From Candidatus Zipacnadia bacterium (lineage in GTDB: Bacteria; Armatimonadota; Zipacnadia; Zipacnadales; UBA5352), in assembly GCA_029820295.1 (NCBI GenBank), contig JALGVA010000016.1:1-50675 (forward strand): a DNA stretch of 50,675 nt, given 5' to 3'. The position numbers and the translations under genes were made by a program. Positions 1 through 50,675 of the stretch are shown here, one piece after another (position 1 is the stretch's first letter; every line of letters starts with the position of its first letter). The notes beneath the pieces are model-generated. The model made no database searches. It was not told the origin of the DNA and was given only the letters and a program-made list of their open reading frames with translations.

Positions 1-160
1 CCATCGGCCAGCGGTCGAACTCAAGGCGTTCCGCGCAGCCGCCCGGCACCAGCGCCGCCACCGCCGCGAGCAGCGTACACGCAAGCGGCCGCGGGCTCCG
101 GTGGGAGCGGCCGCGGCCGCGTCGGTGTCGGCTCGGGCTATTCCTGCGCGCTGTCGTCAT
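1..160 (-). CDS. Putative secreted/lipoprotein, 5' part only (runs off the left edge)
   Basis: An open frame of 53 codons starts at an ATG at 160 and is still open at base 1. The product begins with a basic stretch (several Arg within the first 22 residues), then a hydrophobic segment ending in VPGGC, which looks like a signal peptide with an imperfect lipoprotein box; the mature part would begin CAERLEF. The ATG lies inside the last codons of the FtsB-like gene, so the two would overlap by 23 bases and be translationally coupled. The function cannot be told from what is visible. The overlap and the signal-like sequence support a real gene, but the short length leaves doubt. Confidence 0.5.
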   Translation of the reverse strand, partial: MTTARRNSPSRHRRGRGRSHRSPRPLACTLLAAVAALVPGGCAERLEFDRWPM

Positions 161-710
161 CGGCGGCGGGCTCCGCCCCCGCCGGAGGCTCTGAGTCGGC
201 GGCGGCCGCGACGCCCGGGTCGGGATCGAGCGGGGGCGGCTCGGACACCTGGTCGAGGCCGACCCAGTAGCGCAGCACGGCGACGACGCCGCGCACGTCA
301 TCGACCCAGCGCGCACCGGTGTCGCTCAGCCACGCGCTGACACGGTCGCCGATGGCCTGCGGGGGCAGGGCTTGGCGCCGAGGCTCCTCGGCCTCGACGG
401 TGATCCAGATCTCCCCCGGCGGCCCCACGCCGAACTGCCGCTTGGCCTCAAGGTCGAGGCCCTCTTGGGTGCGCGCGTAGCGCACCTGGCGCTCGAGCAT
501 CTCCACGCGCTCGCGCCGCAGCGCGATCTCCTCCTGGCGCTCGAGCACCTGCACAGAGGTGCACCAGCCGCGCACGAGCACCATGATCGAGCGGGGGCCC
601 CACGCGATGGCGGCGAAGGTCAGTACGCCGATGAGCAGCCAGCGACGGCGCACGGAGCGCCGGCACTGCAACCACTGCTCGTGCGACGAATCCTGGTGCG
701 GTGACGCCAC
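138..710 (-). CDS. FtsB/DivIC-like septum formation initiator protein
   Basis: About 190 residues from a GTG at 710, chosen because GGGGAG lies about ten bases upstream and a promoter-like pair lies at 764-792; an in-frame TTG at 791 falls inside that promoter. The protein has a short cytoplasmic N-terminus, one membrane helix around the WLLIGVLTFAAIAW segment, then a heptad-like coiled coil rich in Glu, Arg and Leu. A long acidic Pro/Ala-rich tail follows. This is the layout of FtsB/DivIC proteins, bitopic parts of the divisome that bind FtsL and FtsQ/DivIB. Its position just downstream of enolase is also the usual place of ftsB. The tail is longer than in most family members. Family assignment is by topology and context. 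Confidence 0.7.
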   Translation of the reverse strand: MASPHQDSSHEQWLQCRRSVRRRWLLIGVLTFAAIAWGPRSIMVLVRGWCTSVQVLERQEEIALRRERVEMLERQVRYARTQEGLDLEAKRQFGVGPPGEIWITVEAEEPRRQALPPQAIGDRVSAWLSDTGARWVDDVRGVVAVLRYWVGLDQVSEPPPLDPDPGVAAAADSEPPAGAEPAADDDSAQE

Positions 711-763
711 TGCCGCCCAACTCCCCGGCGGTTCCTGCCTGTGGCATTGCTGCAAGCCGGCCC

Positions 764-792
764 AGTATACCACGAGTTGGCCGGAACGCAAA
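764..792 (-). promoter_or_regulatory. Sigma-70-type promoter for the FtsB-like gene
   Basis: On the minus strand TTTGCG (792-787) and TATACT (769-764) are separated by 17 bases. Transcription would start near 757, giving a leader of about 45 bases to the GTG at 710. The site lies in the gap between enolase and the FtsB-like gene. Confidence 0.5.
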
Positions 793-834
793 ACACTCGC
801 GCCAGATGGCCGCGGGAGCGACGCTCGCAGGCGG

Positions 835-2223
<1,389 letters not shown>

Positions 2224-4926
2224 TCAGCGCGGGTTGTTGACCTGCGCCTGGGCGGCGGCGAGCCGCGCGATGGGCACGCGCAGTGGCGAGCAGCTCACGT
2301 AGTCGAGGCCCACACGGTGGCAGAAGTCCACCGACTTGGGGTCGCCACCATGCTCGCCGCAGATGCCGATCTCGATGTCCGGGCGCTGCGCGCGACCCTT
2401 CTCCACGCCCATGGCCACCAGCGCGCCCACGCCATCCTCGTCCAGCACCGCGAACGGGCTGATCTCGAAGATGCGCTGCTCGATGTAGGCGGGCAGGAAC
2501 TTGCCCTCGATGTCGTCGCGGCTGAAGCCGAACACCGTCTGCGTGAGGTCGTTGGTGCCGAAGGAGAAGAACTCGGCGTGCCTGGCGATCTGATCGGCCA
2601 CCACGCACGCGCGCGGCAGCTCGATCATCGTGCCCACGAGGTAGTCCACCTCGCAGCCCTGCTCCGCCATGACCTCCTCGGCCACGCGCACCACGAGCTT
2701 CTTGAGGATCGAGGTCTCGCCCTCAGTGCCGACCAGCGGGATCATGACCTCCGGGTGCGGGTTCAGGCCCTCCTTCTTGAGGGCGCAGGCGGCCTCGAAG
2801 ATCGCGCGCGCCTGCATCTCCGAGATCAGCGGGTCGGTGATCCCCAGGCGGCAGCCGCGATGCCCGAGCATCGGGTTCATCTCGTGCAGCCGCGCCACCA
2901 TGTCCTGGATCTCCTCGACGCTCTTGCCGGTCTCGCGCGCGATGATCTCCTGGTCCTCGCGGTCCTTGGGCAGGAACTCGTGCAGCGGCGGGTCGAGCAG
3001 CCGGATGATCACCGGCAGCCCGTCCATGGCCCGCAGGATGCCCTCGAAGTCCTCGCGCTGGTAGGGCAGCAGCGCCTCCAGTGCCACCCGCTGCGCGTCC
3101 TCGTCATCGGCCACGATCATCTTCTGGAAGTTGAGCAGCCGCTCCTCGCCGAAGAACATATGCTCGGTGCGGGTGAGGCCGATGCCCTGGGCGCCGAGCT
3201 TGCGCGCCGTGGTTGCGTCCTCAGGCGTGTCGGCGTTGGTGAGCACGCGCAGCGAGCGCACGTCGTCCGCCCAGCTCATCAGGTTAGCAAACATGGTGTA
3301 CATCTCGGACTGCTCCGGCGTCTTCGCGCCGGTGAGCACCTGGATGATGTCCGACGGCATGGTCTCGACCTCACCAAGCATGACCTCGCCGGTGGAGCCG
3401 TCGATCGAGATCCAGTCGCCCTCGCGAATCACGGTCTCGCCCACGCGGAACTGCTTGTTCTCGTAGTCCAGCTCCACGCTGCCGGCGCCGACGACACACG
3501 GTGTGCCCATCTGGCGGCCGACGATGGCGGCGTGCGACGTCTTGCCACCGGTGGTGGTCAGGATGCCCTCGGAGGCGGCCATGCCACGGATGTCCTCGGG
3601 TGAGGTTTCGTGGCGCACCAGGATGACGCGCTTGCCCTGCCGCGCCCACTCGTCGGCGTCCTCGGAGGTGAACACCACCTGGCCGGAGGCGGCGCCGGGG
3701 GATGCGTCCACGCCCACCGTGATCGACTCGGGCTTGGTCTCAGGGTCGAACTGCGGGTGCAGGAGCTGGTCGAGCTGGGCGGGCTCGACCATCATCACGG
3801 CCTCCTCCTCGGTCACCAGGCCCTCGTCGACCATGTCGGACGCGATCTTGATGGCCGCCTGCGCGGTGCGCTTGCCGTCGCGGGTCTGCAGCATCCACAG
3901 CTTGCCCTGCTCGATGGTGAACTCGACGTCCTCCATGTTGTGGTAGAACTGCTCGAGCTTCTCGCAGATCTCGATGAACTGCCGGTAGATCTCCGGCATC
4001 TCGCGCTCGAGTTCGCTGATGGGCAGCGGGGTGCGGATGCCCGCGACGACGTCCTCGCCCTGGGCGTTGAACAGGAACTCGCCGTAGATCTCCTTCTCGC
4101 CGGTGGCGGGGTTGCGGGTGAAGGCGACGCCGGTGCCGGAGTCATCGCCGAGGTTGCCGAAGACCATCATCTGCACGTTGACCGCGGTGCCCAGCGCGTG
4201 CGGGATGTTGTGGATCTCGCGGTAGGCGATGGCCCGGTCGTTGTCCCACGAGGCGAACACCGCCTCGACCGCCTGCATGAGCTGGTCCATGGGCTCGGTG
4301 GGGAAGGGCTCGCCGACGACCTGCTCGTAGATCTTCTTCTCCATCTCGACGACCTTCTTGAGGCCCGCGGCAGAGACGTCCACGTCCTCCTTGACGCCCT
4401 CTTCGGCCTTGACCTCGCTCAGCGCCTCCTCGAAAACCTCGCGGTCGGCGTACTTAACCACGTCGGCGAACATCATTATGAAGCGCCGGTAGGCGTCATA
4501 GACGAAGCGCTCGTCGCCGGACAGCTCGACCATCCCGGCCGCGACCTCGTCGTTCATGCCCAGGTTGAGCACCGTGTCCATCATGCCGGGCATGGAGAAC
4601 TTGGCGCCGGAGCGCACTGAGACCAGCAGCGGGTTGGCGGGGTCGCCGAACTTCTTGCCCACGGCCTCCTCCAGCTTGCCCATGGCCTGCTCGACCTCGG
4701 CCTGCAGCCCGGCGGGGATCTGCTTGTCGTTCTCGAGGTACTCAATGCACGAGTCGGTGTCGATGGTGAAGCCCAGCGGCACCGGGATGCCGGCGTTGGT
4801 CATGAGCATCAGGTTGGAGCCCTTGCCCCCCAGCAGGTCCTTGATGCCCCGGCCCTGACTGTCGAGTTCAGCGATGATCGGATCGGCATCCTCGGTGAAC
4901 AGAAACACGTGCTTGTCGAGACCCAT
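2224..4926 (-). CDS. ppdK: Pyruvate, phosphate dikinase
   Basis: A 900-residue protein, full length for PPDK. The N-terminal nucleotide-binding domain starts GLDKHVFLF and contains LLGGKGSNL. The phosphohistidine domain has TGGKTSHAAIVGRQMG with the phosphorylated His at residue 465. The C-terminal PEP/pyruvate TIM barrel ends with the catalytic GICGEHGGDP (Cys856). The enzyme reversibly converts pyruvate, ATP and phosphate to PEP, AMP and pyrophosphate in the cytoplasm. Next to enolase this suggests either gluconeogenic entry from pyruvate or a pyrophosphate-linked glycolysis. The ATG at 4926 has GGGAGG about eight bases upstream. A perfect TTGACA lies at 5025-5020 on the minus strand, but I found no good -10 at the right distance. 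Confidence 0.98.
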   Translation of the reverse strand: MGLDKHVFLFTEDADPIIAELDSQGRGIKDLLGGKGSNLMLMTNAGIPVPLGFTIDTDSCIEYLENDKQIPAGLQAEVEQAMGKLEEAVGKKFGDPANPLLVSVRSGAKFSMPGMMDTVLNLGMNDEVAAGMVELSGDERFVYDAYRRFIMMFADVVKYADREVFEEALSEVKAEEGVKEDVDVSAAGLKKVVEMEKKIYEQVVGEPFPTEPMDQLMQAVEAVFASWDNDRAIAYREIHNIPHALGTAVNVQMMVFGNLGDDSGTGVAFTRNPATGEKEIYGEFLFNAQGEDVVAGIRTPLPISELEREMPEIYRQFIEICEKLEQFYHNMEDVEFTIEQGKLWMLQTRDGKRTAQAAIKIASDMVDEGLVTEEEAVMMVEPAQLDQLLHPQFDPETKPESITVGVDASPGAASGQVVFTSEDADEWARQGKRVILVRHETSPEDIRGMAASEGILTTTGGKTSHAAIVGRQMGTPCVVGAGSVELDYENKQFRVGETVIREGDWISIDGSTGEVMLGEVETMPSDIIQVLTGAKTPEQSEMYTMFANLMSWADDVRSLRVLTNADTPEDATTARKLGAQGIGLTRTEHMFFGEERLLNFQKMIVADDEDAQRVALEALLPYQREDFEGILRAMDGLPVIIRLLDPPLHEFLPKDREDQEIIARETGKSVEEIQDMVARLHEMNPMLGHRGCRLGITDPLISEMQARAIFEAACALKKEGLNPHPEVMIPLVGTEGETSILKKLVVRVAEEVMAEQGCEVDYLVGTMIELPRACVVADQIARHAEFFSFGTNDLTQTVFGFSRDDIEGKFLPAYIEQRIFEISPFAVLDEDGVGALVAMGVEKGRAQRPDIEIGICGEHGGDPKSVDFCHRVGLDYVSCSPLRVPIARLAAAQAQVNNPR

Positions 4927-5062
4927 CTGTCGTCCTCCCTGTGATTGCCGCGCTTGTCGGCAGCGTGAGGTGCTGTCGCACTCGGGCTGTCATATGCGTC
5001 ACGGTGGCACGTCGCGCTATGTCAACCCCCGCGGGAGCCCGCCCGCCGGACGGAGTGTGGCG

Positions 5063-5338
5063 CTAGAGATCACTGAGCGGGCGGATGCGCTCGGAATGAA
5101 CCAGCCGCGCGTAGTCGTCGCGCGCAGACCGGGGCACCGGCCGGTCGGCCGGCGCCAGCACCTCGTACTCGGCGATCTGCATCCCGATCTGCACGCGGAT
5201 GCGGTCCCCGGGCGACACGCTGGTGCTGGGCTTGGCCGTGCGGCCGTCTACCTGGATGTTGCCCTCATCGGAGAGGCGCTTGGCGAGAGTGCGGCGCTTG
5301 ACGATCCCGGTGTTCTTGAGGAACTTGTCCAGTCGCAT
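5063..5338 (-). CDS. rqcP: RqcP-like S4-domain RNA-binding protein
   Basis: A 91-residue protein starting MRLDKFLKNTGIVKRRTLAK, the conserved opening of the small S4-domain proteins formerly called YabO/Hsp15-like and now RqcP. In Firmicutes RqcP works with RqcH in ribosome-associated quality control, where it helps add alanine tails to stalled nascent chains; Hsp15 homologs bind stalled 50S subunits. The S4 fold covers roughly residues 1-60. The gene lies 69 bases after mazG on the same strand, and rqcP-mazG adjacency is common in Gram-positive genomes. The start at 5338 matches the family N-terminus; the frame runs 12 codons further upstream. No rqcH is present in this window. Confidence 0.88.
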   Translation of the reverse strand: MRLDKFLKNTGIVKRRTLAKRLSDEGNIQVDGRTAKPSTSVSPGDRIRVQIGMQIAEYEVLAPADRPVPRSARDDYARLVHSERIRPLSDL

Positions 5339-5407
5339 GGCGCAGGATATGCACATGCCGGCCACGGGGGGCAATGGGGCGGGGCCGCCGCGCCCGGTCT
5401 GCTCAAC

Positions 5408-6169
5408 TCATGCCTCCTCTGCCTTGGCCTTCTCCCACAGTTCGTCCATCTGCGCGAGGTCCATCTCCTGCAGGCGCTGCGCGCTGCCCGCGGCCTGCTC
5501 GACCGCGCGGAAGCGGCGTGCGAAGCGTGCGTTGGCCCGCCGCAGCGCGCTCTCCGGTTCCACGCCGCAGAAGCGCGCGTAGTTCACGATGGCGAACAGC
5601 AGATCGCCGATCTCATCCTCGATGGCGAGCCCGTCCGCCTCATCGACCTCGCGCAGCTCCTCGTCGATCTTGGCGCGCGGCCCGGCGATGTCATCCCAGT
5701 CGAAGCCGGCCCGGGCGGCACGCCTCTGCAGCTTGTGCGCCCGCTGCAGGGCCGGCAGCGCCTCCGGAATGCCGTCGAGGGCGGACTCGCGCTCGTCGTA
5801 GCCCGTCTCCTCGCGCTTGAGCTGCTCCCACCGATCCACCACCTCGTCGCTGCCCGACACGGTGGTGTCGCCGAAGACGTGCGGATGGCGGCGCTTGAGC
5901 TTGGTCACGATCGCAGCGATCACGTCGTCGATGTCGAAATCGCCGCGCTCGGCGGCGAGCTGTGCGTGAAAGACCACCTGCAGCAGCACATCCCCCAGCT
6001 CATCGCACAGCCGCGGCCAGTCCTCCGCATCGATGGCCTCGAGCGCCTCGTAGACTTCCTCAAGCAGATAGGGCCGCAGGGAGCTGTGCGTCTGCTCCCC
6101 GTCCCACGGGCAGCCGTCGGGTGCGCGCAGCCGCGCCATCACCCTGACCAGTTCGTCGAAGCCATCCAT
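5408..6169 (-). CDS. mazG: Nucleoside triphosphate pyrophosphohydrolase MazG
   Basis: A 253-residue, two-domain MazG. The N-terminal domain shows RAPDGCPWDGEQTH, the acidic EEVYEALEAID helix and the ELGDVLLQVVFHAQ helix that bind magnesium; a second MazG domain with EELREVDEADG and EDEIGDLLFAIVNYAR occupies the C-terminal half. It hydrolyses NTPs to NMP and pyrophosphate and is linked to house-cleaning of abnormal nucleotides and to lowering of ppGpp in E. coli. It starts 42 bases after the end of the foldase lipoprotein gene and is followed by the RqcP-like gene, so the three probably form one operon driven from 7272-7300. Length and domain order match the classical enzyme. Confidence 0.96.
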   Translation of the reverse strand: MDGFDELVRVMARLRAPDGCPWDGEQTHSSLRPYLLEEVYEALEAIDAEDWPRLCDELGDVLLQVVFHAQLAAERGDFDIDDVIAAIVTKLKRRHPHVFGDTTVSGSDEVVDRWEQLKREETGYDERESALDGIPEALPALQRAHKLQRRAARAGFDWDDIAGPRAKIDEELREVDEADGLAIEDEIGDLLFAIVNYARFCGVEPESALRRANARFARRFRAVEQAAGSAQRLQEMDLAQMDELWEKAKAEEA

Positions 6170-6211
6170 GACCGACTCCGTGGGCCTCGGGCCCGCCGGT
6201 GCGTGTGTGCG

Positions 6212-7216
6212 CTACTCGCCGCCGCCCTCGGCCGGGGCCTCCGGCGCTGGCATGTTGGCCGGCGCCTCGCCCGCGCCGACAGAGGCCGGGCCCTCGGCGC
6301 CGAACTGCGGCATCTCCGACGGCAGCGCGGTGTAGATCTCGTTGAGATCCTGGAAGCGCGGGTCCACGATAGTGATGTTGGAGGTGCGGATCTGCTCCTT
6401 CAGGATGTCCTCCAGGGGGCGGGCGTTGGCCAGCTCGTACTGCTCCTTGATCAGCTCGTGGTCTTCCTCCCACGAGCCCTCGCGGGCGGGCTTGCGGTCG
6501 CGGACCATGATGATGTACCACTGGCCCTCGGCGGCGATCGGCTCGCTGGCGTGGCCGATAGGCAGTGTGCGCGCGGCCTCGCGAATGGGCTCGATGGGGA
6601 TGTTGTCGATGGGCATCTCCGGGCGCTCGCCGCCGCGGTCCTTGGTGGTGGGCGACAGCGAGTAGCGCCGCGCCAGGTCGCCGAAGCTGGTCTCGCCCTT
6701 CTCCAGCTCGGCCAGCACCTCGCGGGCATCCTCCTCGGAGTTGACCACGATCTCACTCAGCGACACCAGGGCGGGGCGCGCGAAGCGGTCCTTGTTCTCC
6801 TCGAAGAACCGCCTGAGGTCCTCGTCGGTGTACTGGACATCCTTGAGCGCCAGCGCGCGCGTGATCATCATCATGCGCACGTGCTCGCGCCACTCGTCCT
6901 GGGTGACGTTGCGCCCGGCCAGCCACTGGTTAAACTGCTCCTCAGAGTCGAACTGGGCCTTGGCCTCCTGGATCTCGCTGTCGAGCTGCTCCTCGGTGAT
7001 CTCGATGCCCGCGTCGGCGGCGGCCTGACGGATCAGCTCGCGGTCGATCATGTCGCGCAGCACGTCGTGCCCGGCCATGGAGACCAGCCGGTCGTTGAAC
7101 TGCTTCTCGGTTATCTTGACGCCGTCCACCACGGCCACCGGGCTGTTGCCGCAGCCGGCGACCGTCGCCACCATGGCAAGCACGATGACGGCGTAAGAGA
7201 CGTAGCGGTATGTCAC
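6212..7216 (-). CDS. PrsA/SurA-type peptidyl-prolyl isomerase lipoprotein
   Basis: A 334-residue protein from a GTG at 7216 preceded by AAGGGG eight bases upstream. The N-terminus is a lipoprotein signal: a hydrophobic segment ending VAGC with the lipidated cysteine at residue 22. Residues about 25-160 match the SurA/PrsA N-terminal chaperone region (GVKITEKQFNDRL and a run of acidic helices), and about 165-265 form a parvulin (PpiC) rotamase domain. The tail is low-complexity Ala/Pro/Glu. It should act outside the membrane in folding of exported proteins. It heads the mazG-rqcP operon, with a clear promoter 56 bases upstream. PrsA versus SurA cannot be decided, although the lipobox favours a PrsA-like anchor. 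Confidence 0.88.
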   Translation of the reverse strand: MTYRYVSYAVIVLAMVATVAGCGNSPVAVVDGVKITEKQFNDRLVSMAGHDVLRDMIDRELIRQAAADAGIEITEEQLDSEIQEAKAQFDSEEQFNQWLAGRNVTQDEWREHVRMMMITRALALKDVQYTDEDLRRFFEENKDRFARPALVSLSEIVVNSEEDAREVLAELEKGETSFGDLARRYSLSPTTKDRGGERPEMPIDNIPIEPIREAARTLPIGHASEPIAAEGQWYIIMVRDRKPAREGSWEEDHELIKEQYELANARPLEDILKEQIRTSNITIVDPRFQDLNEIYTALPSEMPQFGAEGPASVGAGEAPANMPAPEAPAEGGGE

Positions 7217-7271
7217 AGCGTGTGCCCCTTTCAGGATCCCTGGGGAGAGCGGATCGATGGAGTGCCGGCTC

Positions 7272-7300
7272 AGTATAGCACAACCTTGCGACAAACTCAA
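7272..7300 (-). promoter_or_regulatory. Sigma-70-type promoter of the foldase-mazG-rqcP operon
   Basis: On the minus strand TTGAGT (7300-7295) and TATACT (7277-7272) are 17 bases apart, in the gap before the lipoprotein foldase. Predicted start near 7265 gives a leader of about 50 bases. Confidence 0.6.
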
Positions 7301-7353
7301 AGGTCACGCACCCGCCGCCCGGGCGCCGCTGCGGCCCGTCTCGAGCCGCGCCG

Positions 7354-8010
7354 CTAGGAGGCGGTGAAGTCCTCGTACCAGAACGCTACGGCGTGGGGGT
7401 AGAGTTCCGCGGCCACCGTCGCCAGGCGTTCGCGCGCGGCCCCCTCGGTGTCCCCGGGCGCAAGCGGCGTGCTGATCATCAGCGACAGCCCGCCGGCCCC
7501 GGGCGGGCCGGTTGCGACGGCCCATGAGTGCTCGGCGTAGTCGATGGAGGTACCGCCCTTGTGCGCGAAGACGAAGAGCACCATTTCGGCCTCGCCATCG
7601 CGCTCCACGCGCATCACGCGGCCCATGAGCGGGGGCGGGTGCGGGAGCGGGACGGTGGTGGTGATCATGGTGTCCTCCTCCCACACCACCGACCAGCCTG
7701 ACGCCGGGTAGCACTGAGCGGGAGTATGCACCGTGCGCCAGGTTGAGCCGTAGATCAGGCTGACGTTCACCTGCTCATTGCCCTCGCCGTAGGCAATGGT
7801 GCGCATCTGGTCGGCCTCGAGGTACTCCGCCACCGCCGGGTCCTCCGGCAGCTCGCGGCCGTGCATGCCCGCGATCTGCATGGGGATGGTCGAGAAGTCC
7901 ACGGTGTAGCTGGCCCGCTCGGGCCGGGCCAGGCGCGCGCCGACCGCCAGGCCGATGCCCAACAGCAGGGCCGCGATGGCTACCAGATGTCTTCGCGCAT
8001 TCTGTCGCAT
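7354..8010 (-). CDS. EpsI-family exosortase partner protein
   Basis: A 218-residue protein with one N-terminal membrane segment (IAALLLGIGLAVGARL) and an extracytoplasmic EpsI domain. The family signature around the conserved cysteine is present as VHTPAQCYPASGWSV. EpsI proteins are found next to, or fused to the C-terminus of, exosortases and are linked to exopolysaccharide production and PEP-CTERM protein sorting; their biochemical role is not settled. The ATG at 8010 lies inside the end of the exosortase gene, a 31-base overlap, so the two are likely translationally coupled. It is the last gene of a four-gene operon with a membrane glycosyltransferase and a zinc-ribbon protein. Confidence 0.87.
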   Translation of the reverse strand: MRQNARRHLVAIAALLLGIGLAVGARLARPERASYTVDFSTIPMQIAGMHGRELPEDPAVAEYLEADQMRTIAYGEGNEQVNVSLIYGSTWRTVHTPAQCYPASGWSVVWEEDTMITTTVPLPHPPPLMGRVMRVERDGEAEMVLFVFAHKGGTSIDYAEHSWAVATGPPGAGGLSLMISTPLAPGDTEGAARERLATVAAELYPHAVAFWYEDFTAS

Positions 8011-8867
8011 TTGAGCACCGCAGCTACGGCGAATAACCCCGCCAGACCCAGCAGGAAGACCAGCAGGCCCGAGAAGGTATGGAAGAAGCCCTCCGCGGCC
8101 GCCGCCCCGAAGGCGCGACCAAGGATGAGTGTGAAGCTGATGCGGATGGTGTTGGCCGCCAGCGCCACCGGCGCCCCCGCCACAAACACGACGATGCGCT
8201 TCCACATCGGCGCGTCCACCAGGTAGGCGAACAGGGCGGCCAGCGCGCTCATGGCGATGGTGGACTTGAGCCCGCTGCACGCCTGCGCGACCTCGAAGGT
8301 GTACTCCGGGATGGTGATGGTGGTGCCGTGCACCTGCACCGGAATGCCCAGCAGCATGGGCACGTGCGAGGCGATCGCCGCCGCCGCGAGCTGCAACGGG
8401 TTGGAGAACTGCGTGACCAGCAGGCGCCCCAGCGGCACCATGAACACGAGGAAGATGATGGGGAAGGCGATCACTCGAGCGCGGCCCCAGCCGCAGAGCA
8501 GCACCACCAGGCCGGCGAGGACCAGGATCATCGCGAAGCCCTGCGGGAAGTTGACGTCCAGGAAGACTGCGGCCGCGTACAGCAGCAGGCCGAGGCCTAT
8601 GAGCGGCAACCCCCACGCGTTGTGGCCGTCTTCGGCCCGGGCGAACTCATGGCGGCGTGTGTAGACGAGGTAGGCGGAGATCAGCGGCACGAGCGGGCCG
8701 TGGCCGTAGTAGGCGCTGCGCCACCAGATCCCCCACATCCACTTGAGGTGCGGGGCGAAGCACACCACGAACAGCACCGCCACCACGCCGGTGAGCGGCG
8801 TGATCACCCATCGACTCGCGTCGTCGGGCTGGGTGGCCGGCTCGGAGCCGGCACGGGCCTGACCCAT
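7980..8867 (-). CDS. Exosortase (transmembrane cysteine protease/transpeptidase)
   Basis: A 295-residue integral membrane protein with about eight helices. The three residues required in exosortases and archaeosortases are visible: Cys197 in QACSGLKS, Arg242 in ANTIRIS and His263 in FFHTFSG. Exosortases cut C-terminal sorting signals of the PEP-CTERM type and are thought to transfer the protein to a surface anchor; they occur in exopolysaccharide-producing bacteria. The ATG at 8867 has GAGGTGG just upstream and lies 12 bases after the zinc-ribbon gene. EpsI follows with a 31-base overlap. None of the complete proteins in this window shows an obvious PEP-CTERM tail, so its substrates must be elsewhere. 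Confidence 0.95.
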   Translation of the reverse strand: MGQARAGSEPATQPDDASRWVITPLTGVVAVLFVVCFAPHLKWMWGIWWRSAYYGHGPLVPLISAYLVYTRRHEFARAEDGHNAWGLPLIGLGLLLYAAAVFLDVNFPQGFAMILVLAGLVVLLCGWGRARVIAFPIIFLVFMVPLGRLLVTQFSNPLQLAAAAIASHVPMLLGIPVQVHGTTITIPEYTFEVAQACSGLKSTIAMSALAALFAYLVDAPMWKRIVVFVAGAPVALAANTIRISFTLILGRAFGAAAAEGFFHTFSGLLVFLLGLAGLFAVAAVLKCDRMREDIW

Positions 8868-8879
8868 CGTCCACCTCTG

Positions 8880-9500
8880 CTAGCTGCGCCGCTTGCGTCG
8901 CAGGCGTCGCGTACCATGCCCGGCGCCTCTATGGCGGTCACCGAGTCTGAGTGCGTAGACGCCCACCCCAATCAGGGCGCCGAGGGCGGCGATCGCCAGC
9001 ACGGACGCGACCGCGCCGGCATAGCGCACGATGGCCGCCCAGACCCCGGCCGCGAGTTCCCGCAGGCCCTGTGCCGCCAGCCCCATGCGGCTGAGCGGGC
9101 CCGAGGGCGGCTCACCGCCCGCGGCAGTCGACGCCAGCCACATCACGACCACGTAGAGCACGGAGGCCACGACCAGGGCGGCCACCGCACCGGTGGCCGC
9201 GTGACGCAGCGCTGTTCTCCTCCTCGGCGTGCGGCTGCGCGACTTGCGCGCCACGCGCATGCTCTGCGACCAGTTGGCGTTGCAGTTGGGGCAGATGGCC
9301 TGGGTCACGGGGATGCGCCAGCCACAGAAGCAGGTGCGGTACACGCCGCGCCCACACTCGGGGCACGAACTCTGACCCTCCGCCACCAGGGCCCCGCAGT
9401 GCGCGCAGATGATGTGCTCGTCGCCGTCTCCAGCCGCGTCCGCGGAGCCCGCTTCGGCCCCGACCGTCTCCTTCGTCAGCGCAATCGCCCCGTTCAGCAT
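8880..9500 (-). CDS. Double zinc-ribbon membrane protein
   Basis: A 206-residue protein. Two zinc ribbons occupy the N-terminal third: Cys32/Cys35 with Cys46/Cys49, and Cys57/Cys59 with Cys70/Cys73. A strongly basic stretch (KSRSRTPRRR) follows, then a membrane helix at about residues 103-123 and a second at about 157-186, and an Arg/Lys-rich tail. Such ribbons usually mediate protein or nucleic-acid contacts on the cytoplasmic side; no enzymatic motif is seen. It sits between a membrane glycosyltransferase (24-base gap) and the exosortase (12-base gap), so it is probably co-expressed with both. I do not recognise a named family, and its role in the exosortase locus is unknown. Confidence 0.75.
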   Translation of the reverse strand: MLNGAIALTKETVGAEAGSADAAGDGDEHIICAHCGALVAEGQSSCPECGRGVYRTCFCGWRIPVTQAICPNCNANWSQSMRVARKSRSRTPRRRTALRHAATGAVAALVVASVLYVVVMWLASTAAGGEPPSGPLSRMGLAAQGLRELAAGVWAAIVRYAGAVASVLAIAALGALIGVGVYALRLGDRHRGAGHGTRRLRRKRRS

Positions 9501-9524
9501 GCCGTCGGCGCTGGCGCCGGACGG

Positions 9525-11141
9525 CTACTCGTCACTCCCGCGCCGCATCAGAATCCACCGTCCGTCGCTGAGCCTGGCCGCCATCCCGAAGCCCAGGTAG
9601 CGCGCGTCGCCCTGTTGGGCCTGCACCCAGACATCGGCCCACCGCTGCAGGTCGTCCACGGCCGCCCTGCGCGCTACGTCGGGGGTCAGAAAGACCCACT
9701 CGAACCGGCCGACGGCGTCCTCCAGCTTGTGGAAGTCCGTCTCGGTCTGCGGCAGCCATATGGCATCGCGATCAGACATCCAGGCCACCGCCCAGGGCGC
9801 GTCGGTGAGCACCGGGCCGTCAACGCTGCCGGCGAGCTGCGTCATCGCGTCCTCGAGCGCGGTCTGGCCGCGCGCGCCGTAGGGTCTGTCGGGCGTGACC
9901 TCGGTCACGTAGGGGTGCATCTGCAACAGCACCAGCACCCCCACCGCCACGGCCATCCAGCGCATGCGGGTGCGGTCGTCCACGTTCTGCAGCCGCGCGT
10001 CGAGCAGGCGCCAGAAGAAGGCCGTGGCGATCACGATGATTACCGGACCCACCGGGGCCATGAGACGTGGATCCGCCATGACCAGAGACAGCGAGACGGC
10101 GACCGCGATCATGATCGCGTAAACGAGCAGTCGCAGCCACTCCACCGGCGGGCGTCCCAGCCGCACCAGCACCGCCACCAGGAAGAAGGGCGTGACGAAC
10201 ACTCCGCCCAGGCCGGGGAAGGACGCGTAGAAGGTGTTCAGTCCCCGGCGGAACTTCTCGAAGATCGCCCGCGGGTTCTCAAAGACGAAGGACAGATAGG
10301 ACTGATAGTGATCGCGAAAGGTGCGATAGATGGAGTTGCCCGGATGGGCGCGCGTCTGACCCAACATCTCGTAGGTGCGCAGTGTGAAGAACGGGCTGCC
10401 TGCGACGTTGCTGTTGCGGATCAGCCAGGGCAGTGCGACCACCACGAGCAGCGCGATGAACACCGCCGCGCGCGCCAGTCGCCGTTCGGGTTTGACCAGC
10501 ACCAGGTAGACCAGCACCGGCACGGCCGCGACGACCCAGACGTACTTGGTGAGATAGATCAGGCCCATGAGCACACCGGCGGCGCCGGCCCAGGGCAGCT
10601 CATTGCCCTCGGTGGTGGCGAGGTTGTACAGGCACAGCAGCGCGAGTGTGAGCAACAGCGCCAGCAGTGAGGTCTCCAGGCCCGAGACCGCGTAGCCCAG
10701 CAGCGTGATGTGCGTGCCACACAGGGCGGTGGCCAGCACGGCGGTGCGCCAGTCGAACATGCGCAGCGCCAGCCAGAACACCACCGGCATGGTCAGCAGG
10801 AAGGCCAGGCCGGACGCGTGTGAGACCGCCCGGTCGTTGGGTCCCAGCAGCCGCATGATGCCCGCGGTCCAGACGACGTGCAGTGGCGGGTAGGTCAGGT
10901 CGGGGTGTCCCTCAATCCGGCGCACGTGCACCACGCTCAGGGGCTTGATGAAGCTGGTGACGAAGCCGTCGCCCCGAGCCACATGGCGGGCGATCTGGGC
11001 GTAGTCCATCGCGTTGATGTCGCCGAGACGCTCGAAGCGGCTCACGTTGAAGATCAGGTAGGTGAGCCCGATGCCGCCGAGCAGCATCAGCGCCAGCAAC
11101 ACTCGACGCCAGGCCTCCCTGCGGGCGTCTTCAGGTCGCAT
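9525..11141 (-). CDS. ArnT/PMT-like (GT39-type) membrane glycosyltransferase
   Basis: A 538-residue multi-spanning membrane protein of the GT-C fold. A first helix (LLALMLLGGIGLTYLIF) is followed by a large extracytoplasmic loop containing the acidic DINAMDYAQIARHVARGDGF, typical of GT39/ArnT proteins, where Asp takes part in catalysis, and YPPLHVVWTAG. About ten further helices and a soluble C-terminal domain follow. It likely transfers a sugar from a lipid carrier to lipid or protein on the outer face of the inner membrane. The ATG at 11141 is preceded by GGGAGG; a TTG directly before it is less likely. It is the first gene of the exosortase operon and has its own promoter at 11181-11209, divergent from the APC-Usp transporter. 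Confidence 0.82.
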   Translation of the reverse strand: MRPEDARREAWRRVLLALMLLGGIGLTYLIFNVSRFERLGDINAMDYAQIARHVARGDGFVTSFIKPLSVVHVRRIEGHPDLTYPPLHVVWTAGIMRLLGPNDRAVSHASGLAFLLTMPVVFWLALRMFDWRTAVLATALCGTHITLLGYAVSGLETSLLALLLTLALLCLYNLATTEGNELPWAGAAGVLMGLIYLTKYVWVVAAVPVLVYLVLVKPERRLARAAVFIALLVVVALPWLIRNSNVAGSPFFTLRTYEMLGQTRAHPGNSIYRTFRDHYQSYLSFVFENPRAIFEKFRRGLNTFYASFPGLGGVFVTPFFLVAVLVRLGRPPVEWLRLLVYAIMIAVAVSLSLVMADPRLMAPVGPVIIVIATAFFWRLLDARLQNVDDRTRMRWMAVAVGVLVLLQMHPYVTEVTPDRPYGARGQTALEDAMTQLAGSVDGPVLTDAPWAVAWMSDRDAIWLPQTETDFHKLEDAVGRFEWVFLTPDVARRAAVDDLQRWADVWVQAQQGDARYLGFGMAARLSDGRWILMRRGSDE

Positions 11142-11180
11142 CAACGACGGCCTCCCATCAGCAGTGGCCGGATCGCCGTG

Positions 11181-11209
11181 ATATTAGCATATCAGGCCCC
11201 GGCGGGCAA
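11181..11209 (-). promoter_or_regulatory. Promoter of the glycosyltransferase-exosortase operon
   Basis: On the minus strand TTGCCC (11209-11204) and TAATAT (11186-11181) are separated by 17 bases. It is back-to-back with the plus-strand promoter at 11242-11271. Confidence 0.5.
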
Positions 11210-11241
11210 GCTGGCCCCTTGCGGCCGACCCGCTTCCGGAT

Positions 11242-11271
11242 TTGACACAGTGCGCCGCTTGGTGGTACATT
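11242..11271 (+). promoter_or_regulatory. Sigma-70-type promoter of the APC-Usp transporter
   Basis: A perfect TTGACA (11242-11247) and TACATT (11266-11271) with an 18-base spacer. Transcription would begin near 11278 and produce a leader of about 190 bases before the ATG at 11469, long enough for a regulatory RNA. Confidence 0.65.
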
Positions 11272-11277
11272 CGCTGA

Positions 11278-11468
11278 CATCAGGACATGTTGAGTCGCGT
11301 CCGGACCGGTCGCCCACCCGCCCGCCGTCCGCCGACCGCGCGCGGTGGGCGATATGCTGACCGCAGGTACGGAGCACCATCCGGCTCCGGACGGAACTGC
11401 CCCGCACCGGCAATTCCCGCCAGGCCCCGGAACGCTGCCGTGGCTGCGCAGGAGCGAAACCAAGCACT
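11278..11468 (+). promoter_or_regulatory. Long structured 5' leader of the APC-Usp transporter
   Basis: This leader is rich in pairing potential, for example CGGAGC (11370-11375) with GCTCCG (11384-11389). It contains GGTACGGAGCACCA at 11366-11379 and CCCCGCACCGG at 11400-11410, which recall conserved blocks of the c-di-AMP (ydaO) riboswitch found ahead of potassium and amino-acid transporters. The distance between the two blocks is much shorter than in known ydaO RNAs and the GGGGTGAATC block is missing, so the match may be chance. The rest of the 327-base divergent gap holds only the two promoters. Confidence 0.25.
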
Positions 11469-13817
11469 ATGAGCGCACAGCAGGCCGCGCGCGCCCCAGC
11501 GCCCACCACCGAACTGAGCCGCGATCTCGGGCTGTTCGACATCACCATGGTCGGCGTGGCCGCCATGATCGGCGCGGGCATCTTCGTGCTCACCGGCATC
11601 GCCGCCGGCGTGGCCGGCCCCGCGCTGATCGTCGCCTTCGCCCTCAACGGCGTGGTGACGCTGCTCACCGCCATGGTCTACGCCGAGCTGGGCTCGGCCA
11701 TCCCCGAGGCCGGCGGCGGCTACCTGTGGGTGCGCCAGGGCCTGCCCGGCGGTAACGCCTTCATGGCCGGCTGGATGAGCTGGTTCGCCCACGCGGTGGC
11801 CGGCAGCCTCTACGCCCTGGGCTTCGCCGCCTACCTGGCCGAAACGCTGCACCTCATCGGCATCGGTACCTTCGGCGTTCCGCAGGCGATCTTCACCAAG
11901 GCCATCGCGGTCGCCATCGCGCTGGTGTTCATCTACATCAACTTCCGCGGCGCCTCCGAGACCGGCATGGCGGGCAACATCGTCACCATGGGCAAGATCG
12001 CCATCATCGGCGTCTTCGTGGTGAGCGGCATCGCGGTCATCCTCGGCGAGCCCGAGCGCCTGGAGGAGGCCTTCCGCGACTTCGCCCCCAAGGGCCTCAC
12101 AGGCATCTTCGCCGCCATGGGCCTGACCTACATCGCCTATGAGGGCTACGAGGTGATCGTGCAGACCGGTGAGGAGGTCCGGGACCCGCGGCGCAACGTA
12201 CCCAAGGCGGTCTTCCTGGCGCTGCTGATCGTGGTGCCGATCTACATCCTGGTAGCCTTCGTGTGCATCGGCGCGGTCCAGACCCCGGACGGCTCGCCCA
12301 CCTGGCAGTGGCTGGGAGAGCACCAGGAGCTGGGCCTGCTGCGCGCCGCCGAGCAGTTCATGCCGCTGGGCAGCATCCTGCTGCTCGTGGGCGCGCTGTT
12401 CTCAACCATGAGCGCGCTCAACGCCACCACCTACTCGTCCACGCGCGTCTCGTTCGCCATGGGCCGGGACCGCAACCTGCCCGACCTGTTCGGCGCGGTG
12501 CACCCACGCACGCGCACGCCCTACCTGGCGCTGGCGCTCTCGGGGGCGTTGATCATCGGCCTGGTGGTGTTCATCCCGCAGATTCACGATGTCGCCGCCG
12601 CCGCCGACATCATGTTCCTGCTGCTGTTCATGCAGGTCAACGTGGCGGTCATCACCATCCGGCGCAAATACGGCGACAAACTCGCCTACGGCTATCTCAC
12701 CCCCTTCTTCCCCTATGTGCCCATCGTCGCCATCGTGCTGCAGCTCGCGCTGGCGCTGGTGCTCTTCAAGGTGTCCGCGCTGGCGTGGTTCGTGATCCTC
12801 GGCTGGCTGGGCAGCGGGCTGCTCATCTACCACTTCTACGCCTCCAGGCGCGAGCTGGAGGAGGAGGTTACGCCGGTGCTGGTCGAGGAGCGCCTGCGCG
12901 TGGACCGCGAGGGCTTCTCGGTGCTGGTGCCGGTGGCCAACCCCAACACCGTGGACAACCTGCTGGGCGTGGCCGACGCCATCCTCGAGACCCAGCCCGG
13001 GCAGCTCGTGCTGCTGCACGTGATCACCGTGCCCGACCAGCTCCCGGTCAGCGTCGGCCGGGACTTCGTCAACGACGTGCGCCCGGTCATGGACGACACC
13101 GCGCGCAAGGCCGAGGCGCTGGAGATGACGCCCAACGCACTGATCCGCGTGGGCCACCGCCCGGCCGACGCCATCATCGACACGGTTCGTGAACACCGCT
13201 GCAACTTCGTGGTCATGGGCTGGCGGGGGCAGAGCAGCGACCCGCGCACGGTGGTGGGCAGCAACATCGACCGTATCGTCAAGGACTCCAACGCGAACGT
13301 GGTGGTGGTGCGCGGCGACGTGGAGCTGCCCGCGCGGCGCATCCTCGTGCCGGTGCAGCACCCGCGCCACGGCCACCTGATGGCCGGGCTGGCGGCGCCC
13401 ATGGCCGTGGCGGAGGGCGCCTACATCGAGCTGCTGCACGTGGTCGGCGAGGACCTGACGCCCCATGAGCGGGCCGCGCGCGCCGCCGAACTCAAGCAGG
13501 CCATCAGCTCGCTCGACCGCCCCCCCGCGGACGCCGACGCCGACGGGCGGCGCAAGCAGCGCTTCCGCATCCGCATCGCGACCGGCGAGGTGGTGCCGAC
13601 CATCGTCGAGCACTCGCGCGAATTCGACCTGCTGATGATGGGGGCCTCGCGCGAGAGCTGGATCCGGCGCAAGGTGTGGGGGGATAAGACCTTCCGCATC
13701 GCCAACAGCGTGGACTGCCCGCTGATGCTGGTGAACCTGCGCACCGGGCGGCTGCAGTTCAACGTGTCGCAGTTCTTCCAGTTCTTCTGGGACACCGAAG
13801 AGGAAATGCCGGGGTAG
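11469..13817 (+). CDS. APC-superfamily transporter with two C-terminal Usp domains
   Basis: A 782-residue fusion. Residues about 20-455 are a 12-helix amino acid/polyamine/organocation permease, opening with the GLFDITMVGVAAMIGAGIF substrate-binding segment. Residues about 475-620 form a universal-stress-protein domain with an intact ATP-binding motif G-2X-G-9X-GS (GWRG at 584 to GS at 598). Residues about 620-770 form a second Usp domain whose motif is degenerate (GASRESWIRRKVWGDK). The substrate could be an amino acid or a cation; Usp domains in such transporters are thought to sense nucleotides and gate transport. The start ATG has only a weak, distant AGGAG. A small membrane protein gene follows by 34 bases. 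Confidence 0.9.
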   Translation: MSAQQAARAPAPTTELSRDLGLFDITMVGVAAMIGAGIFVLTGIAAGVAGPALIVAFALNGVVTLLTAMVYAELGSAIPEAGGGYLWVRQGLPGGNAFMAGWMSWFAHAVAGSLYALGFAAYLAETLHLIGIGTFGVPQAIFTKAIAVAIALVFIYINFRGASETGMAGNIVTMGKIAIIGVFVVSGIAVILGEPERLEEAFRDFAPKGLTGIFAAMGLTYIAYEGYEVIVQTGEEVRDPRRNVPKAVFLALLIVVPIYILVAFVCIGAVQTPDGSPTWQWLGEHQELGLLRAAEQFMPLGSILLLVGALFSTMSALNATTYSSTRVSFAMGRDRNLPDLFGAVHPRTRTPYLALALSGALIIGLVVFIPQIHDVAAAADIMFLLLFMQVNVAVITIRRKYGDKLAYGYLTPFFPYVPIVAIVLQLALALVLFKVSALAWFVILGWLGSGLLIYHFYASRRELEEEVTPVLVEERLRVDREGFSVLVPVANPNTVDNLLGVADAILETQPGQLVLLHVITVPDQLPVSVGRDFVNDVRPVMDDTARKAEALEMTPNALIRVGHRPADAIIDTVREHRCNFVVMGWRGQSSDPRTVVGSNIDRIVKDSNANVVVVRGDVELPARRILVPVQHPRHGHLMAGLAAPMAVAEGAYIELLHVVGEDLTPHERAARAAELKQAISSLDRPPADADADGRRKQRFRIRIATGEVVPTIVEHSREFDLLMMGASRESWIRRKVWGDKTFRIANSVDCPLMLVNLRTGRLQFNVSQFFQFFWDTEEEMPG

Positions 13818-13851
13818 CTGCCGGCTGCCACCTGTCACGGAGGGATGCGCC

Positions 13852-14232
13852 GTGTCGCTCAAGGACCTGCATCAGGCCGGAGTGCTGCTCCCCAGGGACG
13901 AGTGGGGCGTGCACGACCTGCATACCAGCGTGAACAAGCCGATGCTGCTCGCCGCGATGGCGCTCGGGCTTACGTCGGTGGTGCTGATGTACGTGGGCGG
14001 CGGCGGCACGCTGACCTTCATCGCCGGCGGCCTGTTCATCGGCTTCATGGCGTGGATCACGCACATCTCCATCAAGGCGGTGAACGTGCAGGCCGCGCAG
14101 TTCGCCGAGGAGCGCGAGCATTTCCGCGAGGAGCACTCGATTGCCCAGCCCGTGACCGAGGCCGACGTCGTCGAGACGGAAGACACGAACACTGCAAGCG
14201 CCGCCGGGCCGCCGGAGACGCCCGCTGAGTGA
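13852..14232 (+). CDS. Small two-helix membrane protein downstream of the APC-Usp transporter
   Basis: A 126-residue protein from a GTG with GGAGGG seven bases upstream. It has a soluble N-terminus containing PRDEWGVHDLHTSVNKP, two adjacent membrane helices at about residues 30-70, and an acidic C-terminal tail with an amphipathic helix (QFAEEREHFREEH). No catalytic motif is visible and I do not recognise the family. The 34-base gap to the transporter gene and the strong ribosome site suggest co-transcription and perhaps a role as accessory subunit, which is inference from position. Confidence 0.75.
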   Translation: MSLKDLHQAGVLLPRDEWGVHDLHTSVNKPMLLAAMALGLTSVVLMYVGGGGTLTFIAGGLFIGFMAWITHISIKAVNVQAAQFAEEREHFREEHSIAQPVTEADVVETEDTNTASAAGPPETPAE

Positions 14233-14348
14233 CACCTGCCCCCGCCGCGCAGCCACCCTCGCATCTCGGTACGCGCCTCCGACACGACCGCACGCGGTTC
14301 ACACCTGTGGCGCAGGCGTGACCGCGGTCCGCAGATATGCCCGCGTTC

Positions 14349-14376
14349 TTGCCTTTTCCGCGCGTGTCACTATAAT
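14349..14376 (+). promoter_or_regulatory. Promoter of the cold-shock gene
   Basis: TTGCCT (14349-14354) and a perfect TATAAT (14371-14376) with a 16-base spacer (CTTGCC with 17 is an alternative). The start near 14383 gives an untranslated leader of about 137 bases, similar in length to the thermosensing leaders of cspA-type mRNAs. The rest of the 287-base gap from 14233 to 14519 shows no gene. Confidence 0.65.
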
Positions 14377-14519
14377 TCCACTACACACTGCGGTCGCTGG
14401 TGGCTACCGCGCCGTGCTTCGTGCCGCGACGGGCGGGTGTACCTCTGTGGTGGTGGCCGTGCCACGATGCACATGCCGACCCCAGGCCGCACATTCGTTG
14501 CCCGATGGAGGGCGTGCGT

Positions 14520-14756
14520 ATGGCGAAGGGCATCGTCAAGTGGTTCGACGACGCGAAGGGCTACGGCTTCATCGAGCAGGACACCGGCGAGGACGTGTTC
14601 GTGCACTACACGGCCATCGCCGGCGAGGGCTACCGCAGTCTGACCGAGGGCTCGGAAGTCGAGTTCGAAATCGAGGAGAGCCCCAAGGGCCCCCGCGCCG
14701 CCGAGGTGGTCGTGATCAAGGCGGCGACCCAGCCCGAGGGCGGCGCAGTCTGGTAG
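14520..14756 (+). CDS. CspA-family cold shock protein
   Basis: A 78-residue single cold-shock domain. RNP1 is KGYGFIEQD and RNP2 is DVFVHYTAI, preceded by the family start [14 protein letters not shown]. These proteins bind single-stranded RNA and DNA, melt mRNA structure at low temperature and often act as general RNA chaperones. The ATG at 14520 has GGAGGG seven bases upstream; an in-frame ATG six codons earlier overlaps this site and is unlikely. The tail (about ten residues after VVVIKAA) is slightly longer than in E. coli CspA. It appears monocistronic, with its own promoter and a long leader. Confidence 0.97.
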
Positions 14757-14844
14757 CGCTCTCCCGACGCTGAGCCGCACACCACACTCCCCATCGCACT
14801 GCAGGCCCTACCGGCCGCACCGGCGAGCCGGGGGTTGCATCGTG

Positions 14845-15990
14845 CTACGGCTGCTCGTGCAGTGTCTCCATCATGGCGTCGAAGTTCTCCAGCGGCGTCG
14901 CGGGCACCACCTGGTTTGACACCCCGACGACGATCTGACCCCGCCGGCGCGCCACCTCCAGCGCCGAGCGCGTCTCATCGATGACCTCCTGGACCGTGCC
15001 CATGTGCAGCGTCTCCGAGGCGATGCCGCCGCACAGCTTCAGGTGCGGGAAGGTGTCGCGAAGGACCTCGAGGTCCATCTCGCAGCGCCGGTCGATCTCG
15101 TAGAAGCCCTGCACGCCGGAGTTGCCGAACAGGTCCTCGGCCACCGGCCACAGATTGCCGTCGCTGGCGAAGAAGTGCCAGCAGTCGTGCTCATCGCAGC
15201 ACTTCGAGACGATCTGCAGCGCGGGCAGCATGCAGTGGTGGAAGGCCCCGGGCGAGTAGAGCGGCCCGTTCTTGCCGGCGAAGTCGCCGCCTCCGAAGAG
15301 GATCTTCAGGCCCATCTGCGCCATCACCGGGATGGTCCGGCAGTTGATCTTCGCCCGGGCCACCAGGTAGCGGCGCACCACGTCCGGCTCCAGCGCCATG
15401 GCCTCCAGCCAGTGGCGCTCACGCGGCACCGAAACGCCCGTCCCGTAGCCATGCACCGCGCGGCGCTCGCCGAAGTGCTCTATGGCGGCAACCAGCTCGG
15501 GGAAGCTCTCGGGCGTGGGGCTGGTGCCCTGCTCGGCCGCGGCCTCCGCCTGCTCCATGGCGCGCACGACATCGTCGATGGTCGGCTCCGGGCGCGGTGA
15601 ACGGTCGATCTCCTGGAACAGCTCGGTCTCCGGGTCGAAGCGCATGACCCACCAGTTGCCGTCCTCTTCGCCGTAGAAGAACGTCTGCTCATCGATGCGC
15701 CGGGTGGGCTTGTGCGGATAGCGCCAGTAGGCCGGGCGCACCAGGTCTACGTCGAGCGCGTCGTTGAGTTCGAGCACATCGCGCTGAGTGCGTTCGACGA
15801 ACTCCTGGTGCGCGTTCTCGCCCTGCCACAGTGCCAGCGTCTCGCGGTAGCGCTGCTTGCCGTGCCCCACGAAGGCGTCGCGGCCCAGCACATGCGAGGC
15901 GATGCGTCCTGACACGCCCGCGCAGTAGATGGGCACGCGGTCGAAGTCACGGCCCTCGAAGCTGGCCATCACGCGCTCTTTGCCGGTCAT
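14845..15990 (-). CDS. Uroporphyrinogen decarboxylase (UroD)-fold protein, tandem copy 2
   Basis: A 381-residue UroD/MtaA-fold protein from an ATG at 15990 with GAGGAG six bases upstream. It shows the family opening (TGKERVMASFEGRDFDRVPIY), GGGDFAGKNGPLYSP, the WHFFASDGNLWPV segment and the GGIASETLHMGT strand. It is clearly paralogous to the gene 14 bases upstream. The His-x-Cys zinc site of corrinoid methyltransferases is not conserved here: HFFASDG stands where many relatives have HSCG, and the later ligand position reads GVSNQVVP. It may be a methyltransferase or decarboxylase of an unknown small molecule; haem synthesis is unlikely. No corrinoid protein gene lies nearby. Confidence 0.82.
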   Translation of the reverse strand: MTGKERVMASFEGRDFDRVPIYCAGVSGRIASHVLGRDAFVGHGKQRYRETLALWQGENAHQEFVERTQRDVLELNDALDVDLVRPAYWRYPHKPTRRIDEQTFFYGEEDGNWWVMRFDPETELFQEIDRSPRPEPTIDDVVRAMEQAEAAAEQGTSPTPESFPELVAAIEHFGERRAVHGYGTGVSVPRERHWLEAMALEPDVVRRYLVARAKINCRTIPVMAQMGLKILFGGGDFAGKNGPLYSPGAFHHCMLPALQIVSKCCDEHDCWHFFASDGNLWPVAEDLFGNSGVQGFYEIDRRCEMDLEVLRDTFPHLKLCGGIASETLHMGTVQEVIDETRSALEVARRRGQIVVGVSNQVVPATPLENFDAMMETLHEQP

Positions 15991-16004
15991 CCCGTGCTCC
16001 TCGG

Positions 16005-17147
16005 TCAACGGTGTTCGTGCAGCGTCTCGATCATGGTGTCGAAGTTCGCGAACGGGGTCGGCGCGACCACGGTGTTCGAGACGCCCACCATGATTCGCCC
16101 GCGCCGGCGCGCCACCTCCAGCGCGGTCAGGCACTCGTGGCGCACGTCCTCGGGCGTGCCCAGGTGCAGCGTCTCCGAGGCGATGCCGCCCATCAGCCGC
16201 AGTTCGGGGAAGCGGTCGCGCAGCTTCTCGAGGTCCATGCCCGCGCGCCGGTCGATCTCGTGATAGCCGTGCACGCCACAGTTGCCGTAGAGTTCGTCGG
16301 CCACCGGCCACAGGTCGCCGTCGCTGGCGAACATGTGCAGCACACCGGCCTCGTCGCAGCCGCGCGAGATCTCGCGCACCGCCGGGCTCATGCAGCGCGC
16401 GAAGCTGGCGGGCGAGTACAGCGGCCCGTTCTTGCCGGCGAAGTCGCCGCCGCCGAAGAGCACCCACAGGCCCATCTCGGCCATCACGCGCGCGTTCTTC
16501 ACGGCCCGCTTGGCCAGCGCCATGGTCCAGCGCAGCACCAGCTCGGGGCGCAGCACCATCGCCTCCAGCCACGCGCGTTCACGGGGCACGTAGACCATGA
16601 TGCCCGCGCCGAAGACCTCGCGGCGGTCACCGAAATGCTCGACGGCGGCCTTCTGCAGCGGGAAGGTGTCGGGCGTCGGGGCATACTCCTCGGCGTCGCG
16701 CTCGGCGGCCTCGACGACCTCGTCGAGGTCCTCGAGCACGCGCTCGCGCACCGGCGAGCCGTCCACGCGCTGGAACAGCTCGGTGTCCGGGTCGAAGCGC
16801 ATCACATACCACGACGCGCTCTCGTCGCCGAACAGCAGGGTGTGCTCGTCGATGATGCGCGTGGGCTTCACGCGGTGGCCGCCCTGGCCTACGAAGACCA
16901 GGTCGAGGTCGAGCGCATCGTTCCACGCCATGGTGTCGGCGAGGCTGCGCTCGAGGAACTCGGCGTGGGCGTCGGGGCCGTGCCACAGCGCCATGGCTTC
17001 ACGCCAGCCCTGGATGCCGAAGCCGTAGAAGGCTTCGCGACCGAGGACATACGACGCGATACGCCCATGCATGCCCGCGCAGTAGATGGGCACGCGATCA
17101 ACGGGCTCTCCGGAGAAGGCGGCGCGGATGCGTTCGCGGGAGGTCAT
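16005..17147 (-). CDS. Uroporphyrinogen decarboxylase (UroD)-fold protein, tandem copy 1
   Basis: A 380-residue paralog of the downstream gene, aligned along its whole length by eye (shared VPIYCAG..GRIAS.VLGR, GGGDFAGKNGPLYSP, EIDRR..MDLE.LRD.FP, GGIASETLH.GT). Here the zinc-site region reads LHMFASDGDLWPV and the later position GVSNTVVAPTP, so the cysteine ligands are absent as in copy 2. The pair is only 14 bases apart and probably one transcript. The ATG at 17147 lacks a strong ribosome site; the frame runs on upstream through the repeat-rich gap but without support. Substrate unknown. A tandem duplication followed by divergence is the simplest history. Confidence 0.82.
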   Translation of the reverse strand: MTSRERIRAAFSGEPVDRVPIYCAGMHGRIASYVLGREAFYGFGIQGWREAMALWHGPDAHAEFLERSLADTMAWNDALDLDLVFVGQGGHRVKPTRIIDEHTLLFGDESASWYVMRFDPDTELFQRVDGSPVRERVLEDLDEVVEAAERDAEEYAPTPDTFPLQKAAVEHFGDRREVFGAGIMVYVPRERAWLEAMVLRPELVLRWTMALAKRAVKNARVMAEMGLWVLFGGGDFAGKNGPLYSPASFARCMSPAVREISRGCDEAGVLHMFASDGDLWPVADELYGNCGVHGYHEIDRRAGMDLEKLRDRFPELRLMGGIASETLHLGTPEDVRHECLTALEVARRRGRIMVGVSNTVVAPTPFANFDTMIETLHEHR

Positions 17148-17222
17148 GAGAGGCTGCTCACGGTTCCTGCGGGTGGCATATGGTGGGAGTATACCGTCCC
17201 GGCCAGCGCCTGTCACGCGCAA

Positions 17223-17275
17223 CGACCTCCTCACCCCCTCCGGCCGCTGGCGCGGCCTCCTCCCCCTCTCCCTGT
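17223..17275 (-). repeat. Dispersed palindromic element B, copy 1
   Basis: Read on the minus strand this is a GGGGGAGGA arm, a hairpin and a GGAGGGGGTGAGG arm. The hairpin stem is GGCCGC/GCGGCC (17242-17247 and 17252-17257). Copies at 39000 and 49925 have the same arms but the stem GGCTCC/GGAGCC, so both strands of the stem changed together. It lies in the 382-base gap 17148-17529, which has no gene. Confidence 0.7.
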
Positions 17276-17422
17276 CGCGCCTGTGGCGCGAAGGCGGGAG
17301 AGGGGGCAAACGCCTTCGCCGGCAGAAGGCTATTGCCCGCCGGCCGTGCACACGGACCACTTGGCGACGTCACCCTCAGCCTGGCGGTCTGCCGATCCGG
17401 CGCCTCAGAGCGCTGCCCGGCC

Positions 17423-17526
17423 GCAAGCCCCCTCCTGCCTGCGCACCGCAGGTGCGCCCAAGGAGGGGGTGGCCCGATCCCGCTCTCGAGCGGGATCGGG
17501 ACGGGGGAGGAGGCCGTTGCCGTCTC
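17423..17526 (-). repeat. Dispersed palindromic element A, copy 1
   Basis: About 104 bases that match 49803-49908 in inverted orientation. It contains a 7-base hairpin GCGCACC/GGTGCGC (17441-17457) at the tip of outer arms CCCCCTCCT and AGGAGGGGG, then a 12-base perfect hairpin CCCGATCCCGCT/AGCGGGATCGGG with a CTCG loop. In the other copy the tip hairpin is replaced by an unrelated palindrome while the arms stay the same. It abuts the end of the EamA gene. Between this element and element B (17276-17422) I see only further short palindromes. Confidence 0.75.
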
Positions 17527-17529
17527 CCC

Positions 17530-18003
17530 CTACGACGTCGGGTCGCCCTGCGGGTTCAGCACGCCCGAGACCAGGATCACGCCGGCGACGATCAGCAGCG
17601 CGCCGATGATCTTGTGCGGCGTGAGCGGCTCGCGATAGACGAGGATGGTCGCGATGGCGGCCACCAGCGGATAGGTCGAGGTGATGGGCACCACCCGTGA
17701 GGCGTCGGCGCCTGACATGGCGTAGTAGTAGGCGAGCTGGCCGATGAGCGCGCCCAGCAGCGAACTCATCACCACGCCGCCGATGATCATCCACAGCGGC
17801 ACCGAGTTGTGCGCCAGCTCGCGCAGCTCGGTCAGCGCGCCGCTGGCGATGGCGTAGGTCGCGATCAGCACCAGCCCCGCCGCGGTGCGCATGAGCACGA
17901 TGGTCCACGGCGACAGATGCTGGGCGAGGAACTTGTCGAAGACCGGCGCGAGGCCCCAGGCGAGCACCGCGACCAGCGCATACATGAACGCGAGCTTGGA
18001 CAT
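17530..18003 (-). CDS. Half-size EamA-domain (DMT superfamily) membrane transporter
   Basis: A 157-residue protein with five predicted helices and one EamA domain, beginning MSKLAFMYALVAVLAWGLAP and ending with YREPLTPHKIIGALLIVAGVILVSG, the typical last two helices. Most EamA transporters have two such domains in about 300 residues, so this belongs to the single-domain group (COG2510-like) that probably works as a dimer. AAGGAG lies seven bases before the ATG at 18003. It follows the FGGY kinase gene by 29 bases and is probably co-transcribed; uptake or efflux of the kinase's substrate is a reasonable guess only. Confidence 0.85.
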   Translation of the reverse strand: MSKLAFMYALVAVLAWGLAPVFDKFLAQHLSPWTIVLMRTAAGLVLIATYAIASGALTELRELAHNSVPLWMIIGGVVMSSLLGALIGQLAYYYAMSGADASRVVPITSTYPLVAAIATILVYREPLTPHKIIGALLIVAGVILVSGVLNPQGDPTS

Positions 18004-18032
18004 GTGATGGCTCCTTGCGGACCGAGTGGGCC

Positions 18033-19535
18033 CTACAGCCGGTGCGCGATCTCCCGGATGGCCGGCCAGGTCTGCGCGTAGCTCTCGCGCAGCTCGGCGT
18101 AGGCCGCCTGCTGGGCCGGGCGCGGCTCGAAGGCCTCGCCCTCGCGCACCAGCGCCTCCGTGGCTTCGGCGAGGTCGCGCCAGACCCCCAGCGCCACGCC
18201 GCCGAGCATCGCTCCGCCCTGGCAGCCGGACTCGCTCACGTTCAGGCGCACCACCGGCTTGCCGGTGATGTCGGCCTTGAGCTGCAGCCAGGCGTCGCTG
18301 CGCGAGCCGCCGCCGGTGGCGCGCAGGCGGTCGATGGGCACGCCCGCGTCCTCGAGCGCGCGCACGTTCAGGTCGATCTCGAAGCAGGTGCCCTCGAGCA
18401 GCGCCTTGACCAGCTTCGGCCGGTCCGTGTCCAGCGCCAGACCGAGGATCGCGCCCTTGGCGTGCGGGTCGAGGTAGGGCGTCCCCGAGCCTGCGAAGTA
18501 CGGAACCCACAGCAGGCCGCTGGGGCCCGGGGGCAGGTCGGTGAGGATGACCTCGTACACATCGACACCGCGCCGCTGTGCTTCCGCCATCTCCGCCGCG
18601 CCGAACAGGTCGCGCCACCAGCGCAGGATCGAGCCCGCCGAGTAGTTGTAGGCGATGGTGGCGTACATGGGCGTAACCACGTGCGGGTAGCAGCCGTAGT
18701 TGTGCGCGCGCATTGCGTCGGAGAGCACCGGCTCGTCGAAGGCCACCGTGATGCACTCGACCGTGCCCATGCCATCGACGCACATGCCCTCGCGGATGAC
18801 GCCCGCGCCCAGCGCGTTCATCGGCTGGTCATGGCCGCCCGCGACCACCAGGCAGCCGGCCTCGAGGCCGACCTCGCCCGCGGCCTGCGCGCTCAGCTCG
18901 CCCACCACCGCGCCCGGCGCGATCGGCTCGGCGAGCATCTCGACCGGAATGCCGGCCGCATCGAGCATCTCCACCGACCACTCGCGCGCGCTCACGTCGA
19001 GCGCCATGGTGCGGCCGGCCAGGGAGTGGTCGATGCGCGGCTGCAGGCCGAGCTTGAACAGGATGGTCTCGGGCCACAGGAGGTACTTCCAGGTGCGCCC
19101 GTGAATCTCGGGGCGCTCCTCGCGCATCCACATGAGCTTGGGCAGCGTGAAGCTCGGACTCAGCGGCATCCCGGTCAACGCGAAGATGCGCTCCGCGCCC
19201 ACGGCTTCTCCGAGGCGTTCGGCGTGCGCGGTGGCGCGCGCATCAGGCGAGACGATGGTGTTGTAGAGGAAGCTGCCGTCCTCGGTGACGGGCGTGAATG
19301 CCTCGCCCAGCGCCGAGATGGCGAGCGAGCGCACGCCGCCGCCGGCCTGCGCCGCCGCCTCGCCGATGACGGTGCGGGTGGCGGCCCAGACGTCATCGGG
19401 GCGCAGCTCGATCCAGCCGGGCTCGGGGTAGACCTCCGCGTACTCGCGGTAGGCGGAGCCGACGATTTCGCCCTCGGGGGTGAACACGACCGCCTTCACG
19501 CCGGTACTGCCCACGTCGATGCCCATGAGGCGCAT
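18033..19535 (-). CDS. FGGY-family carbohydrate kinase
   Basis: A 500-residue sugar kinase of the xylulokinase/gluconokinase type. The first phosphate loop is GIDVGSTGVKAVVF at residues 5-18, the catalytic base is Asp236 in GGHDQPMNALGAG, and the adenosine motif is ATGGGSRSDAWLQLKADITG near residue 410. Length and domain layout are normal for the family. It phosphorylates a sugar or polyol with ATP; the exact substrate cannot be read from the sequence. The ATG at 19535 has GGGAGGG seven bases upstream. With the downstream EamA transporter (29-base gap) and the tandem UroD-like genes it forms a small catabolic-looking block. Confidence 0.93.
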   Translation of the reverse strand: MRLMGIDVGSTGVKAVVFTPEGEIVGSAYREYAEVYPEPGWIELRPDDVWAATRTVIGEAAAQAGGGVRSLAISALGEAFTPVTEDGSFLYNTIVSPDARATAHAERLGEAVGAERIFALTGMPLSPSFTLPKLMWMREERPEIHGRTWKYLLWPETILFKLGLQPRIDHSLAGRTMALDVSAREWSVEMLDAAGIPVEMLAEPIAPGAVVGELSAQAAGEVGLEAGCLVVAGGHDQPMNALGAGVIREGMCVDGMGTVECITVAFDEPVLSDAMRAHNYGCYPHVVTPMYATIAYNYSAGSILRWWRDLFGAAEMAEAQRRGVDVYEVILTDLPPGPSGLLWVPYFAGSGTPYLDPHAKGAILGLALDTDRPKLVKALLEGTCFEIDLNVRALEDAGVPIDRLRATGGGSRSDAWLQLKADITGKPVVRLNVSESGCQGGAMLGGVALGVWRDLAEATEALVREGEAFEPRPAQQAAYAELRESYAQTWPAIREIAHRL

Positions 19536-19615
19536 GCCTTAACCCTCCCGCTTGCGGATACCTGTCCGTGGCACGGGCGGTCTCACCCGTGCGCCGTTGC
19601 CGTTTGCCGCCCCCC

Positions 19616-19665
19616 CACACGTCGCAGATCTTCCGAGCCTTCTCGGCGGCGATGCCCGTGTACTG
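19616..19665 (-). pseudogene. Diverged second copy of the purB 3' end
   Basis: Fifty bases that repeat the end of the intact adenylosuccinate lyase gene (19768-19817). Translated in the purB frame it reads QYTGIAAEKARKICDVW against QYTGIAAQKARSICDLW in the complete gene. It is not joined to any longer purB reading frame. The two tails differ at scattered positions, so this is not a recent exact duplication. It is followed on the minus strand by a GCACGGG/CCCGTGC hairpin. Confidence 0.75.
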
Positions 19666-19670
19666 GCAAC

Positions 19671-19705
19671 GGCCGACGCATGTGAACATGCGGCGCTCCG
19701 AACGG
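19671..19705 (-). repeat. Direct-repeat element C, copy 1 (flanks purB)
   Basis: A 35-base unit sharing most positions with 21289-21323 in the same orientation: GGCCG(A/C)CGCATGTGAA(C/G)ATG then CGGCGCTCCGAACG. It contains the palindrome CGCATG-TGAA-CATGCG. The two copies bracket the intact purB gene. Confidence 0.7.
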
Positions 19706-19746
19706 TAACGGCGCCATTGCCGTAGCTTGCCGCTTGCGGCTTGCAG

Positions 19747-21132
19747 CTACAGCCCCAGCCGCTCCTCCCACAGGTCGCAGATGCTGCGGGCCTTCTGCGC
19801 GGCGATGCCCGTGTACTGCGACGGGTCGAGGATGATCTCGCGCTGGCGGTCGGTCAGCCGCGACCAGTACTCCGCCAGCTCCTCGGAGGCCTGCAGCACC
19901 TCGCCCAGCGGTCGGCCCGACTGCTGGGCCTCGAGTGTGAGCCTGCGCACCGCCTCGTGCGCGTCCGGGTGATCGTGCGCGGCCAGCAGGATGTACGCGG
20001 GCTCCGCGCCGATCATCCCCTCGGTCATCGCCAGGTTCGCGCGCATCTGCTCGGCGTCGGTCACCAGCCGCCCCATGATGCGCGTCAGCCGCAGCGTCGC
20101 CTCGGTCAGCGCGACGATCACCTCGGGCAGGAAGCGCTGCGAGGCCGAGTTGCTCAGGTCGCGCTGGTGCTCGGATATCTGATCGGCATAGACCGTGATC
20201 ATGCGCGGCATGAACTGCTTCCACATCGACTTCACGTTTTCGAAGTTCCACGGATTGCGCTTGTGCGGCATGGTAGATGAGCCCACCTGCTCGGCCTGGA
20301 ACTCCTCGGCCACCTCGCTGATCTCGGTGCGCTGCAGGTGGCGCATGTCGTCGGCGAGGTTGGCCAGCACACCGAAGCACGAGACCAGCGCGTGCATGTA
20401 GTCGGTGACGAATTCGGCCTCGACCACCTGCGTGGAGATGGGCGAGGGCTCGAGCCCCACCTCGGCGAGGACCTCGCGCTCGAACTGTTCGGCGTCGTCG
20501 ATCATCAGCGACGAGGCGTTGTAGGCGCCCACCGCGCCCGAGATCTTGCCGCGCAGGTTCTCCGCCGCCGTGCGGACCGCCTCGATGCGCCCGCCCAGCC
20601 GCGAGACGTACTCGGCGATGGCGAAGCCGAAGGTGACGGGCACCGCGTGCTGGCCGTGGGTGCGGCCGATTTGCAGCGTCTCGGCCTCGCGGCGCGCCAG
20701 CGCGATCAGGATGCGCTCCAACTCCTCGAGAGCCGGCAACAGGCCGCGCAGCGCCGCATGCTTGAGCCGCCAGGCGGTGGCGGTGTCGATCACGTCGAAG
20801 CTGGTGAGCGTGAAGTGGATGTAGGGCTTGGCGGCGTCGCTCACGTGCGCCTTCATGGAGTTGACCAGCGCGCGGATGTTGTGGTGGATGCGCGCCTCCT
20901 CGGCCGCCACCTCCTCGGGCGTCACCACCTCGGCGGCATGCGCGACCTCATCGGCCACGGCCTCAGAGCACACGCCCATGCGCGCGAGCACGCGCGTGGC
21001 GGCGGCCTCGACCATGGCCTCGGAGCGCACGCGCGCGCGCTCGGTCACGTAGTCATCGAGCAGCGCGCGCAGCCTGTCGTTGGGGACATAGTAGCGGAAG
21101 TCGAGCGGTGATACGCAGTCGAACCGGTCCAT
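19747..21132 (-). CDS. purB: Adenylosuccinate lyase
   Basis: A 461-residue member of the fumarase/aspartase superfamily. The signature loop GSSTMPHKRNPWNFENVK, the FTLTSFDVIDTA segment and the QIGRTHGQHAVPVTFG region with the catalytic His are all present. It removes fumarate from SAICAR and from adenylosuccinate in purine synthesis. The start MDRFDCVSPLDFRYY at 21132 is fixed by GGGGAGGG six bases upstream; the frame continues upstream through the repeat-rich gap without support. It stands apart from other purine genes. Element C copies lie on both sides, and a remnant of a second purB 3' end lies just downstream, so the locus has been rearranged. Confidence 0.96.
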   Translation of the reverse strand: MDRFDCVSPLDFRYYVPNDRLRALLDDYVTERARVRSEAMVEAAATRVLARMGVCSEAVADEVAHAAEVVTPEEVAAEEARIHHNIRALVNSMKAHVSDAAKPYIHFTLTSFDVIDTATAWRLKHAALRGLLPALEELERILIALARREAETLQIGRTHGQHAVPVTFGFAIAEYVSRLGGRIEAVRTAAENLRGKISGAVGAYNASSLMIDDAEQFEREVLAEVGLEPSPISTQVVEAEFVTDYMHALVSCFGVLANLADDMRHLQRTEISEVAEEFQAEQVGSSTMPHKRNPWNFENVKSMWKQFMPRMITVYADQISEHQRDLSNSASQRFLPEVIVALTEATLRLTRIMGRLVTDAEQMRANLAMTEGMIGAEPAYILLAAHDHPDAHEAVRRLTLEAQQSGRPLGEVLQASEELAEYWSRLTDRQREIILDPSQYTGIAAQKARSICDLWEERLGL

Positions 21133-21191
21133 CCAGGACCCTCCCCGACGGTGATGCGGGCCTCCCCCTGCGCCTGCTGCGCGGGTGCCTT

Positions 21192-21262
21192 CCCCCTCCG
21201 TTCCGGAGGGGGTAACGACGGCAACAGTCGTTCCGCGCCATCCCGCCCCCGGGCGGGATGGC
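21192..21262. repeat. Paired strong hairpins between purB and the GH5-like gene
   Basis: Two perfect hairpins: CCCCCTCCG/CGGAGGGGG (21192-21200 and 21204-21212, loop TTC) and a 12-base stem GCCATCCCGCCC/GGGCGGGATGGC (21237-21248 and 21251-21262, loop CC). The GC-rich purine/pyrimidine arms are related to elements A and B. Confidence 0.65.
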
Positions 21263-21288
21263 ACGGGACCGCAACGGCGACGGCGAAC

Positions 21289-21323
21289 GGCCGCCGCATG
21301 TGAAGATGCGGCGCTCCGAACGA
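21289..21323 (-). repeat. Direct-repeat element C, copy 2 (flanks purB)
   Basis: Same orientation as the copy at 19671-19705, about 1.6 kb away. The inner palindrome is slightly weakened (CGCAT-GTGAAG-ATGCG). Confidence 0.7.
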
Positions 21324-21343
21324 CAAAGGCACCGACATCGCCC

Positions 21344-24037
21344 TCAGCGCAGGACGACCATGTGCGCGCCCGCGGGCCAGGTGAGCGTGCCGGCGAACTC
21401 GACAGGCGCGGTCTCGCCGCCGTCGCCCCAGGCGGTCGCGTTGTGGGGGGCATCGGGCAGCGTGAGAGCTACACCGGGCGTGTCGCAGTAGACATACCAC
21501 GCACCGCCGTCGCGTACGATCTCCCAGGAACCGTTGACCATCCCCACGCTTGCCACCTGCCTGCCCGCCAGCTCGACCGTGGTGCCCGAAGCGGTCGGCC
21601 GGCCGAGGGTGAGGACCGGCGCCTGGCCGGGGGCGTCGAGCGCGAAGATGGCGCGCTCGCGCTCGCCCACATGCAGCGACTTCTGCTCGCCATCGTTGAG
21701 CGCGATGGTCACCATCTTCAGCACCCAGTGGCGCGAGTCCTCAGGGCCCCTGTCGTCCAGGCTGAGCCAGCACACCGCGCCGATCGAAGAGCTGGTGCGC
21801 ACGGTCATGCGCCCGGTCGCGCGTTCGGGACCCTCGAGCGCGCCCGCGACCGCCTGGAAGGTAGGCGTGTTCACCAGCAGCACCTCGGCCTCCTCGTCGC
21901 GCACGATCTCGCGCGTCTCGGAGACGAAGCGTCCGGTGTCCACGTACCTGTGCGAGATGCGCTCGTCGTAGAGCTGGCCGAAGGCGTCGAGCGCCGCCCG
22001 CAGCTTGTCCTGCGGGTCGAGCGCGTGGTAGACCCAGGTGTTGCGGCGCATGTCGCGCAGGCCGAAGGCGCGCGTGCCATCGACTGAGCGGCCGATGGGG
22101 CGGTAGTTGGGGTCGGCGTCGATGGCGCGCAGCGAGAAGCCCGGATGGGTCTCGCGCTCGGCGCGCACACCGGGCGACAGCAGCGTGCCGCCCCACTCGA
22201 ACATCATCCGCCCGGCCGGCACCGTGGCCACCGGGTAGCCGGACTTCTCAGCGAGTGTGGCCTGGTGACGGCGGTTGAGCAGGTCCTCCGCGCGCTGCTC
22301 GGCGCTGATGACCGCGCGCCTGCCCGCGTAAAGGGCGCCGCTGCTCAGCCCCGACGCGACCATGAGGTCCGAGTCGCCGTCCCACGTCTCATCGAAGAAC
22401 AGCCCGCGCATGGCCGCGACGTTCGCCGCGCGGTAGAGCTGCGCGAGCGTGCGCTCGCCATCGCGATAGTAGCTGTCCACGGTCGAGTAGCCCACGTCGA
22501 TCTGGTGCTCCGACTCGGCGACGTCGCGGCGCAGGAAGACACGAGCGCCCAGCGCCGCCAGCCCCCAGCGCGTGGGGTCGCGGCTGACGTCGAAGAAGTC
22601 CAGCCGCCGCGCCTGCGGCCGGATGTCGTAGGTGAACAGGATCATGGCATCGACGTCCTGCAGCGCGGCGGTGGCGATGGCCTCGACCATGCCGGCGGCG
22701 CGGAACTTGTTGGGCCAGCACACGCCCCATTCCCGCGCGACAATCGGCCGGTCGGCGAAGGCGCTCATTGCCACCCTGGGCGCGAAGCTGTCACCGTCGG
22801 TGTCGCCCAGCGGCGTGTGGTTGACGAAGTACATGGGCAGCCGCCACCGGCCGTCCTTGAGCACCGGATGATCGTAGTAGTAGTTCATGCCGATGAAGTC
22901 GAGGCCGTCATGCACCGAACGCAGGTCGGGGATGCACTCGAAGTCGGTCACCGCGGTGATCGGCTGCTGCACGCCGCGGTCGCGCAGGAACGCAGTCATC
23001 TCCGCGAAGTACTCGCGGTGCACCGAGGCCATGAACAGCGCGAGGTCGTTGAGGCGGCCATCACCGTGGGTGCCGGTGCCCATGCTCGACGCGATCTGGC
23101 CGGGCTGGGCGGCGTCGCCGTGCAGCGTGACCGTGCCCTCCTCGAGCGACTCGCCCGGGCCGAGGGCACAGTGGCCGCGCCAGTCGGTCCAGGCGATGCC
23201 CAGGCTCTCGGTGTCGGTGTAGCGGGAGCGCAGCCAGAAGTTCCACCGCCGCTGCAGCTCCTCGCGGTAGGGCGAGACCAGCACCTGGCGCTTGCGCTGG
23301 GCGGCGAACAGGCCGTTCTCGTCGCACAGCTCGATCAGCGCCACGGTCGGATCCTGCGCGTAGCTCAGACCGGTCTCGGGGTTGATGTGATCGACGAGCA
23401 GCGCGCGTGCGTAGCTCATCTGCAGCTCGATGAGGCGCTCGTTGAAGACCGCGTAGGGTTTAGCGGCGCGGTCGAGGGCATCGGCGTTGGGGACGCCCTC
23501 GCGCTCGTAGAAGGTGCGGAAGTCGAGCAGGTCGAGGTAGACGTAGATGCCGCGCTCACCGCAACGCGCGATCCAGTGATCCACGGCCGCGAGCTTCGCC
23601 GGGTCGATGGGTTCGGCGCTCCCGGCGCGTTCGGGTGGCAGCAGGCCGGTGACGTCGTCGATGTGGTGCAGGCGCACCAGGTTGAAGCCGGCGCGCGCGA
23701 TCGCGTCGATCGCCTCGTCGATGCGCTCGGGTGGCTGGAAGACCGACTCCTTGGCGACGTTGATACCCCAGAAGCGCGCGCGGGTGCCGTCCTCGAAGTA
23801 GAAGTTGCCGTCGCGACCGGTGAAGACGATGCCGCGCTTCCCGCAAGGGCCGTCGAGCAGCGAACTGAGATCGACGAGACTGCTGTCGGGCAGCCCCTCG
23901 GCGTTGGGGTCGAGGTTGGGCAGCCGCCTGCCCATGAGCGCGGGCGGCTCGACCTGTGCGCACGCGGGCAGGGCCCACAGCGTCCCGGCGGTCGCGACGA
24001 TGAGGAGCCGCCATGATCGCAGCATGAGTGCAGGCAT
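21344..24037 (-). CDS. Secreted GH5-like glycoside hydrolase (cellulase-superfamily TIM barrel)
   Basis: An 897-residue exported protein. Residues about 1-25 form a signal peptide (MLRSWRLLIVATAGTLWALPACAQ). A TIM barrel of clan GH-A type follows: FWGINVAKES, FNLVRLHHIDD, then the acid/base region VALIELCDENGLF, where the usual NE pair reads DEN, and the nucleophile region PIVAREWGVCWP. The last 300 residues look like beta-sandwich domains. It probably hydrolyses a beta-linked glycan outside the cell. The start at 24037 was chosen for the signal peptide; the ATG at 24025 is an alternative, and the longer frame upstream has no support. The Asn to Asp change next to the acid is unusual and could be checked. 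Confidence 0.8.
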   Translation of the reverse strand: MPALMLRSWRLLIVATAGTLWALPACAQVEPPALMGRRLPNLDPNAEGLPDSSLVDLSSLLDGPCGKRGIVFTGRDGNFYFEDGTRARFWGINVAKESVFQPPERIDEAIDAIARAGFNLVRLHHIDDVTGLLPPERAGSAEPIDPAKLAAVDHWIARCGERGIYVYLDLLDFRTFYEREGVPNADALDRAAKPYAVFNERLIELQMSYARALLVDHINPETGLSYAQDPTVALIELCDENGLFAAQRKRQVLVSPYREELQRRWNFWLRSRYTDTESLGIAWTDWRGHCALGPGESLEEGTVTLHGDAAQPGQIASSMGTGTHGDGRLNDLALFMASVHREYFAEMTAFLRDRGVQQPITAVTDFECIPDLRSVHDGLDFIGMNYYYDHPVLKDGRWRLPMYFVNHTPLGDTDGDSFAPRVAMSAFADRPIVAREWGVCWPNKFRAAGMVEAIATAALQDVDAMILFTYDIRPQARRLDFFDVSRDPTRWGLAALGARVFLRRDVAESEHQIDVGYSTVDSYYRDGERTLAQLYRAANVAAMRGLFFDETWDGDSDLMVASGLSSGALYAGRRAVISAEQRAEDLLNRRHQATLAEKSGYPVATVPAGRMMFEWGGTLLSPGVRAERETHPGFSLRAIDADPNYRPIGRSVDGTRAFGLRDMRRNTWVYHALDPQDKLRAALDAFGQLYDERISHRYVDTGRFVSETREIVRDEEAEVLLVNTPTFQAVAGALEGPERATGRMTVRTSSSIGAVCWLSLDDRGPEDSRHWVLKMVTIALNDGEQKSLHVGERERAIFALDAPGQAPVLTLGRPTASGTTVELAGRQVASVGMVNGSWEIVRDGGAWYVYCDTPGVALTLPDAPHNATAWGDGGETAPVEFAGTLTWPAGAHMVVLR

Positions 24038-24139
24038 CTCGGCGTGCAATGATAGCGCGAAAGCCGCGCGAGGGCAACCGTCGTGCTGGCGCGAGGCCCG
24101 GCGGGCGGGGGGGCCGCCGCCCAACATCGACATGGACCG

Positions 24140-24252
24140 CGGGCGGCCTCGCCCGCGGCCGTCCGCATTGCCGAATGTGGGCCGCCTTCCACCGATGCCG
24201 TGGCCCTTGTCGTACGGAGAGGCGCGCTTCCCTGCGCGCCCATGCCGTTACA
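24140..24252. repeat. Dispersed palindromic element D, copy 1, in an intergenic gap
   Basis: The 265-base gap between the GH5-like and deacetylase genes holds nested hairpins. GATGCCG, then GTACGGAGAG (24212-24221), is followed by a GGCGCGC/GCGCGCC hairpin and by CATGCCGTTAC. The same arms, with different hairpins between them, occur at 35905-35967 and, in part, at 40371-40406. Confidence 0.6.
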
Positions 24253-24302
24253 TGGAGCTTCCCGGCCGGTCTGGATGGCGGCAGACTCGCCGCACCGTGC
24301 GC

Positions 24303-26201
24303 CTACCGCACCCCTGCCAGGGCGGAGATGGTGTCGCAGCGGGCGCCGCGGGCGTAGAGGCGGCGCAGGAGGTGGGGGAGGGCGACCTGGGTCTCGTCAT
24401 AGCCGTTGTGCAACAGCACGATGCCGCCGGTGGCGAGCTTGCAGTCCATCGCCTCGGCGATGCGGGCGCCGTCGGCGCCGGGGTAGTTGCCGATGTTCTC
24501 GGTCCAGAAGACCGGGACGAAACCGGTGGCCGCCGCTGCGAAGCGCACGCTCTGATCGTAGTTGCCCCCCGGCGGACGGAACAGCGTCACCGTACGTCCG
24601 CAGGCCTGGCGGATGGCCGCGCGCGAGCGCACCAGCTCCTGCTCGACGCCCAGGCGGTCAAGCGTACACAGGTTGCAGTGCGTGTGACTGTGGCTGCCCA
24701 GCTCGTGGCCGCGCTCGGCGATCTCGCGCACCAGCCCGGGGTACATGGCCGCCTGCTTGCCGACGAGAAAGAAGGTCGCGCGGTAGCCGTAGCGGTCGAG
24801 CAGGTCGAGGATCCACGGGGTCATGACCGGGTGCGGGCCGTCGTCGAAGGTGAGCGCGATGGTCGCGGGCCGGCGCAGGAAGTAGATCTCGCGCGAGGGC
24901 TCCAGCGCGCCCAGGCCCATGGCGCGGTAAGCCAGCAGCAGATCCGTGCGCACGCCCGGCAGCATGGGATCGTGAGCGAAGACGTACTCGTAGGACGCGA
25001 CCGCCTCGGCCTCGCGGTCGGCGGCCTCGAGCGCGCGGCCGAGCAGTTGCGCCGTGGTCAGCGGCGTGGCGCGCAGCGCGAGCAGGCGGGTCAGCTCATC
25101 GCGGGCTACCTTGCGGGCGGCGCGCTCCTCCGGGGCGAGGGTGCGCGCGCCGTTGCTCACCTGCACAATGATGGTCGCCTCGGCCAGCACCTCGCCGGAG
25201 GCGGCGTAGCCCTCGGCGCGCAGCTCACGCACGCCATCGGCCACGCGGCGTGTGTCCACGCTGGCCCGGAAGGGCTGCACGTTGCTGATGGCGATGAAGG
25301 TGTCGTCGAGCAGCACCGCGATGTGCCGGATCGGCAGCGAGCCATCGGTGTCCACGACCATCTCGATGGTACCGCTCACGACCGTCCCGGCCACCGGGCG
25401 GATGATGCAGAACTGCGGGCCCATGTCGGTGGGGATGCGCGGCGCCGTCGGCGTCGCTTCGGCGGGCGCTGCCGCCGGGCAGACCCCGCCCTCGGGGAGC
25501 ATGTGCTGGGGCGCGGAGGCGAGGCGCTGCCGGTCATCGAGCGCGTGCTCCGCCCAGTACGAGGCATCCGGTGACATGAGCGCGGAGGCGACCTCCAGCC
25601 GGCCGGGCGCGGCCTGGCGGCCCCAGTCGGCCGGCCGGCCCAGCGCCTCGACGGCCTCGTCGTTGCGGCCCAGCGCCAGTAGCGCGGCGCCCAGCACATG
25701 GCGCGCCAGCGGCTCGTCCGGGTCCTCGGCTACCGCGGCACTCGCGTCGGCCAGCGCGCTCTCGTACAGGCCCAGGCGACACGCGAGCCAGGCCGCGCTC
25801 GCGCGCACCGCCGCTCGCCCGCCCGAGGCATAGCCCAGCGCGCGGCGGTAGTCGATCATCGCTTCGTAGATGCCGTTGGTGAGGTAGCGGCAGGCGCCCA
25901 GGCCGGTGTGCGCCGCCGCCATCTCGGGGGCGAGCACCGTCGCGCGTGAGAACAGGTCGGCGGCGGCGTCGAACTGCCCCTGCTGCAGCAGTGCCGCGCC
26001 GTTGCCGACCAGGGCCTCGGCGCAGGTGGCGTCGGCGGCACAGGCGTGCTCGAAGCTCGCCTGCGCCGCCTGCCAGCGCCCGCGGTAGAGCGCCTCGCAG
26101 CCGGCGAGCAGGTCGTCACCAACCGCCGCATGCGCGACCCCCGCCGCCACGGTCGCGGCGAGCACCAGCAGCATCACGCTGGTGCGTCCGATCATGCGCA
26201 T
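24303..26201 (-). CDS. TPR-repeat polysaccharide deacetylase (NodB domain), secreted
   Basis: A 632-residue protein: signal peptide (MLLVLAATVAAGVAHA), TPR-like helical repeats at about 30-190, a beta-rich Ig-like linker at about 240-335, more helices, then a C-terminal NodB deacetylase domain from about 445. The NodB motifs are complete: TFDDGPH (Asp453/Asp454), HSHTH (His504 and His508 as metal ligands), RPPGGNYD, FWTEN and GIVLLHNG. It should remove acetyl groups from a peptidoglycan or exopolysaccharide chain in the envelope. The ATG at 26201 overlaps the stop of birA (TGATG), so the two are translationally coupled. Fusion of TPRs to the deacetylase suggests a role in a larger polysaccharide complex, possibly with the exosortase system. 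Confidence 0.92.
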   Translation of the reverse strand: MRMIGRTSVMLLVLAATVAAGVAHAAVGDDLLAGCEALYRGRWQAAQASFEHACAADATCAEALVGNGAALLQQGQFDAAADLFSRATVLAPEMAAAHTGLGACRYLTNGIYEAMIDYRRALGYASGGRAAVRASAAWLACRLGLYESALADASAAVAEDPDEPLARHVLGAALLALGRNDEAVEALGRPADWGRQAAPGRLEVASALMSPDASYWAEHALDDRQRLASAPQHMLPEGGVCPAAAPAEATPTAPRIPTDMGPQFCIIRPVAGTVVSGTIEMVVDTDGSLPIRHIAVLLDDTFIAISNVQPFRASVDTRRVADGVRELRAEGYAASGEVLAEATIIVQVSNGARTLAPEERAARKVARDELTRLLALRATPLTTAQLLGRALEAADREAEAVASYEYVFAHDPMLPGVRTDLLLAYRAMGLGALEPSREIYFLRRPATIALTFDDGPHPVMTPWILDLLDRYGYRATFFLVGKQAAMYPGLVREIAERGHELGSHSHTHCNLCTLDRLGVEQELVRSRAAIRQACGRTVTLFRPPGGNYDQSVRFAAAATGFVPVFWTENIGNYPGADGARIAEAMDCKLATGGIVLLHNGYDETQVALPHLLRRLYARGARCDTISALAGVR

Positions 26202-26971
26202 CAAAGCAGCGTCACCTCACCGGCCTCAAGCGCGACCTCGCGCCCGTCATCAACGCGCAGCAGCAGACGCCCGTCATCGAGCCAGCGCAGGGCAGTGCCC
26301 GCCAGTGTCTGCGAGAGCGCGCGCGCCTGCACCCGTCGCCCGGCCAGGGCGTCGCGCCCGGCGATGCGTGCGATGACGGCGCACGTCTGTCCGTCCACGA
26401 GCAGATGATACACGCCGTCAAGCCGCGCCGCAAGCTCGTCCGCCAGCGCGGCGACGGCCGCCTCGCGTCCGGCCTCGTGCGAGACGAAGGTCGCACGCTC
26501 GAGTAGCTCCGGCGGCAGATCCTCCGGCGCGCCGTTGACGTTCACCCCGATGCCCACCGCGAGCGGCCCGCCCGCCGGGCCCTCGGCGAGGACGCCGGCC
26601 AGCTTGCGCTCACCGGCCAGCAGGTCGTTGGGCCACTTGATGGCGACGCATACGCCCACAAGCGCCTCGATAGCCTCCGCCGTCGCCAGCGCCGCCGCGG
26701 CGGTGAGCAGGCCCGGCGCGTGCGTGGGGGCCTCCAGCAGCACGGACATGAGCAGGCAGCGGCCCGGCACGTCATCCCAGCGCCGGCCCAGGCGCCCGCG
26801 TCCGGCGGTCTGCGTGTCGGCGACCACGACGGTGCCCACCGGCGCCCCGCCTTCGCGCAGGCGCAGGGCCTCGAGGTTGGTGGAGTCGATGGCCTGGCGC
26901 TGATGCCAGCGCGCGCCGACGAGGCGCGTGCCGAGGCGCGGCCGGCGGTCGATGCCCTGCTCGGGTGACAC
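26201..26971 (-). CDS. birA: Biotin--[acetyl-CoA-carboxylase] ligase
   Basis: A 256-residue class I biotin protein ligase without the N-terminal DNA-binding domain of E. coli BirA, so it should not act as a repressor. The biotinyl-AMP loop GRGRLG is at residues 57-62 and the catalytic KWPNDLL at 112-118, with GIGVNVNG after it. It attaches biotin to carboxyl-carrier proteins. The GTG at 26971 has GGAGGA six bases upstream. The stop overlaps the start of the deacetylase gene. No carboxylase gene lies in the window. Confidence 0.95.
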   Translation of the reverse strand: MSPEQGIDRRPRLGTRLVGARWHQRQAIDSTNLEALRLREGGAPVGTVVVADTQTAGRGRLGRRWDDVPGRCLLMSVLLEAPTHAPGLLTAAAALATAEAIEALVGVCVAIKWPNDLLAGERKLAGVLAEGPAGGPLAVGIGVNVNGAPEDLPPELLERATFVSHEAGREAAVAALADELAARLDGVYHLLVDGQTCAVIARIAGRDALAGRRVQARALSQTLAGTALRWLDDGRLLLRVDDGREVALEAGEVTLL

Positions 26972-27057
26972 GATCGGTCCTCCGCACGGCTGTGGGGGTA
27001 AGGGAGTGCTTGCTCGGTGGCGTTAACGACGTGGACGCAGGGGATGTTCCGAGGCGG

Positions 27058-27816
27058 TCACTCGTCGAGCAGCGCGAAGTCCTCGGTGATCCAGTAGTCG
27101 CCGCAGTTGCTCACGGCGATGCCGACGCCGATGTGATCGGGCCGGTCCCACAGGATGTTCTCGCAGTGGCCCGGGCTGGCCATCAGGCGCACGTGGCTGT
27201 CGTGGATGTTCTCGGGCGTGAACGACCACAGCGTGCCGGCCATGCGCGCGACGTTCTCGGCCACCGCCCGGGGCGTGGTGTTGAAGGCGTTGCGGAAGCG
27301 GGCCTCCAGGGTGCAGTTGCGCCGCAGCGGCGAGCCGTGGCTGAAGTAGCCGAGATCGCGCATCTCCTCGCTGTGCTGACGCGCCATCTCGGCGAGGGTC
27401 AGGTCGGGCCACAGTGCCGGCAGCCCGCGGCTGATGCGCTCCTGGTTCACCAGGTAGACCAGCAGCGCCTCGGCGTTGGCGATCTCGTGGGTGAGGCCCT
27501 CGTCGGGGGCGCCGCGCGCCAGCAGGCCCGCGAGCTGGAAGCGGGTGAGCGACGCCATCGCGCGCTCCCGGTCGCCCTGGCGCTGGTAGATCACGCCCAG
27601 CGTCGCGTGCACGCGGGGACGCTCGGGGGCCAGGTAACAGGCGCGCATGGCCGTCGCCAGCGCGCCACCGACGTCGCCGCGTCCGATCATGGCGGCGGCG
27701 TCGGCCAGCATGGCATCGACGTCGGCGGCCTGCGCCGTCGGCACGCGCACCAGGATGGGCAGCGCCGCCATCAGTGCCACCAGCATCGTCGCGAGCCGTG
27801 GTCCCTGTGCCATCAT
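27058..27816 (-). CDS. Secreted CAP-domain (SCP/PR-1, YkwD-like) protein
   Basis: A 252-residue protein from the first of two ATGs at 27816, with ACGGGG five bases upstream. A signal peptide covers about residues 1-30 (MLVALMAALPILVRVPTAQA). Residues about 33-95 resemble two TPR units (YLAPERPRVHATLGVIYQRQGD). The CAP domain covers about 110-252: LVNQERISRGLPAL, MARQHSEEM, HVRLMASPGHCENIL and GVGIAV. Bacterial CAP proteins are exported; their activities are mostly unknown. It has its own promoter, divergent from the VWA gene, and follows no operon partner. The TPR extension is less common than the bare CAP domain. Confidence 0.9.
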   Translation of the reverse strand: MMAQGPRLATMLVALMAALPILVRVPTAQAADVDAMLADAAAMIGRGDVGGALATAMRACYLAPERPRVHATLGVIYQRQGDRERAMASLTRFQLAGLLARGAPDEGLTHEIANAEALLVYLVNQERISRGLPALWPDLTLAEMARQHSEEMRDLGYFSHGSPLRRNCTLEARFRNAFNTTPRAVAENVARMAGTLWSFTPENIHDSHVRLMASPGHCENILWDRPDHIGVGIAVSNCGDYWITEDFALLDE

Positions 27817-27891
27817 CGGATCCCCGTGATGTCGCGGCTGTCTGCTGGCTCTCTCACCGCTGTATGCGCGTATCAAGAGCTGTGCGTAACA

Positions 27892-27921
27892 ATTGTAGCA
27901 ATTAGCCCGGCCTCGCGTCAA
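27892..27921 (-). promoter_or_regulatory. Promoter of the CAP-domain gene
   Basis: On the minus strand TTGACG (27921-27916) and TACAAT (27897-27892) with an 18-base spacer. The region also has AATTG repeats (27891 and 27945) that could bind a regulator. Leader length is about 70 bases. Confidence 0.6.
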
Positions 27922-27986
27922 TCCCCCGAGCAAAAACAGAGGACAATTGCGGCCCGGTTTGGCGTATGCTATCATCCGATGGAGCC

Positions 27987-30140
27987 ATGAACGGCCTCAA
28001 TGCGCACACCGTGCTGGTCATCGCAGGCGGCGCAGTTGCCGTCGCGGCGCTCTATGTTTGCTGGGCGCGCTTGCGGGACCGCCCCGGCAGGCGGCGCGTG
28101 GCGCTCGTCGTCCTGCGTGCGCTTGTGCTGGCGCTGGTGCTCGCGGCGGTGCTCGATCCGGCGTTGTCCCGGCGCGCGCGCGTTGCGCGCCCGGCGTCGG
28201 TGCTGCTGGCCGTGGACACCTCGACGAGCATGGCGGCCCCGTTGGGTGATGGGGGTACGCGCCTGGCGGCGGTGCTCGCGGCTCTGGACGATGGGCCGCT
28301 GCGTGATGCGCTCGCGCAGGCGGTCGTCACGCGCTACCGCGTCGCCGAGCGCGCCGAGGCCGTCGAGCAGATCGAGCCCGCGCCGCCGGGCGGCGGCACC
28401 GACCTGCAGGCGGCGCTGAGCGAGATACTGCGGGTGCCGCGGGCGCAGCCGCCGGCTGCGTGCCTGCTCATCTCCGACGGCGCCGACTCCACGGCCCGCC
28501 CGCCCGCGCGCGTGGCCGAGGCGCTGGAGGCCTACGGCGTGCCGGTGTTCTGCCTGAGCGTCGGTGGCGAGCCGCCTGCGGATGCGATTCTGGCAGGGCT
28601 GGTGGCGCCGCGCGTGGTGGTCGAGGGCGAGCAGTTCGAGGTGCGCGTCCTGGCGCGCGCGCGGTCGTTGCGGGACCGGCCGCTTACGCTGGTGCTGCGG
28701 CGCGACGACGCCGAGGTCCATCAGGAGGAGCTGCCCGCCGGAGAGGCGGAGCGGCATGCGCGCGTGACCATCGACGCGGGCCGGCCGGGCTACCGGTGGA
28801 TCACCGCCGAGGTCGCGCCGGTTGATGGTGAGCTGACCGACGCCAACAACCTGCGCAGCACGGTGGTGCGCGTCGAGCCGCGTCGGGCGCGCCTGCTGCT
28901 CATCGAGGGCCGGCCGCGGCGCGAGTACGCCTTCCTGCGCCGGCTGCTGCTGCGCATCGAGGACCTCGAGCCGGTCATTCTGCTGCGCAAGCGCGAGCCC
29001 GCCGAGTTCTGGCTGGACGCGGGGGAGCCGCGCCGGGCGTCGCTGTCGGCCGCCGGCGACCTCAGCCGCTACCGGGCGGTCATCCTGTCGAACATCGAGG
29101 CGGACGCCCTCGGGCCGGCCTTCATCGGCAGACTCGCGGACTTCGTCACGGACGGCGGCGCGCTGGCGATGCTCGGCGGCGAGCACTCGTTTGGCGCGGG
29201 CGACTGGGCGGGCAGCAGCCTGCGCGGCACGCTGCCGGTCGGCATGGGGGGTGAGCTGCTCGGCGATGCCGTCTCCGTGCGCCTGAGCGGCGATGGCGAG
29301 CTGGCGCGTGAGCTGCGGGCGACCGGCTTCACCGGCTGGCAGCGGCTGCCGCTGCTCGACGGCATGAACGCGGTGTCCGGTGTCAGCTCCGGCGCGGAGG
29401 TCGTCATGGAGGGCCTGTCCGGTTCGGCGGTGCTCGGGCCGCTGGTGGTGGCAGGCCGCGTGGGACAGGGGCGGGCGCTGGCGATGATGGCGTCCGACAC
29501 CTGGCGCTGGCAGCAGTCGGCCGACGCCGACGAGCACAGCCGCGCGGGCTGGGAAGCGCTGTGGACCACGCTGATCGGCTGGCTGATCGCGCCGCGTGCC
29601 GAGCGCCAGGTGGTGATCGACCTGGGCCGCGACAGCTTCGAGGCGGGGGAGCCGGTGCACGCGCTGGTGTACGTGCGCGACGCCGACTGCCAGCCGGTGG
29701 CCGGGGCGCGCGTCGAGGTGAGTGCAGCCGAACTCGGCTCCGCCGGAGCGCCTGTCGAGGCGACTGCGACGGGTACGCCGGGCGAGTACTCGGCGAGCTT
29801 CATCGCAGGCGATCCCGGTTCCTACCAGGCGCGCGCGATGGCTTACCTGCCGGATGGCGGCGAGATCGGGGACAGGCGGCGCTTCGACGTGACGCCACCG
29901 ATCGGCGAGCTGGCGGATCGGCCGCGGCCCGAGGTGCTTGAGGCGATTGCGGCGGCGACCGGCGGGCGCTGCCTGCCCCTCGAGCGTGCAGGCGAGATAG
30001 CGGAGCTGCTGCCACTGGCGCCGGTGGTGGAGGAGCGCACGGTCGAGCTGCGCCCGGCGCGCACGCTCTCGTTCTTCCTGGTGCTGCTGGCCATCGCGGG
30101 CGCGGACTGGCTGTTGCGCCGGCGCTGGGGCGTAGGGTGA
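27987..30140 (+). CDS. Membrane VWA/glutamine-amidotransferase-like protein
   Basis: About 717 residues. Two N-terminal helices (VLVIAGGAVAVAALYVCW and a second near residue 45) are followed by a von Willebrand A domain with the metal site VDTSTSM and TDLQAALSEILR. Ig-like strands and a class I GATase-fold region (RARLLLIEGRPRREYAFLRRLL, LADFVTDGGALAMLGGEHSF) come next, then another beta domain and a final helix (TLSFFLVLLAIAGADWLL). This layout is typical of large VWA membrane proteins linked to MoxR/BatA-like clusters, often next to DUF4159 proteins as here. An ATG at 27966 is an alternative start; both lack a good ribosome site. Function is unknown, perhaps envelope maintenance. Confidence 0.8.
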   Translation: MNGLNAHTVLVIAGGAVAVAALYVCWARLRDRPGRRRVALVVLRALVLALVLAAVLDPALSRRARVARPASVLLAVDTSTSMAAPLGDGGTRLAAVLAALDDGPLRDALAQAVVTRYRVAERAEAVEQIEPAPPGGGTDLQAALSEILRVPRAQPPAACLLISDGADSTARPPARVAEALEAYGVPVFCLSVGGEPPADAILAGLVAPRVVVEGEQFEVRVLARARSLRDRPLTLVLRRDDAEVHQEELPAGEAERHARVTIDAGRPGYRWITAEVAPVDGELTDANNLRSTVVRVEPRRARLLLIEGRPRREYAFLRRLLLRIEDLEPVILLRKREPAEFWLDAGEPRRASLSAAGDLSRYRAVILSNIEADALGPAFIGRLADFVTDGGALAMLGGEHSFGAGDWAGSSLRGTLPVGMGGELLGDAVSVRLSGDGELARELRATGFTGWQRLPLLDGMNAVSGVSSGAEVVMEGLSGSAVLGPLVVAGRVGQGRALAMMASDTWRWQQSADADEHSRAGWEALWTTLIGWLIAPRAERQVVIDLGRDSFEAGEPVHALVYVRDADCQPVAGARVEVSAAELGSAGAPVEATATGTPGEYSASFIAGDPGSYQARAMAYLPDGGEIGDRRRFDVTPPIGELADRPRPEVLEAIAAATGGRCLPLERAGEIAELLPLAPVVEERTVELRPARTLSFFLVLLAIAGADWLLRRRWGVG

Positions 30141-30171
30141 GCGGGATGGCGGGGCGGTCGTGGGAACGGCG

Positions 30172-30294
30172 GGCCGGTCAGGCGACTGCTCGCGCCTGAT
30201 GGCGCTCGCAACGGCCCGTCCGACGGCAACGGCAGTCGCCCTGCAGGCGACCCCCGCCGTACAACACGGCACCGGCACGCGCGGCGCGTGCCGG
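30172..30294. repeat. Hairpin-rich spacer between the VWA and DUF4159 genes
   Basis: Three hairpins in 190 bases of noncoding sequence: TCAGGCG/CGCCTGA, GTCGCC/GGCGAC, and a perfect 9-base stem CCGGCACGC/GCGTGCCGG (30272-30280 and 30286-30294). The GGGCCGGTCAGGCG start also occurs at about 40203. The last hairpin could attenuate transcription into the DUF4159 gene. Confidence 0.55.
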
Positions 30295-30329
30295 AACTTC
30301 GCCACCGCGGACTCGTCTGAAAGGCCGAC

Positions 30330-30992
30330 ATGAAGCTGCGCGCGCCGACCATCCTGCTGGCACTCTTCCTCGCGCTCTCGGGCGCGCGGCCGGGGGCGTG
30401 CGCGGAGCTGATCGGTCGCCTCAAGTACGGCGGCGGCGGCGACTGGTACGCCAACCCCACCTCGCTGCCCAACCTGCTCGCCTTCGTGCGCGAGCACTCG
30501 GCGCTCGACCTGCCCGAGCGCGAGGTGACCGTGGAGCCCGCCTCCCCGGAGTTGCGCGACTTTGCCTTCGTGCACGTCACCGGCCACGGGCGCATCAGCT
30601 TCACCCCCGAGGAGCGGCGCAACCTGCGCGAGTGGATGCTCGGCGGCGGCTTCCTCCACGTCGATGACAACTACGGCCTCGACGAGCACTTCCGCCGGGA
30701 GGTGGCGCTGATCTTCCCGGGCCGTGAGCTGATCGAGCTCCCCTTCACGCACCCGATCTACCACTGCCTCTTCGACTTCCCCCGCGGGCTGCCCAAGATC
30801 CACGAGCACCACGGTGGGCCCCCACACGGCTACGGCATCGTGCACGAGGGGCGGGTGGTGTTGTTCTACTCGTTCAATACCGACCTGGGTGACGGCTGGG
30901 AGAGCGCCGAGGTGCACAACGATCCCGAGGAGACGCGCCTGCAGGCGCTGCGCATGGGCGCGAACCTGCTGGTCTACGCGCTGAGCCGGTAG
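30330..30992 (+). CDS. DUF4159 domain-containing exported protein
   Basis: A 220-residue protein with a signal peptide (about residues 1-25, ending GACAE) and a full DUF4159 domain: RLKYGGGGDWYANPTSLPNLL at the start of the mature protein, HVTGHGRISF, GGGFLHVDDNYGLDEHF and a final HNDPEETRLQALRMGANLLVYAL. DUF4159 is found alone or at the C-terminus of VWA/GATase proteins and has no assigned activity; the fold resembles a class I glutamine amidotransferase. Its gene lies downstream of the VWA membrane protein on the same strand, separated by a 189-base hairpin-rich spacer. The two probably act together in the envelope. Confidence 0.93.
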   Translation: MKLRAPTILLALFLALSGARPGACAELIGRLKYGGGGDWYANPTSLPNLLAFVREHSALDLPEREVTVEPASPELRDFAFVHVTGHGRISFTPEERRNLREWMLGGGFLHVDDNYGLDEHFRREVALIFPGRELIELPFTHPIYHCLFDFPRGLPKIHEHHGGPPHGYGIVHEGRVVLFYSFNTDLGDGWESAEVHNDPEETRLQALRMGANLLVYALSR

Positions 30993-31007
30993 CGCAGCGG
31001 GGTGCGC

Positions 31008-31037
31008 TTGACCGTGCGCCGGGGGCGCCGGTATAAT
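31008..31037 (+). promoter_or_regulatory. Sigma-70-type promoter of the PD40 lipoprotein gene
   Basis: TTGACC (31008-31013) and a perfect TATAAT (31032-31037) with an 18-base spacer, just after the DUF4159 stop codon. The leader would be about 115 bases. Confidence 0.7.
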
Positions 31038-31157
31038 CGGCCTCAGGTGGGAGAAACCGCGCGGGGCCGGGCGTGTCCAAAGACTCGCCCCGACTCGGGC
31101 AATACTGTGTCCACGACTGCTGTGCGGGAAGCCCCCGCACCAGGGGAGAATACCGAC

Positions 31158-32141
31158 ATGATGACTCGGTCGCACGCCTGTGCTCTGCTCGTGGCGCTCC
31201 TCGCGTTGGCGGTGGCCGCACTGATCGGCTGCAGCGGCGACGCCACCGTGGTCTACCAGAACGTCTCCGAGCGCACCTCCTGGGGGGTGGACGCCAAGGT
31301 CGTCTTCGCCTCCTTCGGCGGCAACGGCCAGCTCTACGTCTACAGCCTCAACGAGACGGGTGGCGGCCTGGTGCTGCTCACCGCCTCGGACAACGACGCC
31401 GACTTCAACGATGAGGGCGGCCGCCATCCCGCGGTGAGCCCGGACGGCAGCGTGATCGCGATCAGCACCCGGCGCGGACTCACGCCCGCCATCTACCTGA
31501 TCGACCCCGAACGCGGCGACCGGGACGGCATCACTCCGGTCACCAGCGACGCGGGCACCGGCGCCGACACCGAGCCGAGCTGGTCTCCCGCGGGCGACCG
31601 CATCGTCTACACCAGCACCCGGGGCGACAATGAGGCAGACCTGTTCATCATCAACGCCGACGGCTCGGGCATGCTGCCACTCATCGACACGCCCGCCGCC
31701 GAGCACTGGGGCGTCATCTCGCCCGACGGCACCATGCTCGCCTACAGCTCCGATGCCGCCGGCAACACCGACATCTGGGTCAAGGACATCAGCAACCTGG
31801 GCGACGCCGCCTACGACCCCACCGACCCGGGCACCAACATCACCGCCGCCTCACCGTTCCGCGACGAGGCGCCGAACTGGGCGCCCGATGGCACGAAGAT
31901 CGCCTTCCACAGCAATCGCAACGGCGACTTCGACATCTTCCTGATGAACCCCGACGGCTCCGAGCAGGTCGCCGTCACCGCCGACCAGCGCTCCGACGGC
32001 TTCCCCGTGTTCAATCCCGCGGGCGACCGCCTCGCCATCACCCGCGACCGTGAGATCTGGCTCATCCCCGCGCTGCCATGGGTCGACTGGCGAGCAGATG
32101 CCGAGGAGCGGGCCGACCGGCTCACCCGTCGCTTCCAGTAG
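31158..32141 (+). CDS. TolB-like beta-propeller (PD40) lipoprotein
   Basis: A 327-residue lipoprotein. The signal ends LIGC with the lipidated cysteine at residue 25. The mature part is a six-bladed TolB-type propeller with PD40 repeats: HPAVSPDGSVIAIST, EPSWSPAGDRIVYTST, HWGVISPDGTMLAYSS, APNWAPDGTKIAFHSNRNGDFDIF and FPVFNPAGDRLAIT. Such proteins bind peptides or envelope partners, but no substrate can be inferred. The start ATG at 31158 has GGGGAGA eight bases upstream. It has its own strong promoter, and an 11-base hairpin follows the stop codon, so it is likely monocistronic. No tol-pal genes lie nearby. Confidence 0.88.
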   Translation: MMTRSHACALLVALLALAVAALIGCSGDATVVYQNVSERTSWGVDAKVVFASFGGNGQLYVYSLNETGGGLVLLTASDNDADFNDEGGRHPAVSPDGSVIAISTRRGLTPAIYLIDPERGDRDGITPVTSDAGTGADTEPSWSPAGDRIVYTSTRGDNEADLFIINADGSGMLPLIDTPAAEHWGVISPDGTMLAYSSDAAGNTDIWVKDISNLGDAAYDPTDPGTNITAASPFRDEAPNWAPDGTKIAFHSNRNGDFDIFLMNPDGSEQVAVTADQRSDGFPVFNPAGDRLAITRDREIWLIPALPWVDWRADAEERADRLTRRFQ

Positions 32142-32167
32142 TAGGCCGCGCGAGCCACAGACCACCC

Positions 32168-32193
32168 GGGCCCGACTCCGCCGAGTCGGGCCC
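32168..32193 (+). terminator. Strong hairpin after the PD40 lipoprotein gene
   Basis: Perfect 11-base stem GGGCCCGACTC/GAGTCGGGCCC with a CGCC loop, 26 bases after the stop codon. There is no T-run, so it is not a canonical intrinsic terminator, but it may stop transcription or protect the 3' end. Confidence 0.5.
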
Positions 32194-32279
32194 GACCGCG
32201 TACGCCCGTGGAAGGACATCGACGGCGCGCGCGGAACCTGCGCGGCGCATATCAGATGCGCGCTCGGGAGCTGGTCGGG

Positions 32280-33383
32280 ATGTCGAAGTACGCGCAGCAG
32301 CCGGTGCAGATCACCTCGCCATGGGACGGGGATGTGCTCAATCGCCATGATGGTGAGGAGACCGACGAGGGGCTGTGGATTACCGTCGAGGGCAGGGCGC
32401 CTGCCGGCGAGGAGGTCACCGTCGCCGGGCAGCCCGCCGAACGCGACGGCGAGCGCTTCTCGGCGCGGCTGCTGCTCAGCCGGCACGACACGACCGTCAC
32501 GGCAGCCGCGCCCTCGGGCGAGGACAGCATTTCGCTGCTCTATGACCGGCACTCGCGCAAGCGCTACCGGTTCTCGGTGGACGACAATGTGCTCTTCCTG
32601 CGCGACCTCGCCACAGAGCCACCCGAGTCGCTCTTCGATCACTGGTACCTGGCCTTCTGGCGGGAGATGCATGAGCGCTTCGGGGCGAAGATCCACATCA
32701 ACATCTACTACCAGTGCCCGGGTTTCATCCTGGCCGACATGCACGACCGCTGGCGTGACGAGTGGGCCGCCAACGCCGAGTGGCTGCACCTGAGTTTCCA
32801 TGCCCTGCAGAACGAGCCGGCGTGGATCTACCGCAATGCCCCCGGCCGGCGCCTGGCGCGCGACTGGGAGATGGTGATGGACGAGATCTATCGCTTCGCC
32901 ACGCCCGCGGTCACCGGAGACACCACGACCGTGCACTGGGCGGAGGCGACGCGCGAGGGCGTCGAGGCGCTCTACGCGCGGGGCATCCGCAAGCTCATCG
33001 CGCTGCCGGGCTTCCACCCCGACGGCGCGCCGCGCACCAGCTACCACCTCGACCGCGCCCAGGTCCAGCATCTGCTCGAGCGGGACGCGTGGCGCGATCC
33101 GGTGACCGGGATGATCTTCGTGTCCTGCGACGAGGTGGTCAACTCGTACTCGGTGGAGGACGTGCCGAAGATTCTTGACGCTCAGGAGCAAAGCGCGCAC
33201 ACCTGCGAGCTGGTTGAGCTGCTCATCCACGAGCAGTACTTCCGCGAGGAGTTGAGCAACTACCAGCCCGAGATCAGGGATAAGGTCGTCGCGGCGCTGG
33301 AGTGGGTGACCGAGCGCGACTACGAGCCGTGCTTCTGGTGCGAGGGGTTCCTGGGTAACACCTGGGGCTGGCCGTCGGCGTAG
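32280..33383 (+). CDS. Putative carbohydrate deacetylase-like protein with N-terminal Ig-like domain
   Basis: A 367-residue protein from ATG 32280 (another ATG is at 32256; neither has a strong ribosome site). Residues about 5-85 look like an Ig-like beta domain (QITSPWDGDVLN, GEEVTVAGQPAERDGERF). The rest resembles the NodB/glycoside hydrolase-deacetylase barrel: FSVDDNVLFLRDLA in the place of the catalytic Asp motif, HLSFHALQNEPAW in the place of the metal His motif, and TTVHWAEAT. The canonical TFDDGP and HSxxH signatures are absent, so activity is uncertain. No signal peptide is visible, which points to a cytoplasmic enzyme. I do not recognise a named family. Confidence 0.7.
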   Translation: MSKYAQQPVQITSPWDGDVLNRHDGEETDEGLWITVEGRAPAGEEVTVAGQPAERDGERFSARLLLSRHDTTVTAAAPSGEDSISLLYDRHSRKRYRFSVDDNVLFLRDLATEPPESLFDHWYLAFWREMHERFGAKIHINIYYQCPGFILADMHDRWRDEWAANAEWLHLSFHALQNEPAWIYRNAPGRRLARDWEMVMDEIYRFATPAVTGDTTTVHWAEATREGVEALYARGIRKLIALPGFHPDGAPRTSYHLDRAQVQHLLERDAWRDPVTGMIFVSCDEVVNSYSVEDVPKILDAQEQSAHTCELVELLIHEQYFREELSNYQPEIRDKVVAALEWVTERDYEPCFWCEGFLGNTWGWPSA

Positions 33384-33457
33384 TACCCGGACCCGCCGCC
33401 GGCGGGCGCTCATGGTTCGGGCGGGGGCGGTTCGCAGATCGCATGGGAGCATCACAC

Positions 33458-33827
33458 ATGGTCCAGGAGACGGGGGAGCCGCCGCGGGCGGCGGGCGGCT
33501 ACGCCTCGACATTCCTGCAGCGGCACGGCCCGCTCCTGCGGCTGTTCGCTCTCGCAGCGTACCTGGCGATGCGGCTGGCGCCAGCGGGACAGCCGCTGCG
33601 CTGGCAGTACGATTGGGTCACAGGGCACTTCCTCACGATAGCGAGCGCCTTCAACCGCTACGGCATTCTCGAACTGCGCGGCGTGCCCATCCAGAGTTCG
33701 GGGCCGCTGTGGCCCGACCCGAATGTCTACGGCAACTGGCCGCCGGGCTTCGGCCTGATGCTCAGCGCGGTGCTCCGGTTGCCCGGCGATCCGCTGGTGC
33801 TGGCCCGCATCTTCGCCGCGCTGGCGC
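33458..33827 (+). pseudogene. Truncated membrane glycosyltransferase-like gene (5' part)
   Basis: From ATG 33458 (GGGAG eight bases upstream) about 123 codons encode the start of a GT-C/GT39-like membrane protein: one helix (LLRLFALAAYLAMRLAP), then an extracytoplasmic loop with TGHFLTIASAFNRYGI, WPDPNVYGNWPPGFGLMLSAVLRL and LARIFAAL. After about 33827 the frame continues to 34078 but the sequence no longer looks like a membrane protein. Only the N-terminus of a 450-600 residue protein remains. An IS3-type transposase scrap follows at 33913, so the rest was probably lost in an insertion-linked rearrangement. Confidence 0.75.
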
Positions 33828-33912
33828 CCGATGGCGGTGCGCTGCCGGCTGGGGCGGCCGGGGGCGAGTCGATCTTCACGATGCCGGACAGCCTGCCGGC
33901 ACCCGATCCGCC

Positions 33913-33960
33913 GGGAGAATCCGTATGTCGAGAGCTTCACCGGGAAGCTGAGGGGTGGGG
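33913..33960 (+). mobile_element. Remnant of an IS3-family transposase gene (DDE glutamate region)
   Basis: In the frame of 33831, translation gives RENPYVESFTGKLRGGEL. The block ENPYVESF-GKLR is a hallmark of IS3-family transposases around the catalytic Glu (canonical form ENgYiESFnGkLRDE). Only about 45 bases are recognisable; neither ends nor terminal repeats of the element are visible. It marks the junction between the truncated glycosyltransferase gene and the lower-GC membrane protein. Confidence 0.65.
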
Positions 33961-34061
33961 AACTGGATCGGAAACCCGGGACCGGCCACCCGCGGTGTGT
34001 TGGTGTCTGCGGCCCGAGAGCCTGGTGGACGGGATGGGACTCAGAGGCGGTGACAACCTGG

Positions 34062-35762
34062 ATGGCACGCGCACGTGACCTCGCGACTCCCCTGTGTGTG
34101 CTCATCGTGTTGGGGAGCGTCTTCGTCTTGCGCCCCTCGACCTACATGACGAACAACCACGCCCTGCAGATCCCATACGTTCAGGTTACGCGAGACCCAT
34201 CTCTGTACTCGAGGGATCCATTTGTCCAGACGCTTGGGAACTATTGCTCCCTCTATTGGTTGACCGTTGCCAGACTGGAGTTCATTGATACCGAGGCGCT
34301 GCTGGTCGCGATCTACGTGCTCACTGCAGTTGGGGCGGTCGCAGCGGCCGCTGCACTTGCACGCGCCTTGGTTCCCGGCTCAATGTTGGCGCCCTGGGTC
34401 GCAGCCGTGTCTTTCGGTCTTGGCGTCGTGCCGTTCGTTGGGTGGGGCACCATAACGCGGGGCTATGCGGAGCATACGTCGTTGGCCATCGTTCTGTTTG
34501 TCTTGGCGTTCGCCGCGGCCGTGCGGAAGCGGCCTTTCCTGTGGGCTGTCGCATTTGCCCTCGGCTTTCTCACGAACCAGGTGTACGGTGTGCATGTGGG
34601 CCTCTATTTCCTGATATGGGGTGGGTTTGAGGTCGCTGGCCGACGGCTGGACCGCCGATGGGCGTACGGAGCGCTGCTGGTGGTTGTTCTGACGACCCCG
34701 GCATTGATGTGGTCACATAGTACCGCCTCTGCGCTGCAGTTCAAGGACGCGGATGCTGCGCGCGCCTGGGCGGGTGTGCTACACCACATTGGGGCCCCAC
34801 ATTTCTATCCTCTATCGTCGAGCCCGACGGGATATGTTCGGCTGCTGTTGGCCATGGGGGTAGCTCTTGCTGTCGCCTTCGCGGATAGCGACGAACGGCG
34901 CAAGGCCCTGGTTCTGGCCGCAGTAAGCGCCGCAGCCTTGTGGGTTGCCATCGCCGCCATATTGGCATATGCACTGCCGCCCTCCAGAGCGCTCATACTG
35001 CACGCCATGCGAGGAGCAGACACCTTCTGTGTCATTGCCCTGGTCTATCTCCTCAGCATCTTCGCGCTGCGCTATGAGAGGCAGTGCGGAGGGGAGCGGA
35101 CGTCGCTACTGGCCGCGATCGGGATGGCTGGGGTCCTCCTGATGTGGGGGCTGGCCCCGCCCCTGCTGGTTGCGCCGCTGGTTGTCCTGTTGGCCGGTGT
35201 CCCATCAGTTCATCGGCGAGTGCTGGCAGGGGGCAACCCCACCCGTATGCGCACGCTCCTGTGTCTGGCAATGCTGGGGCTCGCCGTGCTGACAGCCGCC
35301 GGACCGGGCGGACAGGGGTTGGTCTTCCACCAGTTCGGCCCCAGTCCGGAGATCCGCGACGTCGCGCGTTGGGCGAGGCGGCATACGCGCCGGGATGATG
35401 TGTTCATGGTCAACCCGGCCGCCCCGACTGACGAATCGGCGATGTTCCGGCCACTCGCAATGCGTGCGGTGTTCGTCACCCTGAAGGATGGCAGTGCCAT
35501 CCATTGGGATGCGAGCTACCTGGCGGAGTTCCTCACCAGAATGGACGCACTTGGCATGGTGAGTGACCTTAGTGGCGGACGCATCCTGGATCCTGCAGCA
35601 GGGAATCGCCAGTGGCGACACCTTTCCGACGCGACACTGCTGGCTGTCGCAGATCGCTATGGTGTTGATTACGTGGTCTTCGAGACCGGGCGCATAACCG
35701 GTCTTCCAGTTGTCTATGAGAACAGCCGCTACAAGGTCGTTGCTTGCCACCAGCGGCCGTAG
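34062..35762 (+). CDS. DUF6798-like multi-spanning membrane protein, lower GC
   Basis: About 566 residues from ATG 34062 with some twelve membrane helices. The extracytoplasmic loop NNHALQIPYVQVTRDPSLYSRDPFVQTLGNY is typical of the DUF6798 family, which resembles GT-C glycosyltransferases but has no proven activity. The soluble tail includes VARWARRHTRRDDVFMVNP and YGVDYVVFETGRI, as in related polymer-associated membrane proteins. Base use is visibly different from neighbours: the line at 34201 is 50% G+C against about two thirds elsewhere, with many T-ending codons. Together with the adjacent IS3 remnant this suggests recent transfer. The frame extends upstream to 33831 through the IS scrap, which is unlikely to be its true N-terminus. 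Confidence 0.85.
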   Translation: MARARDLATPLCVLIVLGSVFVLRPSTYMTNNHALQIPYVQVTRDPSLYSRDPFVQTLGNYCSLYWLTVARLEFIDTEALLVAIYVLTAVGAVAAAAALARALVPGSMLAPWVAAVSFGLGVVPFVGWGTITRGYAEHTSLAIVLFVLAFAAAVRKRPFLWAVAFALGFLTNQVYGVHVGLYFLIWGGFEVAGRRLDRRWAYGALLVVVLTTPALMWSHSTASALQFKDADAARAWAGVLHHIGAPHFYPLSSSPTGYVRLLLAMGVALAVAFADSDERRKALVLAAVSAAALWVAIAAILAYALPPSRALILHAMRGADTFCVIALVYLLSIFALRYERQCGGERTSLLAAIGMAGVLLMWGLAPPLLVAPLVVLLAGVPSVHRRVLAGGNPTRMRTLLCLAMLGLAVLTAAGPGGQGLVFHQFGPSPEIRDVARWARRHTRRDDVFMVNPAAPTDESAMFRPLAMRAVFVTLKDGSAIHWDASYLAEFLTRMDALGMVSDLSGGRILDPAAGNRQWRHLSDATLLAVADRYGVDYVVFETGRITGLPVVYENSRYKVVACHQRP

Positions 35763-35904
35763 CCATAAGCGGGAACGGCAGCCACTGCCTGGTGCCGGCG
35801 TGATCCCGACAGCGGTGGCGGCTCTCCCGAGTTGCTCGTGTCCATGCTCATGCCCCGGTTTCCGTGCCGCCGGCAGGCGCCCTCACCCGCACACGGCGCC
35901 CCAT

Positions 35905-35967
35905 CGATGCCGTACGGAGAGCGCCTCTCTGGGACCGCCACGCGGTCTCCATGCGCCGCCGTTACCC
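35905..35967. repeat. Dispersed palindromic element D, copy 2
   Basis: CGATGCCGTACGGAGAG, hairpins GGAGAG/CTCTC and GACCGC/GCGGTC, then CCATGC and CCGTTACCC. The arms match 24193-24252; the inner hairpins differ. It lies between the convergent DUF6798-like gene and the UroD-like pseudogene. The remaining 35766-35904 shows no gene. Confidence 0.55.
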
Positions 35968-37014
35968 GTAGGTGCCCAGCTCCAGCCCGTAGTGGATGAA
36001 CTCCTCGAAGTTGGCCAGGGGCACGTTGTCGGGGATCGAGTGGTCGGAGTGCATGATGTAGCCCCCGCCCGCCATCGCCACCGGGATCTTCGCGGACAGC
36101 TCCGCGCGCATCAGCTCGACGTCCACCAGCGTGCGCGCATCCAGCCCGCCCATGAGCGCCAGCCGCCCGGCATAGCGCTGCTTCAGGCCGAGCAGGTCCA
36201 TCCCGGCCCCGACCTCCATCGGCTGCAGGCAGGCGAAGCCCGCGTCCACGATGTCGGGGACCAGCGCCATCACGTTGCCGCATGAGTGCAGGATCACCGG
36301 CAGGTCGTGCTCGGCGAAGAACGAGCACGCGCGCGTGGGCGGGCTGGAGGAGGTCCCGGTACATGGCCGGGCTGAACAGCGGACCGCGGCTGGTGCCCAT
36401 GTCGTCGGCCACGAAGGCGCCGTCGAAGACCGCCCCCTGACCCATCATCTCCTGGGCGCCGCGCACGATCATCTCGGCGGTGAAGTCGAGCATCTCGCGC
36501 GCCCACGCCGGCTCCTGCTCCATGGCGACCAGCATGGTCTCCATGCCGACCATGTAGATGACCTGGTTGAAGCCGATGTGTGCGAAGTACTGCGTGGCGC
36601 GCCCGTTCGCACGCATGGCGTTCACGGTATCGATCAGGCCCGGGCCCACCCGCTCGGCGTCGAACTCGCGTGAGCGCGCGGGCAGCGCGTCCCAGTCGGC
36701 GCGGCTAGCACCACGAAGTCGAGGTACTCGGGCACCGAGGTGTCGTGGCGCCACAGGCGCTTGAGCGCGCCGTTGCGGTCGCGCACGATGGTGTAGCGCG
36801 GGGTTTCCTCGACGGTCTCCTCGGGCAGACGCAGCGACACGTCCGAGCCGACGCGTTGCTCCTCGAAGCCGAAATAGTCGCGCGGGCTGATGTTCCGGGG
36901 GAGGCCCTCGTCGCACCAGCGCTCCACGGCAGTCGCCCACGGCCCGTCGGCATGGGGGATGCGGTAGGGCTGTTGATGCGACAGGGCCAGGCGGAAGCGC
37001 TCGCGTCCGGTCAC
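35962..37014 (-). pseudogene. UroD/MtaA-family gene with two frameshifts
   Basis: Three overlapping frames together encode about 350 residues of a UroD-fold protein in order: TGRERFRLALSHQQPYRIP (from GTG 37014), then SRADWDALPARSREFDAERV with AHIGFNQVIYMVGMETMLVAM and FVADDMGTSRGPLFSPAMYRDLLQP, then FFAEHDLPVILHSCGNVMALVPD and YIMHSDHSIPDNVPL. The frame changes near 36707 and near 36327 each look like one missing base. The His-x-Cys site (HSCG) is intact, unlike in the tandem pair at 14.8-17.1 kb. The GTG overlaps the upstream stop by four bases (GTGA). It is either a recent pseudogene or two sequencing/assembly errors in a working gene. Confidence 0.8.
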
Positions 37015-37766
37015 CGCACGGACACCTCGAGCCCTTCCGGGTCGAGGATCACGTTGACGCTCGCGCTCATGTGCGCGGAGTCGCGCACGAAGGCGAGGTA
37101 GTCGGCGAGCTTCTCGGCGGCGTTGACCGAGTTGTGCGCCAGCACCAGCGCCCCCGGCGTGAGGCGGTCGTACGCGACCTCGAGGATCTCGAGGTAGATG
37201 CCCTTGCCGCGCCCGCGGTCGCCGTTGGCGTCGAGGTAGAGCAGGTCGATCTGCGCCGGGTAGTCGGCGACCACCTGGACCGCGTCCTCGGCGATGACAC
37301 GCGCCACGCCCGTCGGGTCGATGAGCCGCACGTTGCGCTCGGCCCGCTGGGCCTCCTGGGCCTTGATCTCGACCCCCACCAGGTCCTCGGCCTGGTAGGT
37401 CGCGCCCGGCCCGACGGCGGCGCCGGCATTGCAGATGAAGGTGAAGCCGCAGAACACGCCCGCCGCCACCATCCGCCGCGGCTGCGTGATGGCGCTCAGC
37501 GCCCAGATCAGGCGCTCCTGGCGCGGAGTGATCGCGGTCCACGGGATCTCGAAGACCGCGCGCACCGCCTCGCGGTGGGTCATGAAGCGCCCGCGGTCAT
37601 AGCGCGCATGCGGGATAATGCCCCGCGCCACGAGCGCCGCCAGCGCGTCATCGACCAGCGCGATCTCGGCGTCCACCGGCTCCAGCTCGACGAACGGATC
37701 GCGGGTCGCCATCTTGTAGCTATCCCAGTCGGCCGCACGGAACTCGCTATCGACACGGTCGCTCAT
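37011..37766 (-). CDS. SAM-dependent O-methyltransferase-like protein
   Basis: A 251-residue Rossmann-fold methyltransferase. Motif I region is MVAAGVFCGFTFICNAG, motif II VGVEIKAQEAQRAERNV, and DLLYLDANGDRGRGKGIYLEIL plus GALVLAHNSVNAAEKLADYLAFV resemble the DxDxK-type loop and late strands of O-methyltransferases. The glycine pattern of motif I is atypical. Its ATG at 37766 overlaps the stop of the sialidase gene (ATGA), and its own stop overlaps the start of the UroD-like gene (GTGA), so the three are translationally coupled. The substrate is unknown; linkage to a UroD-fold enzyme suggests methyl-group chemistry. Confidence 0.78.
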   Translation of the reverse strand: MSDRVDSEFRAADWDSYKMATRDPFVELEPVDAEIALVDDALAALVARGIIPHARYDRGRFMTHREAVRAVFEIPWTAITPRQERLIWALSAITQPRRMVAAGVFCGFTFICNAGAAVGPGATYQAEDLVGVEIKAQEAQRAERNVRLIDPTGVARVIAEDAVQVVADYPAQIDLLYLDANGDRGRGKGIYLEILEVAYDRLTPGALVLAHNSVNAAEKLADYLAFVRDSAHMSASVNVILDPEGLEVSVR

Positions 37767-38836
37767 GCTCTCGCACTCTCATCCAGCTCATCGACGGTGA
37801 AGCGCACGCTCAGGATCCACGGCTCCTCGCCCTCGGTCCAGTGCCCGTAGGTGGTGGCGACGATGGTGCCGTCGGGCAGCACCTCGAGCGCGGGGTAGGC
37901 GCAGTCGGCGCCCCTGGTGTTGTCCTTGAGGCGCACGCGGTACTGGCCCTCGCGCCCCTCGGCCAGGTCCTCCCAGGTCCCGACCCACGCCACCCAGTCG
38001 CCCCAGGTCGGGCTGTCATGGCACATGTCGCGCACCGAGATCACCAGCCGGCCGTCGGGTGCGTAGACGCCCTGATGGCGGTCGCCGGTGAGCGCGCCGG
38101 GCAGCTCGACCGGCTCGCTCCAGGTGTCGCCCTCGTCGGTGCTGAAGCTGACGAACGAGTTGAGCTGCCGGCTGTTCTCGCGCATGAGCATGGCGATGGT
38201 GTCGCCGTCGGGCGAGCGCACCAGGCCCGGCTCGCACAGAAAGGCCTCCGGGTGCGTCACCAGCGGCTCCGGGTCGCTCCAGGTCAGGCCGCCATCCTCG
38301 GACAGGATGCGGTAGACGATGGCGTTGCGGCGCTCGCCCTCGTTGTGCAGGAAGCGGCCGTCGTCGTGGAAGGTCGCCATGTAGCGGCCGTCCTTGAGGC
38401 GCATGCAGTCGGCCATCGCCACCACGCCACCGAAGTCGCCGATGGGCTCGAGCGGCGTCCAGGTGACGCCATCATCCTCGGAGACCGCCATGCGCACGGG
38501 GTAGAGCCCGGAGAAGATGATGAGGCGGCGCACGCCCTGCGCATCGATCACGCGGTAGATGGTCGGCACCTCGAGCGAGCTCGCCCAGTTCTCGGGCACC
38601 GGCAGGCGCTCGCTCCAGGTGAGGCCGGCGTCATCGCTGCGCTTGAGCACCAGCGCGCCGCGCCCGTGAGCCTTGGGATAGACGCAGTACATGGTGCGCC
38701 CGTCCTCGAGCAGCACCGTGGTCGGGTGCCCGAGGTACTGCCCCGGCTCGCGATCAACGGTCACCTGGCGCTGCGTCTCGTCATTGAGGTCGATCAGTGG
38801 GATCGAGTAACCACGCGGCTGCTGCGCCATCGCCAT
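37763..38836 (-). CDS. Sialidase/BNR-repeat family protein
   Basis: A 357-residue six-blade propeller of the sialidase superfamily. At least four Asp boxes (S-x-D-x-G-x-T-W) are visible: SDDAGLTWSE, SEDDGVTWTP, SEDGGLTWSD and STDEGDTWSE. No signal peptide follows the ATG at 38836, so it may be cytoplasmic; the open frame continues 30 codons upstream through a repeat-like region without support. Many proteins of this type act on sugars other than sialic acid, and there are no sialate catabolic genes in the window. It is the first gene of a coupled set with a methyltransferase and a UroD-like gene. Confidence 0.88.
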   Translation of the reverse strand: MAMAQQPRGYSIPLIDLNDETQRQVTVDREPGQYLGHPTTVLLEDGRTMYCVYPKAHGRGALVLKRSDDAGLTWSERLPVPENWASSLEVPTIYRVIDAQGVRRLIIFSGLYPVRMAVSEDDGVTWTPLEPIGDFGGVVAMADCMRLKDGRYMATFHDDGRFLHNEGERRNAIVYRILSEDGGLTWSDPEPLVTHPEAFLCEPGLVRSPDGDTIAMLMRENSRQLNSFVSFSTDEGDTWSEPVELPGALTGDRHQGVYAPDGRLVISVRDMCHDSPTWGDWVAWVGTWEDLAEGREGQYRVRLKDNTRGADCAYPALEVLPDGTIVATTYGHWTEGEEPWILSVRFTVDELDESARA

Positions 38837-38999
38837 CACCACCCGTGTAGGCTGCCCTGCGGCGGGCACGTTCGCGCGGGGCGGGCCAACGGCCTTCTCA
38901 CCCGCCCCGAGCTTCGCTCGGGCCACTTCGCTCTATCCAAGCAGCTGCCACAACTCCCCCCACTGCACCTCCATCAGATACCCGCTCCCATCATACAAA

Positions 39000-39031
39000 G
39001 GGGAGGAGGCTCCGAAGGAGCCGAAGGGGGG
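39000..39031 (+). repeat. Dispersed palindromic element B, copy 2
   Basis: GGGGAGGA arm, stem GGCTCC/GGAGCC (39008-39013 and 39017-39022, loop GAA), then a G-rich arm. It lies in the divergent gap between the sialidase and YeiH-type genes, upstream of the YeiH promoter. Confidence 0.7.
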
Positions 39032-39055
39032 CGGAGCGCGTTCCGCCGCAGCACC

Positions 39056-39085
39056 TTGCCCCCCGTGCTCTCAGAGTGCTACGAT
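39056..39085 (+). promoter_or_regulatory. Promoter of the YeiH-type exporter gene
   Basis: TTGCCC (39056-39061) and TACGAT (39080-39085) with an 18-base spacer; leader about 40 bases. Confidence 0.45.
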
Positions 39086-39129
39086 GGCGCTTCAGTCGTG
39101 CTCACTCGTATGCGAGGAGATGCGCCGAC

Positions 39130-40164
39130 GTGAAGATGAATCAGGAGTTCCTGCCCGGCTGGCTGGTCATGCTCGCGATCGCGATCATCTCGGCGTTCGT
39201 CTCGGGCCTGGTTGTGGTCGGCGGTGGCAACCCGCTGGAGCCGGCGGTCATCGCCGTCATCCTCGGCATCGCCCTGTGCAACTGGGGCATCCTGCCCGCC
39301 TCGACCGCGCCCGGCATCAAGGCCTTCGAGACACCGCTGATCGTGGGCATCGTGCTGATCGGCGCGGGCCTGGACGTGAATACCGTACTCAGCCAGGGGG
39401 GGGCGATGCTCGCGGTGATCCTCGGGACCATGGTGGTGGGCTTCTGGGGCATCTACTTCCTGGGCAAGGCCTTCGGGCTGAGCCGGCGGCTGTCGCTGCT
39501 GCTGTCGGTGGGAACGACCATCTGTGGCGGCTCGGCCATCGCGGTGACCGCGCCGCTGATCGAGGCGAAGGAGGAGGAGACCTCGTACGCCATCGGGACC
39601 ATCGCGCTGTGGGGCGTGGTGGCGATGCTGCTCTACCCCGAGGTCTTCAGGCTCGTGGCGCCCGGCGCGGACACCGTCTTCGGCCTGTTCGCCGGGACCG
39701 CGGTGCAGTCCACGCCGCAGGCCGTAGGCGCGGGCTTCATCTTCTCCGAGCACGCGGGCGACATCGCCACCGCGGTCAAGCTTGTGCGCAACACCTTCAT
39801 CGGGCCGCTGGCGCTCGTGCTGGCGCTGTGGTACGGCTGCTGCGGCCGCAGGCGCTGCGAAGTCGAGGGCGAGGAGGAGGCGGCGAAGCAGGTCAACTGG
39901 ACGCGCGGCCTGCCGTGGTTCCTGTTCGGCTACTTCGTGATGGTGGCGCTGCGCAGCTACGGCTTCTTCACCGAGGTGGCGATCGGCTCGTTCACCTCGT
40001 GGGGTAAGTTCCTCATCCTGCTGGGCATGGCCGGCATCGGCCTCAACACGCGCCTCAGCGCCTTCAGGGGCATCGGCGGCAAGCCGTTGGTGGTGGGCTT
40101 CATCGGGGCGATCGTGCTGGCGGCGGCGGCCCTCGGCCTCATCCACGTCATGGGCGTGGCGTGA
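39130..40164 (+). CDS. YeiH-family (UPF0324) putative sulfate/anion exporter
   Basis: A 344-residue membrane protein with about ten helices. The family landmarks are present: GIALCNWGILPASTAPGIKAFETPLIVGIVLIGAGLD, the conserved SVGTTICGGSAIAVTAPLI and FGLFAGTAVQSTPQAVGAGF, and the closing GMAGIGLNTRLSAFRGIGGKPLVVGF. YeiH-type proteins are annotated as sulfate or sulfite-related exporters, mostly without direct proof. The GTG at 39130 is favoured by GAGGAG ten bases upstream; the ATG two codons later is an alternative. No LysR regulator, which often accompanies yeiH, lies next to it. Confidence 0.92.
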   Translation: MKMNQEFLPGWLVMLAIAIISAFVSGLVVVGGGNPLEPAVIAVILGIALCNWGILPASTAPGIKAFETPLIVGIVLIGAGLDVNTVLSQGGAMLAVILGTMVVGFWGIYFLGKAFGLSRRLSLLLSVGTTICGGSAIAVTAPLIEAKEEETSYAIGTIALWGVVAMLLYPEVFRLVAPGADTVFGLFAGTAVQSTPQAVGAGFIFSEHAGDIATAVKLVRNTFIGPLALVLALWYGCCGRRRCEVEGEEEAAKQVNWTRGLPWFLFGYFVMVALRSYGFFTEVAIGSFTSWGKFLILLGMAGIGLNTRLSAFRGIGGKPLVVGFIGAIVLAAAALGLIHVMGVA

Positions 40165-40202
40165 GCGGTGCGGCGCAGGCGAACGGCAACGGCGGCACGA
40201 TG

Positions 40203-40406
40203 GGGCCGGTCAGGCGTCTGCGACGTGCTGGCGCACGTCGCGCCGCTCGCGCTGGCACACGAGCGGCCCCTCCCCAACGGCGCACGACGTTGGTGTGTCG
40301 CGCACGCGGGGCGGCTCCTCTCCATGGCATGTGGCATCGCGTCGTTCGGGGGGCGCCCACGCTCGGCGTCGTTGCCGTCCGGAGAGGGCCGGTCGCCTGA
40401 CCGGCC
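40203..40406. repeat. Hairpin-rich convergent gap with a partial element D
   Basis: Between the YeiH-type and TPR genes: GCGACGTGC/GCACGTCGC (40220-40228 and 40233-40241, loop TGGC) and, after GTTGCCGTCCGGAGAG (40371-40386), the perfect hairpin GGCCGGTC-GCCT-GACCGGCC (40387-40406). The GCCGT(A/C)CGGAGAG arm matches element D copies 24212 and 35911, where other hairpins follow. The 274-base gap holds no gene. Confidence 0.6.
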
Positions 40407-40438
40407 CCCGCATCACGATGCCCCGACGCCGTCCTCCA

Positions 40439-41509
40439 TCACTGCTCCGCCAGGCACGCCGCCATCTGTTGCGTCCATGGCGCCTCCGGCCAGGTCGCGA
40501 CCATGTGCCGGGCGATGCGCCGGGCGATCTCGTCCTCCCCCAGCGCCTGCCACGCCAGCGCTGCGAAGTAGGCGTGCTCGAGTTCCACCGCCGCCGGCGT
40601 AAGCAGCGCGGACGCGCCGTGTAGGACCTCACGTGCCTCGGCCTCGCGCCCCTGCAGCACCAGGGCATGGGCCAGCGCCGGGTAGCTGTCGTTGCCGTTG
40701 CCGATGGCCGTGCGCAGGGCAGCCTCGGCGGCCTCCGGTGTGCCGAACAGCAGCTCCGCGCAGCCCAGCGTGTCGAGGTTGATCGCGTCATCCGGCATAA
40801 GCTCCACCGCGCGGCGGGCGTTGTCGAGCGCCTCGTCCCGCAGGCCCTCGTCATCGGGCGTGAGCAGGCAGATTATCCAGGCGAGATTGTTGCGCGCGAG
40901 CTGCTCGCCGAAGGGGGAGAACGCCAGCTCAGCAGCGCGGCGGTTGGCGGCGACGGCGTCCTCCAGCCGCCACGCGTCCGACAGGCCGACTCCAAGGTTC
41001 AGGTGCCACTCGTAGTAGCCCGGGTCAGCCTCGGTGGCGCGGCGCAGCGGCTCGATGGCGGCCTCCGGGTCGCCGCTGTCCACCAGCGTCAGGCCCAGCG
41101 CCGACCACGCGCGCGCGAGCATCGGGTCGAGGCGCACGGCCTCCTGAAGCTCCGCGACCGCCGTGGTGAAGTCGGGCGGGTCGGTCACGTAAGGGATGAT
41201 CAGGCCCAGCGCGTAGTGCGCCGGCGCCGAGTCGGGGTCAAGCTGCAGCGCGTGCTCTGCGGCGGCGTATGCAAGGGGCTCCAGGCCGTCCGGGCTCATC
41301 CACTGCGCCCAGGCCAGCAGAGCCCACGCGGACGGGCTGTGCGGATCGATGCGCGTGGCGAGCTGTCCCGAGGCGATGGCGTCCTCGTACTTCTCGTAGT
41401 CAATCTGTAACGAGGCGCGTTCCCAGAGGATGTCGATGCGCTCGTCCGGGGTCAGTGCGTACACTACCATCGCTGACGAGAGCAGGAGCAGCACCGCAAC
41501 CGTTCGCAT
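40439..41509 (-). CDS. Exported tetratricopeptide-repeat protein
   Basis: A 356-residue protein: N-terminal signal or membrane segment (VAVLLLLSSAMVVYALTP), then about seven to eight TPR units, for example YEDAIASGQLATRIDPHSPSA, AAEHALQLDPDSAPAHYALG, LQEAVRLDPMLARAWSALGL and EPLRRATEADPGYYEWHLNLG. TPRs mediate protein contacts; no catalytic domain is seen. The ATG at 41509 has GAGGAGG eight bases upstream. It is divergent from dhaK (147-base gap) and convergent with the YeiH-type gene, so it stands alone. Its partner is unknown. Confidence 0.88.
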   Translation of the reverse strand: MRTVAVLLLLSSAMVVYALTPDERIDILWERASLQIDYEKYEDAIASGQLATRIDPHSPSAWALLAWAQWMSPDGLEPLAYAAAEHALQLDPDSAPAHYALGLIIPYVTDPPDFTTAVAELQEAVRLDPMLARAWSALGLTLVDSGDPEAAIEPLRRATEADPGYYEWHLNLGVGLSDAWRLEDAVAANRRAAELAFSPFGEQLARNNLAWIICLLTPDDEGLRDEALDNARRAVELMPDDAINLDTLGCAELLFGTPEAAEAALRTAIGNGNDSYPALAHALVLQGREAEAREVLHGASALLTPAAVELEHAYFAALAWQALGEDEIARRIARHMVATWPEAPWTQQMAACLAEQ

Positions 41510-41656
41510 GTTCCCGACCTCCTCGCCAACTGATGGCCGTCGCCAAGCGATTCGCCTCGGCCGATGCGGTCTCCTGCACGCGCAGGAGGTCGATGGCGGC
41601 GCATCGCGAATGCTGCTCGGCGAGAACCCGATGACTGACAGGAGGCGGGGCCGCCG

Positions 41657-42664
41657 ATGAAGAAGCTCATCAACGACCCGATGGCGTTCGTGGACGAGAC
41701 CATCGAGGGCATCCTGCTCGCCCGGCCCGACCACCTCAAGCGCTGCGAGGGCTCGGAGCGGGCGCTGATGCGCGCCGACGGCCCCGTCGAGGGCAAGGTC
41801 GCCATCGTCACCGGCGGCGGCTCCGGGCACATCCCGGTCTTCCTGGGCTACGTGGGCCCGGGGCTGCTCGACGCGGTCTCCATCGGCAACGTATTCTCGT
41901 CGCCCTCGCCCGACGACATGCTCGCCGCCACCAGGGCCGCGCACGGCGGCGCGGGCGTGCTGCACCTGTACGGCAACTACTCGGGTGACGTGATGAACTT
42001 CGGCATGGCTGCGGAGATGGCCGAGATGGAGGACATCGAGGTCACCACCGTGCTCGCGCGCGACGACGTGGTCTCCGCGCCGGTCGCGGAGATGGACCGC
42101 CGGCGCGCGGTCGCCGGCCTGTTCTTCGCCTACAAGATCGCCGGGGCGCACGCCGAAGAGGGCGCCGACCTCGCGGCAGTCGCCGCCGCCGCCGAACACG
42201 CGGCGGTCAACACGCGCTCCATGGGTGTGGCGCTCACCCCGTGCACCATCCCGGCCGCCGGCGAGCCGACTTTCACGCTCGGCGAGGACGAGATGGAGCT
42301 GGGCATGGGCATCCACGGTGAGCCCGGCCTGCGCCGCACGCACATCATGCCCGTGGACGACGTCGTGGACGAGATCATGGAGAACGTGCTCGGCGACCTG
42401 CCCTTCGCGTCGGGCGACGAGGTCGCGGTGCTGGTCAACGGCCTCGGGGCCACACCGCCTGAGGAGCTGTTCCTGATGTATCGCCGCACGAAGGTCATCC
42501 TCGACGAAGCCGGGATCAGCGTGCACCGGGCCTTCGTGGGCGAGTATGCGACGTCGATGGAGATGGCCGGGGCATCGGTGAGCCTGCTGAAGCTCGAGGG
42601 CGACCTCAAGCGCCTGCTGGATGCGCCCGCCTACTCGCCCTTCCTGCCACAATGGCCGCGCTGA
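41657..42664 (+). CDS. dhaK: Dihydroxyacetone kinase subunit DhaK-like
   Basis: A 335-residue DhaK. The substrate-binding half has TGGGSGHIPVFLGYVGPGLLDA, and the covalent hemiaminal histidine is in GMGIHGEPGLRR. NYSGDVMNF is also conserved. DhaK binds a ketose such as dihydroxyacetone for phosphorylation by DhaL. The ATG at 41657 follows GGAGGCGGGG. The dhaL gene follows 55 bases downstream. No DhaM phosphotransferase subunit is visible, so phosphate may come from ATP bound to DhaL, or the true substrate may be a related triose or tetrose, as in erythrulose-type kinases. Confidence 0.93.
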   Translation: MKKLINDPMAFVDETIEGILLARPDHLKRCEGSERALMRADGPVEGKVAIVTGGGSGHIPVFLGYVGPGLLDAVSIGNVFSSPSPDDMLAATRAAHGGAGVLHLYGNYSGDVMNFGMAAEMAEMEDIEVTTVLARDDVVSAPVAEMDRRRAVAGLFFAYKIAGAHAEEGADLAAVAAAAEHAAVNTRSMGVALTPCTIPAAGEPTFTLGEDEMELGMGIHGEPGLRRTHIMPVDDVVDEIMENVLGDLPFASGDEVAVLVNGLGATPPEELFLMYRRTKVILDEAGISVHRAFVGEYATSMEMAGASVSLLKLEGDLKRLLDAPAYSPFLPQWPR

Positions 42665-42719
42665 GCGCAGACCGCGGGCCACCGGAAGCCCGCGGCCGGT
42701 AGCCGGAGGTACACCGCTG

Positions 42720-43358
42720 ATGGAGAAGCTGACGGGCGCCGACATCATCGCCTTCCTGCGCATGCTCGCTGAGGAGATGCCCGGGCACAGGGACGAGCTG
42801 CGCGACCTCGACGCCCGCATGGGCGACGGCGACCTGGGCATCACCGTGTCGATCGGCATGAAGGCCATCGGCGACGGCCTCGCCGACCTCGAGGGCGAGA
42901 CGCCCGGGACCATCCTCGCGCGCAGCGGCATGAGCTTCAACCGCGAGGCGGCCTCGACCTTCGGCGCGATCTTCGCCACCGCGCTGATGGGCGCGGGGAA
43001 AACCGTGCGCGATCAGGAGGAGATCACGCTGGCGGACCTGCCGCCGATGCTCGAGGCGGCGGCGTCGGACGTGAGCGCGCGCGGCGGCGCGAAGCCCGGC
43101 GAGAAGACCATCCTCGACGTGCTGCTGCCCATGGCCGAGGCGCTCAAGGGCGAGGTGGGCGCGGGCAGCAGCCTGCCGGACGCGGCGCGGCGGGCCCATG
43201 AGGCGTGCGTGGAGGCGCTGGAGTTGACGAAGCAGATGGAGGCCCGGCACGGGCGTGGCGGCTGGCTCAAGGAGAAGAGCATCGGCCAGCCCGATCCCGG
43301 CTCCACCGCCATCTGCATGATGGTCGAGTGCTTCGCCAGGTTCGTAGCGCAGAGCTGA
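42720..43358 (+). CDS. dhaL: Dihydroxyacetone kinase subunit DhaL-like
   Basis: A 212-residue DhaL. The nucleotide and magnesium site is LDARMGDGDLGITVSIGMKAI; GEKTILDVLLPMAEAL and the final GSTAICMMVECFA match the family. The usual GGASGPLYGT loop is altered to REAASTFGAIFAT. DhaL binds ADP or ATP and passes phosphate to the ketose on DhaK. The ATG at 42720 has GGAGGT nine bases upstream. It forms an operon with dhaK. The altered loop and the absence of dhaM leave the donor unclear. Confidence 0.92.
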   Translation: MEKLTGADIIAFLRMLAEEMPGHRDELRDLDARMGDGDLGITVSIGMKAIGDGLADLEGETPGTILARSGMSFNREAASTFGAIFATALMGAGKTVRDQEEITLADLPPMLEAAASDVSARGGAKPGEKTILDVLLPMAEALKGEVGAGSSLPDAARRAHEACVEALELTKQMEARHGRGGWLKEKSIGQPDPGSTAICMMVECFARFVAQS

Positions 43359-43418
43359 TCTCAGGCGGCGCGGGGACGAGGCCGCGGATGACGCCACTGC
43401 GCTCGCCGGCTCTCCCGC

Positions 43419-44438
43419 TCAGCGATCCGCCGACCACTCCTGCGGCAGTGCCAGGTACCACACGTCATTGACCAGCGGCCATTCATTGCCTCCGACCACC
43501 CACAGCCGGTCATCGAAGACGTAGGCCGAGTGCTCATGGCGCTCTGCCCAGATGGTCGGGGTCTTCAGCTCGTGCCAGGTCTCGCCGTCGGCCGAATACC
43601 AGACATCGTTCCAGTTGCGCGAGGGGTTGTTCGACCACCCGCCCAGCAGCCACATGCAGCCGCGGTAGACCACCGCCGAGAACCAGATGCGCGGCGGCCA
43701 CGGCGCGTGCTCGGTCACCAGCGTCCAGTTGACCCCGTCGGGCGAACTCCAGACATCGTTGCAGCCGTGGTACTCGGGCAGGTAGTTCCCGCCGCCGAGC
43801 ACCCATAGCCTGCCGTCGAACGCCAGCGCGGCGTGGTAGGCGCGCGGCGACCACGGGGCGCGCGCGGTCGCCTGCGTCCACCTGACCCCGTCCGCCGAGT
43901 GCCAGACGTCGCTACGCAGGTCGCCGTCGTCGCCGAAGAAGTACTGCTGGGTGCCGCCGAGGAGCCACATCTTCCCGTCGAAGACCGCGCCCGCGGCGCC
44001 GCAGCGCGGACTCCAGCCGGCACTCGGCGCAGCGCACTCCCAGGTGGCGCCATCGGCGGATGACCAGACCTCGTTGCTGGCTCCGCCCTCCTCCAGCCGC
44101 CCCGCGTACCACCCGCCCATGAGCCACATGCGGCCGTCGTGGACCACGGTGGTGGGGAGGTCGCCGGCCCTCCAGCCGGCCTTCTCGGTCATCAGCTCCC
44201 AGTCGATGCCGTCGGCGGAGGCCCACACATCGCGCGGGCCGATGATGTTCGAACTGAACCACCCGCCCAGCAGCCACATGCGCCCGTCGTGGACCACCTC
44301 GCCGCACGAATCGCGCGGCGCCCACTGCGCATGCTCCGTCACCCGCACCCAGTCCACTTCCTGAGCCATGAGCGCCTCCGGCAGAGCCATCGTCACGAGC
44401 GAGGCGATCAACGACATGCCTGCGCGGGACATCCGCAT
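43419..44438 (-). CDS. Exported six-bladed kelch-type propeller protein
   Basis: A 339-residue protein with a signal peptide (MSLIASLVTMALPEALMAQ) and six near-identical repeats of about 50 residues: W-x-PR-...-VVHDGRMWLLGG-...-DVWxSADGxxWE. This is a complete six-blade kelch beta-propeller. Exported kelch proteins bind or modify carbohydrates (galactose oxidase type) or act as adhesion modules; no catalytic Cys-Tyr pair is evident. The ATG at 44438 overlaps the stop of the small upstream frame (TGATG) but has no clear ribosome site, so expression may depend on coupling; ATGs at 44432 and 44417 are alternatives. Confidence 0.85.
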   Translation of the reverse strand: MRMSRAGMSLIASLVTMALPEALMAQEVDWVRVTEHAQWAPRDSCGEVVHDGRMWLLGGWFSSNIIGPRDVWASADGIDWELMTEKAGWRAGDLPTTVVHDGRMWLMGGWYAGRLEEGGASNEVWSSADGATWECAAPSAGWSPRCGAAGAVFDGKMWLLGGTQQYFFGDDGDLRSDVWHSADGVRWTQATARAPWSPRAYHAALAFDGRLWVLGGGNYLPEYHGCNDVWSSPDGVNWTLVTEHAPWPPRIWFSAVVYRGCMWLLGGWSNNPSRNWNDVWYSADGETWHELKTPTIWAERHEHSAYVFDDRLWVVGGNEWPLVNDVWYLALPQEWSADR

Positions 44439-44671
44439 CACTGCGGGGCGGCGGCGTCGGCGGGCAGCTCGATCCAGCGCCCGCACCACCAGTTGGGGTC
44501 GGCATCGACCGCGGTGCGGCCGATCTCGTTGCCCGTCCCGTCGCAGAGCTGCAGCCAGACCGACGGCGCCTGCATAGTCTCGTACCAGGTAAGCAGGGCC
44601 ACGCGTCCATCCGGCGCCCACGCCGCCCCCTTGACGTGCAGGTCCTCATCCCACGCCTGCGGGTTGCTCAC
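44438..44671 (-). CDS. Short PD40-like protein or propeller fragment
   Basis: Seventy-seven codons from GTG 44671. The sequence contains HVKGAAWAPDGRVALLTWYE and SVWLQLCDGTGNEIGRT, which looks like one or two PD40/WD40 propeller blades, too short for a whole propeller. It begins 13 bases after the end of the phosphonatase gene and its stop overlaps the kelch start (TGATG). It could be a remnant of a larger propeller protein or a genuine small coupling frame. The context of tight spacing on both sides argues for translation; the truncated domain argues for decay. Confidence 0.45.
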   Translation of the reverse strand: MSNPQAWDEDLHVKGAAWAPDGRVALLTWYETMQAPSVWLQLCDGTGNEIGRTAVDADPNWWCGRWIELPADAAAPQ

Positions 44672-44684
44672 CGGCCCCGGCCTG

Positions 44685-45515
44685 CTACGGGCGCTCGCCG
44701 TGCGCCAGCCGCTCGTCGATCTGCTCGATGACCGCGGGCAGGTCGGCGATGGTCGGGATGACGAAGTGCGCGCCCGCGCGGGCCAGCTTGTCGTGTGCGG
44801 CGTCGATGCGCGCGGCCAGCGCCGGGCGGGGCGTCGCCGCCAGCTCCTCCGCGCCCAGGCCCAGCTCGTTGCCCGACTCGATCACCGCCACCGCCCAGGC
44901 GCCGGCGTTGAGCGCCTCTTCGATGTCCGGCACGGTGTCGCCGACCTTGACCACCGCCGCCGCCGGGTAGACGCCGGTCTCGAGCATGTTGACCACCAAC
45001 ATCCACGGCGCGGGCCGCGCCTCGGAGACGTCGGTGGCGCACACGTTCGAGTCTGCCTCGAAACCCTGCTCGCGCGCCGCCGGCACCAGCGCGTCCATCA
45101 CCGCCTGGAAGTAGCCCGAGTTGGTGGCGATGCTCACGTCGCGCGCGCGCAGCCACTCCTGCACCTCGAGCACGCCCGGGATCAGGCGGGCGTGGTCGAG
45201 CGCCGCGTGCACCTGGATCGGCGCGAAGGCCTCGTAGAGGCGATCCACGTCAGTGACGGTCGCGGGGGCGCCGTGACGCTCCTGCCACGCGGCCGCGATC
45301 TCGGGCATGGCCAGCAGCGCCTGGATGTGCTCGCGCTTGCCGATCCCCATGGGCCCGCGCGCCTGCTCGATGGTGACGGCGACCTCCTCGCGCGCGAACA
45401 GCTCGACGAAGGCCATCGCCGGCGCGCGGCAGCCGAAGTCCACGATGGTGCCCGCCCAGTCGAACGCTACCAAGCCGACCGGTCCGGTGTACTGCCGTCG
45501 CCAGGTGAAGCGCAT
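44685..45515 (-). CDS. phnX: Phosphonoacetaldehyde hydrolase
   Basis: A 276-residue HAD-superfamily enzyme. The family-specific first motif VAFDWAGTIVDFGCRAP carries the nucleophile Asp and the AGT turn; GPMGIGKREHIQALL gives the Schiff-base Lys region; SIATNSGYFQAVMD and CATDVSEARPAPWML match PhnX, and VKVGDTVPDIEEAL supplies the acidic motif. It cleaves phosphonoacetaldehyde to acetaldehyde and phosphate in 2-aminoethylphosphonate use. The ATG at 45515 has GAGGAGGG just upstream. The aminotransferase PhnW is not in the window, so the substrate source is unclear. Length is normal. Confidence 0.9.
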   Translation of the reverse strand: MRFTWRRQYTGPVGLVAFDWAGTIVDFGCRAPAMAFVELFAREEVAVTIEQARGPMGIGKREHIQALLAMPEIAAAWQERHGAPATVTDVDRLYEAFAPIQVHAALDHARLIPGVLEVQEWLRARDVSIATNSGYFQAVMDALVPAAREQGFEADSNVCATDVSEARPAPWMLVVNMLETGVYPAAAVVKVGDTVPDIEEALNAGAWAVAVIESGNELGLGAEELAATPRPALAARIDAAHDKLARAGAHFVIPTIADLPAVIEQIDERLAHGERP

Positions 45516-45538
45516 GGGGCCCTCCTCAGGACTGAATG

Positions 45539-45877
45539 TCACGCGTCGGCGTCCGGTTGCTCCCGACTCCTGCCGCGCAGAGCCAGGTGAAGCTCCCACA
45601 GCCCGCCCTCATAGTCGAGCCAGTCCATCGGCGCCATCATGGAGACCACGGCGTCGAAGCTGTCGTCGTCCAGCATCGGCATATCGGTGACCGATGCGAC
45701 CTCGCAGCGCACACCCGGCGGCGCGCGCTTCTCCTCTGCGCGCGCCCGCTCGATCATGCGCGTGGAGAGGTCCACGCCGGTCGCGCGCACGTGGCGCGCC
45801 CACACCTCCGCGTTGCCGTCCCACAGGCGCCGCACCGCGTCGTCGGACTCGGGCTCTCGCTCGGGCATGGTCGCCAC
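45539..45877 (-). pseudogene. Class I SAM methyltransferase with internal deletion
   Basis: An open frame of 112 codons (GTG 45877, ATG 45868). It begins VRRLWDGNAEVWARHVRA, the usual opening of a small UbiE/COQ5-like methyltransferase, but jumps directly to TGVDLSTRMIERARAEE. The SAM-binding motif I (DxGxGxG) and its helix, about 40-50 residues, are missing. It then runs through CEVASVTDMPMLDDDSFDAVVSMM and ends shortly after WLDYEGGLWELHLALRG, with the C-terminal half also gone. It cannot bind SAM as normal, so it is treated as a decayed gene. Confidence 0.7.
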
Positions 45878-45959
45878 CCACAGGCGCGTCGCTGTTGATC
45901 CAGCGAGGCATTCACCACGCGGACGGCGGCGGCCTGCTCGGAGGCGTGGCCGCTGCCGG

Positions 45960-46874
45960 TCAGTCCAGCTCCGCCAGCATCGCGTCGAGCTTCGCGCGTG
46001 GCTTGTCGAGCGAGTGGGCGTGACGCATCATGGCCCACCACGGATCGCGCTTCTGTCCCAGACGCCGGAACAGGTTCTCGATGGTCCAGTTCCGCGGGCC
46101 GAGGTCGCCGTCCCCCAGCTCGTGCCAGTCCAGCGGCGTGGCTACCGGCGCCCCCGGGCGCGCGCGCACCGCGTAGGGAGCCACCGCGGTGGCCCCGTAG
46201 GAGTTGCGCAGCACGTCGAGGAACAGCCGCCCTGCGCGCTTGTTCTTGCGCTGTTCGATCGTGTAGGTATCGGGCTTGCGCGCGACCAGCGCCTCCGCAA
46301 GGTCGTGCGCGAACTTGCGCACCGTGTCAAAGCCGTGCTCGCGGCGCAACGGCGCCACTACGTGCAGGCCCTTCGAGCCGGTGGTCATCACCCATGGACT
46401 CAGGCCGATCTCCTCAAGCGCCTCGCGCAGGTCCTGTGCCGCCCGCCGCACGACCGCGAAGTCGCCGCGGTCCTCGGGCGGATCGAGGTCGAAGATCATC
46501 CGGTCGGGTCGCTCGAGGTCATCGGCGCGCGACAGCCACAGGTGCGGCGTGATGCACGCCTGGTTGGCGATGTAGACGAGGCCCGCGGCGCTGTCGATGA
46601 CCGGCGCCTCCAGCGTCCCGCCCTCGCGCTTGGGCACGGTCACGCGCCTGATCCACTCGGGGTAGAAGTCCGGCGTGTCCTTGTGGTAGAAGCCCTGCCC
46701 CTGCAACCCGTCGGGGTAGCGCAGCATGCTCACCGGGTAGTGCCGGATGTGCGGGATCATCACCTCGGCGATGCGCACGTAGTACTCGATCAGGTCGCCC
46801 TTGGTCAGCCCGGCGTCGGGGAAGAACACCTTGGCACGGTTCCGGATGTCGATGTCGCGGCCGCCGACCTTCAT
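45960..46874 (-). CDS. Stand-alone LigD-type polymerase/primase domain protein
   Basis: A 304-residue archaeo-eukaryotic primase-type polymerase like the polymerase domain of LigD. The metal-binding acids are Asp129 and Asp131 in IFDLDPP, the third is Asp220 in RLFLDVLRN, and TGSKGLHVVAPL at 165-176 contacts the nucleotide. LRYPDGLQGQGFYHKD is also typical. LigD polymerase fills gaps during end joining with Ku and a ligase. Here neither Ku nor ligase is in the window, so it may act with partners elsewhere or in another repair path. The ATG at 46874 follows GGAAGGGTGAG. A large nested hairpin lies immediately upstream. Confidence 0.93.
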   Translation of the reverse strand: MKVGGRDIDIRNRAKVFFPDAGLTKGDLIEYYVRIAEVMIPHIRHYPVSMLRYPDGLQGQGFYHKDTPDFYPEWIRRVTVPKREGGTLEAPVIDSAAGLVYIANQACITPHLWLSRADDLERPDRMIFDLDPPEDRGDFAVVRRAAQDLREALEEIGLSPWVMTTGSKGLHVVAPLRREHGFDTVRKFAHDLAEALVARKPDTYTIEQRKNKRAGRLFLDVLRNSYGATAVAPYAVRARPGAPVATPLDWHELGDGDLGPRNWTIENLFRRLGQKRDPWWAMMRHAHSLDKPRAKLDAMLAELD

Positions 46875-46900
46875 GCGCTCTCACCCTTCCCATGGTTGCC

Positions 46901-46983
46901 GGGCGGCCCCCCACCGCGCAGTTCGTGGGAGACGGCGGTCTTCCTGCCGATAAGCTATGCACATCGGCAGGTGTGGGCCGCCC
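46901..46983. repeat. Nested hairpin in the divergent gap upstream of the LigD-type gene
   Basis: Outer stem GGGCGGCCC/GGGCCGCCC (46901-46909 and 46975-46983) encloses an inner stem CTGCCGAT/ATCGGCAG (46944-46951 and 46963-46970). It lies between two divergent starts (46874 and 47050), so it is not a terminator for either gene; it could be an operator, a leader structure or a mobile palindrome. Confidence 0.55.
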
Positions 46984-47049
46984 CATTGGGGCATAGTAAT
47001 GGTAGCAGGGCCGCCCGAGAAGTGAAGCCGCGCCGTGTGGAGGCCGGGC

Positions 47050-48483
47050 ATGGAGATCGGGACCGACAAGTGGCTGCTCTTCGACGACACGCTCTTTGAG
47101 CGCAAGCGCGGCTTCGCGACCACCGTGCACGAGGCCGTCCGCGACCCCCAGCCGGTGCTGCGCTCGGAGATGCCCTGGGAACAGGCGCGCGTGTGGTGGC
47201 ACAACACCGTCTTCGAGGATGACGGCGTCATCAAGCTCTACTACTGCGCTTATGGTGAGGATGAGCACGCGCGACTGTGCCTGGCGACCTCGACCGACGG
47301 CGTCAACTTCGAGCGCCCCAGCCTGGGCCTCATTGAGTACGAGGGCAGCGCCGCCAACAACATCGTCTTCGAGGTGCGGCCGCCCTCGGAGTACCACGGC
47401 ACCGTCTTCATCGACCCGGTCGCGCCCCCCGAGGAGCGCTACAAACTCATCTTCGACGGCAACCTGCTCGGCGGCGGCAGGTACCGCGGCATCCGCGGGG
47501 CGTACTCCGCCGACGGCATCCGCTGGACCGTCTACCCGGCCGCCAACATCATCCCCTGGTACACCGACACCCAGAACGTCGCCTTCCGCGACGAGCGCAT
47601 CGGCAGGTACGTGGCCTACGTGCGCTGGGACGAGGGCTTCACCGTCGAGGACCTGACCGTCAGCGGGCAGTTCCACCACCGCTGCGTGGGCCGCACCGAG
47701 AGCGAGGACTTCACCGGCTTCCCCGTGCCCGAGAAGGTGCTCGATCCCGCCCCGGCGGGCACCGACATGGAGCACCACCGCGGCTGGATGGATCTCTACA
47801 ACCCCATCGTGCTGCACTGGCCGGGCACGCCCAACTACATCATGCTGCCCAGCGCCTTCTACCACTACGGCATCGCCAACAAGCTCGACGTGCGGGTCGC
47901 CACCAGCCGCGACGGCATTGACTGGACACTGCTGCCCGACACCTTCGTGCGCCTGGGCGTCGGCGGCGCCTGGGACTCCGAGCGCATCTACATGGCCCAG
48001 GGCATGGTGCCCGCGGGCGACGAGACCCTCCTCTACTACGCCGGCTTCGACCTCGATCACTCCAGCCACCACAAGCCCTACCCGCCGCGCTTCGGCGCCA
48101 TCGGGCGCGCGCGCATCCGGCTCGACGGCTTTGTGTCGCAGGAGGCCGGTAGCGATGGCGGCGAGATCGTCACGAAGCCCTTCGTGATGCCCGCCGACCG
48201 TCTGCTGCTCAACTTCGACGGCAGCGCCGGCGGCCACGTGATGATCGAGTTCCTCGACGAGGACGGGCGCGGCATCGAAGGCTACTCGGGCGAGGCCAGC
48301 GGTCCGATGTGCGGCAACTCCGTCCGCCGCGTGGCGTACCTGCGCGAGCCCTCGCTGGTGGACCTGGGCGCGCTGGTGGGCCGCACCGTGCGCCTGCGCA
48401 TCACGGGCCGCAACTGCCGGCTGTATTCGCTGCAGTTCATCGACGCCAACGCGCTCGAGGCCGGCGGGATGCGCTATGACTGA
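47050..48483 (+). CDS. GH32/GH43-like five-blade propeller protein with C-terminal beta domain
   Basis: A 477-residue protein from ATG 47050 (GGAGG six bases upstream). Residues about 1-345 resemble the five-bladed propeller of GH32/43/68/130-type proteins: DKWLLFDDTLFE, WWHNTVFEDDGVIKLYYCAYG, ARLCLATSTDGVNFERP, RGAYSADGIRWTVYP, and DVRVATSRDGIDWTLLP with ERIYMAQGMVPAGDETLLYYAG. A beta-sandwich of about 110 residues follows. No signal peptide is visible. It probably acts on an oligosaccharide, but catalytic acids cannot be assigned with certainty. The stop codon overlaps a possible start of the next gene, so the two are likely co-expressed. Confidence 0.82.
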   Translation: MEIGTDKWLLFDDTLFERKRGFATTVHEAVRDPQPVLRSEMPWEQARVWWHNTVFEDDGVIKLYYCAYGEDEHARLCLATSTDGVNFERPSLGLIEYEGSAANNIVFEVRPPSEYHGTVFIDPVAPPEERYKLIFDGNLLGGGRYRGIRGAYSADGIRWTVYPAANIIPWYTDTQNVAFRDERIGRYVAYVRWDEGFTVEDLTVSGQFHHRCVGRTESEDFTGFPVPEKVLDPAPAGTDMEHHRGWMDLYNPIVLHWPGTPNYIMLPSAFYHYGIANKLDVRVATSRDGIDWTLLPDTFVRLGVGGAWDSERIYMAQGMVPAGDETLLYYAGFDLDHSSHHKPYPPRFGAIGRARIRLDGFVSQEAGSDGGEIVTKPFVMPADRLLLNFDGSAGGHVMIEFLDEDGRGIEGYSGEASGPMCGNSVRRVAYLREPSLVDLGALVGRTVRLRITGRNCRLYSLQFIDANALEAGGMRYD

Positions 48484-48532
48484 CGCTTCGAGCGCCCCGG
48501 CGGGCGAATCCCCATGCCGAAGAGGCGACACC

Positions 48533-49777
48533 ATGGCCATCGACCTGGACGCGAACTTCCCGCGCTACGATCAGTTCGAGCCCGCCGCGCCGATCTGGCG
48601 CGTCACCGCCGGTATCGACCGCTGCTTCCACCGCTTCTTCGACACCTCGCCCATCAGCCCGTCGGGCCGCTACGTCGGGCTCACGCGCCTGCCCGCCGAG
48701 GAGCGCATGCCGGTCGCGGGTGAGCCCGCCGAGGTGGTGGTAATCGATCTGGAGACCGGCGAGCATGACGTCGTGGCGGCCACCCACGGCTGGGACACGC
48801 AGCTCGGGGCGCAGGTACAGTGGGGCGCGAGCGACCGCGAGCTGTGGTTCATCGACATGCACGTGGATCGCTGGCTGCCCTTCAGCGTGTGCATGGACCC
48901 GCTGTCGGGTAGGCGCCGCGAGATCAAGGGCGAACTCTACATGGTCTCACCCGACGGCACGAAGCTGGCCGCGCCGTGCCTGCGCCGCACGCGCCGCACG
49001 CAGCGCGGCTACGGCGTCATCGCCCCCGACGAGCACATTCCGGTCAACCACGGCGCGCCCGACGACGACGGCCTGTACGTGACCGACGTGGCGACCGGGC
49101 AGGCCATGCTGGTGGCCTCGTTCGCGGACATCCTCGACACCGCGCTCGACCCGGAGGACTACGCCGGCGGGGCGCTCTACGGCTTCCACGTGAAGTGGAA
49201 CCCGCAGGGCACGCGGCTGATGTTCGTGGTGCGCTGGGTGCCGGAGGGCTCGACGGAGTGGATCTCGCGCAGGAACGCGGTCATCACCATGCGCTCGGAC
49301 GGGTCGGAGATCCGCTGCGCGATCCCGTGGGATGTGTGGGCGCGCGGCGGCCATCACCCCAATTGGACGCCCGACGGCGACCATGTGATGATGAACCTGA
49401 AGCTGGACGGGGAGAACATGCGGCTGGTTCAGGCGCGCTGGGACGGCGCGGACCTGCGGCTGATGCATCCCGACCTGGAGGGCTCCGGGCACCCGTCGCT
49501 GCACCCCGACGGCCGGTACGTGCTCACCGACGTGTACGCGCACGGGCCGCTGGCGTGGGAGGACGGGACGACGCCGCTGCGGCTGCTCGACCTTGAGGCG
49601 GGCGAGGAGACGCGCGTGGCGCGCATCCGCAGCAGGCCCGACTACGAGGGCGACGTCAAGGTGCTGCGCGTCGATCCGCACCCGGCGTGGGGGCCCGACC
49701 GCCGCCACGCCGCCTTCAACGCCTGCCCGGATGGCACACGCGATGTGTTCGTGGCGGACCTGGGGGGGCTGATGTGA
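48533..49777 (+). CDS. Oligogalacturonate lyase-like / TolB-type propeller protein
   Basis: A 414-residue cytoplasmic-looking beta-propeller: FFDTSPISPSGRYVGLTRLP, PAEVVVIDLETGEHDVVA, GAQVQWGASDRELWFIDMH, GELYMVSPDGTKLAAPCL, HHPNWTPDGDHVMMNLKLDGENMRL and GHPSLHPDGRYVLTDVYAH. The order and the HHPNW and GHPSLHPDGRY segments recall oligogalacturonate lyases and related PD40 proteins, but a pectin substrate is only a guess. ATG 48533 has AGAGG seven bases upstream; ATG 48476, which overlaps the previous gene by eight bases, is the alternative start. Confidence 0.82.
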   Translation: MAIDLDANFPRYDQFEPAAPIWRVTAGIDRCFHRFFDTSPISPSGRYVGLTRLPAEERMPVAGEPAEVVVIDLETGEHDVVAATHGWDTQLGAQVQWGASDRELWFIDMHVDRWLPFSVCMDPLSGRRREIKGELYMVSPDGTKLAAPCLRRTRRTQRGYGVIAPDEHIPVNHGAPDDDGLYVTDVATGQAMLVASFADILDTALDPEDYAGGALYGFHVKWNPQGTRLMFVVRWVPEGSTEWISRRNAVITMRSDGSEIRCAIPWDVWARGGHHPNWTPDGDHVMMNLKLDGENMRLVQARWDGADLRLMHPDLEGSGHPSLHPDGRYVLTDVYAHGPLAWEDGTTPLRLLDLEAGEETRVARIRSRPDYEGDVKVLRVDPHPAWGPDRRHAAFNACPDGTRDVFVADLGGLM

Positions 49778-49802
49778 GGCCTACGTGCGGGTGTGCGCAA
49801 GG

Positions 49803-49908
49803 GAACGGCAACGACCTCCTCCCCCGTCCCGATCCCGCTGTTGAGCGGGATCGGGCCACCCCCTCCTTGGTCCCGCCCGGGGGCGGGACAGGCAGGAGGG
49901 GGCTTGCG
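49803..49908 (+). repeat. Dispersed palindromic element A, copy 2
   Basis: Matches the minus strand of 17423-17526. The 12-base hairpin CCCGATCCCGCT/AGCGGGATCGGG has loop GTTG here. The tip hairpin is TCCCGCCC/GGGCGGGA (49871-49878 and 49881-49888) in place of GCGCACC/GGTGCGC, while the outer CCCCCTCCTTGG and CAGGCAGGAGGGGGCTTGCG arms are unchanged. Confidence 0.75.
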
Positions 49909-49924
49909 CACGGGACACCGCCAA

Positions 49925-49966
49925 GGAGAGGGGGAGGAGGCTCCGCAGGAGCCGGAGGGGGTGAGG
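49925..49966 (+). repeat. Dispersed palindromic element B, copy 3
   Basis: GGAGAGGGGGAGGA arm, stem GGCTCC/GGAGCC (49939-49944 and 49948-49953, loop GCA), then GGAGGGGGTGAGG. It follows element A in the same order and relative orientation as in the 17.2-17.5 kb gap, but with a much shorter spacer. Confidence 0.7.
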
Positions 49967-49991
49967 CCAGCACACCCGGGCAGCTCCGCTG

Positions 49992-50675
49992 CTATCGGCC
50001 TGCCGCCAGCACCTGCGCCAGCCACGGCACCGCGACCTCGTGCTTGAAGGCGTGGTTCACCACGTCGATGTTCGCGTACTCGAAGTACTCCTCCATTGAG
50101 ATGCCCTCGGGCATCGGCTCGCCCTCGTGCGGTCGGTCGGCTGGGTCGGCGAAGCGCGGGTAGTAGTGCACCTCGAAGTTGTCGGCGGCCCCGAGCATCT
50201 CCCACGCCCGGCGTATGCGCTCGATGTGCACGGTGCGGCCGCCCTCGGTGATGAGCACGTTCCGCGGCGCGCATGCCGCCAGCAGATCGGGCGAGTCGAA
50301 GTACAGGCAGAAATCGGGGATGTACTGCCAGGGCGCGATCAGCTCCAGGTTCATGGCGATGGCGCGCTCGCGGAAGTCGCAGGTGAAGTCGTTGAACACC
50401 AGCGCGCGGATGCCGTCGTCGAGCACCATCATGTTCAGCGCGGGCTTGGCGCCCAGCGAGTGCCCGCTGACGGCGATGCGCTCGGGGTCGATCCACGGCC
50501 GGCTGCGCGCCCACTCGAGCATCGGCAGCTTGTGGTGCGTGGTCAGACCCTCGAAGTTGCGCCCCAGCCACAACAGGTTCATGGGCGGGACTCCGCGATG
50601 GGGCTGCACGTCGCCGCATAGCTCGCCCACGCCGGGATTGTCCGCGGCGATGGCCACGATGCCCGCGCGGGCGTA
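49992..50675 (-). CDS. Alpha/beta hydrolase, acetyl-xylan-esterase/dienelactone-hydrolase type (C-terminal part; runs off the right edge)
   Basis: The frame is open at base 50675, so the N-terminus is missing; about 227 residues are visible, beginning YARAGIVAIAADNPGVGEL. The nucleophile elbow is GHSLGAKPAL, the acid is probably Asp in the DFCLYFDSPDLLAACAPRNVLI region or the residue after it, and the late NHAFKHE supplies the catalytic His. Size and the SPDLLAACAPR segment fit the bacterial family of large carbohydrate esterases and DUF-type dienelactone hydrolases. It probably deacylates a glycan or small ester. It converges on the propeller genes through a 214-base gap filled by elements A and B. 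Confidence 0.85.
   Translation of the reverse strand, partial: YARAGIVAIAADNPGVGELCGDVQPHRGVPPMNLLWLGRNFEGLTTHHKLPMLEWARSRPWIDPERIAVSGHSLGAKPALNMMVLDDGIRALVFNDFTCDFRERAIAMNLELIAPWQYIPDFCLYFDSPDLLAACAPRNVLITEGGRTVHIERIRRAWEMLGAADNFEVHYYPRFADPADRPHEGEPMPEGISMEEYFEYANIDVVNHAFKHEVAVPWLAQVLAAGR

Follow-up and report, generated by a model that had tools for sequence, protein, structure and literature searches.

Dispersed repeats with a putative class II triplex core and apparently interchangeable hairpin loops in Candidatus Zipacnadia (Armatimonadota)

A class II (purine-motif) intrastrand triplex requires a third arm that is the mirror of its purine arm. A mirror copy of the purine arm (R) cannot substitute for R in Watson–Crick pairing with the pyrimidine arm (Y). 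Known repeats of this kind are the TMECO repeats of E. coli, also known as PIT or Box C elements, which are class II intrastrand triplex repeats with the consensus CCCTCNCCC N3-6 GGGNGAGGG N3 GGGNGAGGG (Holder et al. 2015, PMC4666352). They form a stable triplex in vitro, with an NMR imino pattern reported to be typical of a triplex, whereas no sign of a stable one was seen in double-stranded form or in vivo, and they mark unusually variable loci; published loop limits are 1–6 nt (ITxF) and, in an earlier search, 0–10 nt (PMC4666352). For hairpins in general, template switching is a known one-step route by which perfect hairpins are made or maintained (PMC8794818).

The window, that is, the whole stretch of 50,675 nucleotides that was analysed, is contig C227 of a 5.63-Mb, 331-contig draft MAG of Candidatus Zipacnadia, a class of Armatimonadota described from marine sediments (PMC10290634). 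Two copies of a repeat, Element A, had been placed in it by a first-pass annotation, at 17423–17526 (minus) and 49803–49908 (plus), and both were found there. Each copy belongs to a larger pair, the other half of which is an inverted element of a second kind (B), and a simpler third member lies between them:

17229..17305, minus strand: full element B next to A1, CCCCTCTCC-tip-GGAGAGGGG-hairpin-GGGGGTGAGG
17423..17526, head on the minus strand: Element A copy A1, Y-R-R' order read on the plus strand
17428..17436, plus strand: arm Y of A1, CCCCCTCCT, where the exact three-arm match begins
17441..17457, minus strand: tip hairpin T1 of A1, GCGCACCTGCGGTGCGC
17461..17469, plus strand: arm R of A1, AGGAGGGGG
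17473..17500, plus strand: second hairpin of A1, CCCGATCCCGCT-CTCG-AGCGGGATCGGG
17503..17513, plus strand: third arm R' of A1, GGGGGAGGAGG, the mirror of R
21161..21212, minus strand: simple third member, CCCCCTCC-GGAAC-GGAGGGGG-hairpin-GGGGGAGG
49803..49908, head on the plus strand: Element A copy A2, Y-R-R' order read on the minus strand
49829..49856, plus strand: second hairpin of A2, CCCGATCCCGCT-GTTG-AGCGGGATCGGG
49871..49888, plus strand: tip hairpin T3 of A2, TCCCGCCCGGGGGCGGGA
about 49924..49965, plus strand: sequence remnant of element B next to A2 (R-hairpin-R')

On its G-rich strand, Element A reads CCCCCTCCT-tip-AGGAGGGGG-hairpin-GGGGGAGGAGG, or Y-tip-R-hairpin-R', in which R' mirrors R. 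As far as sequence can indicate, this order of Y, R and mirror R' on one strand makes the element a candidate class II triplex. A1 and A2 align over 102 bp with 88% identity (BLAST), in keeping with the roughly 100 shared bases and wholly different tips reported earlier: the tip is GCGCACC-TGC-GGTGCGC in A1 and TCCCGCCC-GG-GGGCGGGA in A2, and the replacement is complete. The CCCGATCCCGCT/AGCGGGATCGGG hairpin had been described as differing between the two copies in its loop alone (CTCG versus GTTG), which holds for this pair. Both copies fold strongly in comparison with dinucleotide shuffles (z = -4.8 and -5.3 for A1 and A2), and 0 of 200 shuffles fold as well as either. The tip hairpin is present in these folds; it does not sit directly atop the CCCCCTCCT stem, as had been proposed, an internal loop separating the two. 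In the Watson–Crick folds of the elements, R' is largely unpaired. The first-pass description does not mention this third arm, a homopurine stretch that mirrors R.

A1 and the neighbouring B element together span about 300 bp as an inverted pair. Inverted A/B pairs terminate in GGCAACGRCCTCCTC and GAGGAGGTCGTTGC, which are imperfect inverted ends, and composites of this type are 160–500 bp long. Alternative imperfect ends of composites are GGGTGTG/CRCACCC, and in a separate group of copies, which have promoter-like sequences immediately downstream, the ends are longer (GTGAATCCGGAATG... and ...CAATCTCAGGACGC).

The family shares with TMECO the Y-R-R' order, G/C-rich arms of 8–9 nt and the mirror third arm, and it is likewise dispersed, mostly intergenic, lineage-variable and sometimes arranged in inverted pairs. 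Unlike those of TMECO, the loops here are mostly 18–35 nt long, are hairpins themselves, and are common to and recombined among copies; they lie outside the short-loop range, and the host belongs to Armatimonadota. The A arms (CCCCCTCC/GGAGGGGG/GGGGGAGG) depart from the TMECO consensus, whereas the B arms resemble it but have loops that are too long. Short palindromes, inverted pairs and mosaic composites also recall REP/BIME sequences and REPINs with RAYT transposases (PMC2817692, PMC3116915). The present family differs from the REP/RAYT system in its three-arm mirror core and block-swapped tips, and in that the Y1 genes here bear other hairpins. The composite length, imperfect inverted ends and lineage-specific presence recall MITE-like non-autonomous elements, in contrast to which no target duplication is evident here and no parental transposase was found. 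Template-switch hairpins predict multiple compensatory changes or loop inversions (PMC8794818), neither of which is prominent in this family. A triplex-type architecture is already known; what is new is the presence of long hairpin loops that are recombined among copies.

With A2 as the query, 34 BLAST matches were obtained in the genome, ranging from full copies down to a bare 33-bp head; all copy counts are lower bounds, the assembly being a draft MAG with many copies at contig ends. No 16-mer reaches 8 copies in a census of 768 kb of the genome, and consequently the family is low-copy. When the genome copies are aligned on the head CCTCCTCCCCCG, the arms and head are constant and the hairpins differ. 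The tips include T1 (GCGCACC/GGTGCGC), T2 (GCGACCGC/GCGGTCGC), T3 (TCCCGCCC/GGGCGGGA), TCGCGGCC/GGCCGCGA, nested hairpins and others. The second hairpin is replaced as well, being GATCCCGCT, GAGC..GCTC or another among copies. In a set of 88 elements, loop sequences are highly varied, yet a perfect stem of at least 6 bp occurs in the second loop of 63% of unique sequences versus 7% of shuffles, and in 77% of long first loops versus 7% of shuffles. The second loop is usually 18–35 nt long and the first either 5 or about 25 nt, simple members having just GGAAC or a similar sequence as the first loop. One element lies on a contig (C38) that matches a contig from another genus at 99.7% identity over 1.4 kb; this element is included in the genome count for G000 given below and was omitted from the 88-element set, where the copy from G005 was retained. 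A viral origin was considered and rejected, as the head pattern had no match in the viral contigs searched.

The arrangement of the three arms follows a mirror rule. In a search of 61 genomes, seven members of the GTDB family together yielded 81 exact-arm patterns with a mirror third arm (16 in G000, 28 in G001, 5 in G005, 3 in G006, 6 in G007, 1 in G008 and 22 in G009), while the same seven genomes contain 0 exact-arm matches with a direct-repeat third arm. These counts are not independent, the copies being homologous and descended from one another. Beyond the family, matches to the mirror pattern are confined to two distant genomes, and those to the direct pattern to four; several of the matches are palindromic clusters. 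With one mismatch allowed, direct third arms are not rare, the 768-kb genome sample containing 15 mirror versus 9 direct arrangements, and two Markov simulations of this sample gave 0 Y-R-R' mirror arrangements each. The arm class GGAGGGGG accounts for 35 mirror versus 1 direct arrangement, and a second arm class, GGAGAGGG with GGGG(A/T)GAGG, for 10 versus 0. Since the second class also follows the mirror rule, all three arms change jointly between classes. It is possible that, in each arm class, the mirror arm was one ancestral coincidence that was then copied many times.

Tips and arms are combined in a mosaic manner, and this supports the hairpin exchange that the first-pass annotation had suggested. 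In this genome, T1 occurs with exact A arms (A1) and also with B arms, and T3 with exact A arms (A2 and the copies on C31 and C291) and B arms (C252). T1 and T3 are each also paired with both GATC-type and GAGC-type second hairpins, the GAGC–T3 case coming from G001. All four combinations on either side of the tip thus exist, which implies either that hairpins have been exchanged or that identical ones have arisen more than once. The genome contains 7 exact copies of T1, each occupying a tip position inside arms and none of them free, and the orientation of T1 relative to the arms is constant in the copies inspected. In other orders T1 is also found standing alone, so that a stable hairpin could conceivably have arisen independently; T3-like hairpins are found alone too. 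A recurrent deletion product, CCCGATCCCGG-T2-AGGCAGGAGGGGG, fits what would be left if T2 copies in slots 1 and 2 had recombined, and in one G001 copy (L287) the segment between R and R' has been deleted at a short GGGA match. Loop type is unchanged at two orthologous G000/G001 sites, which means that exchange is not fast, and no orthologous site gave direct evidence of one tip having been swapped for another. Recombination between dispersed copies accounts for the mosaics equally well as template switching, which is itself possible. No clear loop inversion, a signature of template switching, was seen; T3 loops vary (GG, CC, TT).

Selection on folding through compensating changes had also been proposed, with the 12-bp hairpin as a kept structure. 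Genome-wide, this hairpin is not specially conserved and is replaced by other hairpins in other copies. Across 11 copies of the GATCCCGCT hairpin, a sample of limited power, covariation is at the shuffled expectation (316 of 500 shuffles equal or exceed it), with one both-side change, and single-base changes mostly leave an uncompensated mismatch or G-T pair. The absence of excess compensation, together with these uncompensated point changes, indicates that hairpins change as blocks. The exchange idea had been tied both to several hairpin types genome-wide and to an excess of compensation; the former were found and the latter was not. It is the triplex motif of three arms, not the tips, that seems to be conserved.

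The sites themselves differ between lineages. A1 is flanked by genes that we take, as putative readings of their sequence, to encode an EamA-type transporter and a uroporphyrinogen-decarboxylase-like protein, and in G005, G003 and G002 these two genes lie almost directly next to each other. A2 is flanked by convergent genes; in G001, which is of the same genus, their stops are separated by a few bases, and in G008 they overlap. At one syntenic site, G001 carries an A+B pair that G000 lacks. Given the element-free junctions in relatives, A1 and A2 are lineage-specific insertions by parsimony, and they look like recent ones.

The explanation that we favour, with reasonable rather than high confidence, treats Elements A and B as non-coding repeats, dispersed and probably mobile, that have a class II triplex core and loops made of interchangeable hairpins. 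Y would pair with R by Watson–Crick bonds, and R' could lie antiparallel to R through reverse-Hoogsteen pairing, so that three constant arms would frame two loops serving as open slots. When the strand becomes single during replication or transcription, it may fold, and the folded strand could stall a polymerase. Slippage, template switching or dispersed-copy recombination might then swap, nest or delete the loop hairpins. A bolder form of this explanation, in which a self-spreading repeat uses the triplex core as a frame and its fold drives a genome-wide trade of cassettes within one bacterial family, seems to us unlikely.

In a competing but doubtful account, the elements are ordinary palindromes of the REP/BIME or MITE type. 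Their hairpins would be what a transposase (Y1/RAYT or another) mobilises, new tips would arise from nested insertion of small palindromes, and the mirror arm would be a copied ancestral accident. Lineage-specific insertion agrees with this account, as do the inverted A/B pairs with similar ends, the imperfect inverted ends of composites, the presence of Y1 genes in the genome and the T3-like hairpins that stand alone. The two Y1 (RAYT-like) genes of this genome, however, are flanked by their own, unrelated hairpins, and the regions examined around them contain no A or B arms; RAYT mobilisation was rejected for this reason. In one Y1 region of G009, a related remnant lies about 200 bp away. 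Inspection of seven full-length composites by eye revealed no evident target-site duplication, which also speaks against palindrome mobilisation, as do the mirror rule holding for a second arm class and the confinement of exact T1 copies in this genome to arms.

The possibility that the elements are structure-selected RNA or terminator hairpins at mRNA 3' ends, with stems kept as sequence drifts, draws on their strong folding and on the location of both window copies after gene ends. Gaps containing elements are also tandem or convergent far more often than divergent, in a survey with a crude GC-frame gene caller that makes some wrong "inside gene" assignments, for example at window positions 17229–17305. 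Such a role is nevertheless improbable: covariation is not in excess, A1 and A2 have 0 intrinsic terminators (hairpin plus T-run), no Rfam family was found in the window, many copies lie instead immediately upstream of promoter-like sequences, and a mirror third arm has no role in Watson–Crick RNA folding. It is more improbable still that a G-quadruplex motif, with G-runs on one strand, is what has been kept in place of the triplex. The G-rich strand of A1 and A2 does run GGGGG, GGG, GGG, GGGGG, but quadruplexes need neither mirror symmetry nor a pyrimidine arm, and the second hairpins of many members lack G-runs while the mirror order is still kept. As a general explanation the quadruplex was rejected, loop G-runs not being conserved.

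The intrastrand triplex repeats of E. coli have been linked to genome instability. The present family shows that repeats of the triplex type can have long hairpin loops, beyond the limits of published searches. It also constitutes a natural experiment, in which the arms are kept and the loops vary and recombine, at sites that are absent from relatives. In this way the instability idea becomes testable, by asking how important R' is for loop turnover.

The second hairpin of element A, an intergenic repeat, contains another element, with ends TATGCATTACCCACA / TGTGGGTAATGCATA, in copies at L026, L028, L029 and L095. Composites of 160-500 bp with the ends GTGAATCCGGAATGTCGGTATGAGCGACGG ... CTACCGACAATCTCAGGACGC in common are found in L014, L015, L022, L024, L026, L027 and L029. 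Their nested interiors are highly dissimilar; promoter-like sequences lie shortly downstream of the composites, and some are also followed by apparent tRNA genes. Hairpins likewise differ within the context GGTTCCATCCCGGCCC (L004, L009), being either TGACGCCTGCGC.. or TGAGACTGCTCG..; an unrelated repeat may thus show exchange of the same kind. The tip hairpin type T3, carried by element A copy A2, also occurs as a free-standing hairpin; roughly 30 bp separate it from the simple triplex element on the minus strand at 21161-21212.

Window 21241-21258: free-standing T3 hairpin, CCATCCCGCCC..GGGCGGGATGG

The source genome, G000, has two Y1 (RAYT-like) transposase genes, each flanked by an inverted pair of its own hairpins (CGGCCGGGCTTCAGCCCGGCCG; GCACGGGCGTCCTCGCCCGTGC).

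L162, 3463-4066: Y1 (RAYT-like) transposase gene region
L163, 2414-3119: Y1 (RAYT-like) transposase gene region

Contig C38 (L094/L242), which is assigned to G000, and contig C113 of G005 (L274), a genome of a different genus, share 1.4 kb at 99.7% identity, a near-identity that points to cross-bin contamination or else very recent transfer.

Directly after element B, which adjoins element A copy A1, lies a promoter-like pair.

Window 17188-17216, minus strand: promoter-like pair GTGACA-17-TATACT

Because of this position, the A1+B insertion may have supplied the downstream gene with a promoter of its own.
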